Source: Trematomus loennbergii (lineage: Eukaryota; Chordata; Actinopteri; Perciformes; Nototheniidae). Taken from it: DNA of 64,000 nt. This document shows positions 1-64,000 of the stretch, piece after piece. The stretch is from contig JAAOOA010000465.1 of assembly GCA_012861695.1 (NCBI GenBank), positions 1 to 64,000 on the forward strand, given 5' to 3'. The translations under genes were made by a program, and so were the position numbers. Every line of letters begins with the position of its first letter. The stretch's first letter is position 1. A model generated the notes under the pieces. That model searched no databases and was not told the DNA's origin. It saw only the letters and a program-made list of their open reading frames with translations.

Positions 1-533
1 TTTGAATTTTTTATATTTTCCTTTACAGTCTGTAGCATTTGTCATGTTCAACCGCCCCAAAGAGAAGCACTTATTGAATTCAGACTCAGACCAATGCTCA
101 AGTTGGTTCAATATCAAAGACTTGCAACTCTTCATGGCTTATGAGTTTCCACGTGGGGTTTTCCACCATCTTCTCTGACTTTATTTTTGTCTTCTAATAT
201 ATGACGTAAAAATAAAGTGTGCATATGAACATATAGATAACCCATTGGATGATGCAGGGTCAGCAAAACTACCCCAACAAAAGCACTTACTGCAATGTAA
301 ACAAAGTTAGTGTTTTTGTAAAGGTTATCATAATGACCAAATCTGAACTCTGAAGACTGAAATTATATTGTGTGTGATGGAATCAGATACAAATAGATGC
401 AACAAATTGTGAGCATTTGAGAAACAATATTTATGTTGAATTCCTCACAACCAAGACAACCCAAAGAGAAGCACTTATGAAGACAAAAAAACATTAGTGT
501 TTTGCTTTAGGGTAATCTGAATGTGATTTCAAT
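1..533 (-). ncRNA. miR-430 unit B0 (cut by window edge)
   Basis: B2 subtype. Seed complements start at 67 (h1), 283 (h2) and 471 (h3). The start of the unit lies outside the window. It carries the TCTAATATATGACG variant after h1, which is otherwise seen only in right-hand copies. Confidence 0.85.
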
Positions 534-1434
534 GACATGTTTAGTTATAGTCTGTAGCATTTGTCCTCTTCAACCGCCCCAACAGGAAGCACTTGCTGAA
601 TTCAAATGCTCAAGTTGGGCCAATATCAAAGACTTTCAATTTCCTACAAAGGCATCTTCCATCATGATTTTACCGTTTTCCAAGGGGTTCCTTTCCAACA
701 TCTCCTTTGTGTGCCTCAGTGGAAGTGTTGTTTCTTGCAAAGATGTACCTTCTTAAGTACTGAATGCCGACATTTCCGCAAACCCCGCCTCAGTTTTGAT
801 TGCATTCAACGACCATTGTAAGTAACACCCGCACTCTCAACCATCACCTGATATGAACGGACTGCTATCACCTAACAAGTGGTCAATCAGAGTGTTGATG
901 TTTCTCGTTGCAACTCTGGCAGCAGCAGAATACTTAAACAATGCTAAGAAGCTCAGGCAATGAATATCCACTTCAGAAGGGACATTCAGCTTAAGTCTCC
1001 AAATCAAATCTTGAGATAATGTGTATCACTGCATGTCAATACTATGCAATCTACAGGTAACTTCTGTAGTAATATAGTACAGAATAATGACTCATTTTGA
1101 AGTGGGAGGTGACTGCATTCTGTCCATACTCAAAGACAGACTATAGTTGAAATGTGCATATCTTACTAAAGTTGAATACTAATGTACAACTAACACACTG
1201 GGAGAAATAAAGGTCAACAAAACTACCCCAACAAGTAGCACTTACTGCATTACACTCAAGTCAGTGCCTGTGTTTGGGTAATTTGGGTGACAAATACATG
1301 CAATAAATGGTGAGCATTTGAGAAAACAATATTTCTGTGAATCCTCACAACCAAGACAACCCCAAAGAGAAGCACTTATGAAGACCAACCATCATCAGTG
1401 TCTTGCTTTAGGGTAATCTGAATGTGATTTCAAT
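534..1434 (-). ncRNA. miR-430 unit A1
   Basis: Seed complements at 589 (h4), 1238 (h5) and 1372 (h3). Full promoter-like segment. Followed by a single B. Confidence 0.88.
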
Positions 1435-1956
1435 GACATATAATTCTTCCTTTACAGTCTGTAGCATTTGTCATGTTCAACCGCCCCAACGAGAAGCACT
1501 TATTGAATTCAGACTCAGACCAATGCTCACGTTGGTTCAATATCAAAGACTTGCAACTTTTCATGGCTTCTGAGTTTCCACGTGGGGTTTTCCACCATCT
1601 TCTCTGACTTTTCTTTTTGTCTTAAAAAAACTTAAAATAAACATTGCATATGAACATATAGATAACCCATTGGATGATGCAGGGTCAGCAAAACTACCCC
1701 AACAAAAGCACTTACTGCAATGTAAACAAAGTTAGTGTTTTTGTAAAGGTTATCATAATGACCAAATCTGAACTCTGAAGACTGAAATATATTGTATGTG
1801 ATGGAATCAGATACAAATAGATGCAGCAAATGTGAGCATTTGAGAAACAATATTTCTGTTGAATTCCTCACAACCAAGACAACCCAAAGAGAAGCACTTA
1901 TGAAGACAAAAAAACATTAGTGTTTTGCTTTAGGGTAATCTGAATGTGATTTCAAT
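1435..1956 (-). ncRNA. miR-430 unit B1
   Basis: B2 subtype (TTATCATAATG). Seed complements at 1496, 1708 and 1894. Confidence 0.88.
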
Positions 1957-2866
1957 TACATGTTTAGTTATAGTCTGTAGCATTTGTCCTCTTCAACCGC
2001 CCCAACAGGAAGCACTTGCTAAATTCAAATGCTCAGTTGGGCCAATATCAAAGACTTTCAATTTCCTACAGTCAAGGCATCTTCCATCATGATTTTACCG
2101 TTTTCCAAGGGTTCCTTTCCAAATCTCCTTTCTGCTGTGTGCCTCAGTGGAAGTGTTGTTTCTTGCAAAGATGTACCCTTCTTAAGTACTGAATGCCGAC
2201 ATTTCCGGCAAACCCGCCTCATTTTGATGCATTCAACGACCATTGTAAGTAAACACCCGCACTCTCAACCATCACCTGATATGAACGGACTGCTATCACC
2301 TAACAAGTGGTCAATCAGAGTTGTTGATGTTTCTCGTTGCAACTCTGGCAGCAGCAGCAATACTTAAACAATACTAAGAAGCTCAGGCAATGAATATCCA
2401 CTTCAGAAGGCACATTCAGCTTAAGTCTCCAAATCAAATCTTGAGATAATGTGTATCACTGCATGTCAATACTATGCAATCTACAGGTAACTTCTGTAGT
2501 AATATAGTACAGAATAATGACTCATTTTGAAGTGGGAGGTGACTGCATTCTGTCCATACTCAAAGACATAGACTATAGTTGAAATGTGCATATCTTACTA
2601 AAGTTGACTACTAATGTACAACTAACACACTGGGAGAAATAACGGTCAACAAAACTACCCCAACAAGTAGCACTTACTGCATTACACTCAAGTCAGTGCC
2701 TGTGTTTGGGTAATTTGGGTGACAAATACATGCAATAAATGGTGAGCATTTGAGAAACAATATTTCTGTTGAATTCCTCACAACCAAGACAACCCCAAAG
2801 AGAAGCACTTATGAAGACCAAAATCATTAGTGTCTTGCTTTAGGGTAATCTGAATGTGATTTCAAT
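1957..2866 (-). ncRNA. miR-430 unit A2
   Basis: Seed complements at 2012 (h4), 2670 (h5) and 2805 (h3). The unit junction reads TACAT instead of GACAT. Confidence 0.88.
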
Positions 2867-3388
2867 GACATATAATTCTTCCTTTACAGTCTGTAGCATT
2901 TGTCATGTTCAACCGCCCCAAAGAGAAGCACTTATTGAATTCAGACTCAGACCAATGCTCACGTTGGTTCAATATCAAAGACTTGCAACTTTTCATGGCT
3001 TCTGAGTTTCCACGTGGGGTTTTCCACCATCTTCTCTGACTTTTATTTTTGTCTTAAAAAAACTTAAAAAAACATTGCATATGAACATATAGATAACCAT
3101 TGGATGATGCTGGGTCAGCAAAACTACCCCAACAAAAGCACTTACTGCAATGTAAACAAAGTTAGTGTTTTTGTAAAGGTAATAATAAGGACCAAATCTG
3201 AACTCCTGATGACATAAATTATATTGTATGTGATGGAATCAGATACAAATAGATTGAACAAATGGTCAGCATTTGAGAAACAATATTTCTGTTGAATTCC
3301 TCACAACCAAGACAACCCAAAGAGAAGCACTTATGAAGACAAAAATCATTAGTGTTTTGCTTTAGGGTAATCTGAATGTGATTTCAAT
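2867..3388 (-). ncRNA. miR-430 unit B2
   Basis: B1 subtype (AATAATAAGG). Seed complements at 2928, 3138 and 3327. First B of an ABB triplet. Confidence 0.88.
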
Positions 3389-3908
3389 GACATATAATTC
3401 TTCCTTTACAGTCTGTAGCATTTGTCATGTTCAACCGCCCCAACGAGAAGCACTTATTGAATTCAGACTCAGACCAATGCTCACGTTGGTTCAATATCAA
3501 AGACTTGCAACTTTCATGGCTTCTGAGTTTCCACGTGGGGTTTTCCACCATCTTCTCTGACTTTTATTTTTGTCTTAAAAAAAACTTAAAATTAAACATT
3601 GCATATGAACATATAGATAACCCATTGGATGATGCAGGGTCAGCAAAACTACCCAACAAAAGCACTTACTGCAATGTAAACAAAGTTAGTGTTTTTGTAA
3701 AGGTTATCATAATGACCAAATCTGAACTCTGAAATTATATTGTATGTGATGGAATCAGATACAAATAGATGCAGCAAATTGTGAGCATTTGAGAAACAAT
3801 ATTTCTGTTGAATTCCTCACAACCAAGACAACCCCAAAGAGAAGCACTTATGAAGACAAAAAAAAACATTAGTGTTTTGCTTTAGGGTAATCTGAATGTG
3901 ATTTCAAT
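3389..3908 (-). ncRNA. miR-430 unit B3
   Basis: B2 subtype. Seed complements at 3450, 3662 and 3844. Second B of the ABB triplet. Confidence 0.88.
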
Positions 3909-5729
3909 GACATGTTTAGTTATAGTCTGTAGCATTTGTCCTCTTCAACCGCCCCAACAGGAAGCACTTGCTGAATTCAAATGCTCAAGTTGGGCCAATA
4001 TCAAAGACTTTCAATTTCCTACAGTCAAGGCATCTTCCATCATGATTTTACCGTTTTCCAAGGGGTTCCTTTCCAACATCTCCTTTGCTGTGCCTCAGTG
4101 GAAGTGTTGTTTCTTGCAAAGATGTACCCTTCTTAAGTACTGAATGCCGACATTTCCGGCAAACCCCGCCTCAATTTGATTGCATTCAACGACCATTGTA
4201 AGTAAACACCCGCACTCTCAACCATCACCTGATATGAACGGACTGCTATCACCTAACAAGTGGTCAATCAGAGTTGTTGATGTTTCTCGTTGCAACTCTG
4301 GCAGCAGCAGCAATACTTAAACAATACTAAGGCGCCGTTTACACGAGGAGAATACGGCTTGTATCTGCATAGTTTCGCGTGCGTATAGCCCTATTATTTA
4401 GACGAGGCCGATAGAAACTGACCACACAAACGATAACGGGTCCCAAGGTGGATAGATTTGCAAACGAAACGCTCTGGGGGGTCAACCGAGTCCGTTTAAT
4501 CGCCTCTATACGAATATTGCCTGGAAAAATAGGATAGCCCCGCCTCTCCTGCTCACTGCTGTACTAGCAACTATCAAAAATAGCTGTGTTAATTAAACGC
4601 ACAAGGGGTTCTTGAATGAAATAATATTATAAAAGGCAAACCAGAATTGTTAACGCCCAATATACTCCTTAAACAAAATAAACAGAGTCAGATTTCATGC
4701 ATTGATCCATTATATTGACAAAGGTGCATCTCACCCGGTGTTTGTAGAGAATATCTCTCTTTCTGAGCCGTCCTCTCGATGCAATATCCACAGAGACGTG
4801 CTTCTTGGTTTCTTTCAGTTAACTTCCCCGTAGCATTTATCCATATGCTGAGGAAATTACTATATCCCGCTGAATACCAGCAATCGCCACACACACTGAC
4901 TTCCTCCTGTCAGTAGCTACTGCTAGTGCTACTGCTACTGACCATGCTACAGATATTAGTGCAAAAATATACAGCTCCTCTACCACAACCATCAGCAACA
5001 ACAGATTCGGTTTCTTTCAGTTTCAGTTTCAGTTTCAGGGCTTAAACAGAAGGGTAGCCATGGCAACATTGCTGCGGGGCTGCTTCAGGCTGCTCTTCTT
5101 CGGGCTTTTGGTGTATATTGGCGGAAGTTACAGCGCCACTTACAGTCCCAGCATATGTACTACAGAGTTTCCAGCGGCCTCGTTTGAACAGACACGTTAA
5201 ATGAAACAAATGCATGTGAACGGAAGACTTTTTTGAATACGAATACTGTGCATAAAACGCAAACGGCCTCGTGTGAGCGGGGCCTAAGTCTCCAAATCAA
5301 ATCTTGAGATAATGTGTATCACTGCATGTCAATACTATGCAATCTACAGGTAACTTCTGTAGTAATATAGTACAGAATAATGACTCATTTTGAAGTTGGG
5401 AGGTGACTGCATTCTGTCCATACTCAAAGACATAGACTATAGTTGAAATGTGCATATCTTACTAAAGTTGACTACTAATGTACAACTAACACACTGGGAG
5501 AAATAAAGGTCAACAAACTACCCCAACAAGTAGCACTTACTGCATTACACTCAAGTCAGTGCCTGTGTTTGGGTAATTTGGGTGACAAATACATGCAATA
5601 AATGGTGAGCATTTGAGAAACAATATTTCTGTTGAATTCCTCACAACCAAGACAACCCCAAAGAGAAGCACTTATGAAGACCAAAATCATTAGTGTCTTG
5701 CTTTAGGGTAATCTGAATGTGATTTCAAT
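3909..5729 (-). ncRNA. miR-430 unit A3, split by a transposon
   Basis: Seed complements at 3964 (h4), 5533 (h5) and 5668 (h3). All three hairpins survive, but a 954-bp element (4331-5284) lies in the promoter-like segment, and about 45 bp of unit sequence normally found at that point is missing. Confidence 0.88.
4331..5284. mobile_element. non-autonomous PIF/Harbinger-like DNA transposon
   Basis: The imperfect terminal inverted repeats are GGCGCCGTTTACACGAGG and, reverse-complemented, GGCCCCGCTCACACGAGG (15 of 18 match). TAA flanks both sides (4328-4330 and 5285-5287); 3-bp TWA target duplications are typical of PIF/Harbinger. No transposase is encoded. The interior contains a short TTTCAG tandem run near 5010-5038. 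A segment near 5128-5175 closely resembles one in the element at 62409-63389. Superfamily assignment is inference from ends and duplication size. Confidence 0.75.
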
Positions 5730-6251
5730 GACATATAATTCTTCCTTTACAGTCTGTAGCATTTGTCATGTTCAACCGCCCCAAAGAGAAGCACTTATTG
5801 AATTCAGACTCAGACCAATGCTCACGTTGGTTCAATATCAAAGACTTGCAACTTTTCATGGCTATGAGTTTCCACGTGGGGTTTTCCACCATCTTCTCTG
5901 ACTTTTATTTTTGTCTTAAAAAAAACTTAAAAAAACATTGCATATGAACATATAGATAACCCATTGGATGATGCTGGGTCAGCAAAACTACCCCAACAAA
6001 AGCACTTACTGCAATGTAAACAAAGTTAGTGTTTTTGTAAAGGTAATAATAAGGACCAAATCTGAACTCCTGATGACATAAATTATTGTATGTGATGGAA
6101 TCAGATACAAATAGATTGAACAAATGGTCAGCATTTGAGAAACAATATTTCTGTTGAATTCCTCACAACCAAGACAACCCCAAAGAGAAGCACTTATGAA
6201 GACAAAAATCATTAGTGTTTTGCTTTAGGGTAATCTGAATGTGATTTCAAT
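5730..6251 (-). ncRNA. miR-430 unit B4
   Basis: B1 subtype. Seed complements at 5791, 6002 and 6190. Confidence 0.88.
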
Positions 6252-6770
6252 GACATATAATTCTTCCTTTACAGTCTGTAGCATTTGTCATGTTCAACCG
6301 CCCCAACGAGAAGCACTTATTGAATTCAGACTCAGACCAATGCTCACGTTGGTTCAATATCAAAGACTTGCAACTTTTCATGGCTTCTGAGTTTCCACAT
6401 GGGGTTTTCCACCATCTTCTCTGACTTTTATTTTTGTCTTAAAAAAAACTTAAAATTAAACATTGCATATGAACATATAGATAACCCATTGGATGATGCA
6501 GGGTCAGCAAAACTACCCCAACAAAAGCACTTACTGCAATGTAAACAAAGTTAGTGTTTTTGTAAAGGTTATCATAATGACCAAATCTGAACTCTGAAAT
6601 TATATTGTATGTGATGGAATCAGATACAAATAGATGCAGCAAATTGTGAGCATTTGAGAAACAATATTTCTGTTGAATTCCTCACAACCAAGACAACCCC
6701 AAAGAGAAGCACTTATGAAGACAAAAAAACATTAGTGTTTTGCTTTAGGGTAATCTGAATGTGATTTCAT
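6252..6770 (-). ncRNA. miR-430 unit B5
   Basis: B2 subtype. Seed complements at 6313, 6527 and 6709. Carries CCACATGG in place of the usual CCACGTGG. Confidence 0.88.
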
Positions 6771-7676
6771 GACATGTTTAGTTATAGTCTGTAGCATTTG
6801 TCCTCTTCAACCGCCCCAACAGGAAGCACTTGCTGAATTCAAATGCTCAAGTTGGGCCAATATCAAAGACTTTCAATTTCCTACAGTCAAGGCATCTTCC
6901 ATCATGATTTTACCGTTTTCCAAGGGGTTCCTTTCCAACATCTCCTTTGCTGTGCCTCAGTGGAAGTGTTGTTTCTTGCAAAGATGTACCCTTCTTAAGT
7001 ACTGAATGCCGACATTTCCGGCAAACCCCGCCTCATTTTGATTGCATTCAACGACCATTGTAAGTAAACACCCGCACTCTCAACCATCACCTGATATGAA
7101 CGGACTGCTATCACCTAACAAGTGGTCAATCAGAGTTGTTGATGTTTCTCGTTGCAACTCTGGCAGCAATACTTAAACAATGCTAAGAAGCTCAGGCAAT
7201 GAATATCCACTTCAGAAGGCACATTCAGCTTAAGTCTCCAAATCAAATCTTGAGATAATGTGTATCACTGCATGTCAATACTATGCAATCTACAGGTAAC
7301 TTCTGTAGTAATATAGTACAGAATAATGACTCATTTTGAAGTTGGGAGGTGACTGCATTCTGTCCATACTCAAAGACATAGACTATAGTTGAAATGTGCA
7401 TATCTTACTAAAGTTGACTACTAATGTACAACTAACACACTGGGAGAAATAAAGGTCAACAAAACTACCCCAACAAGTAGCACTTACTGCATTACACTCA
7501 AGTCAGTGCCTGTGTTTGGGTAATTTGGGTGACAAATACATGCAATAAATGGTGAGCATTTGAGAAACAATATTTCTGTTGAATTCCTCACAACCAAGAC
7601 AACCCCAAAGAGAAGCACTTATGAAGACAAAAATCATTAGTGTTTTGCTTTAGGGTAATCTGAATGTGATTTCAAT
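6771..7676 (-). ncRNA. miR-430 unit A4
   Basis: Seed complements at 6826 (h4), 7480 (h5) and 7615 (h3). Has a shorter GCAGCAAT run than A1 and A2. Begins the second AB-ABB-ABB super-unit. Confidence 0.88.
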
Positions 7677-8194
7677 GACATATAATTCTTCCTTTACAGT
7701 CTGTAGCATTTGTCATGTTCAACCGCCCCAAAGAGAAGCACTTATTGAATTCAGACTCAGACCAATGCTCACGTTGGTTCAATATCAAAGACTTGCAACT
7801 TTTCATGGCTTATGAGTTTCCACGTGGGGTTTTCCACCATCTTCTCTGACTTTTATTTTTGTCTTAAAAAAAACTTAAATTAAACATTGCATATGAACAT
7901 ATAGATAACCCATTGGATGATGCTGGGTCAGCAAAACTACCCCAACAAAAGCACTTACTGCAATGTAAACAAAGTTAGTGTTTTGTAAAGGTTATCATAA
8001 TGACCAAATCTGAACTCTGAAATTATATTGTATGTGATGGAATCAGATACAAATAGATGCAGCAAATTGTGAGCATTTGAGAAACAATATTTCTGTTGAA
8101 TTCCTCACAACCAAGACAACCCCAAAGAGAAGCACTTATGAAGACAAAAAAACATTAGTGTTTTGCTTTAGGGTAATCTGAATGTGATTTCAAT
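7677..8194 (-). ncRNA. miR-430 unit B6
   Basis: B2 subtype. Seed complements at 7738, 7951 and 8132. Confidence 0.88.
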
Positions 8195-9100
8195 GACATG
8201 TTTAGTTATAGTCTGTAGCATTTGTCCTCTTCAACCGCCCCAACAGGAAGCACTTGCTGAATTCAAATGCTCAAGTTGGGCCAATATCAAAGACTTTCAA
8301 TTTCCTACAGTCAAGGCATCTTCCATCATGATTTTACCGTTTTCCAAGGGGTTCCTTTCCAACATCTCCTTTGCTGTGCCTCAGTGGAAGTGTTGTTTCT
8401 TGCAAAGATGTACCCTTCTTAAGTACTGAATGCCGACATTTCCGGCAACCCCGCCTCAATTTTGATTGCATTCAACGACCATTGTAAGTAAACACCCGCA
8501 CTCTCAACCATCACCTGATATGAACGGACTGCTATCACCTAACAAGTGGTCAATCAGAGTTGTTGATGCTTCTCGTTGCAACTCTGGCAGCAATACTTAA
8601 ACAATGCTAAGAAGCGCAGGCAATGAATATCCACTTCAGAAGGCACATTCAGCTTAAGTCTCCAAATCAAATCTTGAGATAATGTGTATCACTGCATGTC
8701 AATACTATGCAATCTACAGGTAACTTCTGTAGTAATATAGTACAGAATAATGACTCATTTTGAAGTTGGGAGGTGACTGCATTCTGTCCATACTCAAAGA
8801 CATAGACTATAGTTGAAATGTGCATATCTTACTAAAGTTGACTACTAATGTACAACTAACACACTGGGAGAAATAAAGGTCAACAAAACTACCCCAACAA
8901 GTAGCACTTACTGCATTACACTCAAGTCAGTGCCTGTGTTTGGGTAATTTGGGTGACAAATACATGCAATAAATGGTGAGCATTTGAGAAACAATATTTC
9001 TGTTGAATTCCTCACAACCAAGACAACCCCAAAGAGAAGCACTTATGAAGACCAAAATCATTAGTGTCTTGCTTTAGGGTAATCTGAATGTGATTTCAAT
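8195..9100 (-). ncRNA. miR-430 unit A5
   Basis: Seed complements at 8250 (h4), 8904 (h5) and 9039 (h3). Confidence 0.88.
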
Positions 9101-9624
9101 GACATATAATTCTTCCTTTACAGTCTGTAGCATTTGTCATGTTCAACCGCCCCAAAGAGAAGCACTTATTGAATTCAGACTCAGACCAATGCTCACGTTG
9201 GTTCAATATCAAAGACTTGCAACTTTTCATGGCTTCTGAGTTTCCACGTGGGGTTTTCCACCATCTTCTCTGACTTTTATTTTGTCTTAAAAAAAACTTA
9301 AAATTAAACATTGCATATGAACATATAGATAACACTTGGATGATGCTGGGTCAGCAAAACTACCCCAACAAAAGCACTTACTGCAATGTAAACAAAGTTA
9401 GTGTTTTTGTAAAGGTAATAATAAGGACCAAATCTGAACTCCTGATGACATAAATTATATTGTATGTGATGGAATCAGATACAAATAGATTGAACAAATG
9501 GTCAGCATTTGAGAAACAATATTTCTGTTGAATTCCTCACAACCAAGACAACCCCAAAGAGAAGCACTTATGAAGACAAAATCATTAGTGTTTTGCTTTA
9601 GGGTAATCTGAATGTGATTTCAAT
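9101..9624 (-). ncRNA. miR-430 unit B7
   Basis: B1 subtype. Seed complements at 9162, 9374 and 9564. Confidence 0.88.
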
Positions 9625-10140
9625 GACATATAATTCTTCCTTTACAGTCTGTAGCATTTGTCATGTTCAACCGCCCCAACGAGAAGCACTTATTGAATTC
9701 AGACTCAGACCAATGCTCACGTTGGTTCAATATCAAAGACTTGCAACTTTTCATGGCTTCTGAGTTTCCACGTGGGGTTTTCCACCATCTTCTCTGACTT
9801 TTTTTTGTCTTAAAAAAACTTAAAATTAAACATTGCATATGAACATATAGATAACCCATTGGATGATGCAGGGTCAGCAAAACTACCCCAACAAAAGCAC
9901 TTACTGCAATGTAAACAAAGTTAGTGTTTTTGTAAAGGTTATCATAATGACCAAATCTGAACTCTGAAATTATATTGTATGTGATGGAATCAGATACAAA
10001 TAGATGCACAAATTGTGAGCATTTGAGAAACAATATTTCTGTTGAATTCCTCACAACCAAGACAACCCCAAAGAGAAGCACTTATGAAGACAAAAAAACA
10101 TTAGTGTTTTGCTTTAGGGTAATCTGAATGTGATTTCAAT
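9625..10140 (-). ncRNA. miR-430 unit B8
   Basis: B2 subtype. Seed complements at 9686, 9897 and 10078. Confidence 0.88.
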
Positions 10141-10182
10141 GACATGTTTAGTTATAGTCTGTAGCATTTGTCCTCTTCAACC

Positions 10183-10228
10183 GCCCCAACAGGAAGCACT
10201 TGCTGAATTCAAATGCTCAAGTTGGGCC
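10183..10228 (-). ncRNA. mir430: miR-430 precursor, class h4 (A units), representative copy
   Basis: Mature-like 3' arm CAAGUGCUUCCUGUUGGGGC maps to 10183-10202. The 5' arm lies at 10210-10227 and pairs along most of its length, with a C-rich end against GGGG, leaving a loop of about 7 nt. The first base is C rather than U, but seed nt 2-7 (AAGUGC) is intact. This is the first hairpin downstream of the promoter-like segment of each A unit. From A13 rightwards the loop gains about 9 bases (ATTGCAAAC). Confidence 0.85.
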
Positions 10229-10257
10229 AATATCAAAGACTTTCAATTTCCTACAGT

Positions 10258-10839
10258 AAAGGCATCTTCCATCATGATTTTACCGTTTTCCAAGGGGTTC
10301 CTTTCCAACATCTCCTTTGCTGTGCCTCAGTGGAAGTGTTGTTTCTTGCAAAGATGTACCCTTCTTAAGTACTGAATGCGACATTTCCGGCAAACCCCGC
10401 CTCAGTTTTGATTGCATTCAACGACCATTGTAAGTAAACACCCGCACTCTCAACCATCACCTGATATGAACGGACTGCTATCACCTAACAAGTGGTCAAT
10501 CAGAGTTGTTGATGTTTCTCGTTGCAACTCTGGCAGCAGCAGCAATACTTAAACAATGCTAAGAAGCTCAGGCAATGAATATCCACTTCAGAAGGCACAT
10601 TCAGCTTAAGTCTCCAAATCAAATCTTGAGATAATGTGTATCACTGCATGTCAATACTATGCAATCTACAGGTAACTTCTGTAGTAATATAGTACAGAAT
10701 AATGACTCATTTTGAAGTTGGGAGGTGACTGCATTCTGTCCATACTCAAAGACATAGACTATAGTTGAAATGTGCATATCTTACTAAAGTTGATACTAAT
10801 GTACAACTAACACACTGGGAGAAATAAAGGTCAACAAAA
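10258..10839 (-). promoter_or_regulatory. candidate repeated miR-430 promoter segment (A-unit specific), copy A6
   Basis: This hairpin-free stretch occurs only in A units, between h5 and h4. It holds a GC box (CCCCGCC, 10395-10401), a forkhead-like GTAAACA (10434-10440), a CCAAT-like GTCAATCAG (10495-10503), a SOX-like AACAATG (10552-10558) and a POU-like ATGCAAT (10659-10665). Published work on the zebrafish locus reports many repeated promoters bound by Nanog, Pou5f3 and SoxB1. That this segment is the promoter here is inference. No clear TATA box is seen. A3 is interrupted here by a transposon, A16 lacks most of the segment, and A17 lacks the forkhead and CCAAT part. Confidence 0.5.
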
Positions 10840-10896
10840 CTACCCCAACAAGTAGCACTTACTGCATTACACTCAAGTCAGTGCCTGTGTTTGGGT
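10840..10896 (-). ncRNA. mir430: miR-430 precursor, class h5 (A units), representative copy
   Basis: The mature-like 3' arm begins UAAGUGCUACUUGUUGGGGU (10861 down to 10840). The 5' arm at 10877-10896 contains CCC, AAACAC and GCACUGAC blocks that pair with it. It lies upstream of the A-specific segment, so it is the last hairpin before the next promoter-like region when read on the minus strand. It has the same GUUGGGGU 3' half as class h2. Confidence 0.85.
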
Positions 10897-10972
10897 AATT
10901 TGGGTGACAAATACATGCAATAAATGGTGAGCATTTGAGAAACAATATTTCTGTTGAATTCCTCACAACCAA

Positions 10973-11035
10973 GACAACCCCAAAGAGAAGCACTTATGAA
11001 GACCAAAATCATTAGTGTCTTGCTTTAGGGTAATC
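10973..11035 (-). ncRNA. mir430c: miR-430c-like precursor, class h3 (both units), representative copy
   Basis: The mature arm UAAGUGCUUCUCUUUGGGG occupies 10978-10996 on the minus strand. The 5' arm is at 11010-11030 (CCCUAAAG...ACACUAAUG). About 15 of 19 mature positions pair, and the stem extends a few more base pairs outward. This class occurs once in every A and every B unit, which makes it the most abundant species in the cluster. The match to zebrafish miR-430c is from memory. Confidence 0.9.
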
Positions 11036-11099
11036 TGAATGTGATTTCAATGACATATAATTCTTCCTTTACAGTCTGTAGCATTTGTCATGTTCAACC

Positions 11100-11156
11100 G
11101 CCCCAACGAGAAGCACTTATTGAATTCAGACTCAGACCAATGCTCACGTTGGTTCA
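11100..11156 (-). ncRNA. mir430: miR-430 precursor, class h1 (B units), representative copy
   Basis: Mature-like 3' arm UAAGUGCUUCUCGUUGGGGC maps to 11100-11119. The 5' arm, around 11137-11154, contains CCAACGUGAGCAUUGG and pairs with a one-base bulge; the loop is about 17 nt. In roughly a third of B units the central G is U (AAAGAG instead of AACGAG on plus), giving a miR-430c-like mature sequence. Confidence 0.87.
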
Positions 11157-11309
11157 ATATCAAAGACTTGCAACTTTCATGGCTTCTGAGTTTCCACGTG
11201 GGGTTTTCCACCATCTTCTCTGACTTTTATTTTTGTCTTAAAAAAAACTTAAATTAAACATTGCATATGAACATATAGATAACCATTGGATGATGCTGGG
11301 TCAGCAAAA

Positions 11310-11365
11310 CTACCCCAACAAAAGCACTTACTGCAATGTAAACAAAGTTAGTGTTTTTGTAAAGG
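11310..11365 (-). ncRNA. mir430: miR-430 precursor, class h2 (B units), representative copy
   Basis: The mature-like 3' arm begins UAAGUGCUUUUGUUGGGGUA (11330 down to 11310). The 5' arm CCUUUACAAAAACACUAAC at 11347-11365 pairs over about 16 positions, with a loop of about 16 nt. One copy, near 23366, has lost two bases in the seed (GCTTAC in place of GCACTTAC on plus). Confidence 0.88.
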
Positions 11366-11572
11366 TATAATAAGGACCAAATCTGAACTCTGATGACATA
11401 AATTATATTGTATGTGATGGAATCAGATACAAATAGATTGAACAAATGTGAGCATTTGAGAAACAATATTTCTGTTGAATTCCTCACAACCAAGACAACC
11501 CCAAAGAGAAGCACTTATGAAGACAAAAATCATTAGTGTTTTGCTTTAGGGTAATCTGAATGTGATTTCAAT

Positions 11573-12089
11573 GACATATAATTCTTCCTTTACAGTCTGT
11601 AGCATTTGTCATGTTCAACCGCCCCAACGAGAAGCACTTATTGAATTCAGACTCAGACCAATGCTCACGTTGGTTCAATATCAAAGACTTGCAACTTTTC
11701 ATGGCTTCTGAGTTTCCACGTGGGTTTTCCACCATCTTCTCTGACTTTTATTTTTGTCTTAAAAAAAACTTAAATTAAACATTGCATATGAACATATAGA
11801 TAACCCATTGGATGATGCTGGGTCAGCAAAACTACCCCAACAAAAGCACTTACTGCAATGTAAACAAAGTTAGTGTTTTTGTAAAGGTTATCATAATGAC
11901 CAAATCTGAACTCTGAAATTATATTGTATGTGATGGAATCAGATACAAATAGATGCAGCAAATTGTGAGCATTTGAGAAACAATATTTCTGTTGAATTCC
12001 TCACAACCAAGACAACCCCAAAGAGAAGCACTTATGAAGACAAAAAAACATTAGTGTTTGCTTTAGGGTAATCTGAATGTGATTTCAAT
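11573..12089 (-). ncRNA. miR-430 unit B10
   Basis: B2 subtype. Seed complements at 11634, 11846 and 12028. Confidence 0.88.
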
Positions 12090-12989
12090 GACATGTTTAG
12101 TTATAGTCTGTAGCATTTGTCCTCTTCAACCGCCCCAACAGGAAGCACTTGCTGAATTCAAATGCTCAAGTTGGGCCAATATCAAAGACTTTCAATTTCC
12201 TACAGTCAAGGCATCTTCCATCATGATTTTACCGTTTTCCAAGGGGTTCCTTTCCAACATCTCCTTTGCTGTGCCTCAGTGGAAGTGTTGTTTCTTGCAA
12301 AGATGTACCCTTCTTAAGTACTGAATGCCGACATTTCCGGCAAACCCCGCCTCATTTTGATTGCATTCAACGACCATTGTAAGTAAACACCCGCACTCTC
12401 AACCATCACCTGATATGAACGGACTGCTATCACCTAACAAGTGGTCAATCAGAGTTGTTGATGTTTCTCGTTGCAACTCTGGCAGCAATACTTAAACAAT
12501 GCTAAGAAGCTCAGGCAATGAATATCCACTTCAGAAGGCACATTCAGCTTAAGTCTCCAAATCAAATCTTGAGATAATGTGTATCACTGCATGTCAATAC
12601 TATGCAATCTACAGGTAACTTCTGTAGTAATATAGTACAGAATAATGACTCATTTTGAAGTTGGGAGGTGACTGCATTCTGTCCATACTCAAAGACATAG
12701 ACTATAGTTGAAATGTGCATATCTTACTAAAGTTGACTAATGTACAACTAACACACTGGGAGAAATAAAGGTCAACAAAACTACCCCAACAAGTAGCACT
12801 TACTGCATTACACTCAAGTCAGTGCCTGTGTTTGGGTAATTTGGGTGACAAATACATGCAATAAATGGTGAGCATTTGAGAAACAAATTTCTGTTGAATT
12901 CCTCACAACCAAGACAACCCCAAAGAGAAGCACTTATGAAGACCAAAATCATTAGTGTTGCTTTAGGGTAATCTGAATGAGATTTCAAT
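12090..12989 (-). ncRNA. miR-430 unit A7
   Basis: Seed complements at 12145 (h4), 12796 (h5) and 12930 (h3). Begins the third super-unit. Confidence 0.88.
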
Positions 12990-13510
12990 GACATATAATT
13001 CTTCCTTTACAGTCTGTAGCATTTGTCATGTTCAACCGCCCCAAGAGAAGCACTTATTGAATTCAGACTCAGACCAATGCTCACGTTGGTTCAATATCAA
13101 AGACTTGCAACTTTTCATGGCTTCTGAGTTTCCACGTGGGGTTTTCCACCATCTTCTCTGACTTTTTTTTGTCTTAAAAAAAACTTAAAATTAAACATTG
13201 CATATGAACATATAGATAACCATTGGATGATGCAGGGTCAGCAAAACTACCCCAACAAAAGCACTTACTGCAATGTAAACAAAGTTAGTGTTTTTGTAAA
13301 GGTTATCATAATGACCAAATCTGAACTCTGAAGACTGAAATGATATTGTATGTGATGGAATCAGATACAAATAGATGCAACAAATTGTGAGCATTTGAGA
13401 AACAATATTTCTGTTGAATTCCTCACAACCAAGACAACCCCAAAGAGAAGCACTTATGAAGAAAAAAACATTAGTGTTTTGCTTTAGGGTAATCTGAATG
13501 TGATTTCAAT
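12990..13510 (-). ncRNA. miR-430 unit B11
   Basis: B2 subtype. Seed complements at 13050, 13261 and 13450. The h1 arm reads CCCCAAGAGAAG, one base shorter than its siblings. Confidence 0.87.
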
Positions 13511-14419
13511 GACATGTTTAGTTATAGTCTGTAGCATTTGTCCTCTTCAACCGCCCCAACAGGAAGCACTTGCTGAATTAAAATGCTCAAGTTGGGCCAA
13601 TATCAAAGACTTTCAATTTCCTACAGTAAAGGCATCTTCCATCATGATTTTACCGTTTTCCAAGGGGTTCCTTTCCAACATCTCCTTTGCTGTGCCTCAG
13701 TGGAAGTGTTGTTTCTTGCAAAGATGTACCCTTCTTAAGTACTGAATGCAGACATTTCCGGCAACCCCGCCTCAGTTTTGATTGCTTTCAACGACCATTG
13801 TAAGTAAACACCCGCACTCTCAACCATCACCTGATATGAACGGACTGCTATCACCTAACAAGTGGTCAATCAGAGTTGTTGATGTTTCTCGTTGCAACTC
13901 TGGCAGCAGCAGCAATACTTAAACAATGCTAAGAAGCTCAGGCAATGAATATCCACTTCAGAAGGCACATTCAGCTTAAGTCTCCAAATCAAATCTTGAG
14001 ATAATGTGTATCACTGCATGTCAATACTATGCAATCTACAGGTAACTTCTGTAGTAATATAGTACAGAATAATGACTCATTTTGAAGTTGGGAGGTGACT
14101 GCATTCTGTCCATACTCAAAGACATAGACTATAGTTGAAATGTGCATATCTTACTAAAGTTGATACTAATGTACAACTAACACACTGGGAGAAATAAAGG
14201 TCAACAAAACTACCCCAACAAGTAGCACTTACTGCATTACACTCAAGTCAGTGCCTGTGTTTGGGTAATTTTGGTGACAAATACATGCAATAAATGGTGA
14301 GCATTTGAGAAACAATATTTCTGTTGAATTCCTCACAACCAAGACAACCCCAAAGAGAAGCACTTATGAAGACCAAAATCATTAGTGTCTTGTTAGGGTA
14401 ATCTGAATGTGATTTCAAT
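13511..14419 (-). ncRNA. miR-430 unit A8
   Basis: Seed complements at 13566 (h4), 14225 (h5) and 14360 (h3). This A is followed by three B units. Confidence 0.88.
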
Positions 14420-14932
14420 GACATATAATTCTTCCTTTACAGTCTGTAGCATTTGTCATGTTCAACCGCCCCAAAGAGAAGCACTTATTGAATTCAGACT
14501 CAGACCAATGCTCACGTTGGTTCAATATCAAAGACTTGCAACTTTCATGGCTTCTGAGTTTCCACGTGGGGTTTTCCACCATCTTCTCTGACTTTTATTT
14601 TTGTCTTAAAAAAACTTAAAATTAAACATTGCATGAACATATAGATAACATTGGATGATGCTGGGTCAGCAAAACTACCCCAACAAAAGCACTTACTGCA
14701 ATGTAAACAAAGTTAGTGTTTTTGTAAAGGTAATAATAATGACCAAATCTGAACTCTGAGACTAAATATATTGTATGTGATGGAATCAGATACAAATAGA
14801 TGAACAAATTGTGAGCATTTGAGAAACAATATTTCTGTTGAATTCCTCACAACCAAGACAACCCCAAAGAGAAGCACTTATGAAGACCAAAATCATTAGT
14901 GTTTGCTTTAGGGTAATCTGAATGATTTCAAT
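14420..14932 (-). ncRNA. miR-430 unit B12 (chimeric subtype)
   Basis: Mixes B1 and B2 markers (AATAATAATGACC, then TGAGACTAAAT). Seed complements at 14481, 14689 and 14874. Probably arose by unequal exchange between B subtypes. Confidence 0.87.
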
Positions 14933-15455
14933 GACATATAATTCTTCCTTTACAGTCTGTAGCATTTGTCATGTTCAACCGCCCCAAAGAGAAGCACTTA
15001 TTGAATTCAGACTCAGACCAATGCTCACGTTGGTTCAATATCAAAGACTTGCAACTTTCATGGCTTCTGAGTTTCCACGTGGGGTTTTCCACCATCTTCT
15101 CTGACTTTTATTTTTGTCTTAAAAAACTTAAAATTAAACATTGCATATGAACATATAGATAACCCATTGGATGATGCTGGGTCAGCAAAACTACCCCAAC
15201 AAAAGCACTTACTGCAATGTAAACAAAGTTAGTGTTTTTGTAAAGGTAATAATAAGGACCAAATCTGAACTCCTGATGACATAAATTATATTGTATGTGA
15301 TGGAATCAGATACAAATAGATTGAACAAATGGTCAGCATTTGAGAAACAATATTTCTGTTGAATTCCTCACAACCAAGACAACCCCAAAGAGAAGCACTT
15401 ATGAAGACAAAATCATTAGTGTTTTGCTTTAGGGTAATCTGAATGTGATTTCAAT
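14933..15455 (-). ncRNA. miR-430 unit B13
   Basis: B1 subtype. Seed complements at 14994, 15205 and 15395. Middle B of the only ABBB group. Confidence 0.88.
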
Positions 15456-15967
15456 GACATATAATTCTTCCTTTACAGTCTGTAGCATTTGTCATGTTCA
15501 ACCGCCCCAACGAGAAGCACTTATTGAATTCAGACTCAGACCAATGCTCACGTTGGTTCAATATCAAAGACTTGCAACTTTTCATGGCTTCTGAGTTTCC
15601 ACGTGGGGTTTTCCACCATCTTCTCTGACTTTTTTTTTGTCTTAAAAAAACTTAAAATTAAACATTGCATATGAACATATAGATAACCTGGATGATGCAG
15701 GGTCAGCAAAACTACCCCAACAAAAGCACTTACTGCAATGTAAACAAAGTTAGTGTTTTTGTAAAGGTTATCATAATGACCAAATCTGAACTCTGAAATT
15801 ATATTGTATGTGATGGAATCAGATACAAATAGATGCACAAATTGTGAGCATTTGAGAAACAATATTTCTGTTGAATTCCTCACAACCAAGACAACCCCAA
15901 AGAGAAGCACTTATGAAGAAAAAAACATTAGTGTTTTGCTTTAGGGTAATCTGAATGTGATTTCAAT
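15456..15967 (-). ncRNA. miR-430 unit B14
   Basis: B2 subtype. Seed complements at 15517, 15726 and 15907. Confidence 0.88.
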
Positions 15968-16877
15968 GACATGTTTAGTTATAGTCTGTAGCATTTGTCC
16001 TCTTCAACCGCCCCAACAGGAAGCACTTGCTGAATTCAAATGCTCAAGTTGGGCCAATATCAAAGACTTTCAATTTCCTACAGTAAAGGCATCTTCCATC
16101 ATGATTTTACCGTTTTCCAAGGGGTTCCTTTCCAACATCTCCTTTGCTGTGCCTCAGTGGAAGTGTTGTTTCTTGCAAAGATGTACCCTTCTTAAGTACT
16201 GAATGCGACATTTCCGGCAACCCCGCCTCAGTTTTGATTGCTTTCAACGACCATTGTAAGTAAACACCCGCACTCTCAACCATCACCTGATATGAACGGA
16301 CTGCTATCACCTAACAAGTGGTCAATCAGAGTTGTTGATGTTTCTCGTTGCAACTCTGGCAGCAGCAGCAATACTTAAACAATGCTAAGAAGCTCAGGCA
16401 ATGAATATCCACTTCAGAAGGCACATTCAGCTTAAGCCTCCAAATCAAATCTTGAGATAATGTGTATCACTGCATGTCAATACTATGCAATCTACAGGTA
16501 ACTTCTGTAGTAATATAGTACAGAATAATGACTCATTTGAAGTTGGGAGGTGACTGCATTCTGTCCATACTCAAAGACATAGACTATAGTTGAAATGTGC
16601 ATATCTTACTAAAGTTGACTACTAATGTACAACTAACACACTGGGAGAAATAAAGGTCAACAAAACTACCCCAACAAGTAGCACTTACTGCATTACACTC
16701 AAGTCAGTGCCTGTGTTTGGGTAATTTGGGTGACAAATACATGCAATAAATGGTGAGCATTTGAGAAACAATATTTCTGTTGAATTCCTCACAACCAAGA
16801 CAACCCCAAAGAGAAGCACTTATGAAGACCAAAATCATTAGTGTCTTGCTTTAGGGTAATCTGAATGTGATTTCAAT
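15968..16877 (-). ncRNA. miR-430 unit A9
   Basis: Seed complements at 16023 (h4), 16681 (h5) and 16816 (h3). Confidence 0.88.
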
Positions 16878-17391
16878 GACATATAATTCTTCCTTTACAG
16901 TCTGTAGCATTTGTCATGTTCAACCGCCCCAACGAGAAGCACTTATTGAATTCAGACTCAGACCAATGCTCACGTTGGTTCAATATCAAAGACTTGCAAC
17001 TTTTCATGGCTTCTGAGTTTCCACGTGGGGTTTTCCACCATCTTCTCTGACTTTTTTTTTGTCTTAAAAAAACTTAAAATTAAACATTGCATATGAACAT
17101 ATAGATAACACTGGATGATGCTGGGTCAGCAAAACTACCCCAACAAAAGCACTTACTGCAATGTAAACAAAGTTAGTGTTTTTGTAAAGGTATCATAAGA
17201 CCAAATCTGAACTCTGAGACTAAATTATATTGTATGTGATGGAATCAGATACAAATAGATGAACAAATTGTGAGCATTTGAGAAACAATATTTCTGTTGA
17301 ATTCCTCACAACCAAGACAACCCAAAGAGAAGCACTTATGAAGACAAAAATCATTAGTTTTGCTTTAGGGTAATCTGAATGTGATTTCAAT
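16878..17391 (-). ncRNA. miR-430 unit B15 (chimeric subtype)
   Basis: Hybrid of B1 and B2 markers (TATCATAAGACC, TGAGACTAAATT). Seed complements at 16939, 17149 and 17332. Confidence 0.87.
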
Positions 17392-17904
17392 GACATATAA
17401 TTCTTCCTTTACAGTCTGTAGCATTTGTCATGTTCAACCGCCCCAACGAGAAGCACTTATTGAATTCAGACTCAGACAATGCTCACGTTGGTTCAATATC
17501 AAAGACTTGCAATTTTCATGGCTTCTGAGTTTCCACGTGGGGTTTTCCACCATCTTCTCTGACTTTTTTTTGTCTTAAAAAAAACTTAAAATTAAACATT
17601 GCATATGAACATATAGATAACCATGGATGATGCAGGGTCAGCAAAACTACCCCAACAAAAGCACTTACTGCAATGTAAACAAAGTTAGTGTTTTTGTAAA
17701 GGTTATCATAATGACCAAATCTGAACTCTGAAATTATATTGTATGTGATGGAATCAGATACAAATAGATGCACAAATTGTGAGCATTTGAGAAACAATAT
17801 TTCTGTTGAATTCCTCACAACCAAGACAACCCCAAAGAGAAGCACTTATGAAGACAAAAAAACATTAGTGTTTTGCTTTAGGGTAATCTGAATGTGATTT
17901 CAAT
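17392..17904 (-). ncRNA. miR-430 unit B16
   Basis: B2 subtype. Seed complements at 17453, 17661 and 17842. Confidence 0.88.
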
Positions 17905-18808
17905 GACATGTTTAGTTATAGTCTGTAGCATTTGTCCTCTTCAACCGCCCCAACAGGAAGCACTTGCTGAATTCAAATGCTCAAGTTGGGCCAATATCAA
18001 AGACTTTCAATTTCCTACAGTAAAGGCATCTTCCATCATGATTTTACCGTTTTCCAAGGGGTTCCTTTCCAACATCTCCTTTGCTGTGCCTCAGTGGAAG
18101 TGTTGTTTCTTGCAAAGATGTACCCTTCTTAAGTACTGAATGCAGACATTTCCGGCAACCCCGCCTCATTTTGATTGCATTCAACGACCATTGTAAGTAA
18201 ACACCCGCACTCTCAACCATCACCTGATATGAACGGACTGCTATCACCTAACAAGTGGTCAATCAGAGTTGTTGATGTTTCTCGTTGCAACTCTGGCAGC
18301 AGCAATACTTAAACAATGCTAAGAAGCTCAGGCAATGAATATCCACTTCAGAAGGCACATTCAGCTTAAGTCTCCAAATCAAATCTTGAGATAATGTGTA
18401 TCACTGCATGTCAATACTATGCAATCTACAGGTAACTTCTGTAGTAATATAGTACAGAATAATGACTCATTTGAAGTTGGGAGGTGACTGCATTCTGTCC
18501 ATACTCAAAGACATAGACTATAGTTGAAATGTGCATATCTTACTAAAGTTGAATACTAATGTACAACTAACACACTGGGAGAAATAAGGTCAACAAAACT
18601 ACCCCAACAAGTAGCACTTACTGCATTACACTCAAGTCAGTGCCTGTGTTTGGGTAATTTGGTGACAAATACATGCAATAAATGGTGAGCATTTGAGAAA
18701 CAATATTTCTGTTGAATTCCTCACAACCAAGACAACCCCAAAGAGAAGCACTTATGAAGACCAAAATCATTAGTGTTTGCTTTAGGGTAATCTGAATGTG
18801 ATTTCAAT
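17905..18808 (-). ncRNA. miR-430 unit A10
   Basis: Seed complements at 17960 (h4), 18614 (h5) and 18748 (h3). Confidence 0.88.
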
Positions 18809-19323
18809 GACATATAATTCTTCCTTTACAGTCTGTAGCATTTGTCATGTTCAACCGCCCCAACGAGAAGCACTTATTGAATTCAGACTCAGACCAATGC
18901 TCACGTTGGTTCAATATCAAAGACTTGCAACTTTCATGGCTTCTGAGTTTCCACGTGGGGTTTTCCACCATCTTCTCTGACTTTTTTTTGTCTTAAAAAC
19001 GTAAATTAAACATTGCATATGAACATATAGATAACACTGGATGATGCAGGGTCAGCAAAACTACCCCAACAAAAGCACTTACTGCAATGTAAACAAAGTT
19101 AGTGTTTTTGTAAAGGTAATAATAAGGACCAAATCTGAACTCTGAGACATAAATTATATTGTATGTGATGGAATCAGATACAAATAGATTGAACAAATGG
19201 TCAGCATTTGAGAAACAATATTTCTGTTGAATTCCTCACAACCAAGACAACCCCAAAGAGAAGCACTTATGAAGACAAAATCATTAGTGTTTTGCTTTAG
19301 GGTAATCTGAATGAGATTTCAAT
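18809..19323 (-). ncRNA. miR-430 unit B17
   Basis: B1 subtype. Seed complements at 18870, 19075 and 19263. Confidence 0.88.
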
Positions 19324-19842
19324 GACATATAATTCTTCCTTTACAGTCTGTAGCATTTGTCATGTTCAACCGCCCCAACGAGAAGCACTTATTGAATTCA
19401 GACTCAGACCAATGCTCACGTTGGTTCAATATCAAAGACTTGCAACTTTCATGGCTTTGAGTTTCCACGTGGGGTTTTCCACCATCTTCTCTGACTTTTT
19501 TTTTGTCTTAAAAAAACTTAAAATTAAACATTGCATATGAACATATAGATAACCCTGGATGATGCAGGGTCAGCAAAACTACCCCAACAAAAGCACTTAC
19601 TGCAATGTAAACAAAGTTAGTGTTTTTGTAAAGGTTATCATAATGACCAAATCTGAACTCTGAAGACTGAAATGATATTGTATGTGATGGAATCAGATAC
19701 AAATAGATGCAACAAATTGTGAGCATTTGAGAAACAATATTTCTGTTGAATTCCTCACAACCAAGACAACCCCAAAGAGAAGCACTTATGAAGAAAAAAA
19801 CATTAGTGTTTTGCTTTAGGGTAATCTGAATGTGATTTCAAT
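19324..19842 (-). ncRNA. miR-430 unit B18
   Basis: B2 subtype. Seed complements at 19385, 19593 and 19782. Confidence 0.88.
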
Positions 19843-20750
19843 GACATGTTTAGTTATAGTCTGTAGCATTTGTCCTCTTCAACCGCCCCAACAGGAAGCA
19901 CTTGCTGAATTCAAAATGCTCAAGTTGGGCCAATATCAAAGACTTTCAATTTCCTACAGTAAAGGCATCTTCCATCATGATTTTACCGTTTTCCAAGGGG
20001 TTCCTTTCCAACATCTCCTTTGCTGTGTCTCAGTGGAAGTGTTGTTTCTTGCAAAGATGTACCCTTCTTAAGTACTGAATGCAGACATTTCCAGCAACCC
20101 CCTCAGTTTTGATTGCTTTCAACGACCATTGTAAGTAAACACCCGCACTCTCAACCATCACCTGATATGAACGGACTGCTATCACCTAACAAGTGGTCAA
20201 TCAGAGTTGTTGATGTTTCTCGTTGCAACTCTGGCAGCAGCAGCAATACTTAAACAATGCTAAGAAGCTCAGGCAATGAATATCCACTTCAGAAGGCACA
20301 TTCAGCTTAAGTCTCCAAATCAAATCTTGAGATAATGTGTATCACTGCATGTCAATACTATGCAATCTACAGGTAACTTCTGTAGTAATATAGTACAGAA
20401 TAATGACTCATTTTGAAGTTGGGAGGTGACTGCATTCTGTCCATACTCAAAGACATAGACTATAGTTGAAATGTGCATATCTTACTAAAGTTGATACTAA
20501 TGTACAACTAACACACTGGGAGAAATAAAGGTCAACAAAACTACCCCAACAAGTAGCACTTACTGCATTACACTCAAGTCAGTGCCTGTGTTTGGGTAAT
20601 TTGGTGACAAATACATGCAATAAATGGTGAGCATTTGAGAAACAATATTTCTGTTGAATTCCTCACAACCAAGACAACCCCAAAGAGAAGCACTTATGAA
20701 GACCAAAATCATTAGTGTTTGCTTTAGGGTAATCTGAATGTGATTTCAAT
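19843..20750 (-). ncRNA. miR-430 unit A11
   Basis: Seed complements at 19898 (h4), 20556 (h5) and 20690 (h3). The GC box is weakened to CCCCCTC. Confidence 0.88.
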
Positions 20751-21274
20751 GACATATAATCTTCCTTTACAGTCTGTAGCATTTGTCATGTTCAACCGCC
20801 CCAACGAGAAGCACTTATTGAATTCAGACTCAGACCAATGCTCACGTTGGTTCAATATCAAAGACTTGCAACTTTCATGGCTTATGAGTTTCCACGTGGG
20901 GTTTTCCACCATCTTCTCTGACTTTTTTTTGTCTTCTAATATATGACGTAAAAATAAAGTGTGCATATGAACATATAGATAACACATTGGATGATGCAGG
21001 GTCAGCAAAACTACCCCAACAAAAGCACTTACTGCAATGTAAACAAAGTTAGTGTTTTTGTAAAGGTTATCATAATGACCAAATCTGAACTCTGAAGACT
21101 GAAATTATATTGTATGTGATGGAATCAGATACAAATAGATGCAGCAAATTGTGAGCATTTGAGAAACAATATTTCTGTTGAATTCCTCACAACCAAGACA
21201 ACCCCAAAGAGAAGCACTTATGAAGAAAAAAAACATTAGTGTTTGCTTTAGGGTAATCTGAATGTGATTTCAAT
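20751..21274 (-). ncRNA. miR-430 unit B19
   Basis: B2 subtype with the TCTAATATATGACG variant. Seed complements at 20811, 21025 and 21214. Confidence 0.88.
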
Positions 21275-22171
21275 GACATGTTTAGTTATAGTCTGTAGCA
21301 TTGTCCTCTTCAACCGCCCCAACAGGAAGCACTTGCTGAATTCAAAGCTCAAGTTGGGCCAATATCAAAGACTTTCAATTTCCTACAGTAAGGCATCTTC
21401 CATCATGATTTTACCGTTTTCCAAGGGGTTCCTTTCCAACATCTCCTTGCTGTGTCAGTGGAAGTGTTGTTTCTTGCAAAGATGTACCCTTCTTAAGTAC
21501 TGAATGCAGACATTTCCGGTCAACCCCCTCAGTTTTGATTGCATTCAACGACCATTGTAAGTAAACACCCGCACTCTCAACCATCACCTGATATGAACGG
21601 ACTGCTATCACCTAACAAGTGGTCAATCAGAGTTGTTGATGTTTCTCGTTGCAACTCTGGCAGCAGCAGCAATACTTAAACAATGCTAAGAAGCTCAGGC
21701 AATGAATATCCACTTCAGAAGGCACATTCAGCTTAAGCTCCAAATCAAATCTGAGATAATGTGTATCACTGCATGTCAATACTATGCAATCTACAGGTAA
21801 CTTCTGTAGTATATAGAACAGAATAATGACTCATTTGAAGTTGGGAGGTGACTGCATTCTGTCCATACTCAAAGACATAGACTATAGTTGAAATGTTCAT
21901 ATCTTACTAAAGTTGAATACTAATGTACAACTAACACACTGGGAGAAATACAGGTCAACAAAACTACCCCAACAAGTAGCACTTACTGCATTACACTCAA
22001 GTCAGTGCCTGTGTTTGGGTAATTTGGGTGACAAATACATGCAATAAATGGTGAGCATTTGAGAAACAATATTTCTGTTGAATTCCTCACAACCAAGACA
22101 ACCCAAAGAGAAGCACTTATGAAGAAAAATCATAGTGTTTTGCTTTAGGGTAATCTGAATGTGATTTCAAT
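21275..22171 (-). ncRNA. miR-430 unit A12 (no B partner)
   Basis: Seed complements at 21329 (h4), 21979 (h5) and 22113 (h3). It is followed directly by another A. It has several single-base deletions and the GC box reads CCCCCTC. Confidence 0.87.
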
Positions 22172-23088
22172 GACATGTTTAGTTATAGTCTGTAGCATTT
22201 GTCCTCTTCAACCGCCCCAACAGGAAGCACTTGCTGAATTCATTGCAAATCAATGCTCAAGTTGGGCCAATATCAAAGACTTTCAATTTCCTACAGTAAA
22301 GGCATCTTCCATCATGATTTTACCGTTTTCCAAGGGGTTCCTTTCCAACATCTCCTTTGCTGTGCCTCAGTGGAAGTGTTGTTTCTTGCAAAGATGTACC
22401 CTTCTTAAGTACTGAATGCGACATTTCCGGCAACCCCGCCTCAGTTTTGATTGCTTCAACGACCATTGTAAGTAAACACCCGCACTCTCAACCATCACCT
22501 GATATGAACGGACTGCTATCACCTAACAAGTGGTCAATCAGAGTTGTTGATGTTTCTCGTTGCAACTCTGGCAGCAGCAGCAATACTTAAACAATGCTAA
22601 GAAGCTCAGGCAATGAATATCCACTTCAGAAGGCACATTCAGCTTAAGCTCCAAATCAAATCTTGAGATAATGTGTATCACTGCATGTCAATACTATGCA
22701 ATCTACAGGTAACTTCTGTAGTAATATAGTACAGAATAATGACTCATTTTGAAGTTGGGAGGTGACTGCATTCTGTCCATACTCAAAGACATAGACTATA
22801 GTTGAAATGTGCATATCTTACTAAAGTTGAATACTAATGTACAACTAACACACTGGGAGAAATAAAGGTCAAAAAACTACCCCAACAAGTAGCACTTACT
22901 GCATTACACTCAAGTCAGTGCCTGTGTTTGGGTAATTTGGGTGACAAATACATGCAATAAATGGTGAGCATTTGAGAAACAATATTTCTGTTGAATTCCT
23001 CACAACCAAGACAACCCCAAAGAGAAGCACTTATGAAGACCAAAATCATTAGTGTCTTGCTTTAGGGTAATCTGAATGTGATTTCAAT
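22172..23088 (-). ncRNA. miR-430 unit A13
   Basis: Seed complements at 22227 (h4), 22892 (h5) and 23027 (h3). First A with the ATTGCAAA insertion in the h4 loop. Confidence 0.88.
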
Positions 23089-23615
23089 GACATATAATTC
23101 TTCCTTTACAGTCTGTAGCATTTGTCATGTTCAACCGCCCCAACGAGAAGCACTTATTGAATTCAGACTCAGACCAATGCTCACGTTGGTTCAATATCAA
23201 AGACTTGCAACTTTTCATGGCTTCTGAGTTTCCACGTGGGGTTTTCCACCATCTTCTCTGACTTTTATTTTGTCTTCTAATATATGACGTAAAAATAAAG
23301 TGTGCATATGAACATATAGATAACACATTGGATGATGCAGGGTCAGCAAAACTACCCCAACAAAAGCTTACTAGCAATGTAAAACAAAGTTAGTGTTTTT
23401 GTAAAGGTAATAATAAGGACCAAATCTGAACTCTGATGACATAAATTATATTGTATGTGATGGAATCAGATACAAATAGATTGAACAAATGGTCAGCATT
23501 TGAGAAACAATATTTTTGTTGAATTCCTCACAACCAAGACAACCCCAAAGAGAAGCACTTATGAAGACAAAAATCATTAGTGTTTGCTTTAGGGTAATCT
23601 GAATGAGATTTCAAT
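23089..23615 (-). ncRNA. miR-430 unit B20, h2 seed broken
   Basis: B1 subtype. Seed complements at 23150 (h1) and 23555 (h3). Near 23366 the h2 seed complement has lost two bases, so this hairpin should not yield a miR-430 seed. Confidence 0.87.
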
Positions 23616-24133
23616 GACATATAATTCTTCCTTTACAGTCTGTAGCATTTGTCATGTTCAACCGCCCCAACGAGAAGCACTTATTGAATTCAGACTCAGA
23701 CCAATGCTCACGTTGGTTCAATATCAAAGACTTGCAACTTTCATGGCTTATGAGTTTCCACGTGGGGTTTTCCACCATCTTCTCTGACTTTTTTTTGTCT
23801 TAAAAAAAACTTAAAATAAACATTGCATATGAACATATAGATAACCATTGGATGATGCAGGGTCAGCAAAACTACCCCAACAAAAGCACTTACTGCAATG
23901 TAAACAAAGTTAGTGTTTTGTAAAGGTTATCATAATGACCAAATCTGAACTCTGAAGACTGAAATGATATTGTATGTGATGGAATCAGATACAAATAGAT
24001 GCAACAAATTGTGAGCATTTGAGAAACAATATTTCTGTTGAATTCCTCACAACCAAGACAACCCCAAAGAGAAGCACTTATGAAGAAAAAAACATTAGGT
24101 TTTGCTTTAGGGTAATCTGAATGTGATTTCAAT
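23616..24133 (-). ncRNA. miR-430 unit B21
   Basis: B2 subtype. Seed complements at 23677, 23886 and 24074. Confidence 0.88.
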
Positions 24134-25053
24134 GACATGTTTAGTTATAGTCTGTAGCATTTGTCCTCTTCAACCGCCCCAACAGGAAGCACTTGCTGAA
24201 TTCATTGCAAACCAATGCTCAAGTTGGGCCAATATCAAAGACTTTCAATTTCCTACAGTAAAGGCATCTTCCATCATGATTTTACCGTTTTCCAAGGGGT
24301 TCCTTTCCAACATCTCCTTTGCTGTGTCTCAGTGGAAGTGTTGTTTCTTGCAAAGATGTACCCTTCTTAAGTACTGAATGCAGACATTTCCAGCAAACCC
24401 GCCTCATTTTGATTGCATTCAACGACCATTGTAAGTAAACACCCGCACTCTCAACCATCACCTGATATGAACGGACTGCTATCACCTAACAAGTGGTCAA
24501 TCAGAGTTGTTGATGTTTCTCGTTGCAACTCTGGCAGCAGCAGCAATACTTAAACAATGCTAAGAAGCTCAGGCAATGAATATCCACTTCAGAAGGCACA
24601 TTCAGCTTAAGTCTCCAAATCAAATCTTGAGATAATGTGTATCACTGCATGTCAATACTATGCAATCTACAGGTAACTTCTGTAGTAATATAGTACAGAA
24701 TAATGACTCATATTTGAAGTTGGGAGGTGACTGCATTCTGTCCATACTCAAAGACATAGACTATAGTTGAAATGTGCATATCTTACTAAAGTTGAATACT
24801 AATGTACAACTAACACACTGGGAGAAATAAAGGTCAACAAAACTACCCCAACAAGTAGCACTTACTGCATTACACTCAAGTCAGTGCCTGTGTTTGGGTA
24901 ATTTTGGTGACAAATACATGCAATAAATGGTGAGCATTTGAGAAACAATATTTCTGTTGAATTCCTCACAACCAAGACAACCCCAAAGAGAAGCACTTAT
25001 GAAGACCAAAATCATTAGTGTTTGCTTTAGGGTAATCTGAATGAGATTTCAAT
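24134..25053 (-). ncRNA. miR-430 unit A14
   Basis: Seed complements at 24189 (h4), 24858 (h5) and 24993 (h3). Expanded h4 loop. Confidence 0.88.
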
Positions 25054-25570
25054 GACATATAATCTTCCTTTACAGTCTGTAGCATTTGTCATGTTCAACC
25101 GCCCCAACGAGAAGCACTTATTGAATTCAGACTCAGACCAATGCTCACGTTGGTTCAATATCAAAGACTTGCAACTTTCATGGCTTCTGAGTTTCCACGT
25201 GGGGTTTTCCACCATCTTCTCTGACTTTTTTTTTGTCTCTAAAAACGTAAAATAAATGTGCATATGAACATATAGATAACACATTGGATGATGCAGGGTC
25301 AGCAAAACTACCCCAACAAAAGCACTTACTGCAATGTAAACAAAGTTAGTGTTTTGTAAAGGTTATCATAATGACCAAATCTGAACTCTGAAGACTGAAA
25401 TATATTGTATGTGATGGAATCAGATACAAATAGATGAACAAATTGTGAGCATTTGAGAAACAATATTTCTGTTGAATTCCTCACAACCAAGACAACCCCA
25501 AAGAGAAGCACTTATGAAGAGAAAAAAACATTAGTGTTTTGCTTTAGGGTAATCTGAATGTGATTTCAAT
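25054..25570 (-). ncRNA. miR-430 unit B22
   Basis: B2 subtype. Seed complements at 25114, 25322 and 25508. Confidence 0.88.
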
Positions 25571-26488
25571 GACATGTTTAGTTATAGTCTGTAGCATTTG
25601 TCCTCTTCCACCGCCCCAACAGGAAGCACTTGCTGAATTCAATTGCAAACCAATCCTCAAGTTGGGCCAATATCAAAGACTTTCAATTTCCTACAGTAAA
25701 GGCATCTTCCATCATGATTTTACCGTTTTCCAAGGGGTTCCTTTCCACATTCATGCCCTTTGCTGTGTCTCAGTGGAAGTGTTGTTTCTTGCAAAGATGT
25801 ACCCTTCTTAAGTACTGAATGCAGACATTTCCAGCCAACCCCGCCTCATTTTGATTGTTTCAACGACCATTGTAAGTAAACACCCGCACTCTCAACCATC
25901 ACCTGATATGAACGGACTGCTATCACCTAACAAGTGGTCAATCAGAGTTGTTGATGTTTCTCGTTGCAACTCTGGCAGCAGCAGTAATACTTAAACAATG
26001 CTAAGAAGCTCAGGCAATGAATATCCACTTCAGAAGGCACATTCAGCTTAAGTCCAAATCAAATGTTGAGATAATGTGTATCACTGCATGTAATAATTGC
26101 AATCTACAGGTAACTTCTGTAGTAATATAGTACAGAATAATGACTCATTTGAAGTTGGGAGGTGACTGCATTCTGTCCATACTCAAAGACATAGACTATA
26201 GTTGAAATGTGCATATATTACTAAAGTTGATACTAATGTACAACTAACACACTGGGAGAAATACAGGTCAACAAAACTACCCCAACAAGTAGCACTTACT
26301 GCATTACACTCAAGTCAGTGCCTGTGTTTGGGTAATTTTGGTGACAAATACATGCAATAAATGGTGAGCATTTGAGAAACAATATTTCTGTTGAATTCCT
26401 CACAACCAAGACAACCCCAAAGAGAAGCACTTATGAAGACCAAAATCATTAGTGTTTTGCTTTAGGGTAATCTGAATGAGATTTCAAT
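25571..26488 (-). ncRNA. miR-430 unit A15
   Basis: Seed complements at 25626 (h4), 26292 (h5) and 26427 (h3). Expanded h4 loop. The usual CAACATCTCC reads CACATTCATGCC. Confidence 0.87.
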
Positions 26489-27015
26489 GACATATAATTC
26501 TTCCTTTACAGTCTGTAGCATTTGTCATGTTCAACCGCCCCAACGAGAAGCACTTATTGAATTCAGACTCAGACCAATGCTCACGTTGGTTCAATATCAA
26601 AGACTTGCAACTCTTCATGGCTTATGAGTTTCCACGTGGGGTTTTCCACCATCTTCTCTGACTTTTCTTTTTGTCTTCTAATATATGACGTAAAAATAAA
26701 GTGTGCATATGAACATATAGATAACATTGGATGATGCAGGGTCAGCAAAACTACCCCAACAAAAGCACTTACTGCAATGTAACAAAGTTAGTGTTTTTGT
26801 AAAGGTTATCATAATGACCAAATCTGAACTCTGAAGACTGAAATGATATTGTATGTGATGGAATCAGATACGAATAGATTGAACAAATTGTGAGCATTTG
26901 AGAAACAATATTTCTGTTGAATTCCTCACAACCAAGACAACCCCAAAGAGAAGCACTTATGAAGAAAACAATACATTAGTGTTTTGCTTTAGGGTAATCT
27001 GAATGAGATTTCAAT
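26489..27015 (-). ncRNA. miR-430 unit B23
   Basis: B2-like with GATTGAACAAATTG. Seed complements at 26550, 26765 and 26953. Confidence 0.88.
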
Positions 27016-27628
27016 ACATGTTTAGTTATAGTCTGTAGCATTTGTCCTCTTCACCACCCCAACAGGAAGCACTTGCTGAATTCAATTGCAAACCAATCCT
27101 CAAGTTGGGCCAATATCAAAGACTTTCAGTTTCCTACAGTAAAGGCATCTTCCATCATGATTTTACCGTTTTCCAAGGGGTTCCTTTCCAACATCTCCTT
27201 TGCTGTGTCTCAGTGGAAGTGTTGTTTCTTGCAAAGATGTACCCTTCTTAAGTACTGAATGCAGACATTTCCAGCCAACCCCGCCTCAGTTTTGATTGCT
27301 TTCAACAACCATTGTAAGTAAACACCCGCACTCTCAACCATCACCTGATATGAACGGACTGCTATCACCTAACAAGTGGTCAATCGAGTTGTTGATGAGA
27401 AATAAAGGTCAACAAAATTACCCCAACAAGTAGCACTTACTGCATTACACTCAAGTCAGTGCCTGTGTTTGGGTAATTTTGGTGACAAATACATGCAATA
27501 AATGGTGAGCATTTGAGAAACAATATTTCTGTTGAATTCCTCACAACCAAGACAACCCAAAGAGAAGCACTTATGAAGACCAAAATCATTAGTGTTTTGC
27601 TTTAGGGTAATCTGAATGAGATTTCAAT
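27016..27628 (-). ncRNA. miR-430 unit A16, promoter segment deleted
   Basis: Seed complements at 27069 (h4), 27433 (h5) and 27567 (h3). A deletion joined at about 27399 removes most of the A-specific segment between the CCAAT-like site and h5. The hairpins are kept. Confidence 0.87.
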
Positions 27629-28147
27629 GACATATAATTCTTCCTTAACAGTCTGTAGCATTTGTCATGTTCAACCGCCCCAAAGAGAAGCACTTATTGA
27701 ATTCAGACTCAGACCAATGCTCACGTTGGTTCAATATCAAAGACTGGCAACTCTTCATGGCTTATGAGTTTCTACGTGGGGTTTTCCACCATCTTCTCTG
27801 ACTTTTCTTTTTGTCTTAAAAAAAAGGTCAAATTAAACATTGCATATGAACATATAGATAACACGCTGGATGATGCTGGGTCAGCAAAACTACCCCAACA
27901 AAAGCACTTACTACAATTGGAACAAAGTTAGTGTTTTTGTAAAGGTTATCATAATGACCAAATCTGAACTCTGAAATGATATTGTATGTGATGGAATCAG
28001 ATACAAATAGATGCAAAAATTGTGAGCATTTGAGAAACAATATTTCTGTTGAATTCCTCACAACCAAGACAACCCCAAAGAGAAGCACTTATGAAGAAAA
28101 CAATACATTAGTGTTTTGCTTTAGGGTAATCTGAATGAGATTTCAAT
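27629..28147 (-). ncRNA. miR-430 unit B24
   Basis: B2 subtype. Seed complements at 27690, 27904 and 28085. The h2 loop side reads ACTACAATTGG instead of ACTGCAATG. Confidence 0.87.
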
Positions 28148-28935
28148 GACATGTTTAGTTATAGTCTGTAGCATTTGTCCTCTTCCACCGCCCCAACAGG
28201 AAGCACTTGCTGAATTCAATTGCAAACCAATCCTCAAGTTGGGCCAATATCAAAGACTTTGAGTTTCCTACAGTAAAGGCATCTTCCATCATGATTTTAC
28301 CTTTTTCCAAGGGGTTCCTTTCCAACATCTCCTTTGCTGTGTCTCAGTGGAAGTGTTGTTTATTACAAAGATGTACCCTTCTTAAGTACTGAATGCAGAC
28401 ATTTCCAGCCAACCCTGCCTCATTTTTTATTAGTTTCAATGCTAAGAAGCTCAGGCAATGAATATCCACTTCAGAAGCCACATTCAGCTTAAGTCTCCAA
28501 ATCAAATGTTGAGATAATATGTATCACTGCATGTCAATAATATGCAATCTACAGGTAACTTCTGTAGTAATATAGTACAGAATAATGACTCATTTTGAAG
28601 TTGGGAGGTGACTGCATTCTGTCCATACTCAAAGACATAGACTATAGTTGAAATGTGCATATCTTACTAAAGTTGACTGCTAATGTACAACTAACACACT
28701 GGGAGAAATAAAGGTCAACAAAACTACCCCAACAAGTAGCACTTACTGCATTACACTCAAGTCAGTGCCTGTGTTTGGGTAATTTTGGTGACAAATACAT
28801 GCAATAAATGGTGAGCATTTGAGAAACATATTTCTGTTGAATTCCTCACAACCAAGACAACCCCAAAGAGAAGCACTTATGAAGAAAACAATACATTAGT
28901 GTTTTGCTTTAGGGTAATCTGAATGAGATTTCAAT
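28148..28935 (-). ncRNA. miR-430 unit A17, internal deletion
   Basis: Seed complements at 28203 (h4), 28739 (h5) and 28873 (h3). The forkhead and CCAAT part of the A-specific segment is deleted near 28438. No B follows. Confidence 0.87.
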
Positions 28936-29856
28936 GACATGTTTAGTTATAGTCTGTAGCATTTGTCCTCTTCCACCGCCCCAACAGGAAGCACTTGCTG
29001 AATTCAATTGCAAACCAATCCTCAAGTTGGGCCAATATCAAAGACTTTCAGTTTCCTACAGTAAAGGCATCTTCCATCATGATTTTACCTTTTTCCAAGG
29101 GGTTCCTTTCCAACATCTCCTTTGCTGTGTCTCAGTGGAAGTGTTGTTTCTTGCAAAGATGTACCCTTCTTAAGTACTGAATGCAGACATTTCCAGCCAA
29201 CCCCGCTCAGTTTTGATTGCTTTCAACGACCATTGTAAGTAAACACCCGCACTCTCAACCATCACCTGATCTGAACGGACTGCTATCACCTAACAAGTGG
29301 TCACTCAGAGTTGTTGATGTTTCTCGTTGCAACTCTGGCAGCAGCAGCAATACTTAAATAATGCTAAGAAGCTCAGGCAATGAATATCCACTTCAGAAGG
29401 CACATTCAGCTTAAGTCTCCAAATCAAATGTTGAGATAATATGTATCACTGCATGTCAATAATTTGCAATCTACAGGTAACTTCTGTAGTAATATAGTAC
29501 AGAATAATGACTAATTTTGAAGTTGGGAGGTGACTGCATTCTGTCCATACTCAAAGACATAGACTATAGTTGAAATGTGCATATATTACTAAAGTTGACT
29601 ACTAATGTACAACTAACACACTGGGAGAAATAAGGTCAACAAAACTACCCCAACAAGTAGCACTTACTGCATTACACTCAAGTCAGTGCCTGTGTTTGGG
29701 TAATTTTGGTGAAAAATACATGCAATAAATGGTGAGCATTTGAGAAACAATATTTATGTTGAATTCCTCACAACCAAGACAACCCCAAAGAGAAGCACTT
29801 ATGAAGACCAAAATCATTAGTGTTTTGCTTTAGGGTAATCTGAATGAGATTTCAAT
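28936..29856 (-). ncRNA. miR-430 unit A18
   Basis: Seed complements at 28991 (h4), 29660 (h5) and 29795 (h3). Confidence 0.88.
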
Positions 29857-30380
29857 GATATATAATTCTTCCTTTACAGTCTATAGCATTTGTCGTGTTC
29901 AACCGCCCCAACGAGAAGCACTTATTGAATTCAGACTCAGACCAATGCTCACGTTGGTTCAATATCAAAGACTTGCAACTCTTCATGGCTTATGAGTTTC
30001 CACGTGGGGTTTTCCACCATCTTCTCAGACTTTTCTTGTTGTCTTAAAAAAAATTAAAATTAAACATTGCATATGAACATATAGATAACACGCTGGATGA
30101 TGCTGGGTCAGCAAAACTACCCCAACAAAAGCACTTACTACAATTGGAACAAAGTTAGTGTTTTTGTAAAGGTTATCTTAATGACCAAATCTGAACTCTG
30201 AAGACTGAAATGATATTGTATGTGATGGAATCAGATACAAATAGATGCAACAAATTGTGAGCATTTGTGAAACAATATTTCTGTTGAATTCTTCACAACC
30301 AAGACAACCCCAAAGAGAAGCACTTATGAAGAAAAATACATTAGTGTTTTGCTTTAGGGTAATCTGAATGAGATTTCAAT
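29857..30380 (-). ncRNA. miR-430 unit B25
   Basis: B2 subtype. Seed complements at 29918, 30131 and 30320. Several private substitutions. Confidence 0.87.
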
Positions 30381-31301
30381 GACATGTTTAGTTATAGTCT
30401 GTAGCATTTGTCCTCTTCCACCGCCCCAACAGGAAGCACTTGTGAATTCAATTGCAAACCAATGCTCAAGTTGGGCCAATATCAAAGACTTTCAGTTTCC
30501 TACAGTAAAGGCATCTTCCATCATGATTTTACGTTTTCCAAGGGGTTCCTTTCCAACATCTCCTTTGCTGTGTCTCAGTGGAAGTGTTGTTTCTTGCAAA
30601 GATGTACCCTTCTTAAGTACTGAATGCAGACATTTCCAGCCAACCCCGTCTCATTTTTGATTAGTTTCAACGACCATTATAAGTAAACACCCGCACTCTC
30701 AACCATCACCTGATATGAACGGACTGCTATCACCTAACAAGTGGTCAATCAGAGTTGTTGATGTTTCTCGATGCAACTCTGGCAGCAGCAGCAATACTTA
30801 AACAATGCTAAGAAGCTCAGGCAATGAATATCCACTTCAGAAGGCACATTCAGCTTAAGTCTCCAAATCAAATCTTGAGATAATGTGTATCACTGCATGT
30901 CAATAATATGCAATCTACAGGTAACTTCTGTAGTAATATAGTACAGAATAATGACTCATTATGAAGTTGGGAGGTGACTGCATTCTGTCCATACTCAAAG
31001 ACATAGACTATAGTTGAAATGTACATATCTTACTAAAGTTGACTACTAATGTACAACTAACACACTGGGAGAAATACAGGTCAATAAAACTACCCCAACA
31101 AGTAGCACTTACTGCATTACACTCAAGTCAGTGCCTGTGTTTGGGTAATTTTGGTGACAAATACATGCAATAAATGGTGAGCATTTGAGAAACAATATTT
31201 CTGTTGAATTCCTCACAACCAAGACAACCCCAAAGAGAAGCACTTATGAAGACCAAAATCATTAGTGTTTTGCTTTAGGGTAATCTGAATGAGATTTCAA
31301 T
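30381..31301 (-). ncRNA. miR-430 unit A19 (promoter-side end of the cluster)
   Basis: Seed complements at 30436 (h4), 31105 (h5) and 31240 (h3). Read on the minus strand this is the first A unit of the cluster. Confidence 0.88.
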
Positions 31302-31750
31302 GACATAATACTTCCTTTACAGTCTGTAGCATTTGTCATGTTCAACCGCCCCAACGAGAAGCACTTATTGAATTCAGACTCAGACCAATGCTCAAGTTGG
31401 TTCAATATCAAAGACTTGCACCTCTTCTTTGCTTATGAGTTTCCACATGGGGTTTTCCACCATCTTCTCTGACTTTTATTTTTGTCTTCTAATATATGAC
31501 GTAAAAATAAAGTGTGCATATGAACATATAGATAACACATTGGATGATGCATGGTCAGCAAAACTACCCAAACAAAAGCACTTACTGCAATGTAAACAAA
31601 GTTAGTGGTTTTGTAAAGGTAATAATAAGGACCAAATCTGAACTCTGATGACATAAATTATATTGTATGTGATGGAATCAGATACAAATAGATTGAACAA
31701 ATTGTGAGCATTTGAGAAACAATATTTCTGTTGAATTCCTCACAACCAAG
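31302..31750 (-). ncRNA. miR-430 unit B26, truncated
   Basis: B1 subtype. Seed complements at 31361 (h1) and 31578 (h2). The h3 hairpin is lost at a deletion junction at 31750/31751. Confidence 0.86.
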
Positions 31751-31851
31751 AATTCAGACGCAGACCAATGCTCACATTGGTTCAATATCAAAGACTTGCA
31801 CCTCTTCATGGCTTATGAGTTTCCACGTGGGGTTTTCCATCATCTTCTCTG
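31751..31851 (-). ncRNA. miR-430 unit B27, terminal fragment
   Basis: Only the part from the 5' arm of h1 to the following TTCTCTGA remains. The mature arm is missing. The array stops here against the L2 tail. Confidence 0.82.
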
Positions 31852-31912
31852 AAGGCAAGGCAAGGCAAGGGCAAGGCAAGGCAAGGCAAGCAAGCAAGGC
31901 AAGGCAAGTTTA
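31852..31912 (-). repeat. L2 3' tail, (AAGGC)n-type pentanucleotide
   Basis: About eleven imperfect copies of AAGGC, followed by TTTATTTATAGAGCACCTTTC. The same tail and adjoining 3' UTR occur at the end of the second L2 copy near 56187. Confidence 0.9.
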
Positions 31913-32087
31913 TTTATAGAGCACCTTTCCGCACAGGGCAACCCAAAGTGCTTTACAAATAAGATAAAAGACATTTAAGAACAATATACAGATGAAACAC
32001 ATTATAAAAAGGCATTTTAAAAACAAGCATTGAAAAAGCAAAGATAATTAAATCAATACAACAAGTATAAAATACATGGATAAAAAG

Positions 32088-32708
32088 TCATACTGCAGTT
32101 AAAATGTGAACTGCAGCGTCAAAAAGAAAAGTTTTTAGTCTTGATTTAAAAATATCAACATTAAAAATATCAACAGTTGCAGCTGACCTGCAGGATTCAG
32201 AGAGTTTGTTCCAGATGGTCGGCGCATAAAAACTAAATGCTGCTTCTCCTTGTTTAGTTCTGACTCTTGTAGCAGAGAGCAGACCCGTCCCAGAAGACCT
32301 GAGACTCCTGGATGGTTCATACTTCTGCAGGAGATCGTTAATATAAGTTGGTCCTAAGCCATTTAGTGCTTTAAAAACCAACAATAGTACTTTAAAATCA
32401 ATTATTTGGCAGACTGGAAGCCAGTGTAAAGATTTCAGTACTGGACTGATGTGATCCACTCTTTTAGTGTTTGTGAGGACACGAGCAGCAGCGTTCTGAA
32501 TCAGCTGCAGCTTTCTGATGGATTCTTTTGTGAGACCTGTGAAGACACTATTACAGTAGTCGAGTCTGCTGAAGATAAAAGCATGGATAAGCTTTTCTAA
32601 GTCCTGTTTTGACATTAGTTTTTTAATCCTTGATATATTCTTCAGGTGGTATGCAGATCTAATAACTGTTGTAATGTGACTGTTAAAATTCAGGTCTGAG
32701 TCCATCAC
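32088..32708 (-). pseudogene. L2 ORF2 C-terminal part, after the RT palm
   Basis: A 206-codon open segment that contains FSRLDYCNSVFTGL, the QNAAARVL block and LKSLHWLPV, signature features of the C-terminal domain of L2/CR1-type ORF2. It includes the WNKL and FKSRLKTFLF end motifs, so the protein terminus is present. A frame break separates it from the RT palm upstream. It overlaps nothing else of note. Confidence 0.85.
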
Positions 32709-32767
32709 TACACCCAGATTTCTTGCTTTGTGAGTTACTTTGTAGTCTGCCGACTGAAGCTCTGTGA

Positions 32768-33737
32768 TTACTTTGAATCGGTCTTTCTTTGCTCCAAAAA
32801 CAATGATATCAGTTTTTGCTTGTTCAGTTGGAGAAAGTTCTGAGTCATCCAGTCAGTGATGTGCTCAATGCACTTGCTCAGTGTTCTGATCGGAGAGTAG
32901 TCTCCTGGTGTAATTTTAAAATAAATCTGGGTGTCGTCTGCATAGATGTGATAGCTTAGATCGCTCTTTTTAATAATTTCAGCCAGAGGTAGCATATAAA
33001 TATTAAAAAGCAAAGGTCCTAGGATGGAGCCTTGAGGAACCCCGCATGACATATTTATCAGGGTTGATTTGTAATTGCCTATTGAGACAAAGTTTGTTCT
33101 GTCCTTTAGGAACTAAACCAGTTTAGAGCTGTTGCTGAAACTCCCACCCAGTTTTCAAGACGGTCTAGCAATATGTTGTGGTCAACAGTATCAAAGGCAG
33201 CGCTGAGATCTAATAATACTAACACTGATATTCTGCCACTGTCAGTGTTCAAATGGATGTCATTTAAGACCTTAACAAGTGAAGTCTCAGTGCTGTGGTT
33301 TGGTCTAAAGCCCGACTGAAAAACATGAAATTACTCAACTGTTGAAAAACAGCTTTTTCAATCAATTTGCTTAAAAAGGGAAGGTTTGATATGGGCCTGT
33401 AATTATTCATTACGGTTGCGTCTAGGTTATGCTTTTTTAGGAGCGGTTTAATTATTGCAGTTTTCAGGGCCTGTGGAAATACACCTGAGTGGAGAGACTT
33501 GTTTACTATGTGTAGTATATCTGAGACCAAGCAATGAAAAACAGTTTTGAAAAATCCTGTCGGGATGATGTCGAGGCTACAGGAGGAGGATTTCAGATGT
33601 TGGATAATGTCTTCCAGGTCTTTAGCATTTATCAGACGGAATTGTGACATGGTGTCTGAATTGGCTTTAGGTGGACATAGGGACAGTACATTTGCTGTAC
33701 CTGATACACAGGCACTGACTGCTTGTCTAATTTGCAT
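32768..33737 (-). pseudogene. L2 ORF2 reverse transcriptase, frameshifted
   Basis: The upstream part (33264-33737) holds the RT finger region, with IIKPLLKK and NNYRPISNLPFLSKLIEK. The downstream part (32768-33052) holds [13 protein letters not shown] and the catalytic YADD box (HIYADDTQIYF). Between them (33053-33263) the frame is broken, including a stop after a KDRTNF-like stretch. The element can no longer make active polymerase. The 5' end of this segment stops at the hAT insertion. Confidence 0.85.
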
Positions 33738-33783
33738 GATTTTGTCTGTGAAGAAGGAGGCAAAATCATTGCAGGCCCTGGTG

Positions 33784-35078
33784 CAGGGGCGGACTGGCCA
33801 TCTGTAGAATCTGGAGAACCACAGAACGGCCGGTCGTCAAGGGCCGTTGACGGCCGGCCGGCCCTTTACATTTTTTTTTTAAAGTCATCATTTAAGTTGC
33901 GCTTACGGCCGACAGAGGGCGACAGCGGCCGCTAATGCAGTTGTGTGGTTCTTATCTGTCAAATAATCACACACGAAGAAGAAAAAAGACCGGCCACACG
34001 AAGGCCCTCGCGCGGAGGGTCCGCCACATTAAGTGCTGTTCCAAACCAACGAGTGTGGAGCGGTGTGGAGGGGGAGTGGGTTATCAAGCCCTCAAACAGC
34101 GAGTCTGCAGCGGTGCTGACTGGAGACCGGTCTCTACCTGACCGGAGTCACGCTGTGTGTGTCCGTCAGGTAACACGCTGTTTACAAACAGTTCCAGCAA
34201 ACATCCACTGATAAACTCGCAGGTGATGCATATAAATGTCGCAAATTGACAGACCTTTTTGGCAGCAGCGCTGCTACAAGCACTATCAGCAGCAGCTTAG
34301 AACAAGTGCAAGATGATGAAGAGAATGATGAGGGCGCGAATTCAGATATACAGCCAGCCTCCTGCGTTCATGATGATGGACAGAGTTGAGCTGGTGGAAG
34401 AACCAGCTCAACTGGCACATACAAGTGCAGGGCAAGAGCAAGAGGTGGGTGAGAATTATCCCTTGAACTCAGTGGCGTTTTCTCCTGGAGGCCAAGGGAA
34501 GCCAGGCTTCCCCTGTTTTTTTGGATTGTAGTTATAATTTTAATAAATAAATAAAAACACTTCGTTTAGTTTCGGTAAATATTCTGCCGGCCCATCTCTC
34601 CCCCATTCTCATTGAGTATTTTACAAAGAGTGAAACAGCGCCCCTCTAGATGTTATGGTGAAACAGTAGATCGCACTCTGTTGTGAGAGGAGGCTAGCCG
34701 AAATTGGCTTCCCTTGATGAAAAGAAATTGAGGGATTGACCAATCAGATGAGGCTCACGTCATGCCTCACAATCCAACCAAATCGCATCAACTTCACTTC
34801 GTACTGTAACTGTCATCACCGCCCTTAAAAAGTAGCAAGCAACTGAAACAAGTGCAATTATGGAGGGTGGAGATTTGGATTATTTCATAAAAAATATTTT
34901 ACTAAACTTCCACTATTACAACAGCAACTCAAAATGAAATCTGATGACAGAGAGGAAAAAAGGAGCGAATCGGACGTAAAACTTTAAATAATAAACAGCG
35001 GATTTCTAACATTTGACATTTCATGTGGCCGGACTGGGTCAGTTTCCAGGGCTGAATTTTAGTTCCAGTCCGCCCCTG
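33784..35078. mobile_element. hAT element with perfect 8-bp target duplication
   Basis: Terminal inverted repeats start CAGGGGCGGACTGG on both sides. CCCTGGTG flanks it at 33776-33783 and 35079-35086. The second L2 copy carries the empty site (single CCCTGGTG at 61299-61306). Inside are degraded exon-like pieces (about 34215-34390) resembling the N-terminus of a ZMYM/hAT-type transposase, but no functional gene. Confidence 0.93.
34472..35020 (+). mobile_element. possible second hAT fragment nested in the first
   Basis: CAGTGGCGTTTTCTCCTGG near 34472 looks like a hAT end. Near 34860 an ATG opens a short reading frame beginning MEGGDLDYFIK, as in some hAT transposase leaders. No opposite end or target duplication was seen. 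Confidence 0.3.
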
Positions 35079-35086
35079 CCCTGGTG

Positions 35087-35400
35087 GATAGAAATTCTGA
35101 GGCTATCGACACTGGGGGGTTTGTTAGTCTGTTGACGGTAGCAAACAAGGCACGTGAGTTGTTTTTATTTTTGGTAATGATGTCAGAAAAGAAAGACTGT
35201 CGTGCCTTTTTTATTTCCCGATTATAGAAATCGAGTTTCTCTTTATATATTTCCAAGTGAACCTGGAGATTTGTTTTTCTCCACCTGGGTTCAGCTTTTC
35301 TGCACTCAGTTTTTGCTGTTCTCACGGTCATGGCTTTTCTCCATGGAGATTTTTTCTTGCTTGATACTTCCTTTGTTTTAATGGGAGCAATGGTATCCAT
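35087..35400 (-). pseudogene. L2 ORF2 linker between endonuclease and RT
   Basis: Basic, alpha-helical-looking stretch beginning MDTIAPIKTKEVSSKK, with PWRK and YKEKLDFYNREIKKAR. This is typical of the segment that follows the endonuclease domain. It ends at the hAT target duplication. Confidence 0.75.
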
Positions 35401-35448
35401 GACATTTGTTATTTTAGCATTAAAATGACTAGCTCATTTACTGAGAAG

Positions 35449-36411
35449 TTAGCATGGGCAATTGAGGGAGTAAAAATCTGAGCAAACATTTCTTGTGGTT
35501 ACCTCTTTCTTAACAATTGTATGGACGGTAATAGAGCTCTCAAAGAAAACACAGGAATGGTCGGAGAGCGCAACATCAGTCACCACAAGCTTAGAGATGT
35601 TCAGACACTTTGATACAATGAAGTCCAGGGTGTGCCCCTTATTGTGCGTCGGACCCTTGACATGCTGAGTCAGTCCAAAATTGTCGATAACACAAAACAG
35701 TTCTTTAGCCCCTCTGTCCTCAGGGTTGTCAACATGGATATTAAAATCGCCAACAATGATTAAACGGTCAAAGTCAATACACACTATAGACAACAACTCG
35801 GTAAAATCATCAAAAAAGCTTGCACAGTATTTGGGTGGTCTATAGATGTTTAGGAAAAGAGCTCGAAAGGAGCATTTCAACTGAAGGGCCACATATTCAA
35901 AAGAAGCAAAGTTTCCATACATAGTCTGCTTGCATTGAAATAAGTCATTAAACAAAATAGCTACTCCACCCCCTTTCTTATGTAGTCTTGCCTGACTCAT
36001 AGAATTAAAGTTGGGAGGGGTTGATTCTGTAAGAACAGCTGTGCTGTTGTTTTGGTCTAACCAAGTTTCAGTTAAAAACATAAAATCCAGGTTGTGCTTG
36101 GTGATAAAATCATTGATTAAAAATGATTTACCTGCTAAAGACCTGCCATTTAATAAAGCCAGTTCAAGTGTGCTTGACATACCACCACTCTGACTGTTAA
36201 CGACAGACCGTGGAGCATGTGGAATCACTGCAAAATTTGATACATTCAGACGGATGCCCTTGGATCCTCTGTTCTCAGTCCGAGTCACCAGCCTTCTGTG
36301 TAAGCAGGCCACAACACAGATGGGACGCTGCACTGGCATAGAAGCCTCTGGTCGTTGGGTGGCGCCAGAAAGCGAGACGGCAGGCGTGGAAACGGTGGCC
36401 CGAGATAACAC
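35449..36411 (-). pseudogene. L2 ORF2 N-terminus with AP endonuclease domain
   Basis: Open for 320 codons. After about 85 residues of leader comes an exonuclease-endonuclease-phosphatase fold: LALLNGRSL, FLTETW, KKGGGVAILF, IVGDFNIH and ALSDHSCVF. These include the acidic and histidine positions used for nicking target DNA. A frame break near 35449 separates it from the linker. Closely related to 61508-62379 in the second L2 copy. Confidence 0.87.
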
Positions 36412-36522
36412 TGCTGGAAAGGGGGGTGTGCGGGAATGGAGCGGACGATGGCAGGGGGCGCCAATCCCCAGGTCAGCAGACTGTCCCGATACCCCAGAAG
36501 AAGATGGGTTTGATGTTAATAG

Positions 36523-37011
36523 TCAGGCACGAGGATAGGACAGCACTGGGTGTTGAATATTAGCGGACAACATCTGAGAACCTGCTCTGTTTGGATGTAC
36601 GCCGTCGTTGTTAAAAAGAGACCGGCGATTCCAGAAAAGGTTAAAATTGTCAATAAACCCGACTGTCTGAGCTGTGCAGGTGGACTGCAGCCAGGTGTGA
36701 AGACTAAGCAGTCTGCTGAAGTGAGCAGTGTCGCGGCCTACAGTGGGAATCGGCCCCGAAATAAAAACAGGCATTCCACGGTTCTTTAGGAAGTAAAAAA
36801 GGTGGTTAAAATCAGATTTGGTCAACTCAGACTGTTGACGAGCTGCATCGTTTGTGCCTACGTGGATTATCACTCTTTTGATGGATAACGAAAGTGTGGG
36901 CAGTAAATCCTGGAGCTTTTTCTGAATGTCGGATGTCATGGCACCGGGGAAGCAGTGTGTTGTTGCATTAAAAAAACGCACATTCCTGGCTATGGAATCG
37001 CCGATAATCAA
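36523..37011 (-). CDS. L2 ORF1 SGNH/GDSL esterase domain
   Basis: A 162-codon open segment. It begins with GDSIARNV (nucleophile Ser block), continues with HVGTNDAA (Gly-Asn-Asp block) and ends with DGVHPNRAG (catalytic Asp-His block). The spacing is that of a complete SGNH hydrolase of the kind found in ORF1 of fish L2 and CR1 elements, where it may act on lipids or help RNP handling. All catalytic motifs are retained. The proline-rich N-terminal part of ORF1 (37012-37473) is in a broken frame. Confidence 0.8.
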   Translation of the reverse strand: MIIGDSIARNVRFFNATTHCFPGAMTSDIQKKLQDLLPTLSLSIKRVIIHVGTNDAARQQSELTKSDFNHLFYFLKNRGMPVFISGPIPTVGRDTAHFSRLLSLHTWLQSTCTAQTVGFIDNFNLFWNRRSLFNNDGVHPNRAGSQMLSANIQHPVLSYPRA

Positions 37012-37488
37012 AGTTGAGGGGGAGAAAGCGGCCGTGGGTGTGTAGACGGGGCTCCGCCAGAACCGAACACGTCACAATCAGTATCCACAGCGTGAGCAAC
37101 CCTTACCGGCTGGGGCTGGGTGGTCACAGCCGGGGTCTGCTGCGGCGAGGATGTGGGGTTTGTTACTTGAAAAATGAGACCTTCAGAGCGTCTCCTGGTC
37201 ACGGCCTCCTTCAGTAATCTGCGGCGAAAGGAGGACGAAGGCTTCGGGGCTGAAAGGGGTCCCCTGCTTTGTTTTCCTGTGCTCGGCTGGCGAATCCTTC
37301 GGGCCGGGATGGAGGGGAGACGGCAACACGAGAAGGAGATGCTTCCAGGTGTGGCGAGACCACAGTGGCATCCGAGGGATGAGCAGGAGCCTCATCAGGA
37401 AGAACAGCAAAACGGTTCGATGTCTCCAGACGAGGCCATTGTGTCGCTGCAGCAGAGCAGTTCCTTCCGCCACAAACTACCTCGGACC
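37012..37488 (-). pseudogene. L2 ORF1 middle region, proline-rich
   Basis: Minus-strand reading gives PTSSPQQTPAV and similar low-complexity text linking the N-terminal coil to the esterase domain. No single frame is open throughout. It ends at the TIR of a hAT fragment. Confidence 0.55.
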
Positions 37489-37860
37489 CAGTGGCGAGCC
37501 GTCAGAGGGCCTAAGATATTCTAAAAAATAATATTTGAAAACATTAAAAAAAAACTTTTTTTAAATATTATTTTTAATATATTTTTTTGTTACATTTTTC
37601 ATTAGTTTTACCAAAATAACTTGATTTAATTGTATTTAAAATAACATTTCCAAATAGATAAATCCTTCGAATCTGCCTGTTCAGTTTCTGTTGGAATGTG
37701 AAGGGTTAAATGCCGTCTCTGCGAGTTACTGTGAAGACAGGAGAGCTTGTTGGTCCCTCTGTACATTCACAGAGGGCCCGCTATAGTAACTCAATGAGAG
37801 AGTAATGTCAAATGACAGTACAATTGACCAATCATAGGCGATCGATAGAAAGCTGTCGAT
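37489..37860. mobile_element. hAT-like fragment, one end only
   Basis: Starts CAGTGGCGAGCCGTCAGAGG, preceded by CTCGGACC. A hairpin GGTCCCTCTGT...ACAGAGGGCCC lies near 37750-37795. No matching CGCCACTG end was found, so the right boundary is approximate. It splits ORF1 of the L2. Confidence 0.45.
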
Positions 37861-37971
37861 CATTTTTTCTTTTTCCCGGACTTCTTTCTCCAGCCTGTGA
37901 ATGTTACCCTCCAGTCGTGAGTACGCAATATGACAGTTCTCACACACAGCCATACTTGTAACTGCGAGCAT
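37861..37971 (-). pseudogene. L2 ORF1 N-terminus, CENC motif and coiled coil
   Basis: Begins MLAVTSMAVCENC, followed by a heptad-like SRLEGNIHRLEKEVREKEK. This is the expected start of an L2 ORF1 protein, which uses a coiled coil to oligomerise. It runs into hAT-derived sequence after KMIDS. Confidence 0.65.
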
Positions 37972-38582
37972 CTTTAGGGTTAACCCAAACTTTTGCTGGG
38001 CGCAAAAAGAGTGCAGTTGTACACTTTTAACGCAATCTTTGATTCGGTTGTTTAGACAGAGTTAAAAAAACGAAGTAAAAACAATAAGATTGATTTAAAA
38101 ATTAGGAGTTAAATGAGTAGAAAACGTTAAAATATCCCCACTGGTGTTATTGAAGAGGCGAGGTTGCTGCCATCTTGGAATCAGTTGCCCTACACCAGTG
38201 GTTCTCAAACTTTTTCTGTCATTCCCCACTTTGAACAGGTGGGCCTTTTCAAGCCCCACCTGTCCCTCATCGCTCCAATAAAATGGTAGGCCAAGCTTAA
38301 AATTGTCAAATGTATCGTTCTATAATAATATAACAATATATATATAACTAATAACATCAGTTCAAAAACAGAGAAAATCAATAACAAGTAACAGCTCAGA
38401 AATCGAAAAAATAAAAGTGCAATGGCGTCAAGTTCTACATCTTATAACAAATAACATCAATAACAAATAACATCAGTTCAAAATAGAGAAAATCAATAAC
38501 ACATCAATACATTCATACATTCTCGAAATACATTCAGCAATGAAAATAACAAATTGAATGCATGAGTCTCATCACTGGATTA

Positions 38583-40615
38583 TCAGTGACTGCAGTGAGC
38601 CTGTTTTGCACTACACATCTTCTCAAAACGTGGTTGCAGGCTTGATAATGCCACTCTCAGGACGTGCTCAATGTTGAGCCTAGATCTGTATTTGGTTTTC
38701 AGTGTTGCAACAGCTGAAAAGCCAATCTCACAGAGATAAGATGTGACGAAGGGAAGAAGAATGTGCACAGCTCTCTGCCCAATGACTGGATACTCCCTCT
38801 CCACTCCAAGCCAGAATTCACTTTGTGTCTGAGCTGTAAACTTCAGCCTCAGTGTGGAGTCAGAGGTCATCTCAATGAACTGGTCCTCTTCGGCAGAGCT
38901 GAAATCAGCAGGTGCTGCAGATAGAATATAAATACATTTCTTATTTGTCATTGTTTGTTAAATATAAATATCTCTATTTGACAACAACATATAGCAAGTA
39001 GGCTATATATCTTTGTAAAATACATGAAGTCATAACATATAATACCAACCTGCTGCATGGAATGGATCCATAATCCAGTCATACTGAGCACTGCTGGTTG
39101 GGAAATATTTTTTGAAATAAGCTTAGCAGGGATGTGATGTGCTGCTTAATACATTGGATCACAGCAGTGGCTCCAGAATCAGTGGTTTCAGCGATTTCAC
39201 TCAGACTCTCAAAGGCATCAATTCTTCCTTGGTCGAGGCGCCTGCCCCATACCTCCAGCTTTCGGGTGAATCCAGTGATCTTATCTGCTAGGTGAGGTAG
39301 GTGCTTGTCTTTGCCTTGTAGCTGGAGATTTAATTCGTTGAGCTTTCCAAAGACATCGCTGAGATAAGCCAGCTTCATCAAAAAATGTTCGTCAGTGAAC
39401 TTGCTTGCGGCTTCATACATGCGCTCCTCTTCCAAGAAAAGGCGGATCTCCGCTCGGAGCTCAAACACGCGCGTCAGCACTTTGCCTCGGGAAAGCCACC
39501 TTGCCTCGCTGTGAAACAGCACAGCTGTGTGATCAGCTCCCATCTCCTCGCAAAGTGCGGAGAACAGACGCGCTTTCAAGGGCCGGGTTTTGATGAAATT
39601 CACCACGCTCATTCAAAATCTCATTCAGATCGGACTGAGCTGCCTTGATGCGAGCGCTTCCCTATGAATAACACAGTGCGCATCTGGCGCAACCCTCTTT
39701 ATTAGTGCCTGCAGGCCATTTCTTTTCCCTGCCATCGTCTGTGCCCCATCCGAGCAAAAGCCCACACAGTTTTCCCATGGTATGTCATGTTCGGTCAGGT
39801 AAGTGTTGAGAATGTTGAAAAGCTCCACAGCTGTGGCCCTATTTTTGACATACTTGCAGAACAGAATATCTTCGGTCAGGGTTAACGCATCGACAAAGCG
39901 GACGTATGCAATGAACAAACAGTCTTTGTTACTGTCAGTTGCCTCGTCCACTTGCAAGGCAAAACGTGAATGTTTGAGTTTGTCAAGCAGTTGCTCTTCT
40001 AGATCGTTAGATATGTCATCTATGCGTCTGGCAATTGTGTCATTTGACAGTGGGATAGCCTTCAATTTGGCTGCGCTTGTCTCGTCCAGCATGATTGACA
40101 CCGTATCTATTGCCGCAGGGAGGATGAGCTGCTCAGCTATTGTGTGTGGTTTTTTGACTGGGCAATTCTGTGTGCAACTTTATATGAGGCCATTTGGGCT
40201 TTACTAGTCACTGAAGTAGCCTTTACCATTTGATGCTCCTGCTGACGGTATTCTGTCAATTTTCTTTGGAAGAAATCAAGTGCTTATTTGCATGACTAGG
40301 GTGCGTAGTCTCTAGGTGTCTTCGCAATTTGTTGGGTCTGTCCGCTGCTAGCGGCTGAAGACACAGTACACACATGGGTCTGTCCTCTGTTCCCACGGTC
40401 GCCACCGTGAATCCAAGAGCAAGATACTCGTCGTCATACTTTCTTTTAGGTTGACTTTTTGGTGGATTAGCTGTCTTTTTCGCCACTAGTACTGAATCGC
40501 CAGCCTTTGTATTGCGTGTCACAAATGCATCCATATTAGTAATCCTATCGCCCACTACACTTTCATGCCTCCCGCTACAATTAATAGACGAGTTTGCCGC
40601 ACATTTCCGGTCCAT
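38583..40615 (-). pseudogene. hAT transposase (ZBED5/SCAND3-like), frameshifted
   Basis: The reading frame opens at 40615 (MDRKCAANSS). Domains in order: a BED-type zinc finger (CVLCLQPL ... RRHLETTH) at 40256-40450; an RNase H-like core with LQVDEATD and FCSDGAQTMAGK at 39625-40101; then CVIHREAL, HSEARWLSRGKVL and a helical insert at 39079-39612; and the hATC dimerisation region (SYLCEIGFSAVATLK ... RSRLNIEH) at 38583-38951. Frames change near 40101-40256, at 39612-39625 and between 38951 and 39079, so the protein is dead. Domain content and length match the ZBED family of domesticated and mobile hAT proteins. Confidence 0.87.
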
Positions 40616-41121
40616 TTCTATGAGGGCCGTCACATGGACGCCGGAAGGTGGGGTGCTGAGGGGGCTGCAGCACCCCATCTGTTGGCGGAGAGTTGTAACT
40701 GCAACGCCAAAAAGTTCACTAAACAAATCAATACACAAGTTTTATTTTGAGTTACTATTTTTGAGTTAGCATTTTAGTGTAAGCAGCAGGGACGTGCACA
40801 GACATTTGGAGGGGCTATTCCATAACTTAATAACAGAGATGGTCAAACTAAAGTGGAGACATGGCAGAAATCCTACAATAAAGCGGGACAGTGAAGTGTT
40901 CTCCGTGAGAGGGCGATCAAGAGAGAGGGTGAGGGAGTTTACGGAGCAGATGGAAATACACAGAAAGACAGAAGCACAATAACAAGTATATTTAGGTGTT
41001 TTTTTGTAAATAACCGACGGTGTCAAGAGGAAGTAAAGTCCCCTGGTTTGTCCCCTATACTCTAACTGCCATGAGAAAACTCAAAATCAATATAAACATA
41101 TTCAAAAACGGTAGGTGGGCC

Positions 41122-41218
41122 GTGGACTTTCACAGCGCCAGTACCGCATCTGCCGCCGCAAACACCCGCCGTTGCGAGGCTCCGGCGGCTCCGGCGCAGC
41201 AGCGCTGTGAAAGTCCAC
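41122..41218. repeat. perfect 17-bp inverted repeat
   Basis: GTGGACTTTCACAGCGC at 41122-41138 is exactly reverse-complemented at 41202-41218, with a GC-rich 63-nt interior. It lies inside the right part of the hAT. Just beyond, near 41270, is GGTTCGATTCC, a match to a tRNA B box, but the pairing needed for a tRNA is absent. Confidence 0.7.
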
Positions 41219-41420
41219 CGGCGTTGCGAGTCTCCGGCTGTAACAGTCCACTACCGCCCGCGAGGACCCAGGTTCGATTCCCACCTGAGGTCCAAAAAAA
41301 TGTAATTTTTTTTAATAATAATAATTTCCCGTTCATCGCGTCCATTCGCGCCCCACCTATCACATCTCTGCGCCCCACCAGTGGAGCGCGCCCCACACTT
41401 TGAGAAATGCTGCTCTACAC

Positions 41421-41868
41421 TGTGTTACTATAGTTACTGCCCCAGCTACTAAACTGTAATGGAAACGCAGCATAAAGTGAGCCAGTCCTAACAAGGCCTA
41501 ACGAGGCCTAGCCATACCGAGCGAGGCCGAGTGAGGCCCTGTAGTGGAAATGCGCCATTAGAGTGAACCTAAGTGGGTACACTCCAGCATACACCTCTGG
41601 TGGACTCCATGCAGTGCCAGTCATCTCACTAGTTGTGAAAAAGAGTGAATGCCACTTATTTTACACATGTGCCATAAGATGCTTGTAAGGTGATGATTAA
41701 GGTGATGTATTTACTACTATAAGAAGTGAAAAAATTGTCTTTTGTTCTTGGACATTTATGTGAATTTTCAGTGATGTACTTTACTATGTGGGCCATAATA
41801 ATATGTGAGAAATTGTCGTTTTCTTGGACCTTGATGTGAAGTTAAGATTTTTGATAAGCTTTGGGTAT
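41421..41868. other. intergenic, nothing recognised
   Basis: AT-rich sequence without credible coding. A direct repeat CTGTARTGGAAAYGC occurs near 41455 and 41540 on either side of a run of AGGCC-type words, suggesting an old DNA-transposon scrap. Confidence 0.4.
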
Positions 41869-42204
41869 TGTTAGTAATTCTTGAACCCCGAGAGCAGGAG
41901 AGACTGAAAAGAGTCAAGGCAAGCTTATAAAAGTTAACAGCATTTAATTACACAAAGGATGCGGTGGTGTACAAATGAAATGTGCACGTTGGTGGCTCCA
42001 CCCTGCCAGCTGTTTGGTCCCGTCCGCGCTGGGTCAGCTGGGGGCAAGGAAAGAGACAGATCCTTTCTGTGGCTCCCGGGTAACAACTGTAGTCTTCTCC
42101 TATTGGCCGGCGTCGACGGGGGCGTGTCCAATGCAAATCCTGTCGGTTTCTGCTGCTGAATTACATCATTCTGATGTCTGTGGTTATTTAAACATTCCCT
42201 AATA
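41869..42204 (-). mobile_element. solo LTR, 3' part (split by a transposon)
   Basis: Read on the minus strand this ends AAGAATTACTAACA and is preceded by TTTTCAGTCTCTCC and TAATTAAA, parallel to the U5 end of the retroviral LTRs at 43723 and 53739. The other part is at 54750-55005, and together they form an LTR of about 590 bp. No clean target duplication is visible. Confidence 0.7.
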
Positions 42205-42844
42205 CAGGGTTCTTACACCTTTTCCAAAGTCAATTCAAGCACTTTTCAAGCATTTTCAAGGTGCATTTTCAAGCTTTTCAAGCATCTTACAGCTGTTGTA
42301 AATTACATATTTATATACACATACTTATACTCAAATGATTATTTCCCTACCTCACATTAAATCAGATGTTCTTTATGCTATAAACAACCAAATGTGTGTT
42401 TCATAATAGCATTCTACATGAGGATGAAAAATTAAAATGTTTAGAAAAGAAAACTAAGTTTAATATTTCAAAATGAGTGACCCATCTGTACGTAGACTAG
42501 GCATCCCATATAACCTGGCTGAGCCAATATAAAACATCAGCCAAATAACTTTTCAATACATTATTGATTACTATTTTGAGGTACTTTTAGGTTGGCAGTA
42601 AACATAAGTCAGAGGTAAATGGTGTACTTTTACTCCACTACATGTATTTAATACCTTTAGTTACTTTACAGATCTGGATGAATGATGTGAAATATAATCA
42701 AGTGTTAAATCAGACTGTAGTTCCACTGGAGTAAATCCACAAGCTACCCTGCAGTATACAAAGTCATTCAAACTAGCTGCACCTTTACCAGCTTTGAGAA
42801 CACTTTCATGATCAATCATTATAAAACATATCATATACAATTAT

Positions 42845-42950
42845 TAGGGATGCTCCGATCGCCAAATTTGGGGCCGATCGCCGGAATCAGTATCGGCCGA
42901 TACCGATCGCCGATCCGATCGAGTGGGCGGGGCCTTTGGGGATCTTCCAT
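42845..42950 (+). mobile_element. hAT-type terminal fragment
   Basis: TAGGGATGCTCCGATC, followed by several CCGATCG/TCGGCCGA palindromes, is a familiar fish hAT end. No partner end was found inside the host element. Confidence 0.45.
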
Positions 42951-43097
42951 TTAAAGTGATTTTTTAAAACTCAGTTAATGGGGCTCATTCACTGGCGCTT
43001 CCACAAACCAACCAACCAACATAATTATTACATTCAAATGAAGTACATTATTCAAGTTAACTTGGGATAATAACACGGGAGAAATTAGCGGAAGCGC

Positions 43098-43139
43098 TCT
43101 CTTTTCCTCTCTCCCCTCTCTCCCTCTCTCTCTCTCCTG
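43098..43139 (+). repeat. CT-rich microsatellite
   Basis: Imperfect (CT)n tract with CCCTCTCT units, about 40 bp. Confidence 0.8.
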
Positions 43140-43722
43140 ACAGCCCGTCAGTATCTCCTGCAGCTCACTGATCCAGTAATCAGTGACCCGACAGTGAAGA
43201 ATAAATATATGTATAACTAGTTTAGCTTGTTCCAGAGGTAGATAAAATAGCTAAGTGTGTTAGGTCTAACTCTTAATGGTGTTCTGCTCCTCACCGGTCC
43301 GTCACAGCGGGTGGAGCTGCAGGATTTCTGCTTTACACACGTTGCATACCGCTATTTTATTGTCTCATAAAGGTTATTATTATCTTAAATACTGCCAGAC
43401 TAGTGAAGCCATTTTGGCAACCTTGTTTGCCGCGCACAGAGAAAAGTGTCATGTATTTTACATGCAACGATAGCCTAATCTAAAACGCTCTACTACGGCG
43501 TACCTTTCGTGTGGTGTGTGGCTCGTCAGCGCAGACTCTCGCATCGTTATTGTTGCACACTTTGCAGGAGGCTACTCTTGGGCTTCGCTTGACCCTCTCT
43601 TAGCCATGGCTTGTATTTGTCCTCTGCTAGCCAACGCTCGTTGAAACGGCAACCTCCTGGCATACTGTCATCACTCTCATCAGAATGCCCAGGTCACACA
43701 CGTAACAAAAACACTTGCCGGG

Positions 43723-44489
43723 TGTTAGAAATTAAAATCAATGTTAAACAGCATAATTCAGTCTAAAACATATCGTCAGTTTAAAGCTGTTTTATTGTGG
43801 AAAAGCCCGGAAGTTCCCAGGAAATCAATGCCAAGCTTTTATTCTGAAAAATCCTTTATCCGGTTAGCTTGTGACTAATGTTGCATTTTCTGAATGTAAA
43901 GTGAAAATGACTTTGAGTGTTACACACAAACGTACGGACTTTAACACTACATCGATAGACGTTAAGATATTATTACTGCTGAATATTAAATGAAGGTCTA
44001 GTTGATCGTAGTGTTTACAGATACGTGAGAAGCTATGACGTCAGAGGGAATTTCCGTAAAATAAGAACTGTGCCGGAGCGGAACCACTAGGACTTCTAAA
44101 CTAAGTATTACAGCTGTTTATAAGGTATTAAATAGAAAGTCATGACAGAGATAATGAGGAGAAAATGCTTAAGGAAGTAGGCAGAGAATATCAATGTCGA
44201 AATCATCTGTGCTCTCGCGATATCGAACCGGCAAATGAGACGGGAATCCCACTATTTGCACAGCGGGAGACGACGGGAGATGGATAAAAACAGCGGACTG
44301 AGGACGCTCGCTCTCTTTCCTTCGCTGCAGCCTCCTGAAGACACACCGGCTTTGTCTTTCCTTTACCCATGCTTGTTCTTTTACCACGTTACTTAATTAA
44401 ACTACCCATTTGAACCTTTTCAGAGACTCCATTAGTCTCGTTATTTTAAGTTTCTTTCCTGGGAGCGAGAAGATCACGAATTATCAACA
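43723..44489 (+). mobile_element. 5' LTR of an endogenous retrovirus
   Basis: It starts TGTTAGAAATTAAAATCAAT and ends GAATTATCAACA, 767 bp. By eye it differs from the 3' LTR (764 bp) by about a dozen substitutions and several single-base indels, so the insertion is fairly recent compared with the state of its genes. A primer-binding site follows two bases later. An AATTAAA polyadenylation-like signal lies near 44392. Confidence 0.92.
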
Positions 44490-44491
44490 AA

Positions 44492-44509
44492 TGGTGACCC
44501 GACATGTGA
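44492..44509 (+). promoter_or_regulatory. retroviral primer-binding site, tRNA-Trp-like
   Basis: TGGTGACCCGACATGTGA resembles the tRNA-Trp complement TGGTGACCCCGACGTGAT, recalled from avian retroviruses, with one base missing and a small change. The primer tRNA is therefore inferred. Confidence 0.6.
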
Positions 44510-46453
44510 TATCGACACTGGGAGAGGAATAGCTAGTTTCGACGGAGATTTTGCGAACCACAAACACACAAAGGGCCCATATGCGAACGGTAAGGAGAAG
44601 CCAGTTATATCAAATTCTTCAATAGCTTATATAGAACCATTTAGATTTGTGTGTTTTGTGGCGAGCAGGACATCCTGAGAACAGCTGTTAATTTAATGTT
44701 AAATAACTAAATTTATAAACCAAACCACGTGGCGTTGTTTTAGAGCAAGCAAAGGGTAAGTCTCTATTCCTTTCTTTGATTCATTAACCAACTGCATGTT
44801 TTTAATATTAATCTTTTAAAGTCATTAGGGACGATAAATATTGTGTAGGACAATATTAAAAGACACGGAGGTGTGGACGACAAAGCTAGTACGGCTAGTA
44901 GGTGTTATACTGTTGTGTTTTCAACCAAGATATTGCGGAGTGGATTACGGTAATAGGAGTTACAGCAGCATTACGGTATACATGACGACGGTCTGTTATT
45001 GGTAGCTGATAGGTCTCCATATTGGTCCCACACTAGCGTATCTAAGCAACATCAGATAATCACCAGACCATAAGGTCAAATATTACGTGGATAGGTTTAA
45101 GGCTTATGACGTAAGGGTTCCTCATTTTAAGAATAGGATATCTCTAGGATAAAGCCCATATTCATTGAAATGTTATTTTGAATATAAAGTATAGTTTTCT
45201 GTTGTATTTTTAAACTGTGTCATACCACACCAGGGTTTCCATTTGTCCATTTAAAGATCACCAAGCCATTATTTGAACTTATCAGTCAGAACCACATGGG
45301 ATAATTTCAACATCTCTTTGTTCTGGGGGTCAGAGTTCTAAATAATCAGTAGCCATCTTGTTTTGACTGTATTTCAAACAAGACACAAGGCAGTCGCCAT
45401 TTCAAGAAATGCTAATTCGACAGACTCTTTTGTTCTTTGTGGTTTCACTCACATGAGGCCAAGTCCTTTCTGACCTCCATCTTGTGAAGAACAAACCATT
45501 CTTCTTGACCCAGTTGGATTTAGGAAATAGTACATTTTGATAAATCAGGTTACCTATAGATATTGGAGTTGGTGTTTGGATCTGATCTTAAGCATTGTGA
45601 TTGTATTTGGCTGGTTTATTCAAATGTGATGGCTGGATTATGTGTTATTGTTTAAATCTTTAAGCATTGTGATTGTATTTGGCTGGTTTATTCAAATGTG
45701 ATGGCTGGATTATGTGTTATTAAATCTTTAAGCATTGTGATTGTATTTGGCTGGTTTATTCAAATGTGATGGCTGATGTTTTTACTGTTTAACCATAAAG
45801 TGAATTTCCTTCCCATATCAAAGGTAGTTATTAAGAAAATAAGCTTCTTGTTAAAAAGAAGTACGTTTTTAAGGAGGGCTAAAAAGGGTAGATACAACTG
45901 AAAAATTACAAACAGCGCACTCTGCTGGTTGTACAGAATTGTTGCACCAAAGAAAAACGTATAAAAATATCACCAATTATAGCCATATGCTAAAGTTTAC
46001 TTTCAAGTGTTCTAGATGAACAAGTACTTCATCACACATAGATAGAATCACAGGTGGTTTTTTCAACCTAGACTGTAGAATATCTAAAAACATCACATAA
46101 TTGAAGTGAACACAGTTTATGATATTAGCATAATTTCATGCACATTGGTATATTAAATACACTATAAAGTTGGATTTTCAGAAGTTGGATTTTCAGAAGA
46201 TTTCTATTTTTCATATTTTAAAGTCAAGAACTACACACTGTACAATTTTTAATTTTTCAAATTTTTTTTTATTTTTACTTTCTTAATATTTTTACTTTAA
46301 AAAAAATAAAAAAAAAAAAAAAAGGGGAATCCCAGATATTGAAGTTAAGTTCGGACAACATAGGATATTTTTTATCAGGAACGAAGGTACTATTCAGTAG
46401 ATTAGTGATTCATCTTTGATACATTTAATAACTATATCCAACTACTTAAGAAA
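44510..46453 (+). other. retroviral leader, non-coding
   Basis: About 1.9 kb of AT-rich sequence between the primer site and gag without a credible frame. It contains a 68-72-bp minisatellite (45589-45779) and a T-rich then A-rich tract (46240-46323). Confidence 0.6.
45589..45779 (+). repeat. minisatellite, about 70 bp x 2.8
   Basis: Three copies of a unit containing AGCATTGTGATTGTATTTGG start at 45591, 45663 and 45731. The third copy is cut short after GGCTG. Confidence 0.9.
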
Positions 46454-48449
46454 ATGTCACCAAAATATATTAACTTAGGAGCACCCGCAGAGCCAGGGTC
46501 AACTGCAGACATCAAGGAAAAGGTACATGTCAGATCAGATGCCACAACACATGCATCAGACAGACAAAAGATCTGGAAAAGAATACAGGAATTGTTTGAT
46601 CAATGGCAGACGAGAGGATTGATTCCAGCAGACGACCAACCTGGCCCAACAAAAGCCCATAGAAAAGCTGTAGTTGCTTATGAGAACGAGAGATACTTAC
46701 ACCAGCAAGAAGCATGGATCCACACCAGACACCCCTTTTGGTATGGACCTGAAAAAAGCGCTATGAACAAAGCTGAAAAACGACAGTTGCAAGTCTGCTG
46801 CTCCATCTGAAATATGCCAGCCAGGGATTGACAAACAGCATACATGTGTTAGAAGTGGCAGATCTGCCAGTGAAGGAAGACACAGCAGGAATAACAGAAG
46901 AGGCTCCAGTTATCCAAACTCAAGAGCAGAATCCAAGTCTAACCGAAGTGTCTTTTTCCAACATATCAGAGAACAACCTTTTCACCAAGCCCCTATAGGA
47001 GAAGTATTGGAGTTGGATGGACTCCCCACAGCCACACGTGTCAAAGACTTGGAGTATGAAGTCAGGATGCTATCTGGTGAAGTTAACCAGCTGAAGGAGG
47101 AACTCAAAAGAAGAGAGGAAGACGGATCTCAAGGCGCTACAACAGTAGCTATAGCTGGAAGACTCAAGAACGGCACAATCCACATATTACCGGTGATAGC
47201 AGCTGAGAAGGAGGATTTCAATACCAACCATGGACTCACAGGGACATGGAAACATTAGTGTCCAAGCTACCTCCACTCACCAAAGGAGGTCAGAAGTGGC
47301 TGAATGATCTGGAGAAGTACACTGTCCAAGACGACCTGTGCTTGGGAGACATGAGGGCACTGCTAGGACGGATAGAAGGAAGACTAAAGGCAAGAGCAGT
47401 AGATTTCGAGGCCAAATGCGCCAACTCTCCAGATGACATTTCATTCAACAAAATCAGGTCGAGCTATTGGGCTGCTATTCGTCACATCTACCCGACAGCA
47501 TACAGTTTACATGCCCTCACCAGCCTGAAAAAAGGAACGGAGGAAGACATGCATGCCTTCTTGAAAAGATGTGAAGGAGTGTGGGAGGACAGCACTGGAG
47601 AACGACATGACGCTTCTCCGGCTGTCGTGATGTTGTGGAAGAATGCGGTCATTAAAGCCCTTCCCCAATCTGTGCAGGCATGCCTGGAAGACAAGGTGGG
47701 ATTAGACATTAAACCATTGAAGAATGGAGACAACATCTCATTCACCAAGACATGACATACCAGGCAACACAGAGGGAAAATGACGAAGTGATGAAAGCAC
47801 TAAAACTAAGACTTTTGAAGATGCAGGTAGCTGAGAAAGACATTGAGGCTTGTAGGAAGAAGACAAGGAGAAGGGAGGAGAAGCTTTCAGAGATAGCCAT
47901 AGAACCAGAGAAGGCAGGGCGAACACCTCTAACAGTTCAAACTCAGGAAGAACCAGAGAATCAAATGCAGAACCAACAAAGCGGAGGAGGACGTTTCAGA
48001 GGAAGACGTTTCCAGAATGGTGGCTGCTACACATGTGGTCAGACGTCACATTGGTCCAATGCATGTCCCACACAACTCCAGCAACAGCAAGCACCTGTGT
48101 ATCTTCCTACCCAAGTACAGCCACAAGCACCACAGTATCTTCAACAGCAAACACCTGCATATCTGCCTACCCAAGTACAGCCGCAAGCACAGGTATACCC
48201 TCCCATACAACGAAGGGGCAGAGGAGGACGTTTTCAATCAACAGCAAGAGTTCCCAAAGTGAAGGATGCTTCAAATGTGGTCAGCTGACACATTGGTCCA
48301 GAGAGTGTCCGCAGAACATTGCACCAAACAACGGCCCTCCACACAGTTACCCCAGGGGAGGTTTCCATGACTATAACAGAGGCAGGGGGTCTCAGGGATG
48401 GCAAAGAGGAATAGTATTTCCAAACATGAATGTGTTGAATGTTATTTAA
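46454..48449 (+). pseudogene. gag: endogenous retrovirus gag remnant
   Basis: The segments lie in several frames. At 46454-46810 is a matrix-like N-terminus. At 47007-47258 is a short coiled coil followed by the start of capsid. At 47246-47755 is a capsid-like stretch (KLPPLTKGG, LCLGDMRALL). At 47752-48288 is a basic nucleocapsid with CX2CX4HX4C knuckle CYTCGQTSHWSNAC and RGR/GGRF boxes, plus a repeated PTQVQPQA segment. A second knuckle, CFKCGQLTHWSREC, sits at 48260-48310 in a shifted frame. Frame changes at 46810-47007, 47258 and about 48240 leave no intact protein. It resembles gag of fish endogenous retroviruses; genus not assigned. Confidence 0.8.
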
Positions 48450-49740
48450 CAATAGTGAGTAGCATATTGCATTTAAATATAAATCATCCACAGATCAGTA
48501 TAAGAAGATTAAAACATAGTAGAACATTTAGCAGACTATTTTTGTAATTATGAGAAGGAAAGAGATTACGAGTGATGTTGTTCCCCCACACAGAAAACTA
48601 TTGTGCCCACACAGCTAGAGAGGTCAAGAAATGGGTTTACGCCCAAAATATGAAGATGAAAGCCTAGTCCTCGTCCAAGAAGGAGGGTCCTTACCAAGTC
48701 CTCCTGTTTAAATCGACTGCAGTTCAAGGGGCAGTTCAGGCTACACCTGATGTGCAGCTGCTGAGACCTGAAAACAGAAACTCGATTCTGCTGTGGTGAA
48801 GTCTGGCTACAAAGGGAGGTGTTTCAATAAGATCGCTTGTCTCAAACCAGTGAAGAAGTCAACAAGAACCCAGCAGAACTAGAGAGTGACTGTTAGCGGG
48901 AGAACAGTGACAGAGTGACAGAAACTGGCACAACATTTACCAGCCAGTACATAGATAGACCCCGTCAGAAGACCGGGGCTGTGTTCAAAGGGGAACTTCA
49001 TTTATTAAGTTGAGGTATATATGGAGTCAGATTACATTCTCTCATAAACACATTTTTATAATAGGTCTGAAGTTTCTGATTTAAGGCATGAGCTGCCAAC
49101 TAAATAACATAACACTGAGCTTGGATGGTTTTTACAACAGTTTCAAGAATCAGTCTTCATTTATTTATGTTCAAGTGAATTTGCTGATTTATAAAGTAGT
49201 GCATAAGGCAATATCTATTTTTAAGTGAGGGACATCAGCCCTTCATGTTCTTCTGCGTGCAACCCTCTGTGAGAGTAGTTCGTATTTCCCTCTAGTTTAA
49301 AGAATTATTATTTTGTCATGATTTGTTTGTTTAACAGTGTCAGCCAATCTCTAATACTAGAGCTATTAAGACGTATTAGCAACAGCAGTGTGGTTTTTTC
49401 GCAGTAACACTGATACATAGTACCATGACAAAAGCCATTATTGAACTAACAAGAAGTAAAAACTATATTTTTGTACTAATGACAGATTTTTAGTCAATGT
49501 GCATTTATACCATTGGAAGACGATACATCACACAACATCTTTGTACGCCTTGTGGGTACACAGAGGATTTATGTGTTTGCTACGACGTTATGGGTTTTTC
49601 CATGTCCTATTCATAATAGAGTAATCATTGCGATATTAATTGAGCATTTTATGCTCAAAGGAGGGAAGGTCATGATTAGTCAGATAATGGATTAATAACA
49701 TGTTGTCAACAATAGCTCGCATAACAACAAAAGGTATACC
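48450..49740 (+). other. region where pol should lie; mostly lost
   Basis: No protease, reverse transcriptase or RNase H motif was seen in any frame. Only small disconnected scraps occur. The distance between gag and the integrase remnant is far too short for pol, so a large deletion is likely. Confidence 0.6.
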
Positions 49741-49874
49741 AAAGCTTGGGCCTCCTCCAAGGAGTGGGGTGGTCCAGTTTTAGATATTAGACAAATAGAA
49801 GTGGATGAATATGTCAGAGCTCTGAGTAATATTTTCCAAGTTTTTGTCTACACAGGCTAGGAAAGACTGCACAG

Positions 49875-50010
49875 ATACCAGACGAGACATCAGAAGAGAC
49901 TCCTGTTCGGCCAGGTGATTGGGTGAGGGTGAAAGTTCCCAAAACACAGTGGGCTGATCCCCGGTGGTCGGAACCGTGACAAGTTGTAATGAACTTCACA
50001 CGCGCTCCGG
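49875..50010 (+). pseudogene. pol: integrase C-terminal remnant
   Basis: A short open run contains RPGDWVRVKV and, further on, DPRWSEP followed by a stop. This resembles the SH3-like C-terminal domain of retroviral integrases, which binds DNA. The catalytic core is not present. Confidence 0.55.
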
Positions 50011-50174
50011 TTTAAAGGTAAAGAAAAAGGAGCAAATTGACACCACCTCACACATTGTCACCCTTCACTGGCAACTTCCAGAAAAGTTATTGGAAGCTAG
50101 GACTGATTTGGCAGAGCTGGAACAAAACAATAAATATAAATACGATTAAAGATAGCAACAGCTCATAAGACGAA

Positions 50175-50663
50175 TTGTCTTTAGATTTTTATAGATTGTA
50201 CACTAAAGTGAAAACCTATTTTGTTTTTTCACCTGAAAGAGTCCAACATTTTGTTTCTATTTTTCGTATACGTTATTTTTGTACTCATTTACATTTTATA
50301 ACTGACACAACCATGGATAAAATGTCAAGAACAAAGCCAAAGCAATTGTGGGGTCCCCTAAGGATAAGAGTCAGAATAGCATTGTTGATTGTGCTCATTA
50401 CACTTGGCACCTTTCTGGTTGGATGGGGAGTACAATATCATGAAAGACATGGATCCATTAGTTCACTCGTAGAAAATGCCCACATCACTAACAAAACACC
50501 AGCTGTGTTTCAGAGACTTTCACTTATCCCCAGAGCCAAAAGATCAGTTGAGCAACAAGAGGAGGAGTTAGAAATACTCGTTCCCAAAGAAGAGGAGGTT
50601 ACAATCAAGATGATTCACCCCCCCTATATGCAGTTCTTGTACCAAATGATGAGATGGGTTTAA
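50175..50663 (+). pseudogene. env: env N-terminal remnant with a membrane segment
   Basis: The likely start is the ATG at 50313. After a basic stretch follows a hydrophobic helix (IALLIVLITLGTFLVGW), consistent with a long signal or leader peptide, then RAKR, a furin-type basic site. The frame ends after YQMMRW. The rest of env further right is fragmentary, so this cannot make a full glycoprotein. Assignment rests on position and architecture, not on a recognised surface domain. Confidence 0.5.
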
Positions 50664-51190
50664 GTGATCGGAATATGTAAGTGATGGGAATTTACAATTT
50701 AGGGGAATCTCCAAATACACTGGATTCATGTTTTAGTCTGTACCAGAAACACCCCCGTTAAGACTATGGACAACCGACTGGTGACCTGAGCACAATTATT
50801 GAAAAGTTATTACAGTAGAAACAGGGTACTAACCCACGAGGACAACTGTATGTACAAACTCTATGAACAAAATTCCCCAACAGATTGTGGCGACTGTGCA
50901 CAGATGTATCCAGTCACAAAAGTTACTATTGCTCTAAGTAATAGTGAGATTTAAAATATTGGAGAATATATGGGGACGTCCTTTTATAGTGTGTGAAACA
51001 TGTGGTGTTTGAAACATGTAACTATTTCAATTTATAGAAGAAAATGGTTTCCTGAAAGAGTTATTTGGAGTAGATGTGTTACAGTGGGAGAAAAAACAAT
51101 GTTTAGAGATATAGTACATTTATTAGTAGACATTAATTGTGTTTAGATGGCATTTAACATTTAAAACAGATAGTATGATTAGAAGATAGA

Positions 51191-51637
51191 GTGGAGAAGG
51201 TTGGATTTACTTTACCTCAGTGTGTTAGAATTTCTATAGGTAATGCGTCCCGAGACCTGGACTCTCTCTCTCTCTGCCTGTCAGACTGCTACGACCCCTA
51301 TCAGACAAAAGACCTCACTATAGGAGACTCCTCCTCCTTCTCCATCGAACAGACAGAACCAGAGCTGAACCAACAACGACAAGACTCCATCCAGAACCTT
51401 CTCCACCTGAGGCATCCAGAACCAGAACAGCATGCTGACATAGAGGCATACTCTCATCAGTCGCCACAGGACATGAAGTTCCAAGCTGAGCCACGAGATT
51501 TGGCACAAGAGCAGAGTGTGGGACATGAGAGCAGAATACGTCCTCCATACAACAGCGAAGAGACTGTAAAGAAGGAGATGAAATGCAAAGCAGTTGGGCC
51601 ACTGAAAAGAGTACCAGCGGAAGGATTCAAGAGCTGA
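51191..51637 (+). CDS. unidentified 148-codon ORF inside the provirus
   Basis: The first 20 or so residues continue env-like sequence. From about residue 20 the product is rich in Gln, Glu, Pro and Ser (EPELNQQRQDS, PEPEQHADIEA), with no membrane segment. The local base composition is less AT-rich than its flanks, and nearby text (51640-51690) repeats the GAAGACRGAACC motif. It may be a captured segment, an accessory frame or chance. Function unknown. Confidence 0.4.
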   Translation: MEKVGFTLPQCVRISIGNASRDLDSLSLCLSDCYDPYQTKDLTIGDSSSFSIEQTEPELNQQRQDSIQNLLHLRHPEPEQHADIEAYSHQSPQDMKFQAEPRDLAQEQSVGHESRIRPPYNSEETVKKEMKCKAVGPLKRVPAEGFKS

Positions 51638-51639
51638 TG

Positions 51640-53105
51640 GACTGAGGAGAAGACGGAACCTGAGAAGACAGAACCAGAGGAGTTGGCATGGTCTAACAGA
51701 ATGTGAGGGGGTCGTGGCTTGAGACAACAAGAGGAGGAGAAAAGGAAACGGGAGTGAGTGAGTTTATACATAAACACACTTATTCACAAACAAACTTGAA
51801 TTGACTTGATAAATACGTAAAGACAAAAAGATTTATTAGCCATGAATTAATAAATTGGTAAATTAAAATAGTAATAAAGAGGAAACTGTTAAAGTAAAAT
51901 GAGGAAATAATCCTAAAACACACTGAGGGTACTGTGAGATAAAGGGGTAGACATGATGGAAATATTCACCTTTACACTTTAAGCAGTGAGTGTTGTGGGA
52001 CTTAGGAGTACAGAGTAGAACATATTTTTCAATCTTTCCATCATGGAAACGAATTATTCCCTAAGAGATTTTATTCATGGGTGAATTTGGTAGAGATCTA
52101 ATGTGTTACAATATTGATCTACAGCTAAAGGGATAGTTTTAGTGACCACTCTATAAGAACAGACAAATCTGTGTTAGTTGGAAAATGTTAAAGGGAGAGC
52201 TAATACCAAGCCAAATATAGTATCCCAATCTAAAGTATTGTTTTCGCCATTGTAGCATAGTTATTACCATAGGAGAACTGTTGAGGTGGAAATAACATTT
52301 GTTTGTCCAAGATGTAGAGTTTTAAAGGACACTGGGCAAAGAGCGATTGCAAATTTAATTTTGGAAAAAGCAATATAATTGGGAGTAATACATGCGGGGC
52401 CTTGGATCACTCATTGCAATGATGCATATTTTTGACAACCCATATCGTTTAGAGAGAAGGGGTCACTCAACCCACCCAGCAGTTGTTTTAAATCTTACTT
52501 GTAGCTTCACAGGGAGCGCACGGCACCAAATTATGAGTTTAAAAGACAAGCGCCACCACCTCCTGATGGTCATCCATTTAATCAGGGATGACCTGAAATT
52601 TAGAGATGTTATTTAAAGTAGAAACATATCCGCCATAAGTGAAAATTCCTAAATTGAACTACAAACCATTGATGAAGTAACTTCTGTTTTTAAAATCCTT
52701 GATAAAGGAGGGAGTAACTGTTACATGCTCGGACACCCAGGGTTCCACACACTGTTAAAGGGGTTAGCATAGTTCTTTAAGTAGACTAGAATTGAAGATA
52801 AATTAGTATAATGAGTTATTGATATTCCACCGGTTTTCACACCATTTAAGGAACTTTATCACTGCATTAGAACAGACCACAGGTAATGAAGTAGGAACCA
52901 TAAGTGATGAAATTCTCCAATTGTTGTAACTGACCAAAATCTTCTCCCAGAAATGACTGTCTGAAATGCCGTATCCCAGAGTAGATGTTTGATGGTAAGG
53001 ATAGCATAGGGGGGCCCAGGGGAGTGCTAGATGTTGGAGTTGCATTCCATGTACCTACCCTAACGTACCGATTGATCACCACGGCCTTTTCTAGAGAACA
53101 TATTA
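51640..53105 (+). other. degraded env region
   Basis: Short frames only. The piece at 52392-52616 (MRGLGSLIAMM start) may derive from a glycoprotein region. Stops and frameshifts prevent a confident reading. Confidence 0.4.
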
Positions 53106-53140
53106 CTTTCATACTTTAAAAAGTATGAAAGGGGGGAGGG
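53106..53140 (+). repeat. 12-bp inverted repeat followed by a purine tract
   Basis: CTTTCATACTTT (53106-53117) and AAAGTATGAAAG (53120-53131) are perfect complements with a 2-base loop, followed at once by GGGGGAGGG. The purine run resembles a polypurine tract located about 600 bp before the LTR. Confidence 0.7.
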
Positions 53141-53594
53141 TACATTTCTCATAAGGGAACAGTTTCAATTGCTAGCAGAACAAGACGACCCAACCCGTAC
53201 ACAGATATAGATGAAAATGATGAGTTTGTTTAAATGATGTTAAATGATAGGGATATTCAGAGATGAGATTGTTCAATGAATGTCCAGCGAATGTCCAGCT
53301 AAGCTGATCTTTTAAATGATGAAATCATGTAAAAAAGTGAACCAGTTGCAATACTAAAATGGAGTGAATCCATTTCAATTTACTGTACACTATTCCAAGA
53401 ATAGTTTATTTTTATTTACTTTATACCATTCCTACACCAAGTTTTGTGTTTTTTCTTTTTCTTACCACACTATTCTAAAATAGTTTCTCTTATGTTTTAT
53501 ACTGTTATTAGTGATGCGATTTTTAAATTGTATGTTTTTTATGCTTTGTATAACAAGTGCCTTAACAACTGAATGTGGTATGGGAACGGTTTCT

Positions 53595-53738
53595 GTGAAA
53601 GGAGGGATTGTTAGAAATTAAATTCAATGTTTTATGGCATGATTTAGTCTAAAACATACCGTCAGTTTAAAAGCAGTCAGATGAAGAACTTATTATTTTT
53701 AGTATTGTGTTCACACCTTAATGGTGTGAAAGGAGGAT
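53595..53738 (+). repeat. duplicated polypurine tract and LTR start
   Basis: GTGAAAGGAGGGA is followed by TGTTAGAAATTAAA (53609 onward) and about 60 bases of diverged LTR start. Then a second tract GTGAAAGGAGGA (53726-53737) precedes the real LTR. Between them TTCACACC/GGTGTGAA forms an 8-bp hairpin near 53710-53730. Confidence 0.8.
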
Positions 53739-54502
53739 TGTTAGAAATTAAAATCAATGTTAAACAGCATAATTCAGTCTAAAACATATCGTCAGTTTAA
53801 AGCTGTTTTATTGTGGAAAAACCCGGAAGTTCTCAGGAAATCAATGCCAAGCTTTTATTCTGAAATCTTTTATCTGGTTAGCTTGTGACTAATGTTGCAT
53901 TTTCTGAATGTAAAGTGAAAATGACTTTGAGTGTTAACACAAACGTACGGACTTTAACACTACATCAATAGACGTTAAGATATTATTACTGCTGAATATT
54001 AAATGAAGGTCTAGTTGATAGTAGTGTTTACAGATACGTGAGAAGCTATGACGTCAGAGGGAATTTCCGTAAAATAAGAACTGTGCCGGAGCGGAACCAC
54101 TAGGACTTCTAAACTAAGTATTACAGCTGTTTATAAGGTATTAAATAGAAAGTCATGACAGAGATAATGAGGAGAAAATGCTTAAGGAAGTAGGCAGAGA
54201 ATATCAATGTCGAAATCATCTGTGCTCTCGCGATATCAAACCGGCAAATGAGACGGGAATCCCCACTATTTGCACAGCGGGAGACCACGGGAGATGGATA
54301 AAAACAGCGGACTGAGGACGGCTCGCTCTCTTTCCTTCGCTGCAGCCTGCCTGAAGACACACCGGCTTTGTCTTTCCATTACCCATGCTTGTTTTTTAAC
54401 CACGTTACTTAATTAAACTACCCATTTGAACCTTTTCAGAGATCCATTAGTCTCGTTATTTAAGTTTTTTCCTGGGAGCGAGAAGATCACGAATTATCAA
54501 CA
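53739..54502 (+). mobile_element. 3' LTR of the endogenous retrovirus
   Basis: It has the same ends as the 5' LTR and high identity throughout. The sequences just outside the two LTRs (GCCGGG and TCGGTC) share only CGG, so a target duplication is not demonstrable. Confidence 0.92.
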
Positions 54503-54749
54503 TCGGTCACGCGCATTGCGCGGGAAGGCCGAGCGGAGCTGTTTTATGTAAAAGCGAAGCAATTAAGCGCGCTCCGACTTCTTTATTTTTCTTTTAATCT
54601 AAAAGCTAAGTAAAGCATTTACAATTTCAGCACTTTTCCCAAATTCAAGCACCATTCCAAAATTCAAGCACTTTTCAAACCTTGAAAACACCTCGTACAA
54701 TTTCAAGCATTTTCAAGGATTTCCAGCACCCGTACGCACCCTGCTAATA

Positions 54750-55005
54750 ACCTCATTCCAGCGTCAATAAATGAGTGTTAAACCCAGGTGTTTAGTGTAC
54801 AACATCACGTTATTTCACCTTCAATTCCCGGTTTGAAAACGTAGCGTTTTCGCCACATGCTAATGCTAACCGGAAATGACGAAATTCACCAGCGGAAAAC
54901 CGGAAGTCACGTGTGAATCTCCGGTTTTTAGAATAAAAGATTTAAATTAAATACAGTGTATTTAATTCAATTACGCCATATTAACATTGATTTTAATTTC
55001 TAACA
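54750..55005 (-). mobile_element. solo LTR, 5' part (split by a transposon)
   Basis: On the minus strand it begins TGTTAGAAATTAAAATCAAT, the same start as the LTRs of the nearby provirus, and then diverges while keeping CTTTTATTCT and GGTTAGC blocks. It is therefore a relative, not a copy, of those LTRs. Confidence 0.75.
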
Positions 55006-55439
55006 CATTTCACACGTGTACAAAAGTAGCTTAAAGGTGGGGTAGGTACGTTTGAGAAACCGGCTCGAGATCCATTAAAAAATGTCATCTGTGGAAGCCG
55101 TAGTACTGTAAAAACACGACCAATCATTTTAGCCGGCCCGGCTAAAATAACTGGATGGCCTACCTGCCTGTCAGCCTTCCATCTGTGCACAAACTTATCT
55201 CGTGCCCTCATTGGTCATGTGCGCGTTTGTATGTGTTGGAGGAGGGCTCTGTAAGGATGTGGCAGATTTGTTCCGGCTGTGTATTTTTCAATTCTAGCGC
55301 ACTCGAAATTACCTACCCCACCTTTAATTCAACTGGTGAGTGCTATGTGAATAAATGTAAGCGATGTGATGCAAGTAGCTCTTGGCCACTTTCATTTTTT
55401 TAAAGTAGCTCTCAGATGAAGAAAGGTTGGAGACCCCTG
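55006..55439. mobile_element. hAT 3' fragment
   Basis: It ends AAAGGTTGGAGACCCCTG (reverse complement CAGGGGTCTCCAACC), a standard fish hAT terminus at 55439. Its left part is lost at the solo LTR junction, and it is interrupted by the MITE. Confidence 0.65.
55035..55323. mobile_element. 289-bp MITE with TTAA target duplication
   Basis: The ends AGGTGGGGTAGGTA and TACCTACCCCACCT are perfect inverted repeats, flanked by TTAA at 55031-55034 and 55324-55327. The TTAAAGG-type ends fit the Kolobok/T2 group. It is inserted in a hAT remnant. Confidence 0.88.
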
Positions 55440-55468
55440 CTTCTGCTCACTCTGAATGTGAGCAGAAG
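55440..55468. repeat. 11-bp perfect hairpin
   Basis: CTTCTGCTCAC and GTGAGCAGAAG are separated by 7 bases, exactly between the hAT end and the minisatellite. Confidence 0.85.
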
Positions 55469-56186
55469 CCGAGAAGGAGACTCGGGCGGACGGCCCGGGG
55501 GCAAAGCAGAGGCCGAGTAGGGAGACTCAGGCGGACGGTCCGGGGGCAAAGCAGAGGCCGAGAGGGGGATCGGGCGAAGGCCCGGGGCAAAGCAAGGCCG
55601 AGAAGGGAGACTCGGGGGAACGGCCCGGGGGCAAGGCAGAGGCAGAGAAGGGGAACTCGGGCGGACGGCCCGGGTAACGGAGAGGTTGACGAGTTGGTCT
55701 CGGGCAGACGGCCCGGGGGCAAGGCAAAAGGGCAGGGAAGTCGCGGCGGGGAACTCAGGAGGCCGAAGACAGGGTGAAGGCCTTGCCGGGGTAACTTAGG
55801 GGGCCGGGCTCGAGGGCGAAGGCAGCAGCTGGACACTCAGGGGGCCGGCTCAAGGGCGAAGGCAGCAGCTGGGGAACTCAGGGGGCCGGGCGGAAGGATG
55901 GGCAGGAAGGCAGCAACGGGACAGCTCCGAAGGATGGTCAGGAGACGGTGACGGGACAGCTCCGGAGGACGGGCAGGAAGGTGGCGGGACAGCTCCGGAG
56001 GACGACTTACGCCGCGATGGGACCCCTCTAGTGTCAGCTGGATTGCCGGAGCAGGAGTACTGGGATCGGGAGCAGGAGCTGGTGGGACCCCCGGCGGGAC
56101 AGGCGTAGCAAGGGCTGGTGTCGACGGGACCCCAGACAGAACAAAGGCTGGTGTTGACGGGACCGCCGGCAGGACAGGACATGGTG
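55469..56186. repeat. GC-rich minisatellite region
   Basis: From 55481 six copies of a 42-45-bp unit containing CTCGGGCGGACGGCCCGGGG start at about 55481, 55526, 55569, 55611, 55656 and 55699. Further right come imperfect repeats with CAGGGGGCCGG and GGGACAGCTCCGGAGGA. Long open frames here (for example 55427-55777) follow from base composition and repeat length. Origin not recognised. Confidence 0.8.
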
Positions 56187-56904
56187 TAAGGCAAGGCAAG
56201 GCAAGTTTATTTATATAGCACCTTTCAACACAAGGCAATTCAAGGTGCTTTACAAAAATGAAAGACATTCAGACAAAGGCATTTAAAAACAGTCATTAAA
56301 AAGAAAAGATAATAAAAGAAACATTAAAAGAAAAAATACATGAATAAAAAGTACATGAATAAAAAGTTACAGTGCAGTTTAAGATATGAATAGTTCAATT
56401 AAAAGCAGCGGCAAAAAGATAAGTCTTCAGCCTGGATTTAAAAGTAGTAAGAGTTGCAGCGGACCTGCAGGTTTCTGGGAGTTTGTTCCAGATATTTGGA
56501 GCATAATAACTAAACGCTGCTTTACCCTGTTTAGTTCTGACTCTGGGGACATAAAGCTGACCAGTCCCTGAAGACCTGAGAGATCTGGATGGTTCATAAT
56601 TTAGCAGTAGATCAGAAATGTATTTAGGGCCTAAACCATTCAGTGCTTTATAAACCAGTAGCAGTATTTTGAAATCTATTCTTTGACACACAGGAAGCCA
56701 GTGTAAAGACTTCAGAACAGGAGTGATGTGATCCACTTTTTTAGTGTCAGTGAGGACTCGAGCAGCGGCGTTCTGAATCAGCTGCAGCTTTCTAATAGAT
56801 CTTTTAGTGAGACCTGTAAAGACACCATTACAGTAGTCGAGTCTACTGAAGATAAAAGCATGGACAAGTTTTTCCAAATCCTGCTGCGACATTAGTCTTT
56901 TAAT
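56187..56904 (-). mobile_element. L2-clade LINE copy 2, 3' part
   Basis: It has the same (GGCAA)n-type tail and GCACCTTTC 3' UTR as copy 1. The element continues beyond the inserted LINE at 60138, so this is its 3' third. Confidence 0.88.
56395..56892 (-). pseudogene. L2 copy 2 ORF2 C-terminus
   Basis: A 165-codon open segment that contains FSRLDYCNGVFTGL, NAAARVLTDTKK, LKSLHWLPV and WNKLPE. It is very close to 32088-32708. Its upstream continuation is cut by the plus-strand LINE. Confidence 0.87.
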
Positions 56905-57604
56905 AAAAGGTAATGTAATGGGCTGTTAGTGATTGCTGATTGCACCCAGGTGTGTGTTCCAAGATGGCAGCACGTTGATTTGTTTCTGTCTCTGTTAGTC
57001 TCATTCTCGTTGTTTTTTGGCATTAACTACCTCTTGTGCATACTGACATTTAAAAAAAATTATTTAGCTTTTTAGACCCGTTTTTAAATTGGTCTGCTGC
57101 GCTTTTAAAAACGTTTGAAAAGCTTTTAAAAGTTTTTGGGCTGTTTTGCGTCGTTTTGTGCCGGTGCCTCGCTGTGACTGGATTGTTTGCTCTCTGCCTG
57201 AGCTGTCGCTCTTTCGGACTGTGGATTGCTGTCTGTCCTGCCGTGCTGTCGGGGGCTGGTCGACCTGAGCTGCTGATCGACCTGAGCTGGGGACCTGAGC
57301 TGCGGATCCTGAATTGGGTGTGTTGCAGCACAATGTTGCCTAAAGCTACCCTTGTGTTCGCTTTTTTCCTGGGATTAATTGTCAGCCCGCATGTCGGCAA
57401 AACTGACGGATTGCCTCCCAGCGATGCCTCTGTTCACTTCGGACATTCGGATGGTGGAACCTCTGGAGCGCTGACTCCGTCGGATAGTTTTTACCAAAAG
57501 CTGACGTTTCATGGCACGAAATGCGCACTCCCGTATGCCCTTTTGACTCTGGACTCGCTAATATCGAAGGATCGGAGCAGCCCTGCCCCTCTGAGGAGTG
57601 ACGC

Positions 57605-57694
57605 GTCCAGAGCACATGTGAAAAATCATCTTCCAGACTGTTAATATTGTTACTGCTATTACTCTCTGGTAACGTTAACATTAACCCTGGTCCT
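57605..57694 (+). pseudogene. 2A-like peptide at the start of the LINE protein
   Basis: In one frame a hydrophobic run (RLLILLLLLSG) leads into NVNINPGP at 57671-57694. The canonical 2A end is D(V/I)ExNPGP, and this copy keeps NPGP but has N in place of D and E. 2A-like signals, which cause ribosome skipping, are known near the start of several non-LTR retrotransposon proteins. The frame closes shortly after. Confidence 0.6.
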
Positions 57695-57819
57695 GAGTGT
57701 TTCTCTGCTTCCTTGCATCATTTGCCAACTCCGAATTAGGTGCACTAAGTTGCCCAAAGCCAAGGGCCTTATTGTGCTCAGGCGCTGCTTCAACACTTCT
57801 CTGAGCAGGCTTTCCTACA

Positions 57820-58318
57820 CGATCTGGCGGAGGTTAAATGGCACTTCACAGCGTTAATTCCATCTGTTGATGTTGCCGTCCAATTTTTTATTGATCACTT
57901 TTTATCGATTATTAATAGACATGCCCCCCTTAGAAAATTCAGAGTTAAGAATAGGAACACTCCATGGTTTACTAGAGAACTATCTGATCTCATTCATGAT
58001 CGAAATAAGCAATGGTCCTTAGCTAGAAAGTCTAACACTAGTGATGACTGGCTTCTTTTTCGTGTCCTCAGAAATAAATGTTCTGCCCTTATTAAAAAAG
58101 CTAAAGCTGATTACTATCTGAGCTTAACCACTGATTGTTTTAATGACCATTCCAAATTCTGGAAAACAATTGAATCACTTCAGAACAAGAAGGTTTCTAG
58201 TTTCCCACAAAAACTGAAGGTCAGTGATTCTTTTATTTCAGATTCAGATGGTATGTCTAATGCCTTTAATGCTCACTTCAAACGGCTGGTCACATTTTTG
58301 ATGAGCAAAGTCATGACT
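57820..58318 (+). pseudogene. LINE ORF2 linker region
   Basis: It reads NTPWFTRELSDLIHDRNKQW and, further on, IKKAKADYY, typical of the stretch between endonuclease and RT. It joins a 57700-57820 scrap directly, so the endonuclease domain has been deleted. Confidence 0.7.
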
Positions 58319-58379
58319 CTCTAAATGGTCGTACTCACAGCCATCGTCAAGAGTTGAACTCCCCTGTTTTTGATTTCGC

Positions 58380-58929
58380 TTATTTCTCGGTCTCTGAAGT
58401 CTTACAGGGTTTGCACTCGATTGATCCTAAAAAGTCTGCCGGGCCTGATGGCCTTGACCCGTTCTTTTAAAAAATTGCAGCTCAGATTATAGCACAACCA
58501 GTAACTGATATTTTTAATCTCTCCCTGTCCACTCACACACTGCCAGCTGTGTGGAAGCAAGCTCTGGTATCGCCCCTCTTGAAAGCTGGTGATCCCACGG
58601 AGTTGAATAACTATCGTCCTATCTCAAATCTTTCTGTGTTATCAAAGATTCTTGAGTCCCTTGTTTCTACTCAGCTAAAACTTTTTTTAAATTCACACAA
58701 CATCCTTAACCCTATGCAATCTGGATTCAGATCAAAGCACAGTACTGTGACTGCCAGTCTGAAAGTCTTAGACGATATTAAGGCTGCTTTGGATAAGAAA
58801 TCAGTTTGTGTTGCATTGTTTATTGACCTAGCCAAAGCATTTGACACTGTAGATCACCACATTATGTCTAATGTTATGTTGGTGTCTCGTTCGGTCACAA
58901 TGCCATTTGCTGGTTTCAGAGTTATCTAA
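58380..58929 (+). pseudogene. LINE reverse transcriptase, first half
   Basis: It contains KKSAGPDGLDP, an in-frame stop near 58468, then NNYRPISNLSVLSKILE, QSGFRSKHST and the catalytic FIDLAKAFDTVDH box. It ends in a frameshift just after DHH. Confidence 0.83.
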
Positions 58930-59059
58930 CCGACCGTACTCAATGCGTCAGGTTGGGTAGTACTGTCTCTGACCCTGTCACCTTGGAGAAGGGAGTTCCT
59001 CAGGGCTCTATCTTGGGGCCCTTGCTCTTTTTATTATATGTAACAATATTTGTAATCAG

Positions 59060-59932
59060 ATGCAATTTTCTACCTATCATATGTATGCTGATGACACTAT
59101 AGTATACTCGTGTGCTCCTTCTCTGGATATGGCCGTTTCCAATTTAAAATCAGATTTTATCACGCTGCAGCATGCGCTTCTTGATTCTAAACTGCTATTG
59201 AACAGTAAGAAAACCAAAGCAATGCTTTTTGCTCCCAAGTCAGCGTCCTCCTCTTGCCTCTCCATTGACACCCTTGATGGCGTTTCTGTTGAGTTTGTTG
59301 ATACCTACAAATATCTGGGCTTTTGGTTGGACAGTAATCTGAACTTTAAACACCATATTGAAGTTTTAACAAAGAAATTGAAATTCACTCTTGGCTTCCT
59401 TTTCAGATTTAAATGTTGTTTTTCAATTTCATCCCGTAAAAGGTTGGTCTCTGGCTTATTCCTGTCCCAGCTGGACTACGGTGATACCATTTATAGATTT
59501 GCCTGTCCCACTGTTTTGGCCAAACTTGACCCACTTTACCATGCTGCACTGCGTTATATATCAAATGCACCCTATAGGACTCATCATTGCACACTGTATA
59601 GCCTAACTGGATGGTCCTCACTTACTATGCGTAGGATGCAGCACTGGTTTTTATTAATGTATAAAGCCATTTTAGGTAAGCTTCCACTCTACATATGTGT
59701 CAGATTTGCCCCAGTTTGTGACTCTTACAACCTCAGATCCAGTGCCTGGATACGGTTCCAGGTACCTACTGTACGGACTGAGGCTGGAAAAAGGAGTCTT
59801 TCTTATTATGGTCCTTGGTCTTGGAATGACCTTCAATCACGCCTTAAACTGAGGGCACTTGTCTCTATATCATGTTTTAAATTGAAGTTGTCTGAAGTCC
59901 TCAACACCAGCTGCTCTTGCAGTAACAAGTAG
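59060..59932 (+). pseudogene. LINE reverse transcriptase, second half and C-terminus
   Basis: The 290-codon open segment starts just before YADDTIVYS and runs to the stop. It includes YKYLGFWLD, the SQLDYGDTIY region and a WNDLQSRLK C-terminal motif. A frame break at about 58930-59060 separates it from the first half (the [10 protein letters not shown] block lies between, near 59000). Confidence 0.86.
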
Positions 59933-60154
59933 TGTACTTTTTTATTGTCCTAATGTGCACAATGTAGTGACTGCTTTTTCGTCTTTTGTTTTCTTTGTTA
60001 TGTTCTCTGTATTTTATATGTTTGTGTTATGTGTTATGTGTAACGTTGCTGCCTTCTTGGCCAGGTCAGCATTGAAAATGAGATTTTATCTCAATGTTTT
60101 TATCTGGTTAAATAAAGGTTAAATAAAAATAAATAAAAATCCTAGATATGTTCT

Positions 60155-60845
60155 TTAGGTGATCGTAGGCTGATTTAGTAATTGTTTTAATGTGACTGTT
60201 GAACTCAGGTCAGAGTCCATGACTACACCTAGATTTCTGGCTTTATCTGTTGTTTTGAGCATTGCAGACTGAAGCTCAGCGCTAACTTTTATACGTTCTG
60301 CCTTGGCTCCAAAAACCATTACCTCAGTTTTGTCTTTGTTTAATTGGAGAAAGTTCTGACACATCCACTCATTGATTTGTTCAATGCACTTACTCAGTGT
60401 TTTAATTGGAGAATAGTCTCCTGGTGAAATTGTTATGTAAATGTGTGTGTCATCCGCATAGCTATGGTAACTTATTTTGTTGTTTTTTCATTATCTGAGC
60501 CAGTAGCATGTAGATGTTAAAGAGAAGAGGCCCCAAGATGGAGCCTTGAGGTACCCCACATGTCATATTTGTCAACTCAGATTTCTATTTACCTATAGAA
60601 ACAAAGTTTTTTCTGTCCTTTAAGTATGATTCAAACCAATTTAGAACTGTTGATGAAAGTCCCACCTGGTTTTCCAGTCGGTCTAGTAATATGTTGTGGT
60701 CAACAGTGTCAAACGCAGCACTGAGATCTAATAATACTAACACTGAAGTTCTGCCACTGTCTGTGTTTAAGTGGATGTCATTGAAGAGCTTTACAAGAGC
60801 AGTCTCAGTGCTGCGTTTGGACGAAAGCCTGACTGGAACAATCAA
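60155..60845 (-). pseudogene. L2 copy 2 RT palm, frameshifted
   Basis: 60585-60845 holds [24 protein letters not shown] box lies near 60440-60465 in another frame, and 60155-60364 holds NFLQLNKDKTEVMVFG. Frame breaks and a stop near 60585 make it inactive. Confidence 0.83.
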
Positions 60846-61507
60846 AACAGTTATTTAAATGCAAGAAATTACTCAACTGTTGAAAAACTACTTTTTCAAT
60901 GATTTTACCTAGAAATGGCAGGTTTGATATTGGCCTGTATTGTTCATTACTGAAGCATCTAGATTATTCTTTTTTAAGAGCGGTTTATAACTGCAGTTTT
61001 CAGGGCCTGTGGAAAACACCTGAGTGAAGAGACTTGTTTACTATATGAAGTAGATCTGAGGAAAAACATTTTTGAAAAACCTGTTGGAATAATATCAGGC
61101 AGCAGGAGGAGGATTTCAGAAGTTGAATAATGTCCTCTAGGTTTTTATCATTAATCTGATGGAATTGTGTCATGGTGTTTGAATTGATTTAGGTGGACAC
61201 AGAGACAAAACATTTGCTGTACCTGATGCAGAGGCACTGACTGCTTGTCTGATTTTCTGAATTTTGTCAGTGAAGAAGGAGGCAAAGTCATTGGCACGCC
61301 CTGGTGGATAGAAATTCAGAGGCTACTGACACTGGGGGGTAGTTAGTCTGTCGACGGTAGCAAACAAGGCACGTGCGTTGTTTTTGTTTTTGGCAATGAT
61401 ATCAGAGAAGAAAGACTGTCGGGCAATTTCAATTCCAATTATAAAGGCCAAGTCTCTCTTTATAGATTTCAAAATGAACCTGGAGATTTGTTTTTCGCCA
61501 CCTACGT

Positions 61508-62379
61508 TCAGCTTTTCGACACTCTCTTTTTTCTGTTCTCACGGTCATGGCCTTTCTCCATGGAGATATTTTCTTGCACTTCCTTTACCTTAGTTGGAGC
61601 AATGGTATCTATAACATTTTTAATTTTTGAATTAAAATGATCTACTAGCTCATTTACTGAGATGTTAGCAGGGGCAAGTGTGGATGAAAAATTATGAGTA
61701 AACATTTCCCTAGTATTTTCAGTTAAATATCGCTTTGTGGTTACCTCTTTCTGAACATTTTTGTGAACAGAAATAGAGCTCTCAAAGAAAACACAGGAAT
61801 GATCAGAGAGTGCAACATCAGTCACCACAACCTTTGAGATATTCAGACCCTTTGAGATAATTAAGTCCAGAGTGTGCCCCTTATTGTGCGTGGGCTCCGC
61901 CACATGCTGAGTCAGTCCATAGTTATCAAGAACACAAAACAGTTCTTTAGCCCCTCTGTCCTGGGGGTTGTCAACATGGATGTTAAAATCACCAACAATG
62001 ACTAACGGTCAAAGTCAATACACACTATAGACAGCAGTTCAGTAAAATCATCAAAAAAGCTTGCACAGTATTTGGGTGGTCTATAGATATTTAGGAACAG
62101 AGCTCGAGAGGAGCATTTCAGCTGAAGGGCCACATATTCAAAAGAAGCAAAGTCCCCATAAGATGTCTTCCTGCATTGAATGGAATCATTGAACAAAATA
62201 GCAACTCCACCCCCTTTCTTATGCATTCTTTCCTGACTCATAAAACTAAAGTTGGGAGGGGTTGATTCGATAAGAACAGCTGCACTGTTATTTTGTTCAA
62301 TCCAAGTTTCCGTTAAAAACATAAAATCGAGATTGTGCTCAGTGATAAAATCATTGATTAAAAATGTTTTTCCTGCCAA
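61508..62379 (-). pseudogene. L2 copy 2 endonuclease and linker, frameshifted
   Basis: 62002-62379 covers the N-terminal half (FLTETW, KKGGGVAILF, LNIYRPPKYC). 61508-61903 covers HNKGHTLDLII, ALSDHSCVF and the linker. A 2-base deletion near 62003 (CTAACGG versus TTAAACGG in copy 1) breaks the frame before the GDFN block. Confidence 0.86.
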
Positions 62380-62408
62380 AGACCTGACATTTAATAAAGC
62401 TAGTTTAA

Positions 62409-63389
62409 AGTGGACCTATCATACTATATTTGAAATATATATTGTAGGGCCATACCTATATAAAACATGTCTGTGAAGTTTTTTTTTCAAAATACCAAAC
62501 AGATCATGCCTTTTAGCCATGCCTCATTTCGCTCTATTTGCTTTTTCCAGCCCTGTTTTGGCAAGGGCTGATTCTGTGACGTAGCTTTAATGCAAATGAG
62601 CTGCAGCTGACCACGCCCCCCTGCAGGAGAGGGGAGCGTGCTCTGATCAGCTGCTGGGCTCTCAGTAGAGGGGAGGAAAAGAGAGATTCCGTCCTCCGTG
62701 TTTTATTCTTATATAATTATATAGTCGTTATTCATTTGTTTTAAAGCTCAATAAATAACAAAGAAGACCTTTGATCGGCACTTTTCTAATTTTGTCCGGA
62801 AGGTTTAAACTTTCACTGACATGTTGACCGGCAAGAAAAAATCTAACTGAAACTCTGCCGCACGGTCCCCTCGTCCCTTGGAAGAGGCGGAGAGGTGGGT
62901 GTTTGTCATCTGCTGATGGACTACCGAGAGAGAATTACAGCGAGGGAGGGATTGCATTGAATTACAGCAGCAGGCGCTGGGAGGGAGAAAAAGAGCCAGA
63001 GCGTCCACAGCGGAGAATAAACAGAACCATGGCAACCATGCGCGGGAAGTCTTCTTCGCTGCTTTTGTGGCAGACTACAGCGCCACTTACAGGCCTGGCA
63101 TATGTACTACAGCGTCTCCAGCGCTTTCGAGCGGCAATGGCCGTGGCCCAACCCCCCATTCCCCTGATAGGTGGAGAGTTGCCCATATAGGCGGAGCTCC
63201 CCGTTTCTGACGTCAGAACAATTTCAAATCTGTATCAGCTCCGTTGCAGCCCCGTTTTTAGAGATTTGGGTATGGAGGAAAAGAGAGAGGGTTGTGTTTT
63301 CTGACACTTGGTGAGTTCCCTGACACACCGGGGACACATATTCATGTATAAAAGACGTACAAAAGTGCATTTTGCATGATAGGTCCCCT
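62409..63389. mobile_element. 981-bp TTAA element, Kolobok/T2-like
   Basis: The ends AGTGGACCTATCAT and ATGATAGGTCCCCT form near-perfect inverted repeats. TTAA flanks both sides (62405-62408 and 63390-63393), and the TTAAAGGRR terminus matches the T2 group. No transposase is encoded. Near 63070-63120 it shares a sequence module with the element at 4331-5284. It splits the L2 copy between endonuclease and leader. Confidence 0.87.
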
Positions 63390-63393
63390 TTAA

Positions 63394-63837
63394 GTTTGTT
63401 AAATACACTATCAGTAAGATATTTTGTGACAAGCTGTGGCTGATATGGAATCACAAATTTGATAAACTCACACAAACGTTTGAGCACTTCCTGTTTCTAA
63501 GCTGATTCACCGCTCTTAATCTATTACCTATCAACACAGATATCGGCAAAGCTACAGGCAGGCAGGGCCCCGGCATGTCCTGGAAAGAGTTGAGAGTGCC
63601 ATATGCCCTTGAGCCTGGACCCAACACATATCTGTTAGAGTTTGTTGCGTTTTGTACACACACATCCTTATCACGGTGATGAAGACGGGGGAGGTGGTGC
63701 GCGTCTCTGCTTCGGTGATTTTGATAGGCGTCGTTGAGGAGCGGGGTAAAGGACATGCTGCCAGCCCTGCGTATTGCCTTAGTTTGGTCATTGAACTCCA
63801 GGAAGGAATTGGTGCCAACCCTCTGTATCTCCTTCAT
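63394..63837 (-). pseudogene. L2 copy 2 ORF2 leader region
   Basis: A 128-codon open segment (63451-63837) with basic text such as RNRKCSNVCVSLSNL, then, in a shifted frame next to the TTAA element, PYQPQLVTKYLTD. Its position just upstream of the endonuclease corresponds to the ORF2 leader of copy 1, although the sequence differs considerably. Confidence 0.6.
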
Positions 63838-64000
63838 GTGTTCTGCGATCTCCAGGAGGGTAGGCGAGGGTGAAAGGGTGAACGGAGAGTAGAGAGAGCT
63901 GTGGGCTGAAGGAAGAGTATCCTCAGAGGCGATAGGGTGGTGAAGGGCGGTGGAGACTCCTCCATTTGTCTCCCATAATCAAGACATTCCTCAGGCGGAT
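63838..64000 (-). other. L2 copy 2, continuing past the window
   Basis: No open frame of note. Minus-strand reading near the edge (RNVLIMGDKWRS) may be the ORF1/ORF2 boundary, but this is uncertain. Confidence 0.35.

Follow-up and report, generated by a model that had tools for sequence, protein, structure and literature searches.

Among the closest described systems is the zebrafish miR-430 locus on chromosome 4, a tandem array in which several microRNA classes carry AAGUGC (PMC2427041, PMC6370886, PMC11021188, PMC12255298). It belongs to the earliest loci to be transcribed in zebrafish and acts as the nucleation site of the earliest transcription bodies (PMC11021188). Its genes form a-c-b triplets of ∼1129 bp, and CAGE places at least 8 start sites within it, with 6 to 9 miR430 genes each. 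A transcription body with Nanog, Pou5f3, and Sox19b is a further hallmark of this zebrafish type of locus. Many other fishes have been found to carry similar arrays. In a 2023 survey that found arrays with a repeat-finding program, multiple miR-430 copies were present in all species studied, in tandem units of one to four copies from which variant b was often lost, and the units of most species held putative promoters (PMC10417697). Another comparison reported clusters of 7 to 55 miRNAs in five fishes; the Nothobranchius furzeri cluster has a repeated a/c order without b (PMC5584509). The mir-427 locus of Xenopus laevis is likewise multicopy and early zygotic, and it clears maternal mRNA (PMC10569791).

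Here, we analyzed a window of 64,000 nucleotides from Trematomus loennbergii (contig JAAOOA010000465.1) and confirmed that 136 predicted hairpins of the miR-430 family stand in tandem, all on one strand, in its first ∼31.8 kb. This is a well-ordered further example of such arrays, not a new kind of locus; what is new is the order of the copies, in which five classes follow one rule. As in zebrafish, the copies are tandem and fall into several classes with AAGUGC, and 15 of the 18 complete cassettes have 6 or 9 positions (one of them with a dead member), compared to the 6 to 9 genes per repeated promoter described there. Unlike the zebrafish triplets, the array contains five classes in cassettes of variable length with a fixed head and tail, and no miR-430b (both strands lack two core words of this variant). 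Promoter activity was measured in zebrafish, whereas here it is predicted. The order also differs from the c/a/a/c/a/a/a of N. furzeri, and the 33 mir-427 copies of X. laevis are spread over 55 kb in both orientations, in contrast to 136 copies in 31.9 kb in one orientation here.

The initial annotation had ranked this locus among the densest known for microRNAs. At 4.27 copies per kb, this is only partly right: within the 17 units of Table 1 in PMC10417697, those of Gadus morhua (2 copies per 251 bp) and Micropterus salmoides (3 per 448 bp) are denser and 15 are sparser, and several cichlid units are also denser (Tables 1 and 2 taken together). None of the 17 copy orders in that Table 1 equals the one seen here.

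A one-strand array of predicted miR-430 hairpins

The array occupies positions 1 to 31740 on the minus strand and is cut by the left edge of the window, to which the count of 136 refers. GCACTT occurs 136 times on the plus strand of positions 1 to 31851 and its reverse complement not once; the count, estimated earlier at about 136 in under 32 kb, is therefore exact. Although AAGUGC was the search word and the eighth base was not asked for, all 136 sites read AGCACTT, giving the seed AAGUGCU, preceded on the 3' arm by U in 117 copies and C in 19. The repeated core GAAGCACTT does contain the reverse complement of the miR-430 seed, as first proposed, but it is the core of 91 copies only. Its 91 matches are all on the plus strand, with none past 31366 (expected, 1.16; at least 91 in 0 of 100 shuffles). 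Within cassettes, seeds are 114 to 217 bp apart, except at one dead site described below. Position 31583 holds the last seed; beyond it, a unit cut short at the array edge (minus strand, approximately 31740 to 31851) adjoins an AAGGC repeat and LINE-like sequence.

Family membership was assessed with the Rfam model RF01413 (curated cut-off, 47.3 bits). Fifty-eight matches passed, all within the array and all on the minus strand (best, 70.7 bits), in agreement with the strand and the miR-430 identity assigned initially. Recognition was not uniform: classes C2 and C3, which make up 46 of the 136 copies, are hardly recognized by Rfam, with no match among the 58 and, among the matches listed (150 of 164, E up to 1), two at C3 and none at C2. 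Neither mir-373, a mammalian relative with a similar seed (29.8 bits; cut-off, 69), nor mir-1420 (31.9 bits; cut-off, 70) reached its family threshold. One class had been equated with zebrafish miR-430c in the initial annotation; the 19-mer in question, UAAGUGCUUCUCUUUGGGG, is present in 47 copies. Thirty-nine of them match the complete 22-nt miR-430c of Monopterus albus exactly, and class A1 is one base off miR-430a of the same fish (PMC8269179). The Monopterus paper was the single paper found by an exact-sequence literature search.

A locus of this type can resemble satellite DNA. The array is tandem, AT-rich, and CpG-poor, features that would fit a chance resemblance of a common satellite to miR-430. 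Such an origin is refuted by the Rfam scores and by the seed common to five unlike classes (A1, A2, C1, C2, and C3), and the 22-nt identity with a published miR-430c also speaks against it. Tandem Repeats Finder, with a longest period of 500, did not list the array. The initial annotation expected repeat masking to hide the locus; the 2023 survey detected such arrays by means of a repeat-finding program (PMC10417697).

Folding placed the seed on the 3' arm of predicted minus-strand hairpins, as had been suggested. In 70-nt pieces, 104 of 136 copies had z < −2 and 64 had z < −3; with flanks included, at least 14 of the 22 mature bases paired with the 5' arm in 121 of 136 copies, whereas among control positions only 13 of 136 did so. 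Failures in context numbered 15: 9 of 27 C2 (leaving 18 of 27 folded), 5 of 26 A2, and 1 of 19 C3. By z, the plus strands of C1 and A2 (−4.73 and −3.36) fold as well as the minus strands (−4.52 and −2.33), and the strand specificity of these two classes is not given by folding alone. Plus-strand Rfam rows were considered as a second miRNA set and rejected (best, 35.9 bits, versus 69.7 for the same hairpin on the minus strand).

Cassettes follow a single order

In transcription order, each cassette consists of a ∼650-bp spacer followed by C3-C1-(A2-C2-C1)n-A1, with n = 0 to 3. All 18 complete cassettes obeyed this rule, one of them including a dead member. All lie on the minus strand, and coordinates are given from seed to seed. 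Cassettes with n = 1 (six miRNAs, C3-C1-A2-C2-C1-A1) lie at 1238 to 2017, 7480 to 8255, 12796 to 13571, 20556 to 21334, 24858 to 25631, 26292 to 27074, 27433 to 28208, and 29660 to 30441. Those with n = 2 (nine miRNAs) lie at 2670 to 3969, 5533 to 6831, 8904 to 10201, 10855 to 12150, 16681 to 17965, and 18614 to 19903, and a further n = 2 cassette at 22892 to 24194 has eight live members and one dead A2 hairpin (23347 to 23414). The dead hairpin has lost two seed bases; at 47.8 bits it is still one of the 58 passing Rfam matches. The n = 3 cassette (12 miRNAs) spans 14225 to 16028, and the n = 0 form (three miRNAs, C3-C1-A1) was found at 21979 to 22232 and 28739 to 28996. Partial cassettes lie at both ends: C3-C1-A2-C2 at 67 to 594, cut by the window edge, and A2-C2-C1-A1 at 31105 to 31583, where the array ends on the right. 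One spacer carries a 961-bp transposon-like insert (4327 to 5287, no strand assigned) with TTA on both sides and imperfect terminal inverted repeats.

A candidate promoter block in the spacers

Upstream of the first hairpin, pattern matching found a full copy of a CpG-retaining block of ∼115 bp, represented by positions 805 to 917 on the minus strand, in 17 of 19 spacers, and the core alone in an 18th. Further full copies on the same strand start at 2232, 4185, 7047, 8471, 10417, 12366, 13787, 16243, 18180, 20118, 21544, 22455, 24418, 25859, 29222, and 30666. CpG o/e was 0.72 in spacer bases 320 to 480, compared to 0.01 and 0.15 on the flanks and 0.26 for the array. Because CpG is kept there in an otherwise CpG-poor array, the block is likely the promoter for the cassette downstream of it. 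Single blocks hold 4 to 7 CpG, a number that shuffled sequence also reaches in its densest windows (mean, 6.6); the argument therefore depends on CpG loss everywhere beside the blocks, whose copies are not independent of one another. Of 22 CpG-retaining stretches, six others lie at C2 hairpins. Words for early-embryo factors were rejected as promoter evidence, since each amounts to one site per unit multiplied by the number of copies.

Alternatively, a genuine miR-430 array could be transcribed into long RNAs from a single promoter, or a small number of them, located at the array edge or beyond it, with spacers that are filler kept alike by exchange. The cassette at 27433 to 28208 lies behind a spacer (28203 to 28739) without a candidate block, and no TATA box was found in the spacers. 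In the 2023 survey, no putative promoter was found in the units of three species (PMC10417697), and zebrafish transcripts of up to 8 kb are reported to span several pri-miR-430 (PMC6593175). We nevertheless consider external promoters unlikely, given that CpG is kept at one place in 17 of 19 spacers, that the zebrafish array has many start sites, and that the upstream (right) edge here is LINE-like.

Mature arms are less variable than spacers

Mature bases 8 to 22 contained 5 variable columns of 90, compared to 168 of 980 in spacers (Fisher P = 0.0025). The 5' arm and loop were no less variable than the spacer (0.034 versus 0.025). Mature-arm variability exceeded that of the spacer at the C2-to-C1 junction. 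These data bear on whether the array is a decayed or silent satellite-like relic with working copies elsewhere in the genome. The CpG loss, suggestive of long germline methylation, would fit a relic, as would the one dead hairpin, the one lost putative promoter, and the one transposon insert; however, the seed is intact in 136 of 137 hairpins, variation is lower in mature arms than in spacers, and Rfam scores are near full length, making decay very improbable.

Proposed function of the array

We favor, with a probability of roughly 0.8, the reading of positions 1 to 31740 as a tandem, minus-strand miR-430 cassette array that likely serves as a multipromoter microRNA factory of the fish embryo. 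Each spacer block would start transcription of the cassette behind it, and Drosha and Dicer would then process either a single polycistronic primary transcript from each cassette or longer read-through products. By analogy with zebrafish, all five classes would yield 3'-arm microRNAs whose seed AAGUGCU pairs with GCACUU in maternal mRNAs, and this pairing would promote maternal mRNA decay at zygotic genome activation. Many short promoters working in parallel would allow strong production during the brief early cell cycles, and both the likeness of the units and the changes in n are likely due to unequal exchange.

A more speculative and rather doubtful extension is that selection holds the number of miRNAs per promoter (6 or 9, as in zebrafish) rather than unit sequence or order. 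Triplets would then be gained and lost between the fixed head (C3-C1) and the fixed tail (A1), while every cassette would keep one CpG-retaining promoter open amid satellite-like DNA that is methylated elsewhere. With its cassette rule and sharply bounded candidate promoter, the array offers a clean sequence case for a cross-species test of dense promoter packing.

Other observations

Rfam returned no matches at E up to 1 in positions 31800 to 64000, which take in the right half of the window, and AGCACTT words near 54630, considered as array remnants, proved to be part of a short AT-rich repeat. As expected of animal DNA, searches of bacterial and archaeal genomes with the 22-mer, and of viral contigs with the 19-mer, found no match. 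Within the array, the minus strand contains the word AAATGCT 92 times.

Array identity and strand

The stretch from 1 to 31851 had been read in the initial annotation as a minus-strand miR-430 cluster with about 136 seeds, and the family, strand and count were all borne out. Within 1-31851 there are 136 copies of GCACTT and none of its reverse complement. The longer core GAAGCACTT has 91 matches (chance expectation, 1.16), which are confined to the plus strand and to positions up to 31366. By the curated Rfam score, 58 miR-430 precursors qualified, every one of them minus-strand and within the array stretch; 31800-64000 had zero matches at E ≤ 1. We conclude that this is a real, well-ordered miR-430 array, from a predicted fish, of a locus type already known; the ordering rule of its hairpin cassettes and a bounded candidate promoter, both described below, are useful additions.

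Folded as 70-nt pieces, the five hairpin classes had mean energies of -16.4 to -22.6 kcal/mol, and 104/136 hairpins fell more than 2 standard deviations below shuffles. When flanks were included, the mature arm stayed on the 5' arm in 121/136 hairpins, compared to 13/136 control sites; C2 was the weak class in these folds (18/27). The plus strand also folds, with C1 and A2 equal to or better than the minus strand by z; plus-strand Rfam scores were far below those of the minus strand (best, 35.9 bits among the matches listed).

Five hairpin classes in ordered cassettes

All five classes are given as read on the minus strand: C1 (UAAGUGCUUCUCUUUGGGGUUG; 45 copies, 39 exact), A2 (UAAGUGCUUUUGUUGGGGUAG; 26 copies, 24 exact), C2 (UAAGUGCUUCUC(G/U)UUGGGGCGG; 27 copies, 18 exact with G and 8 with U), A1 (UAAGUGCUACUUGUUGGGGUAG; 19 copies, 18 exact), and C3 (CAAGUGCUUCCUGUUGGGGCGG; 19 copies, 18 exact). 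The Monopterus albus work in PMC8269179 used a 22-nt miR-430c identical to C1 and a miR-430a that differs from A1 by one base. A literature search for exact matches to six spellings of the class sequences (five as RNA, one as DNA) found C1's alone in print. These results suggest a fish source. Among the Rfam matches listed (150 of 164), C3 had two (24169-24236 and 30416-30483) and C2 had none; the 46 copies of these two classes owe their membership to seed, fold and place in the cassette rule rather than to the Rfam model. The G and U forms of C2, which differ at a central position of the mature arm, both lie within 2928-31361. Those with U agree with the 19-mer of C1, a pattern that gene conversion would leave.

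In transcription order, the array follows [spacer] C3-C1-(A2-C2-C1)n-A1. There are 18 complete cassettes (n = 0 in two, n = 1 in eight, n = 2 in seven, and n = 3 in one) and two partial ones of four members each at the ends. The sole exception to the rule is a dead A2 hairpin lacking two seed bases (23347-23414, minus strand), which falls in one of the n = 2 cassettes. Unequal exchange, with A2-C2-C1 triplets gained or lost between a fixed head and tail, may have produced this pattern. The word AAATGCT occurs 92 times on the minus strand of 1-31851; in the primary transcript, its copies follow hairpins at fixed positions.

The A1-to-C3 spacers, of about 650 bp, are regular in 16/19 cases (mean identity, 98.0%; minimum, 94.7%). 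Divergence is greatest in the spacer at 2012 and in the three rightmost ones. Two irregular spacers carry deletions, and the third a 961-bp transposon-like insert (4327-5287) with TTA on either side and imperfect terminal repeats; the insert spares the candidate promoter block of its spacer.

Possible sequence constraint on the mature arm

Variable columns were fewer in mature bases 8 to 22 (5/90) than in inter-hairpin spacer (168/980; Fisher P = 0.0025; permutation P = 0.006), P values that serve only as a guide because the columns and copies of a homogenized array are not independent. Omitted from the count are the searched seed, the three irregular spacers between A1 and C3, and the single segment carrying the dead A2. 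Two results speak against constraint: the 5' arm and loop were as variable as spacer (0.034 versus 0.025), and the mature arm at the C2-to-C1 junction exceeded its own spacer in variability (0.0205 versus 0.0074).

A candidate promoter in the spacers

CpG observed/expected was 0.26 in the array versus 0.58 in the flank, with TG and CA in excess within the array, a signature of probable long-standing methylation. Across the 16 regular spacers the ratio was 0.72 at bases 320 to 480, compared to 0.01 at 0 to 320 and 0.15 at 480 to 660. Here lies a block of about 115 bp: 17/19 spacers have it in full, one more has the core words and one lacks it. Aligned over the 16 regular copies, the block has seven variable columns, each in one copy. 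Given its position upstream of each cassette's first hairpin on the transcribed strand, we infer that the block is a candidate promoter of the cassettes. No TATA box was found in the spacers, and factor words prove little, since each occurs once per unit. The densest 160-nt window of shuffled sequence also averages 6.6 CpG; therefore, the weight of the promoter reading lies in the surrounding CpG loss and in position. Of the 22 stretches that keep CpG, the A1-to-C3 spacers hold 16; the other 6 are located at C2 hairpins.

Comparison with other miR-430 loci

Zebrafish CAGE data give at least 8 start sites, each predicted to yield 6 to 9 miR430 genes (PMC6370886); 15/18 cassettes of the present array have 6 or 9 positions. 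Every species studied in a 2023 survey has multiple miR-430 copies, and the units of most contain putative promoters (PMC10417697). The initial annotation had proposed one of the densest microRNA loci known; 2/17 units in Table 1 of that survey are denser than the present array. Computed from its tables, the Gadus morhua and Micropterus salmoides units reach 8.0 and 6.7 per kb, respectively, versus 4.27 per kb here, a value that several cichlid units also exceed. Older published counts are 57 and 10 for two zebrafish clusters (PMC2427041) and 7 to 55 per cluster in five fishes (PMC5584509); Xenopus laevis has 33 copies over 55 kb (PMC10569791). No description of the present cassette rule was found in the literature searched, which mostly omits subscription journals.

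Repeats to the right of the array

A LINE-like element on the minus strand (31852-37100) adjoins the array, with an AAGGC repeat at its edge. It contains an endonuclease frame (35449-36522), a GDSL/OSK-like frame (36523-37071) and a weak reverse-transcriptase match below the Pfam cutoff (33264-33836). Possible hAT-type transposase pieces follow (38583-40741, minus strand), marked by weak DUF4371 and weak zinc-finger matches, both below the Pfam cutoff. Retroelement-like frames occupy 46409-51637 on the plus strand; several had no match, and one (47713-48288) has a zinc knuckle above the Pfam cutoff. More LINE pieces lie on both strands at 56395-62415, with reverse-transcriptase matches at 58471-58929 and 58973-59932 and endonuclease matches at 61508-62415. 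GC-rich minisatellites with periods of 35 to 45 and 85 bp are found at 55461-56004.
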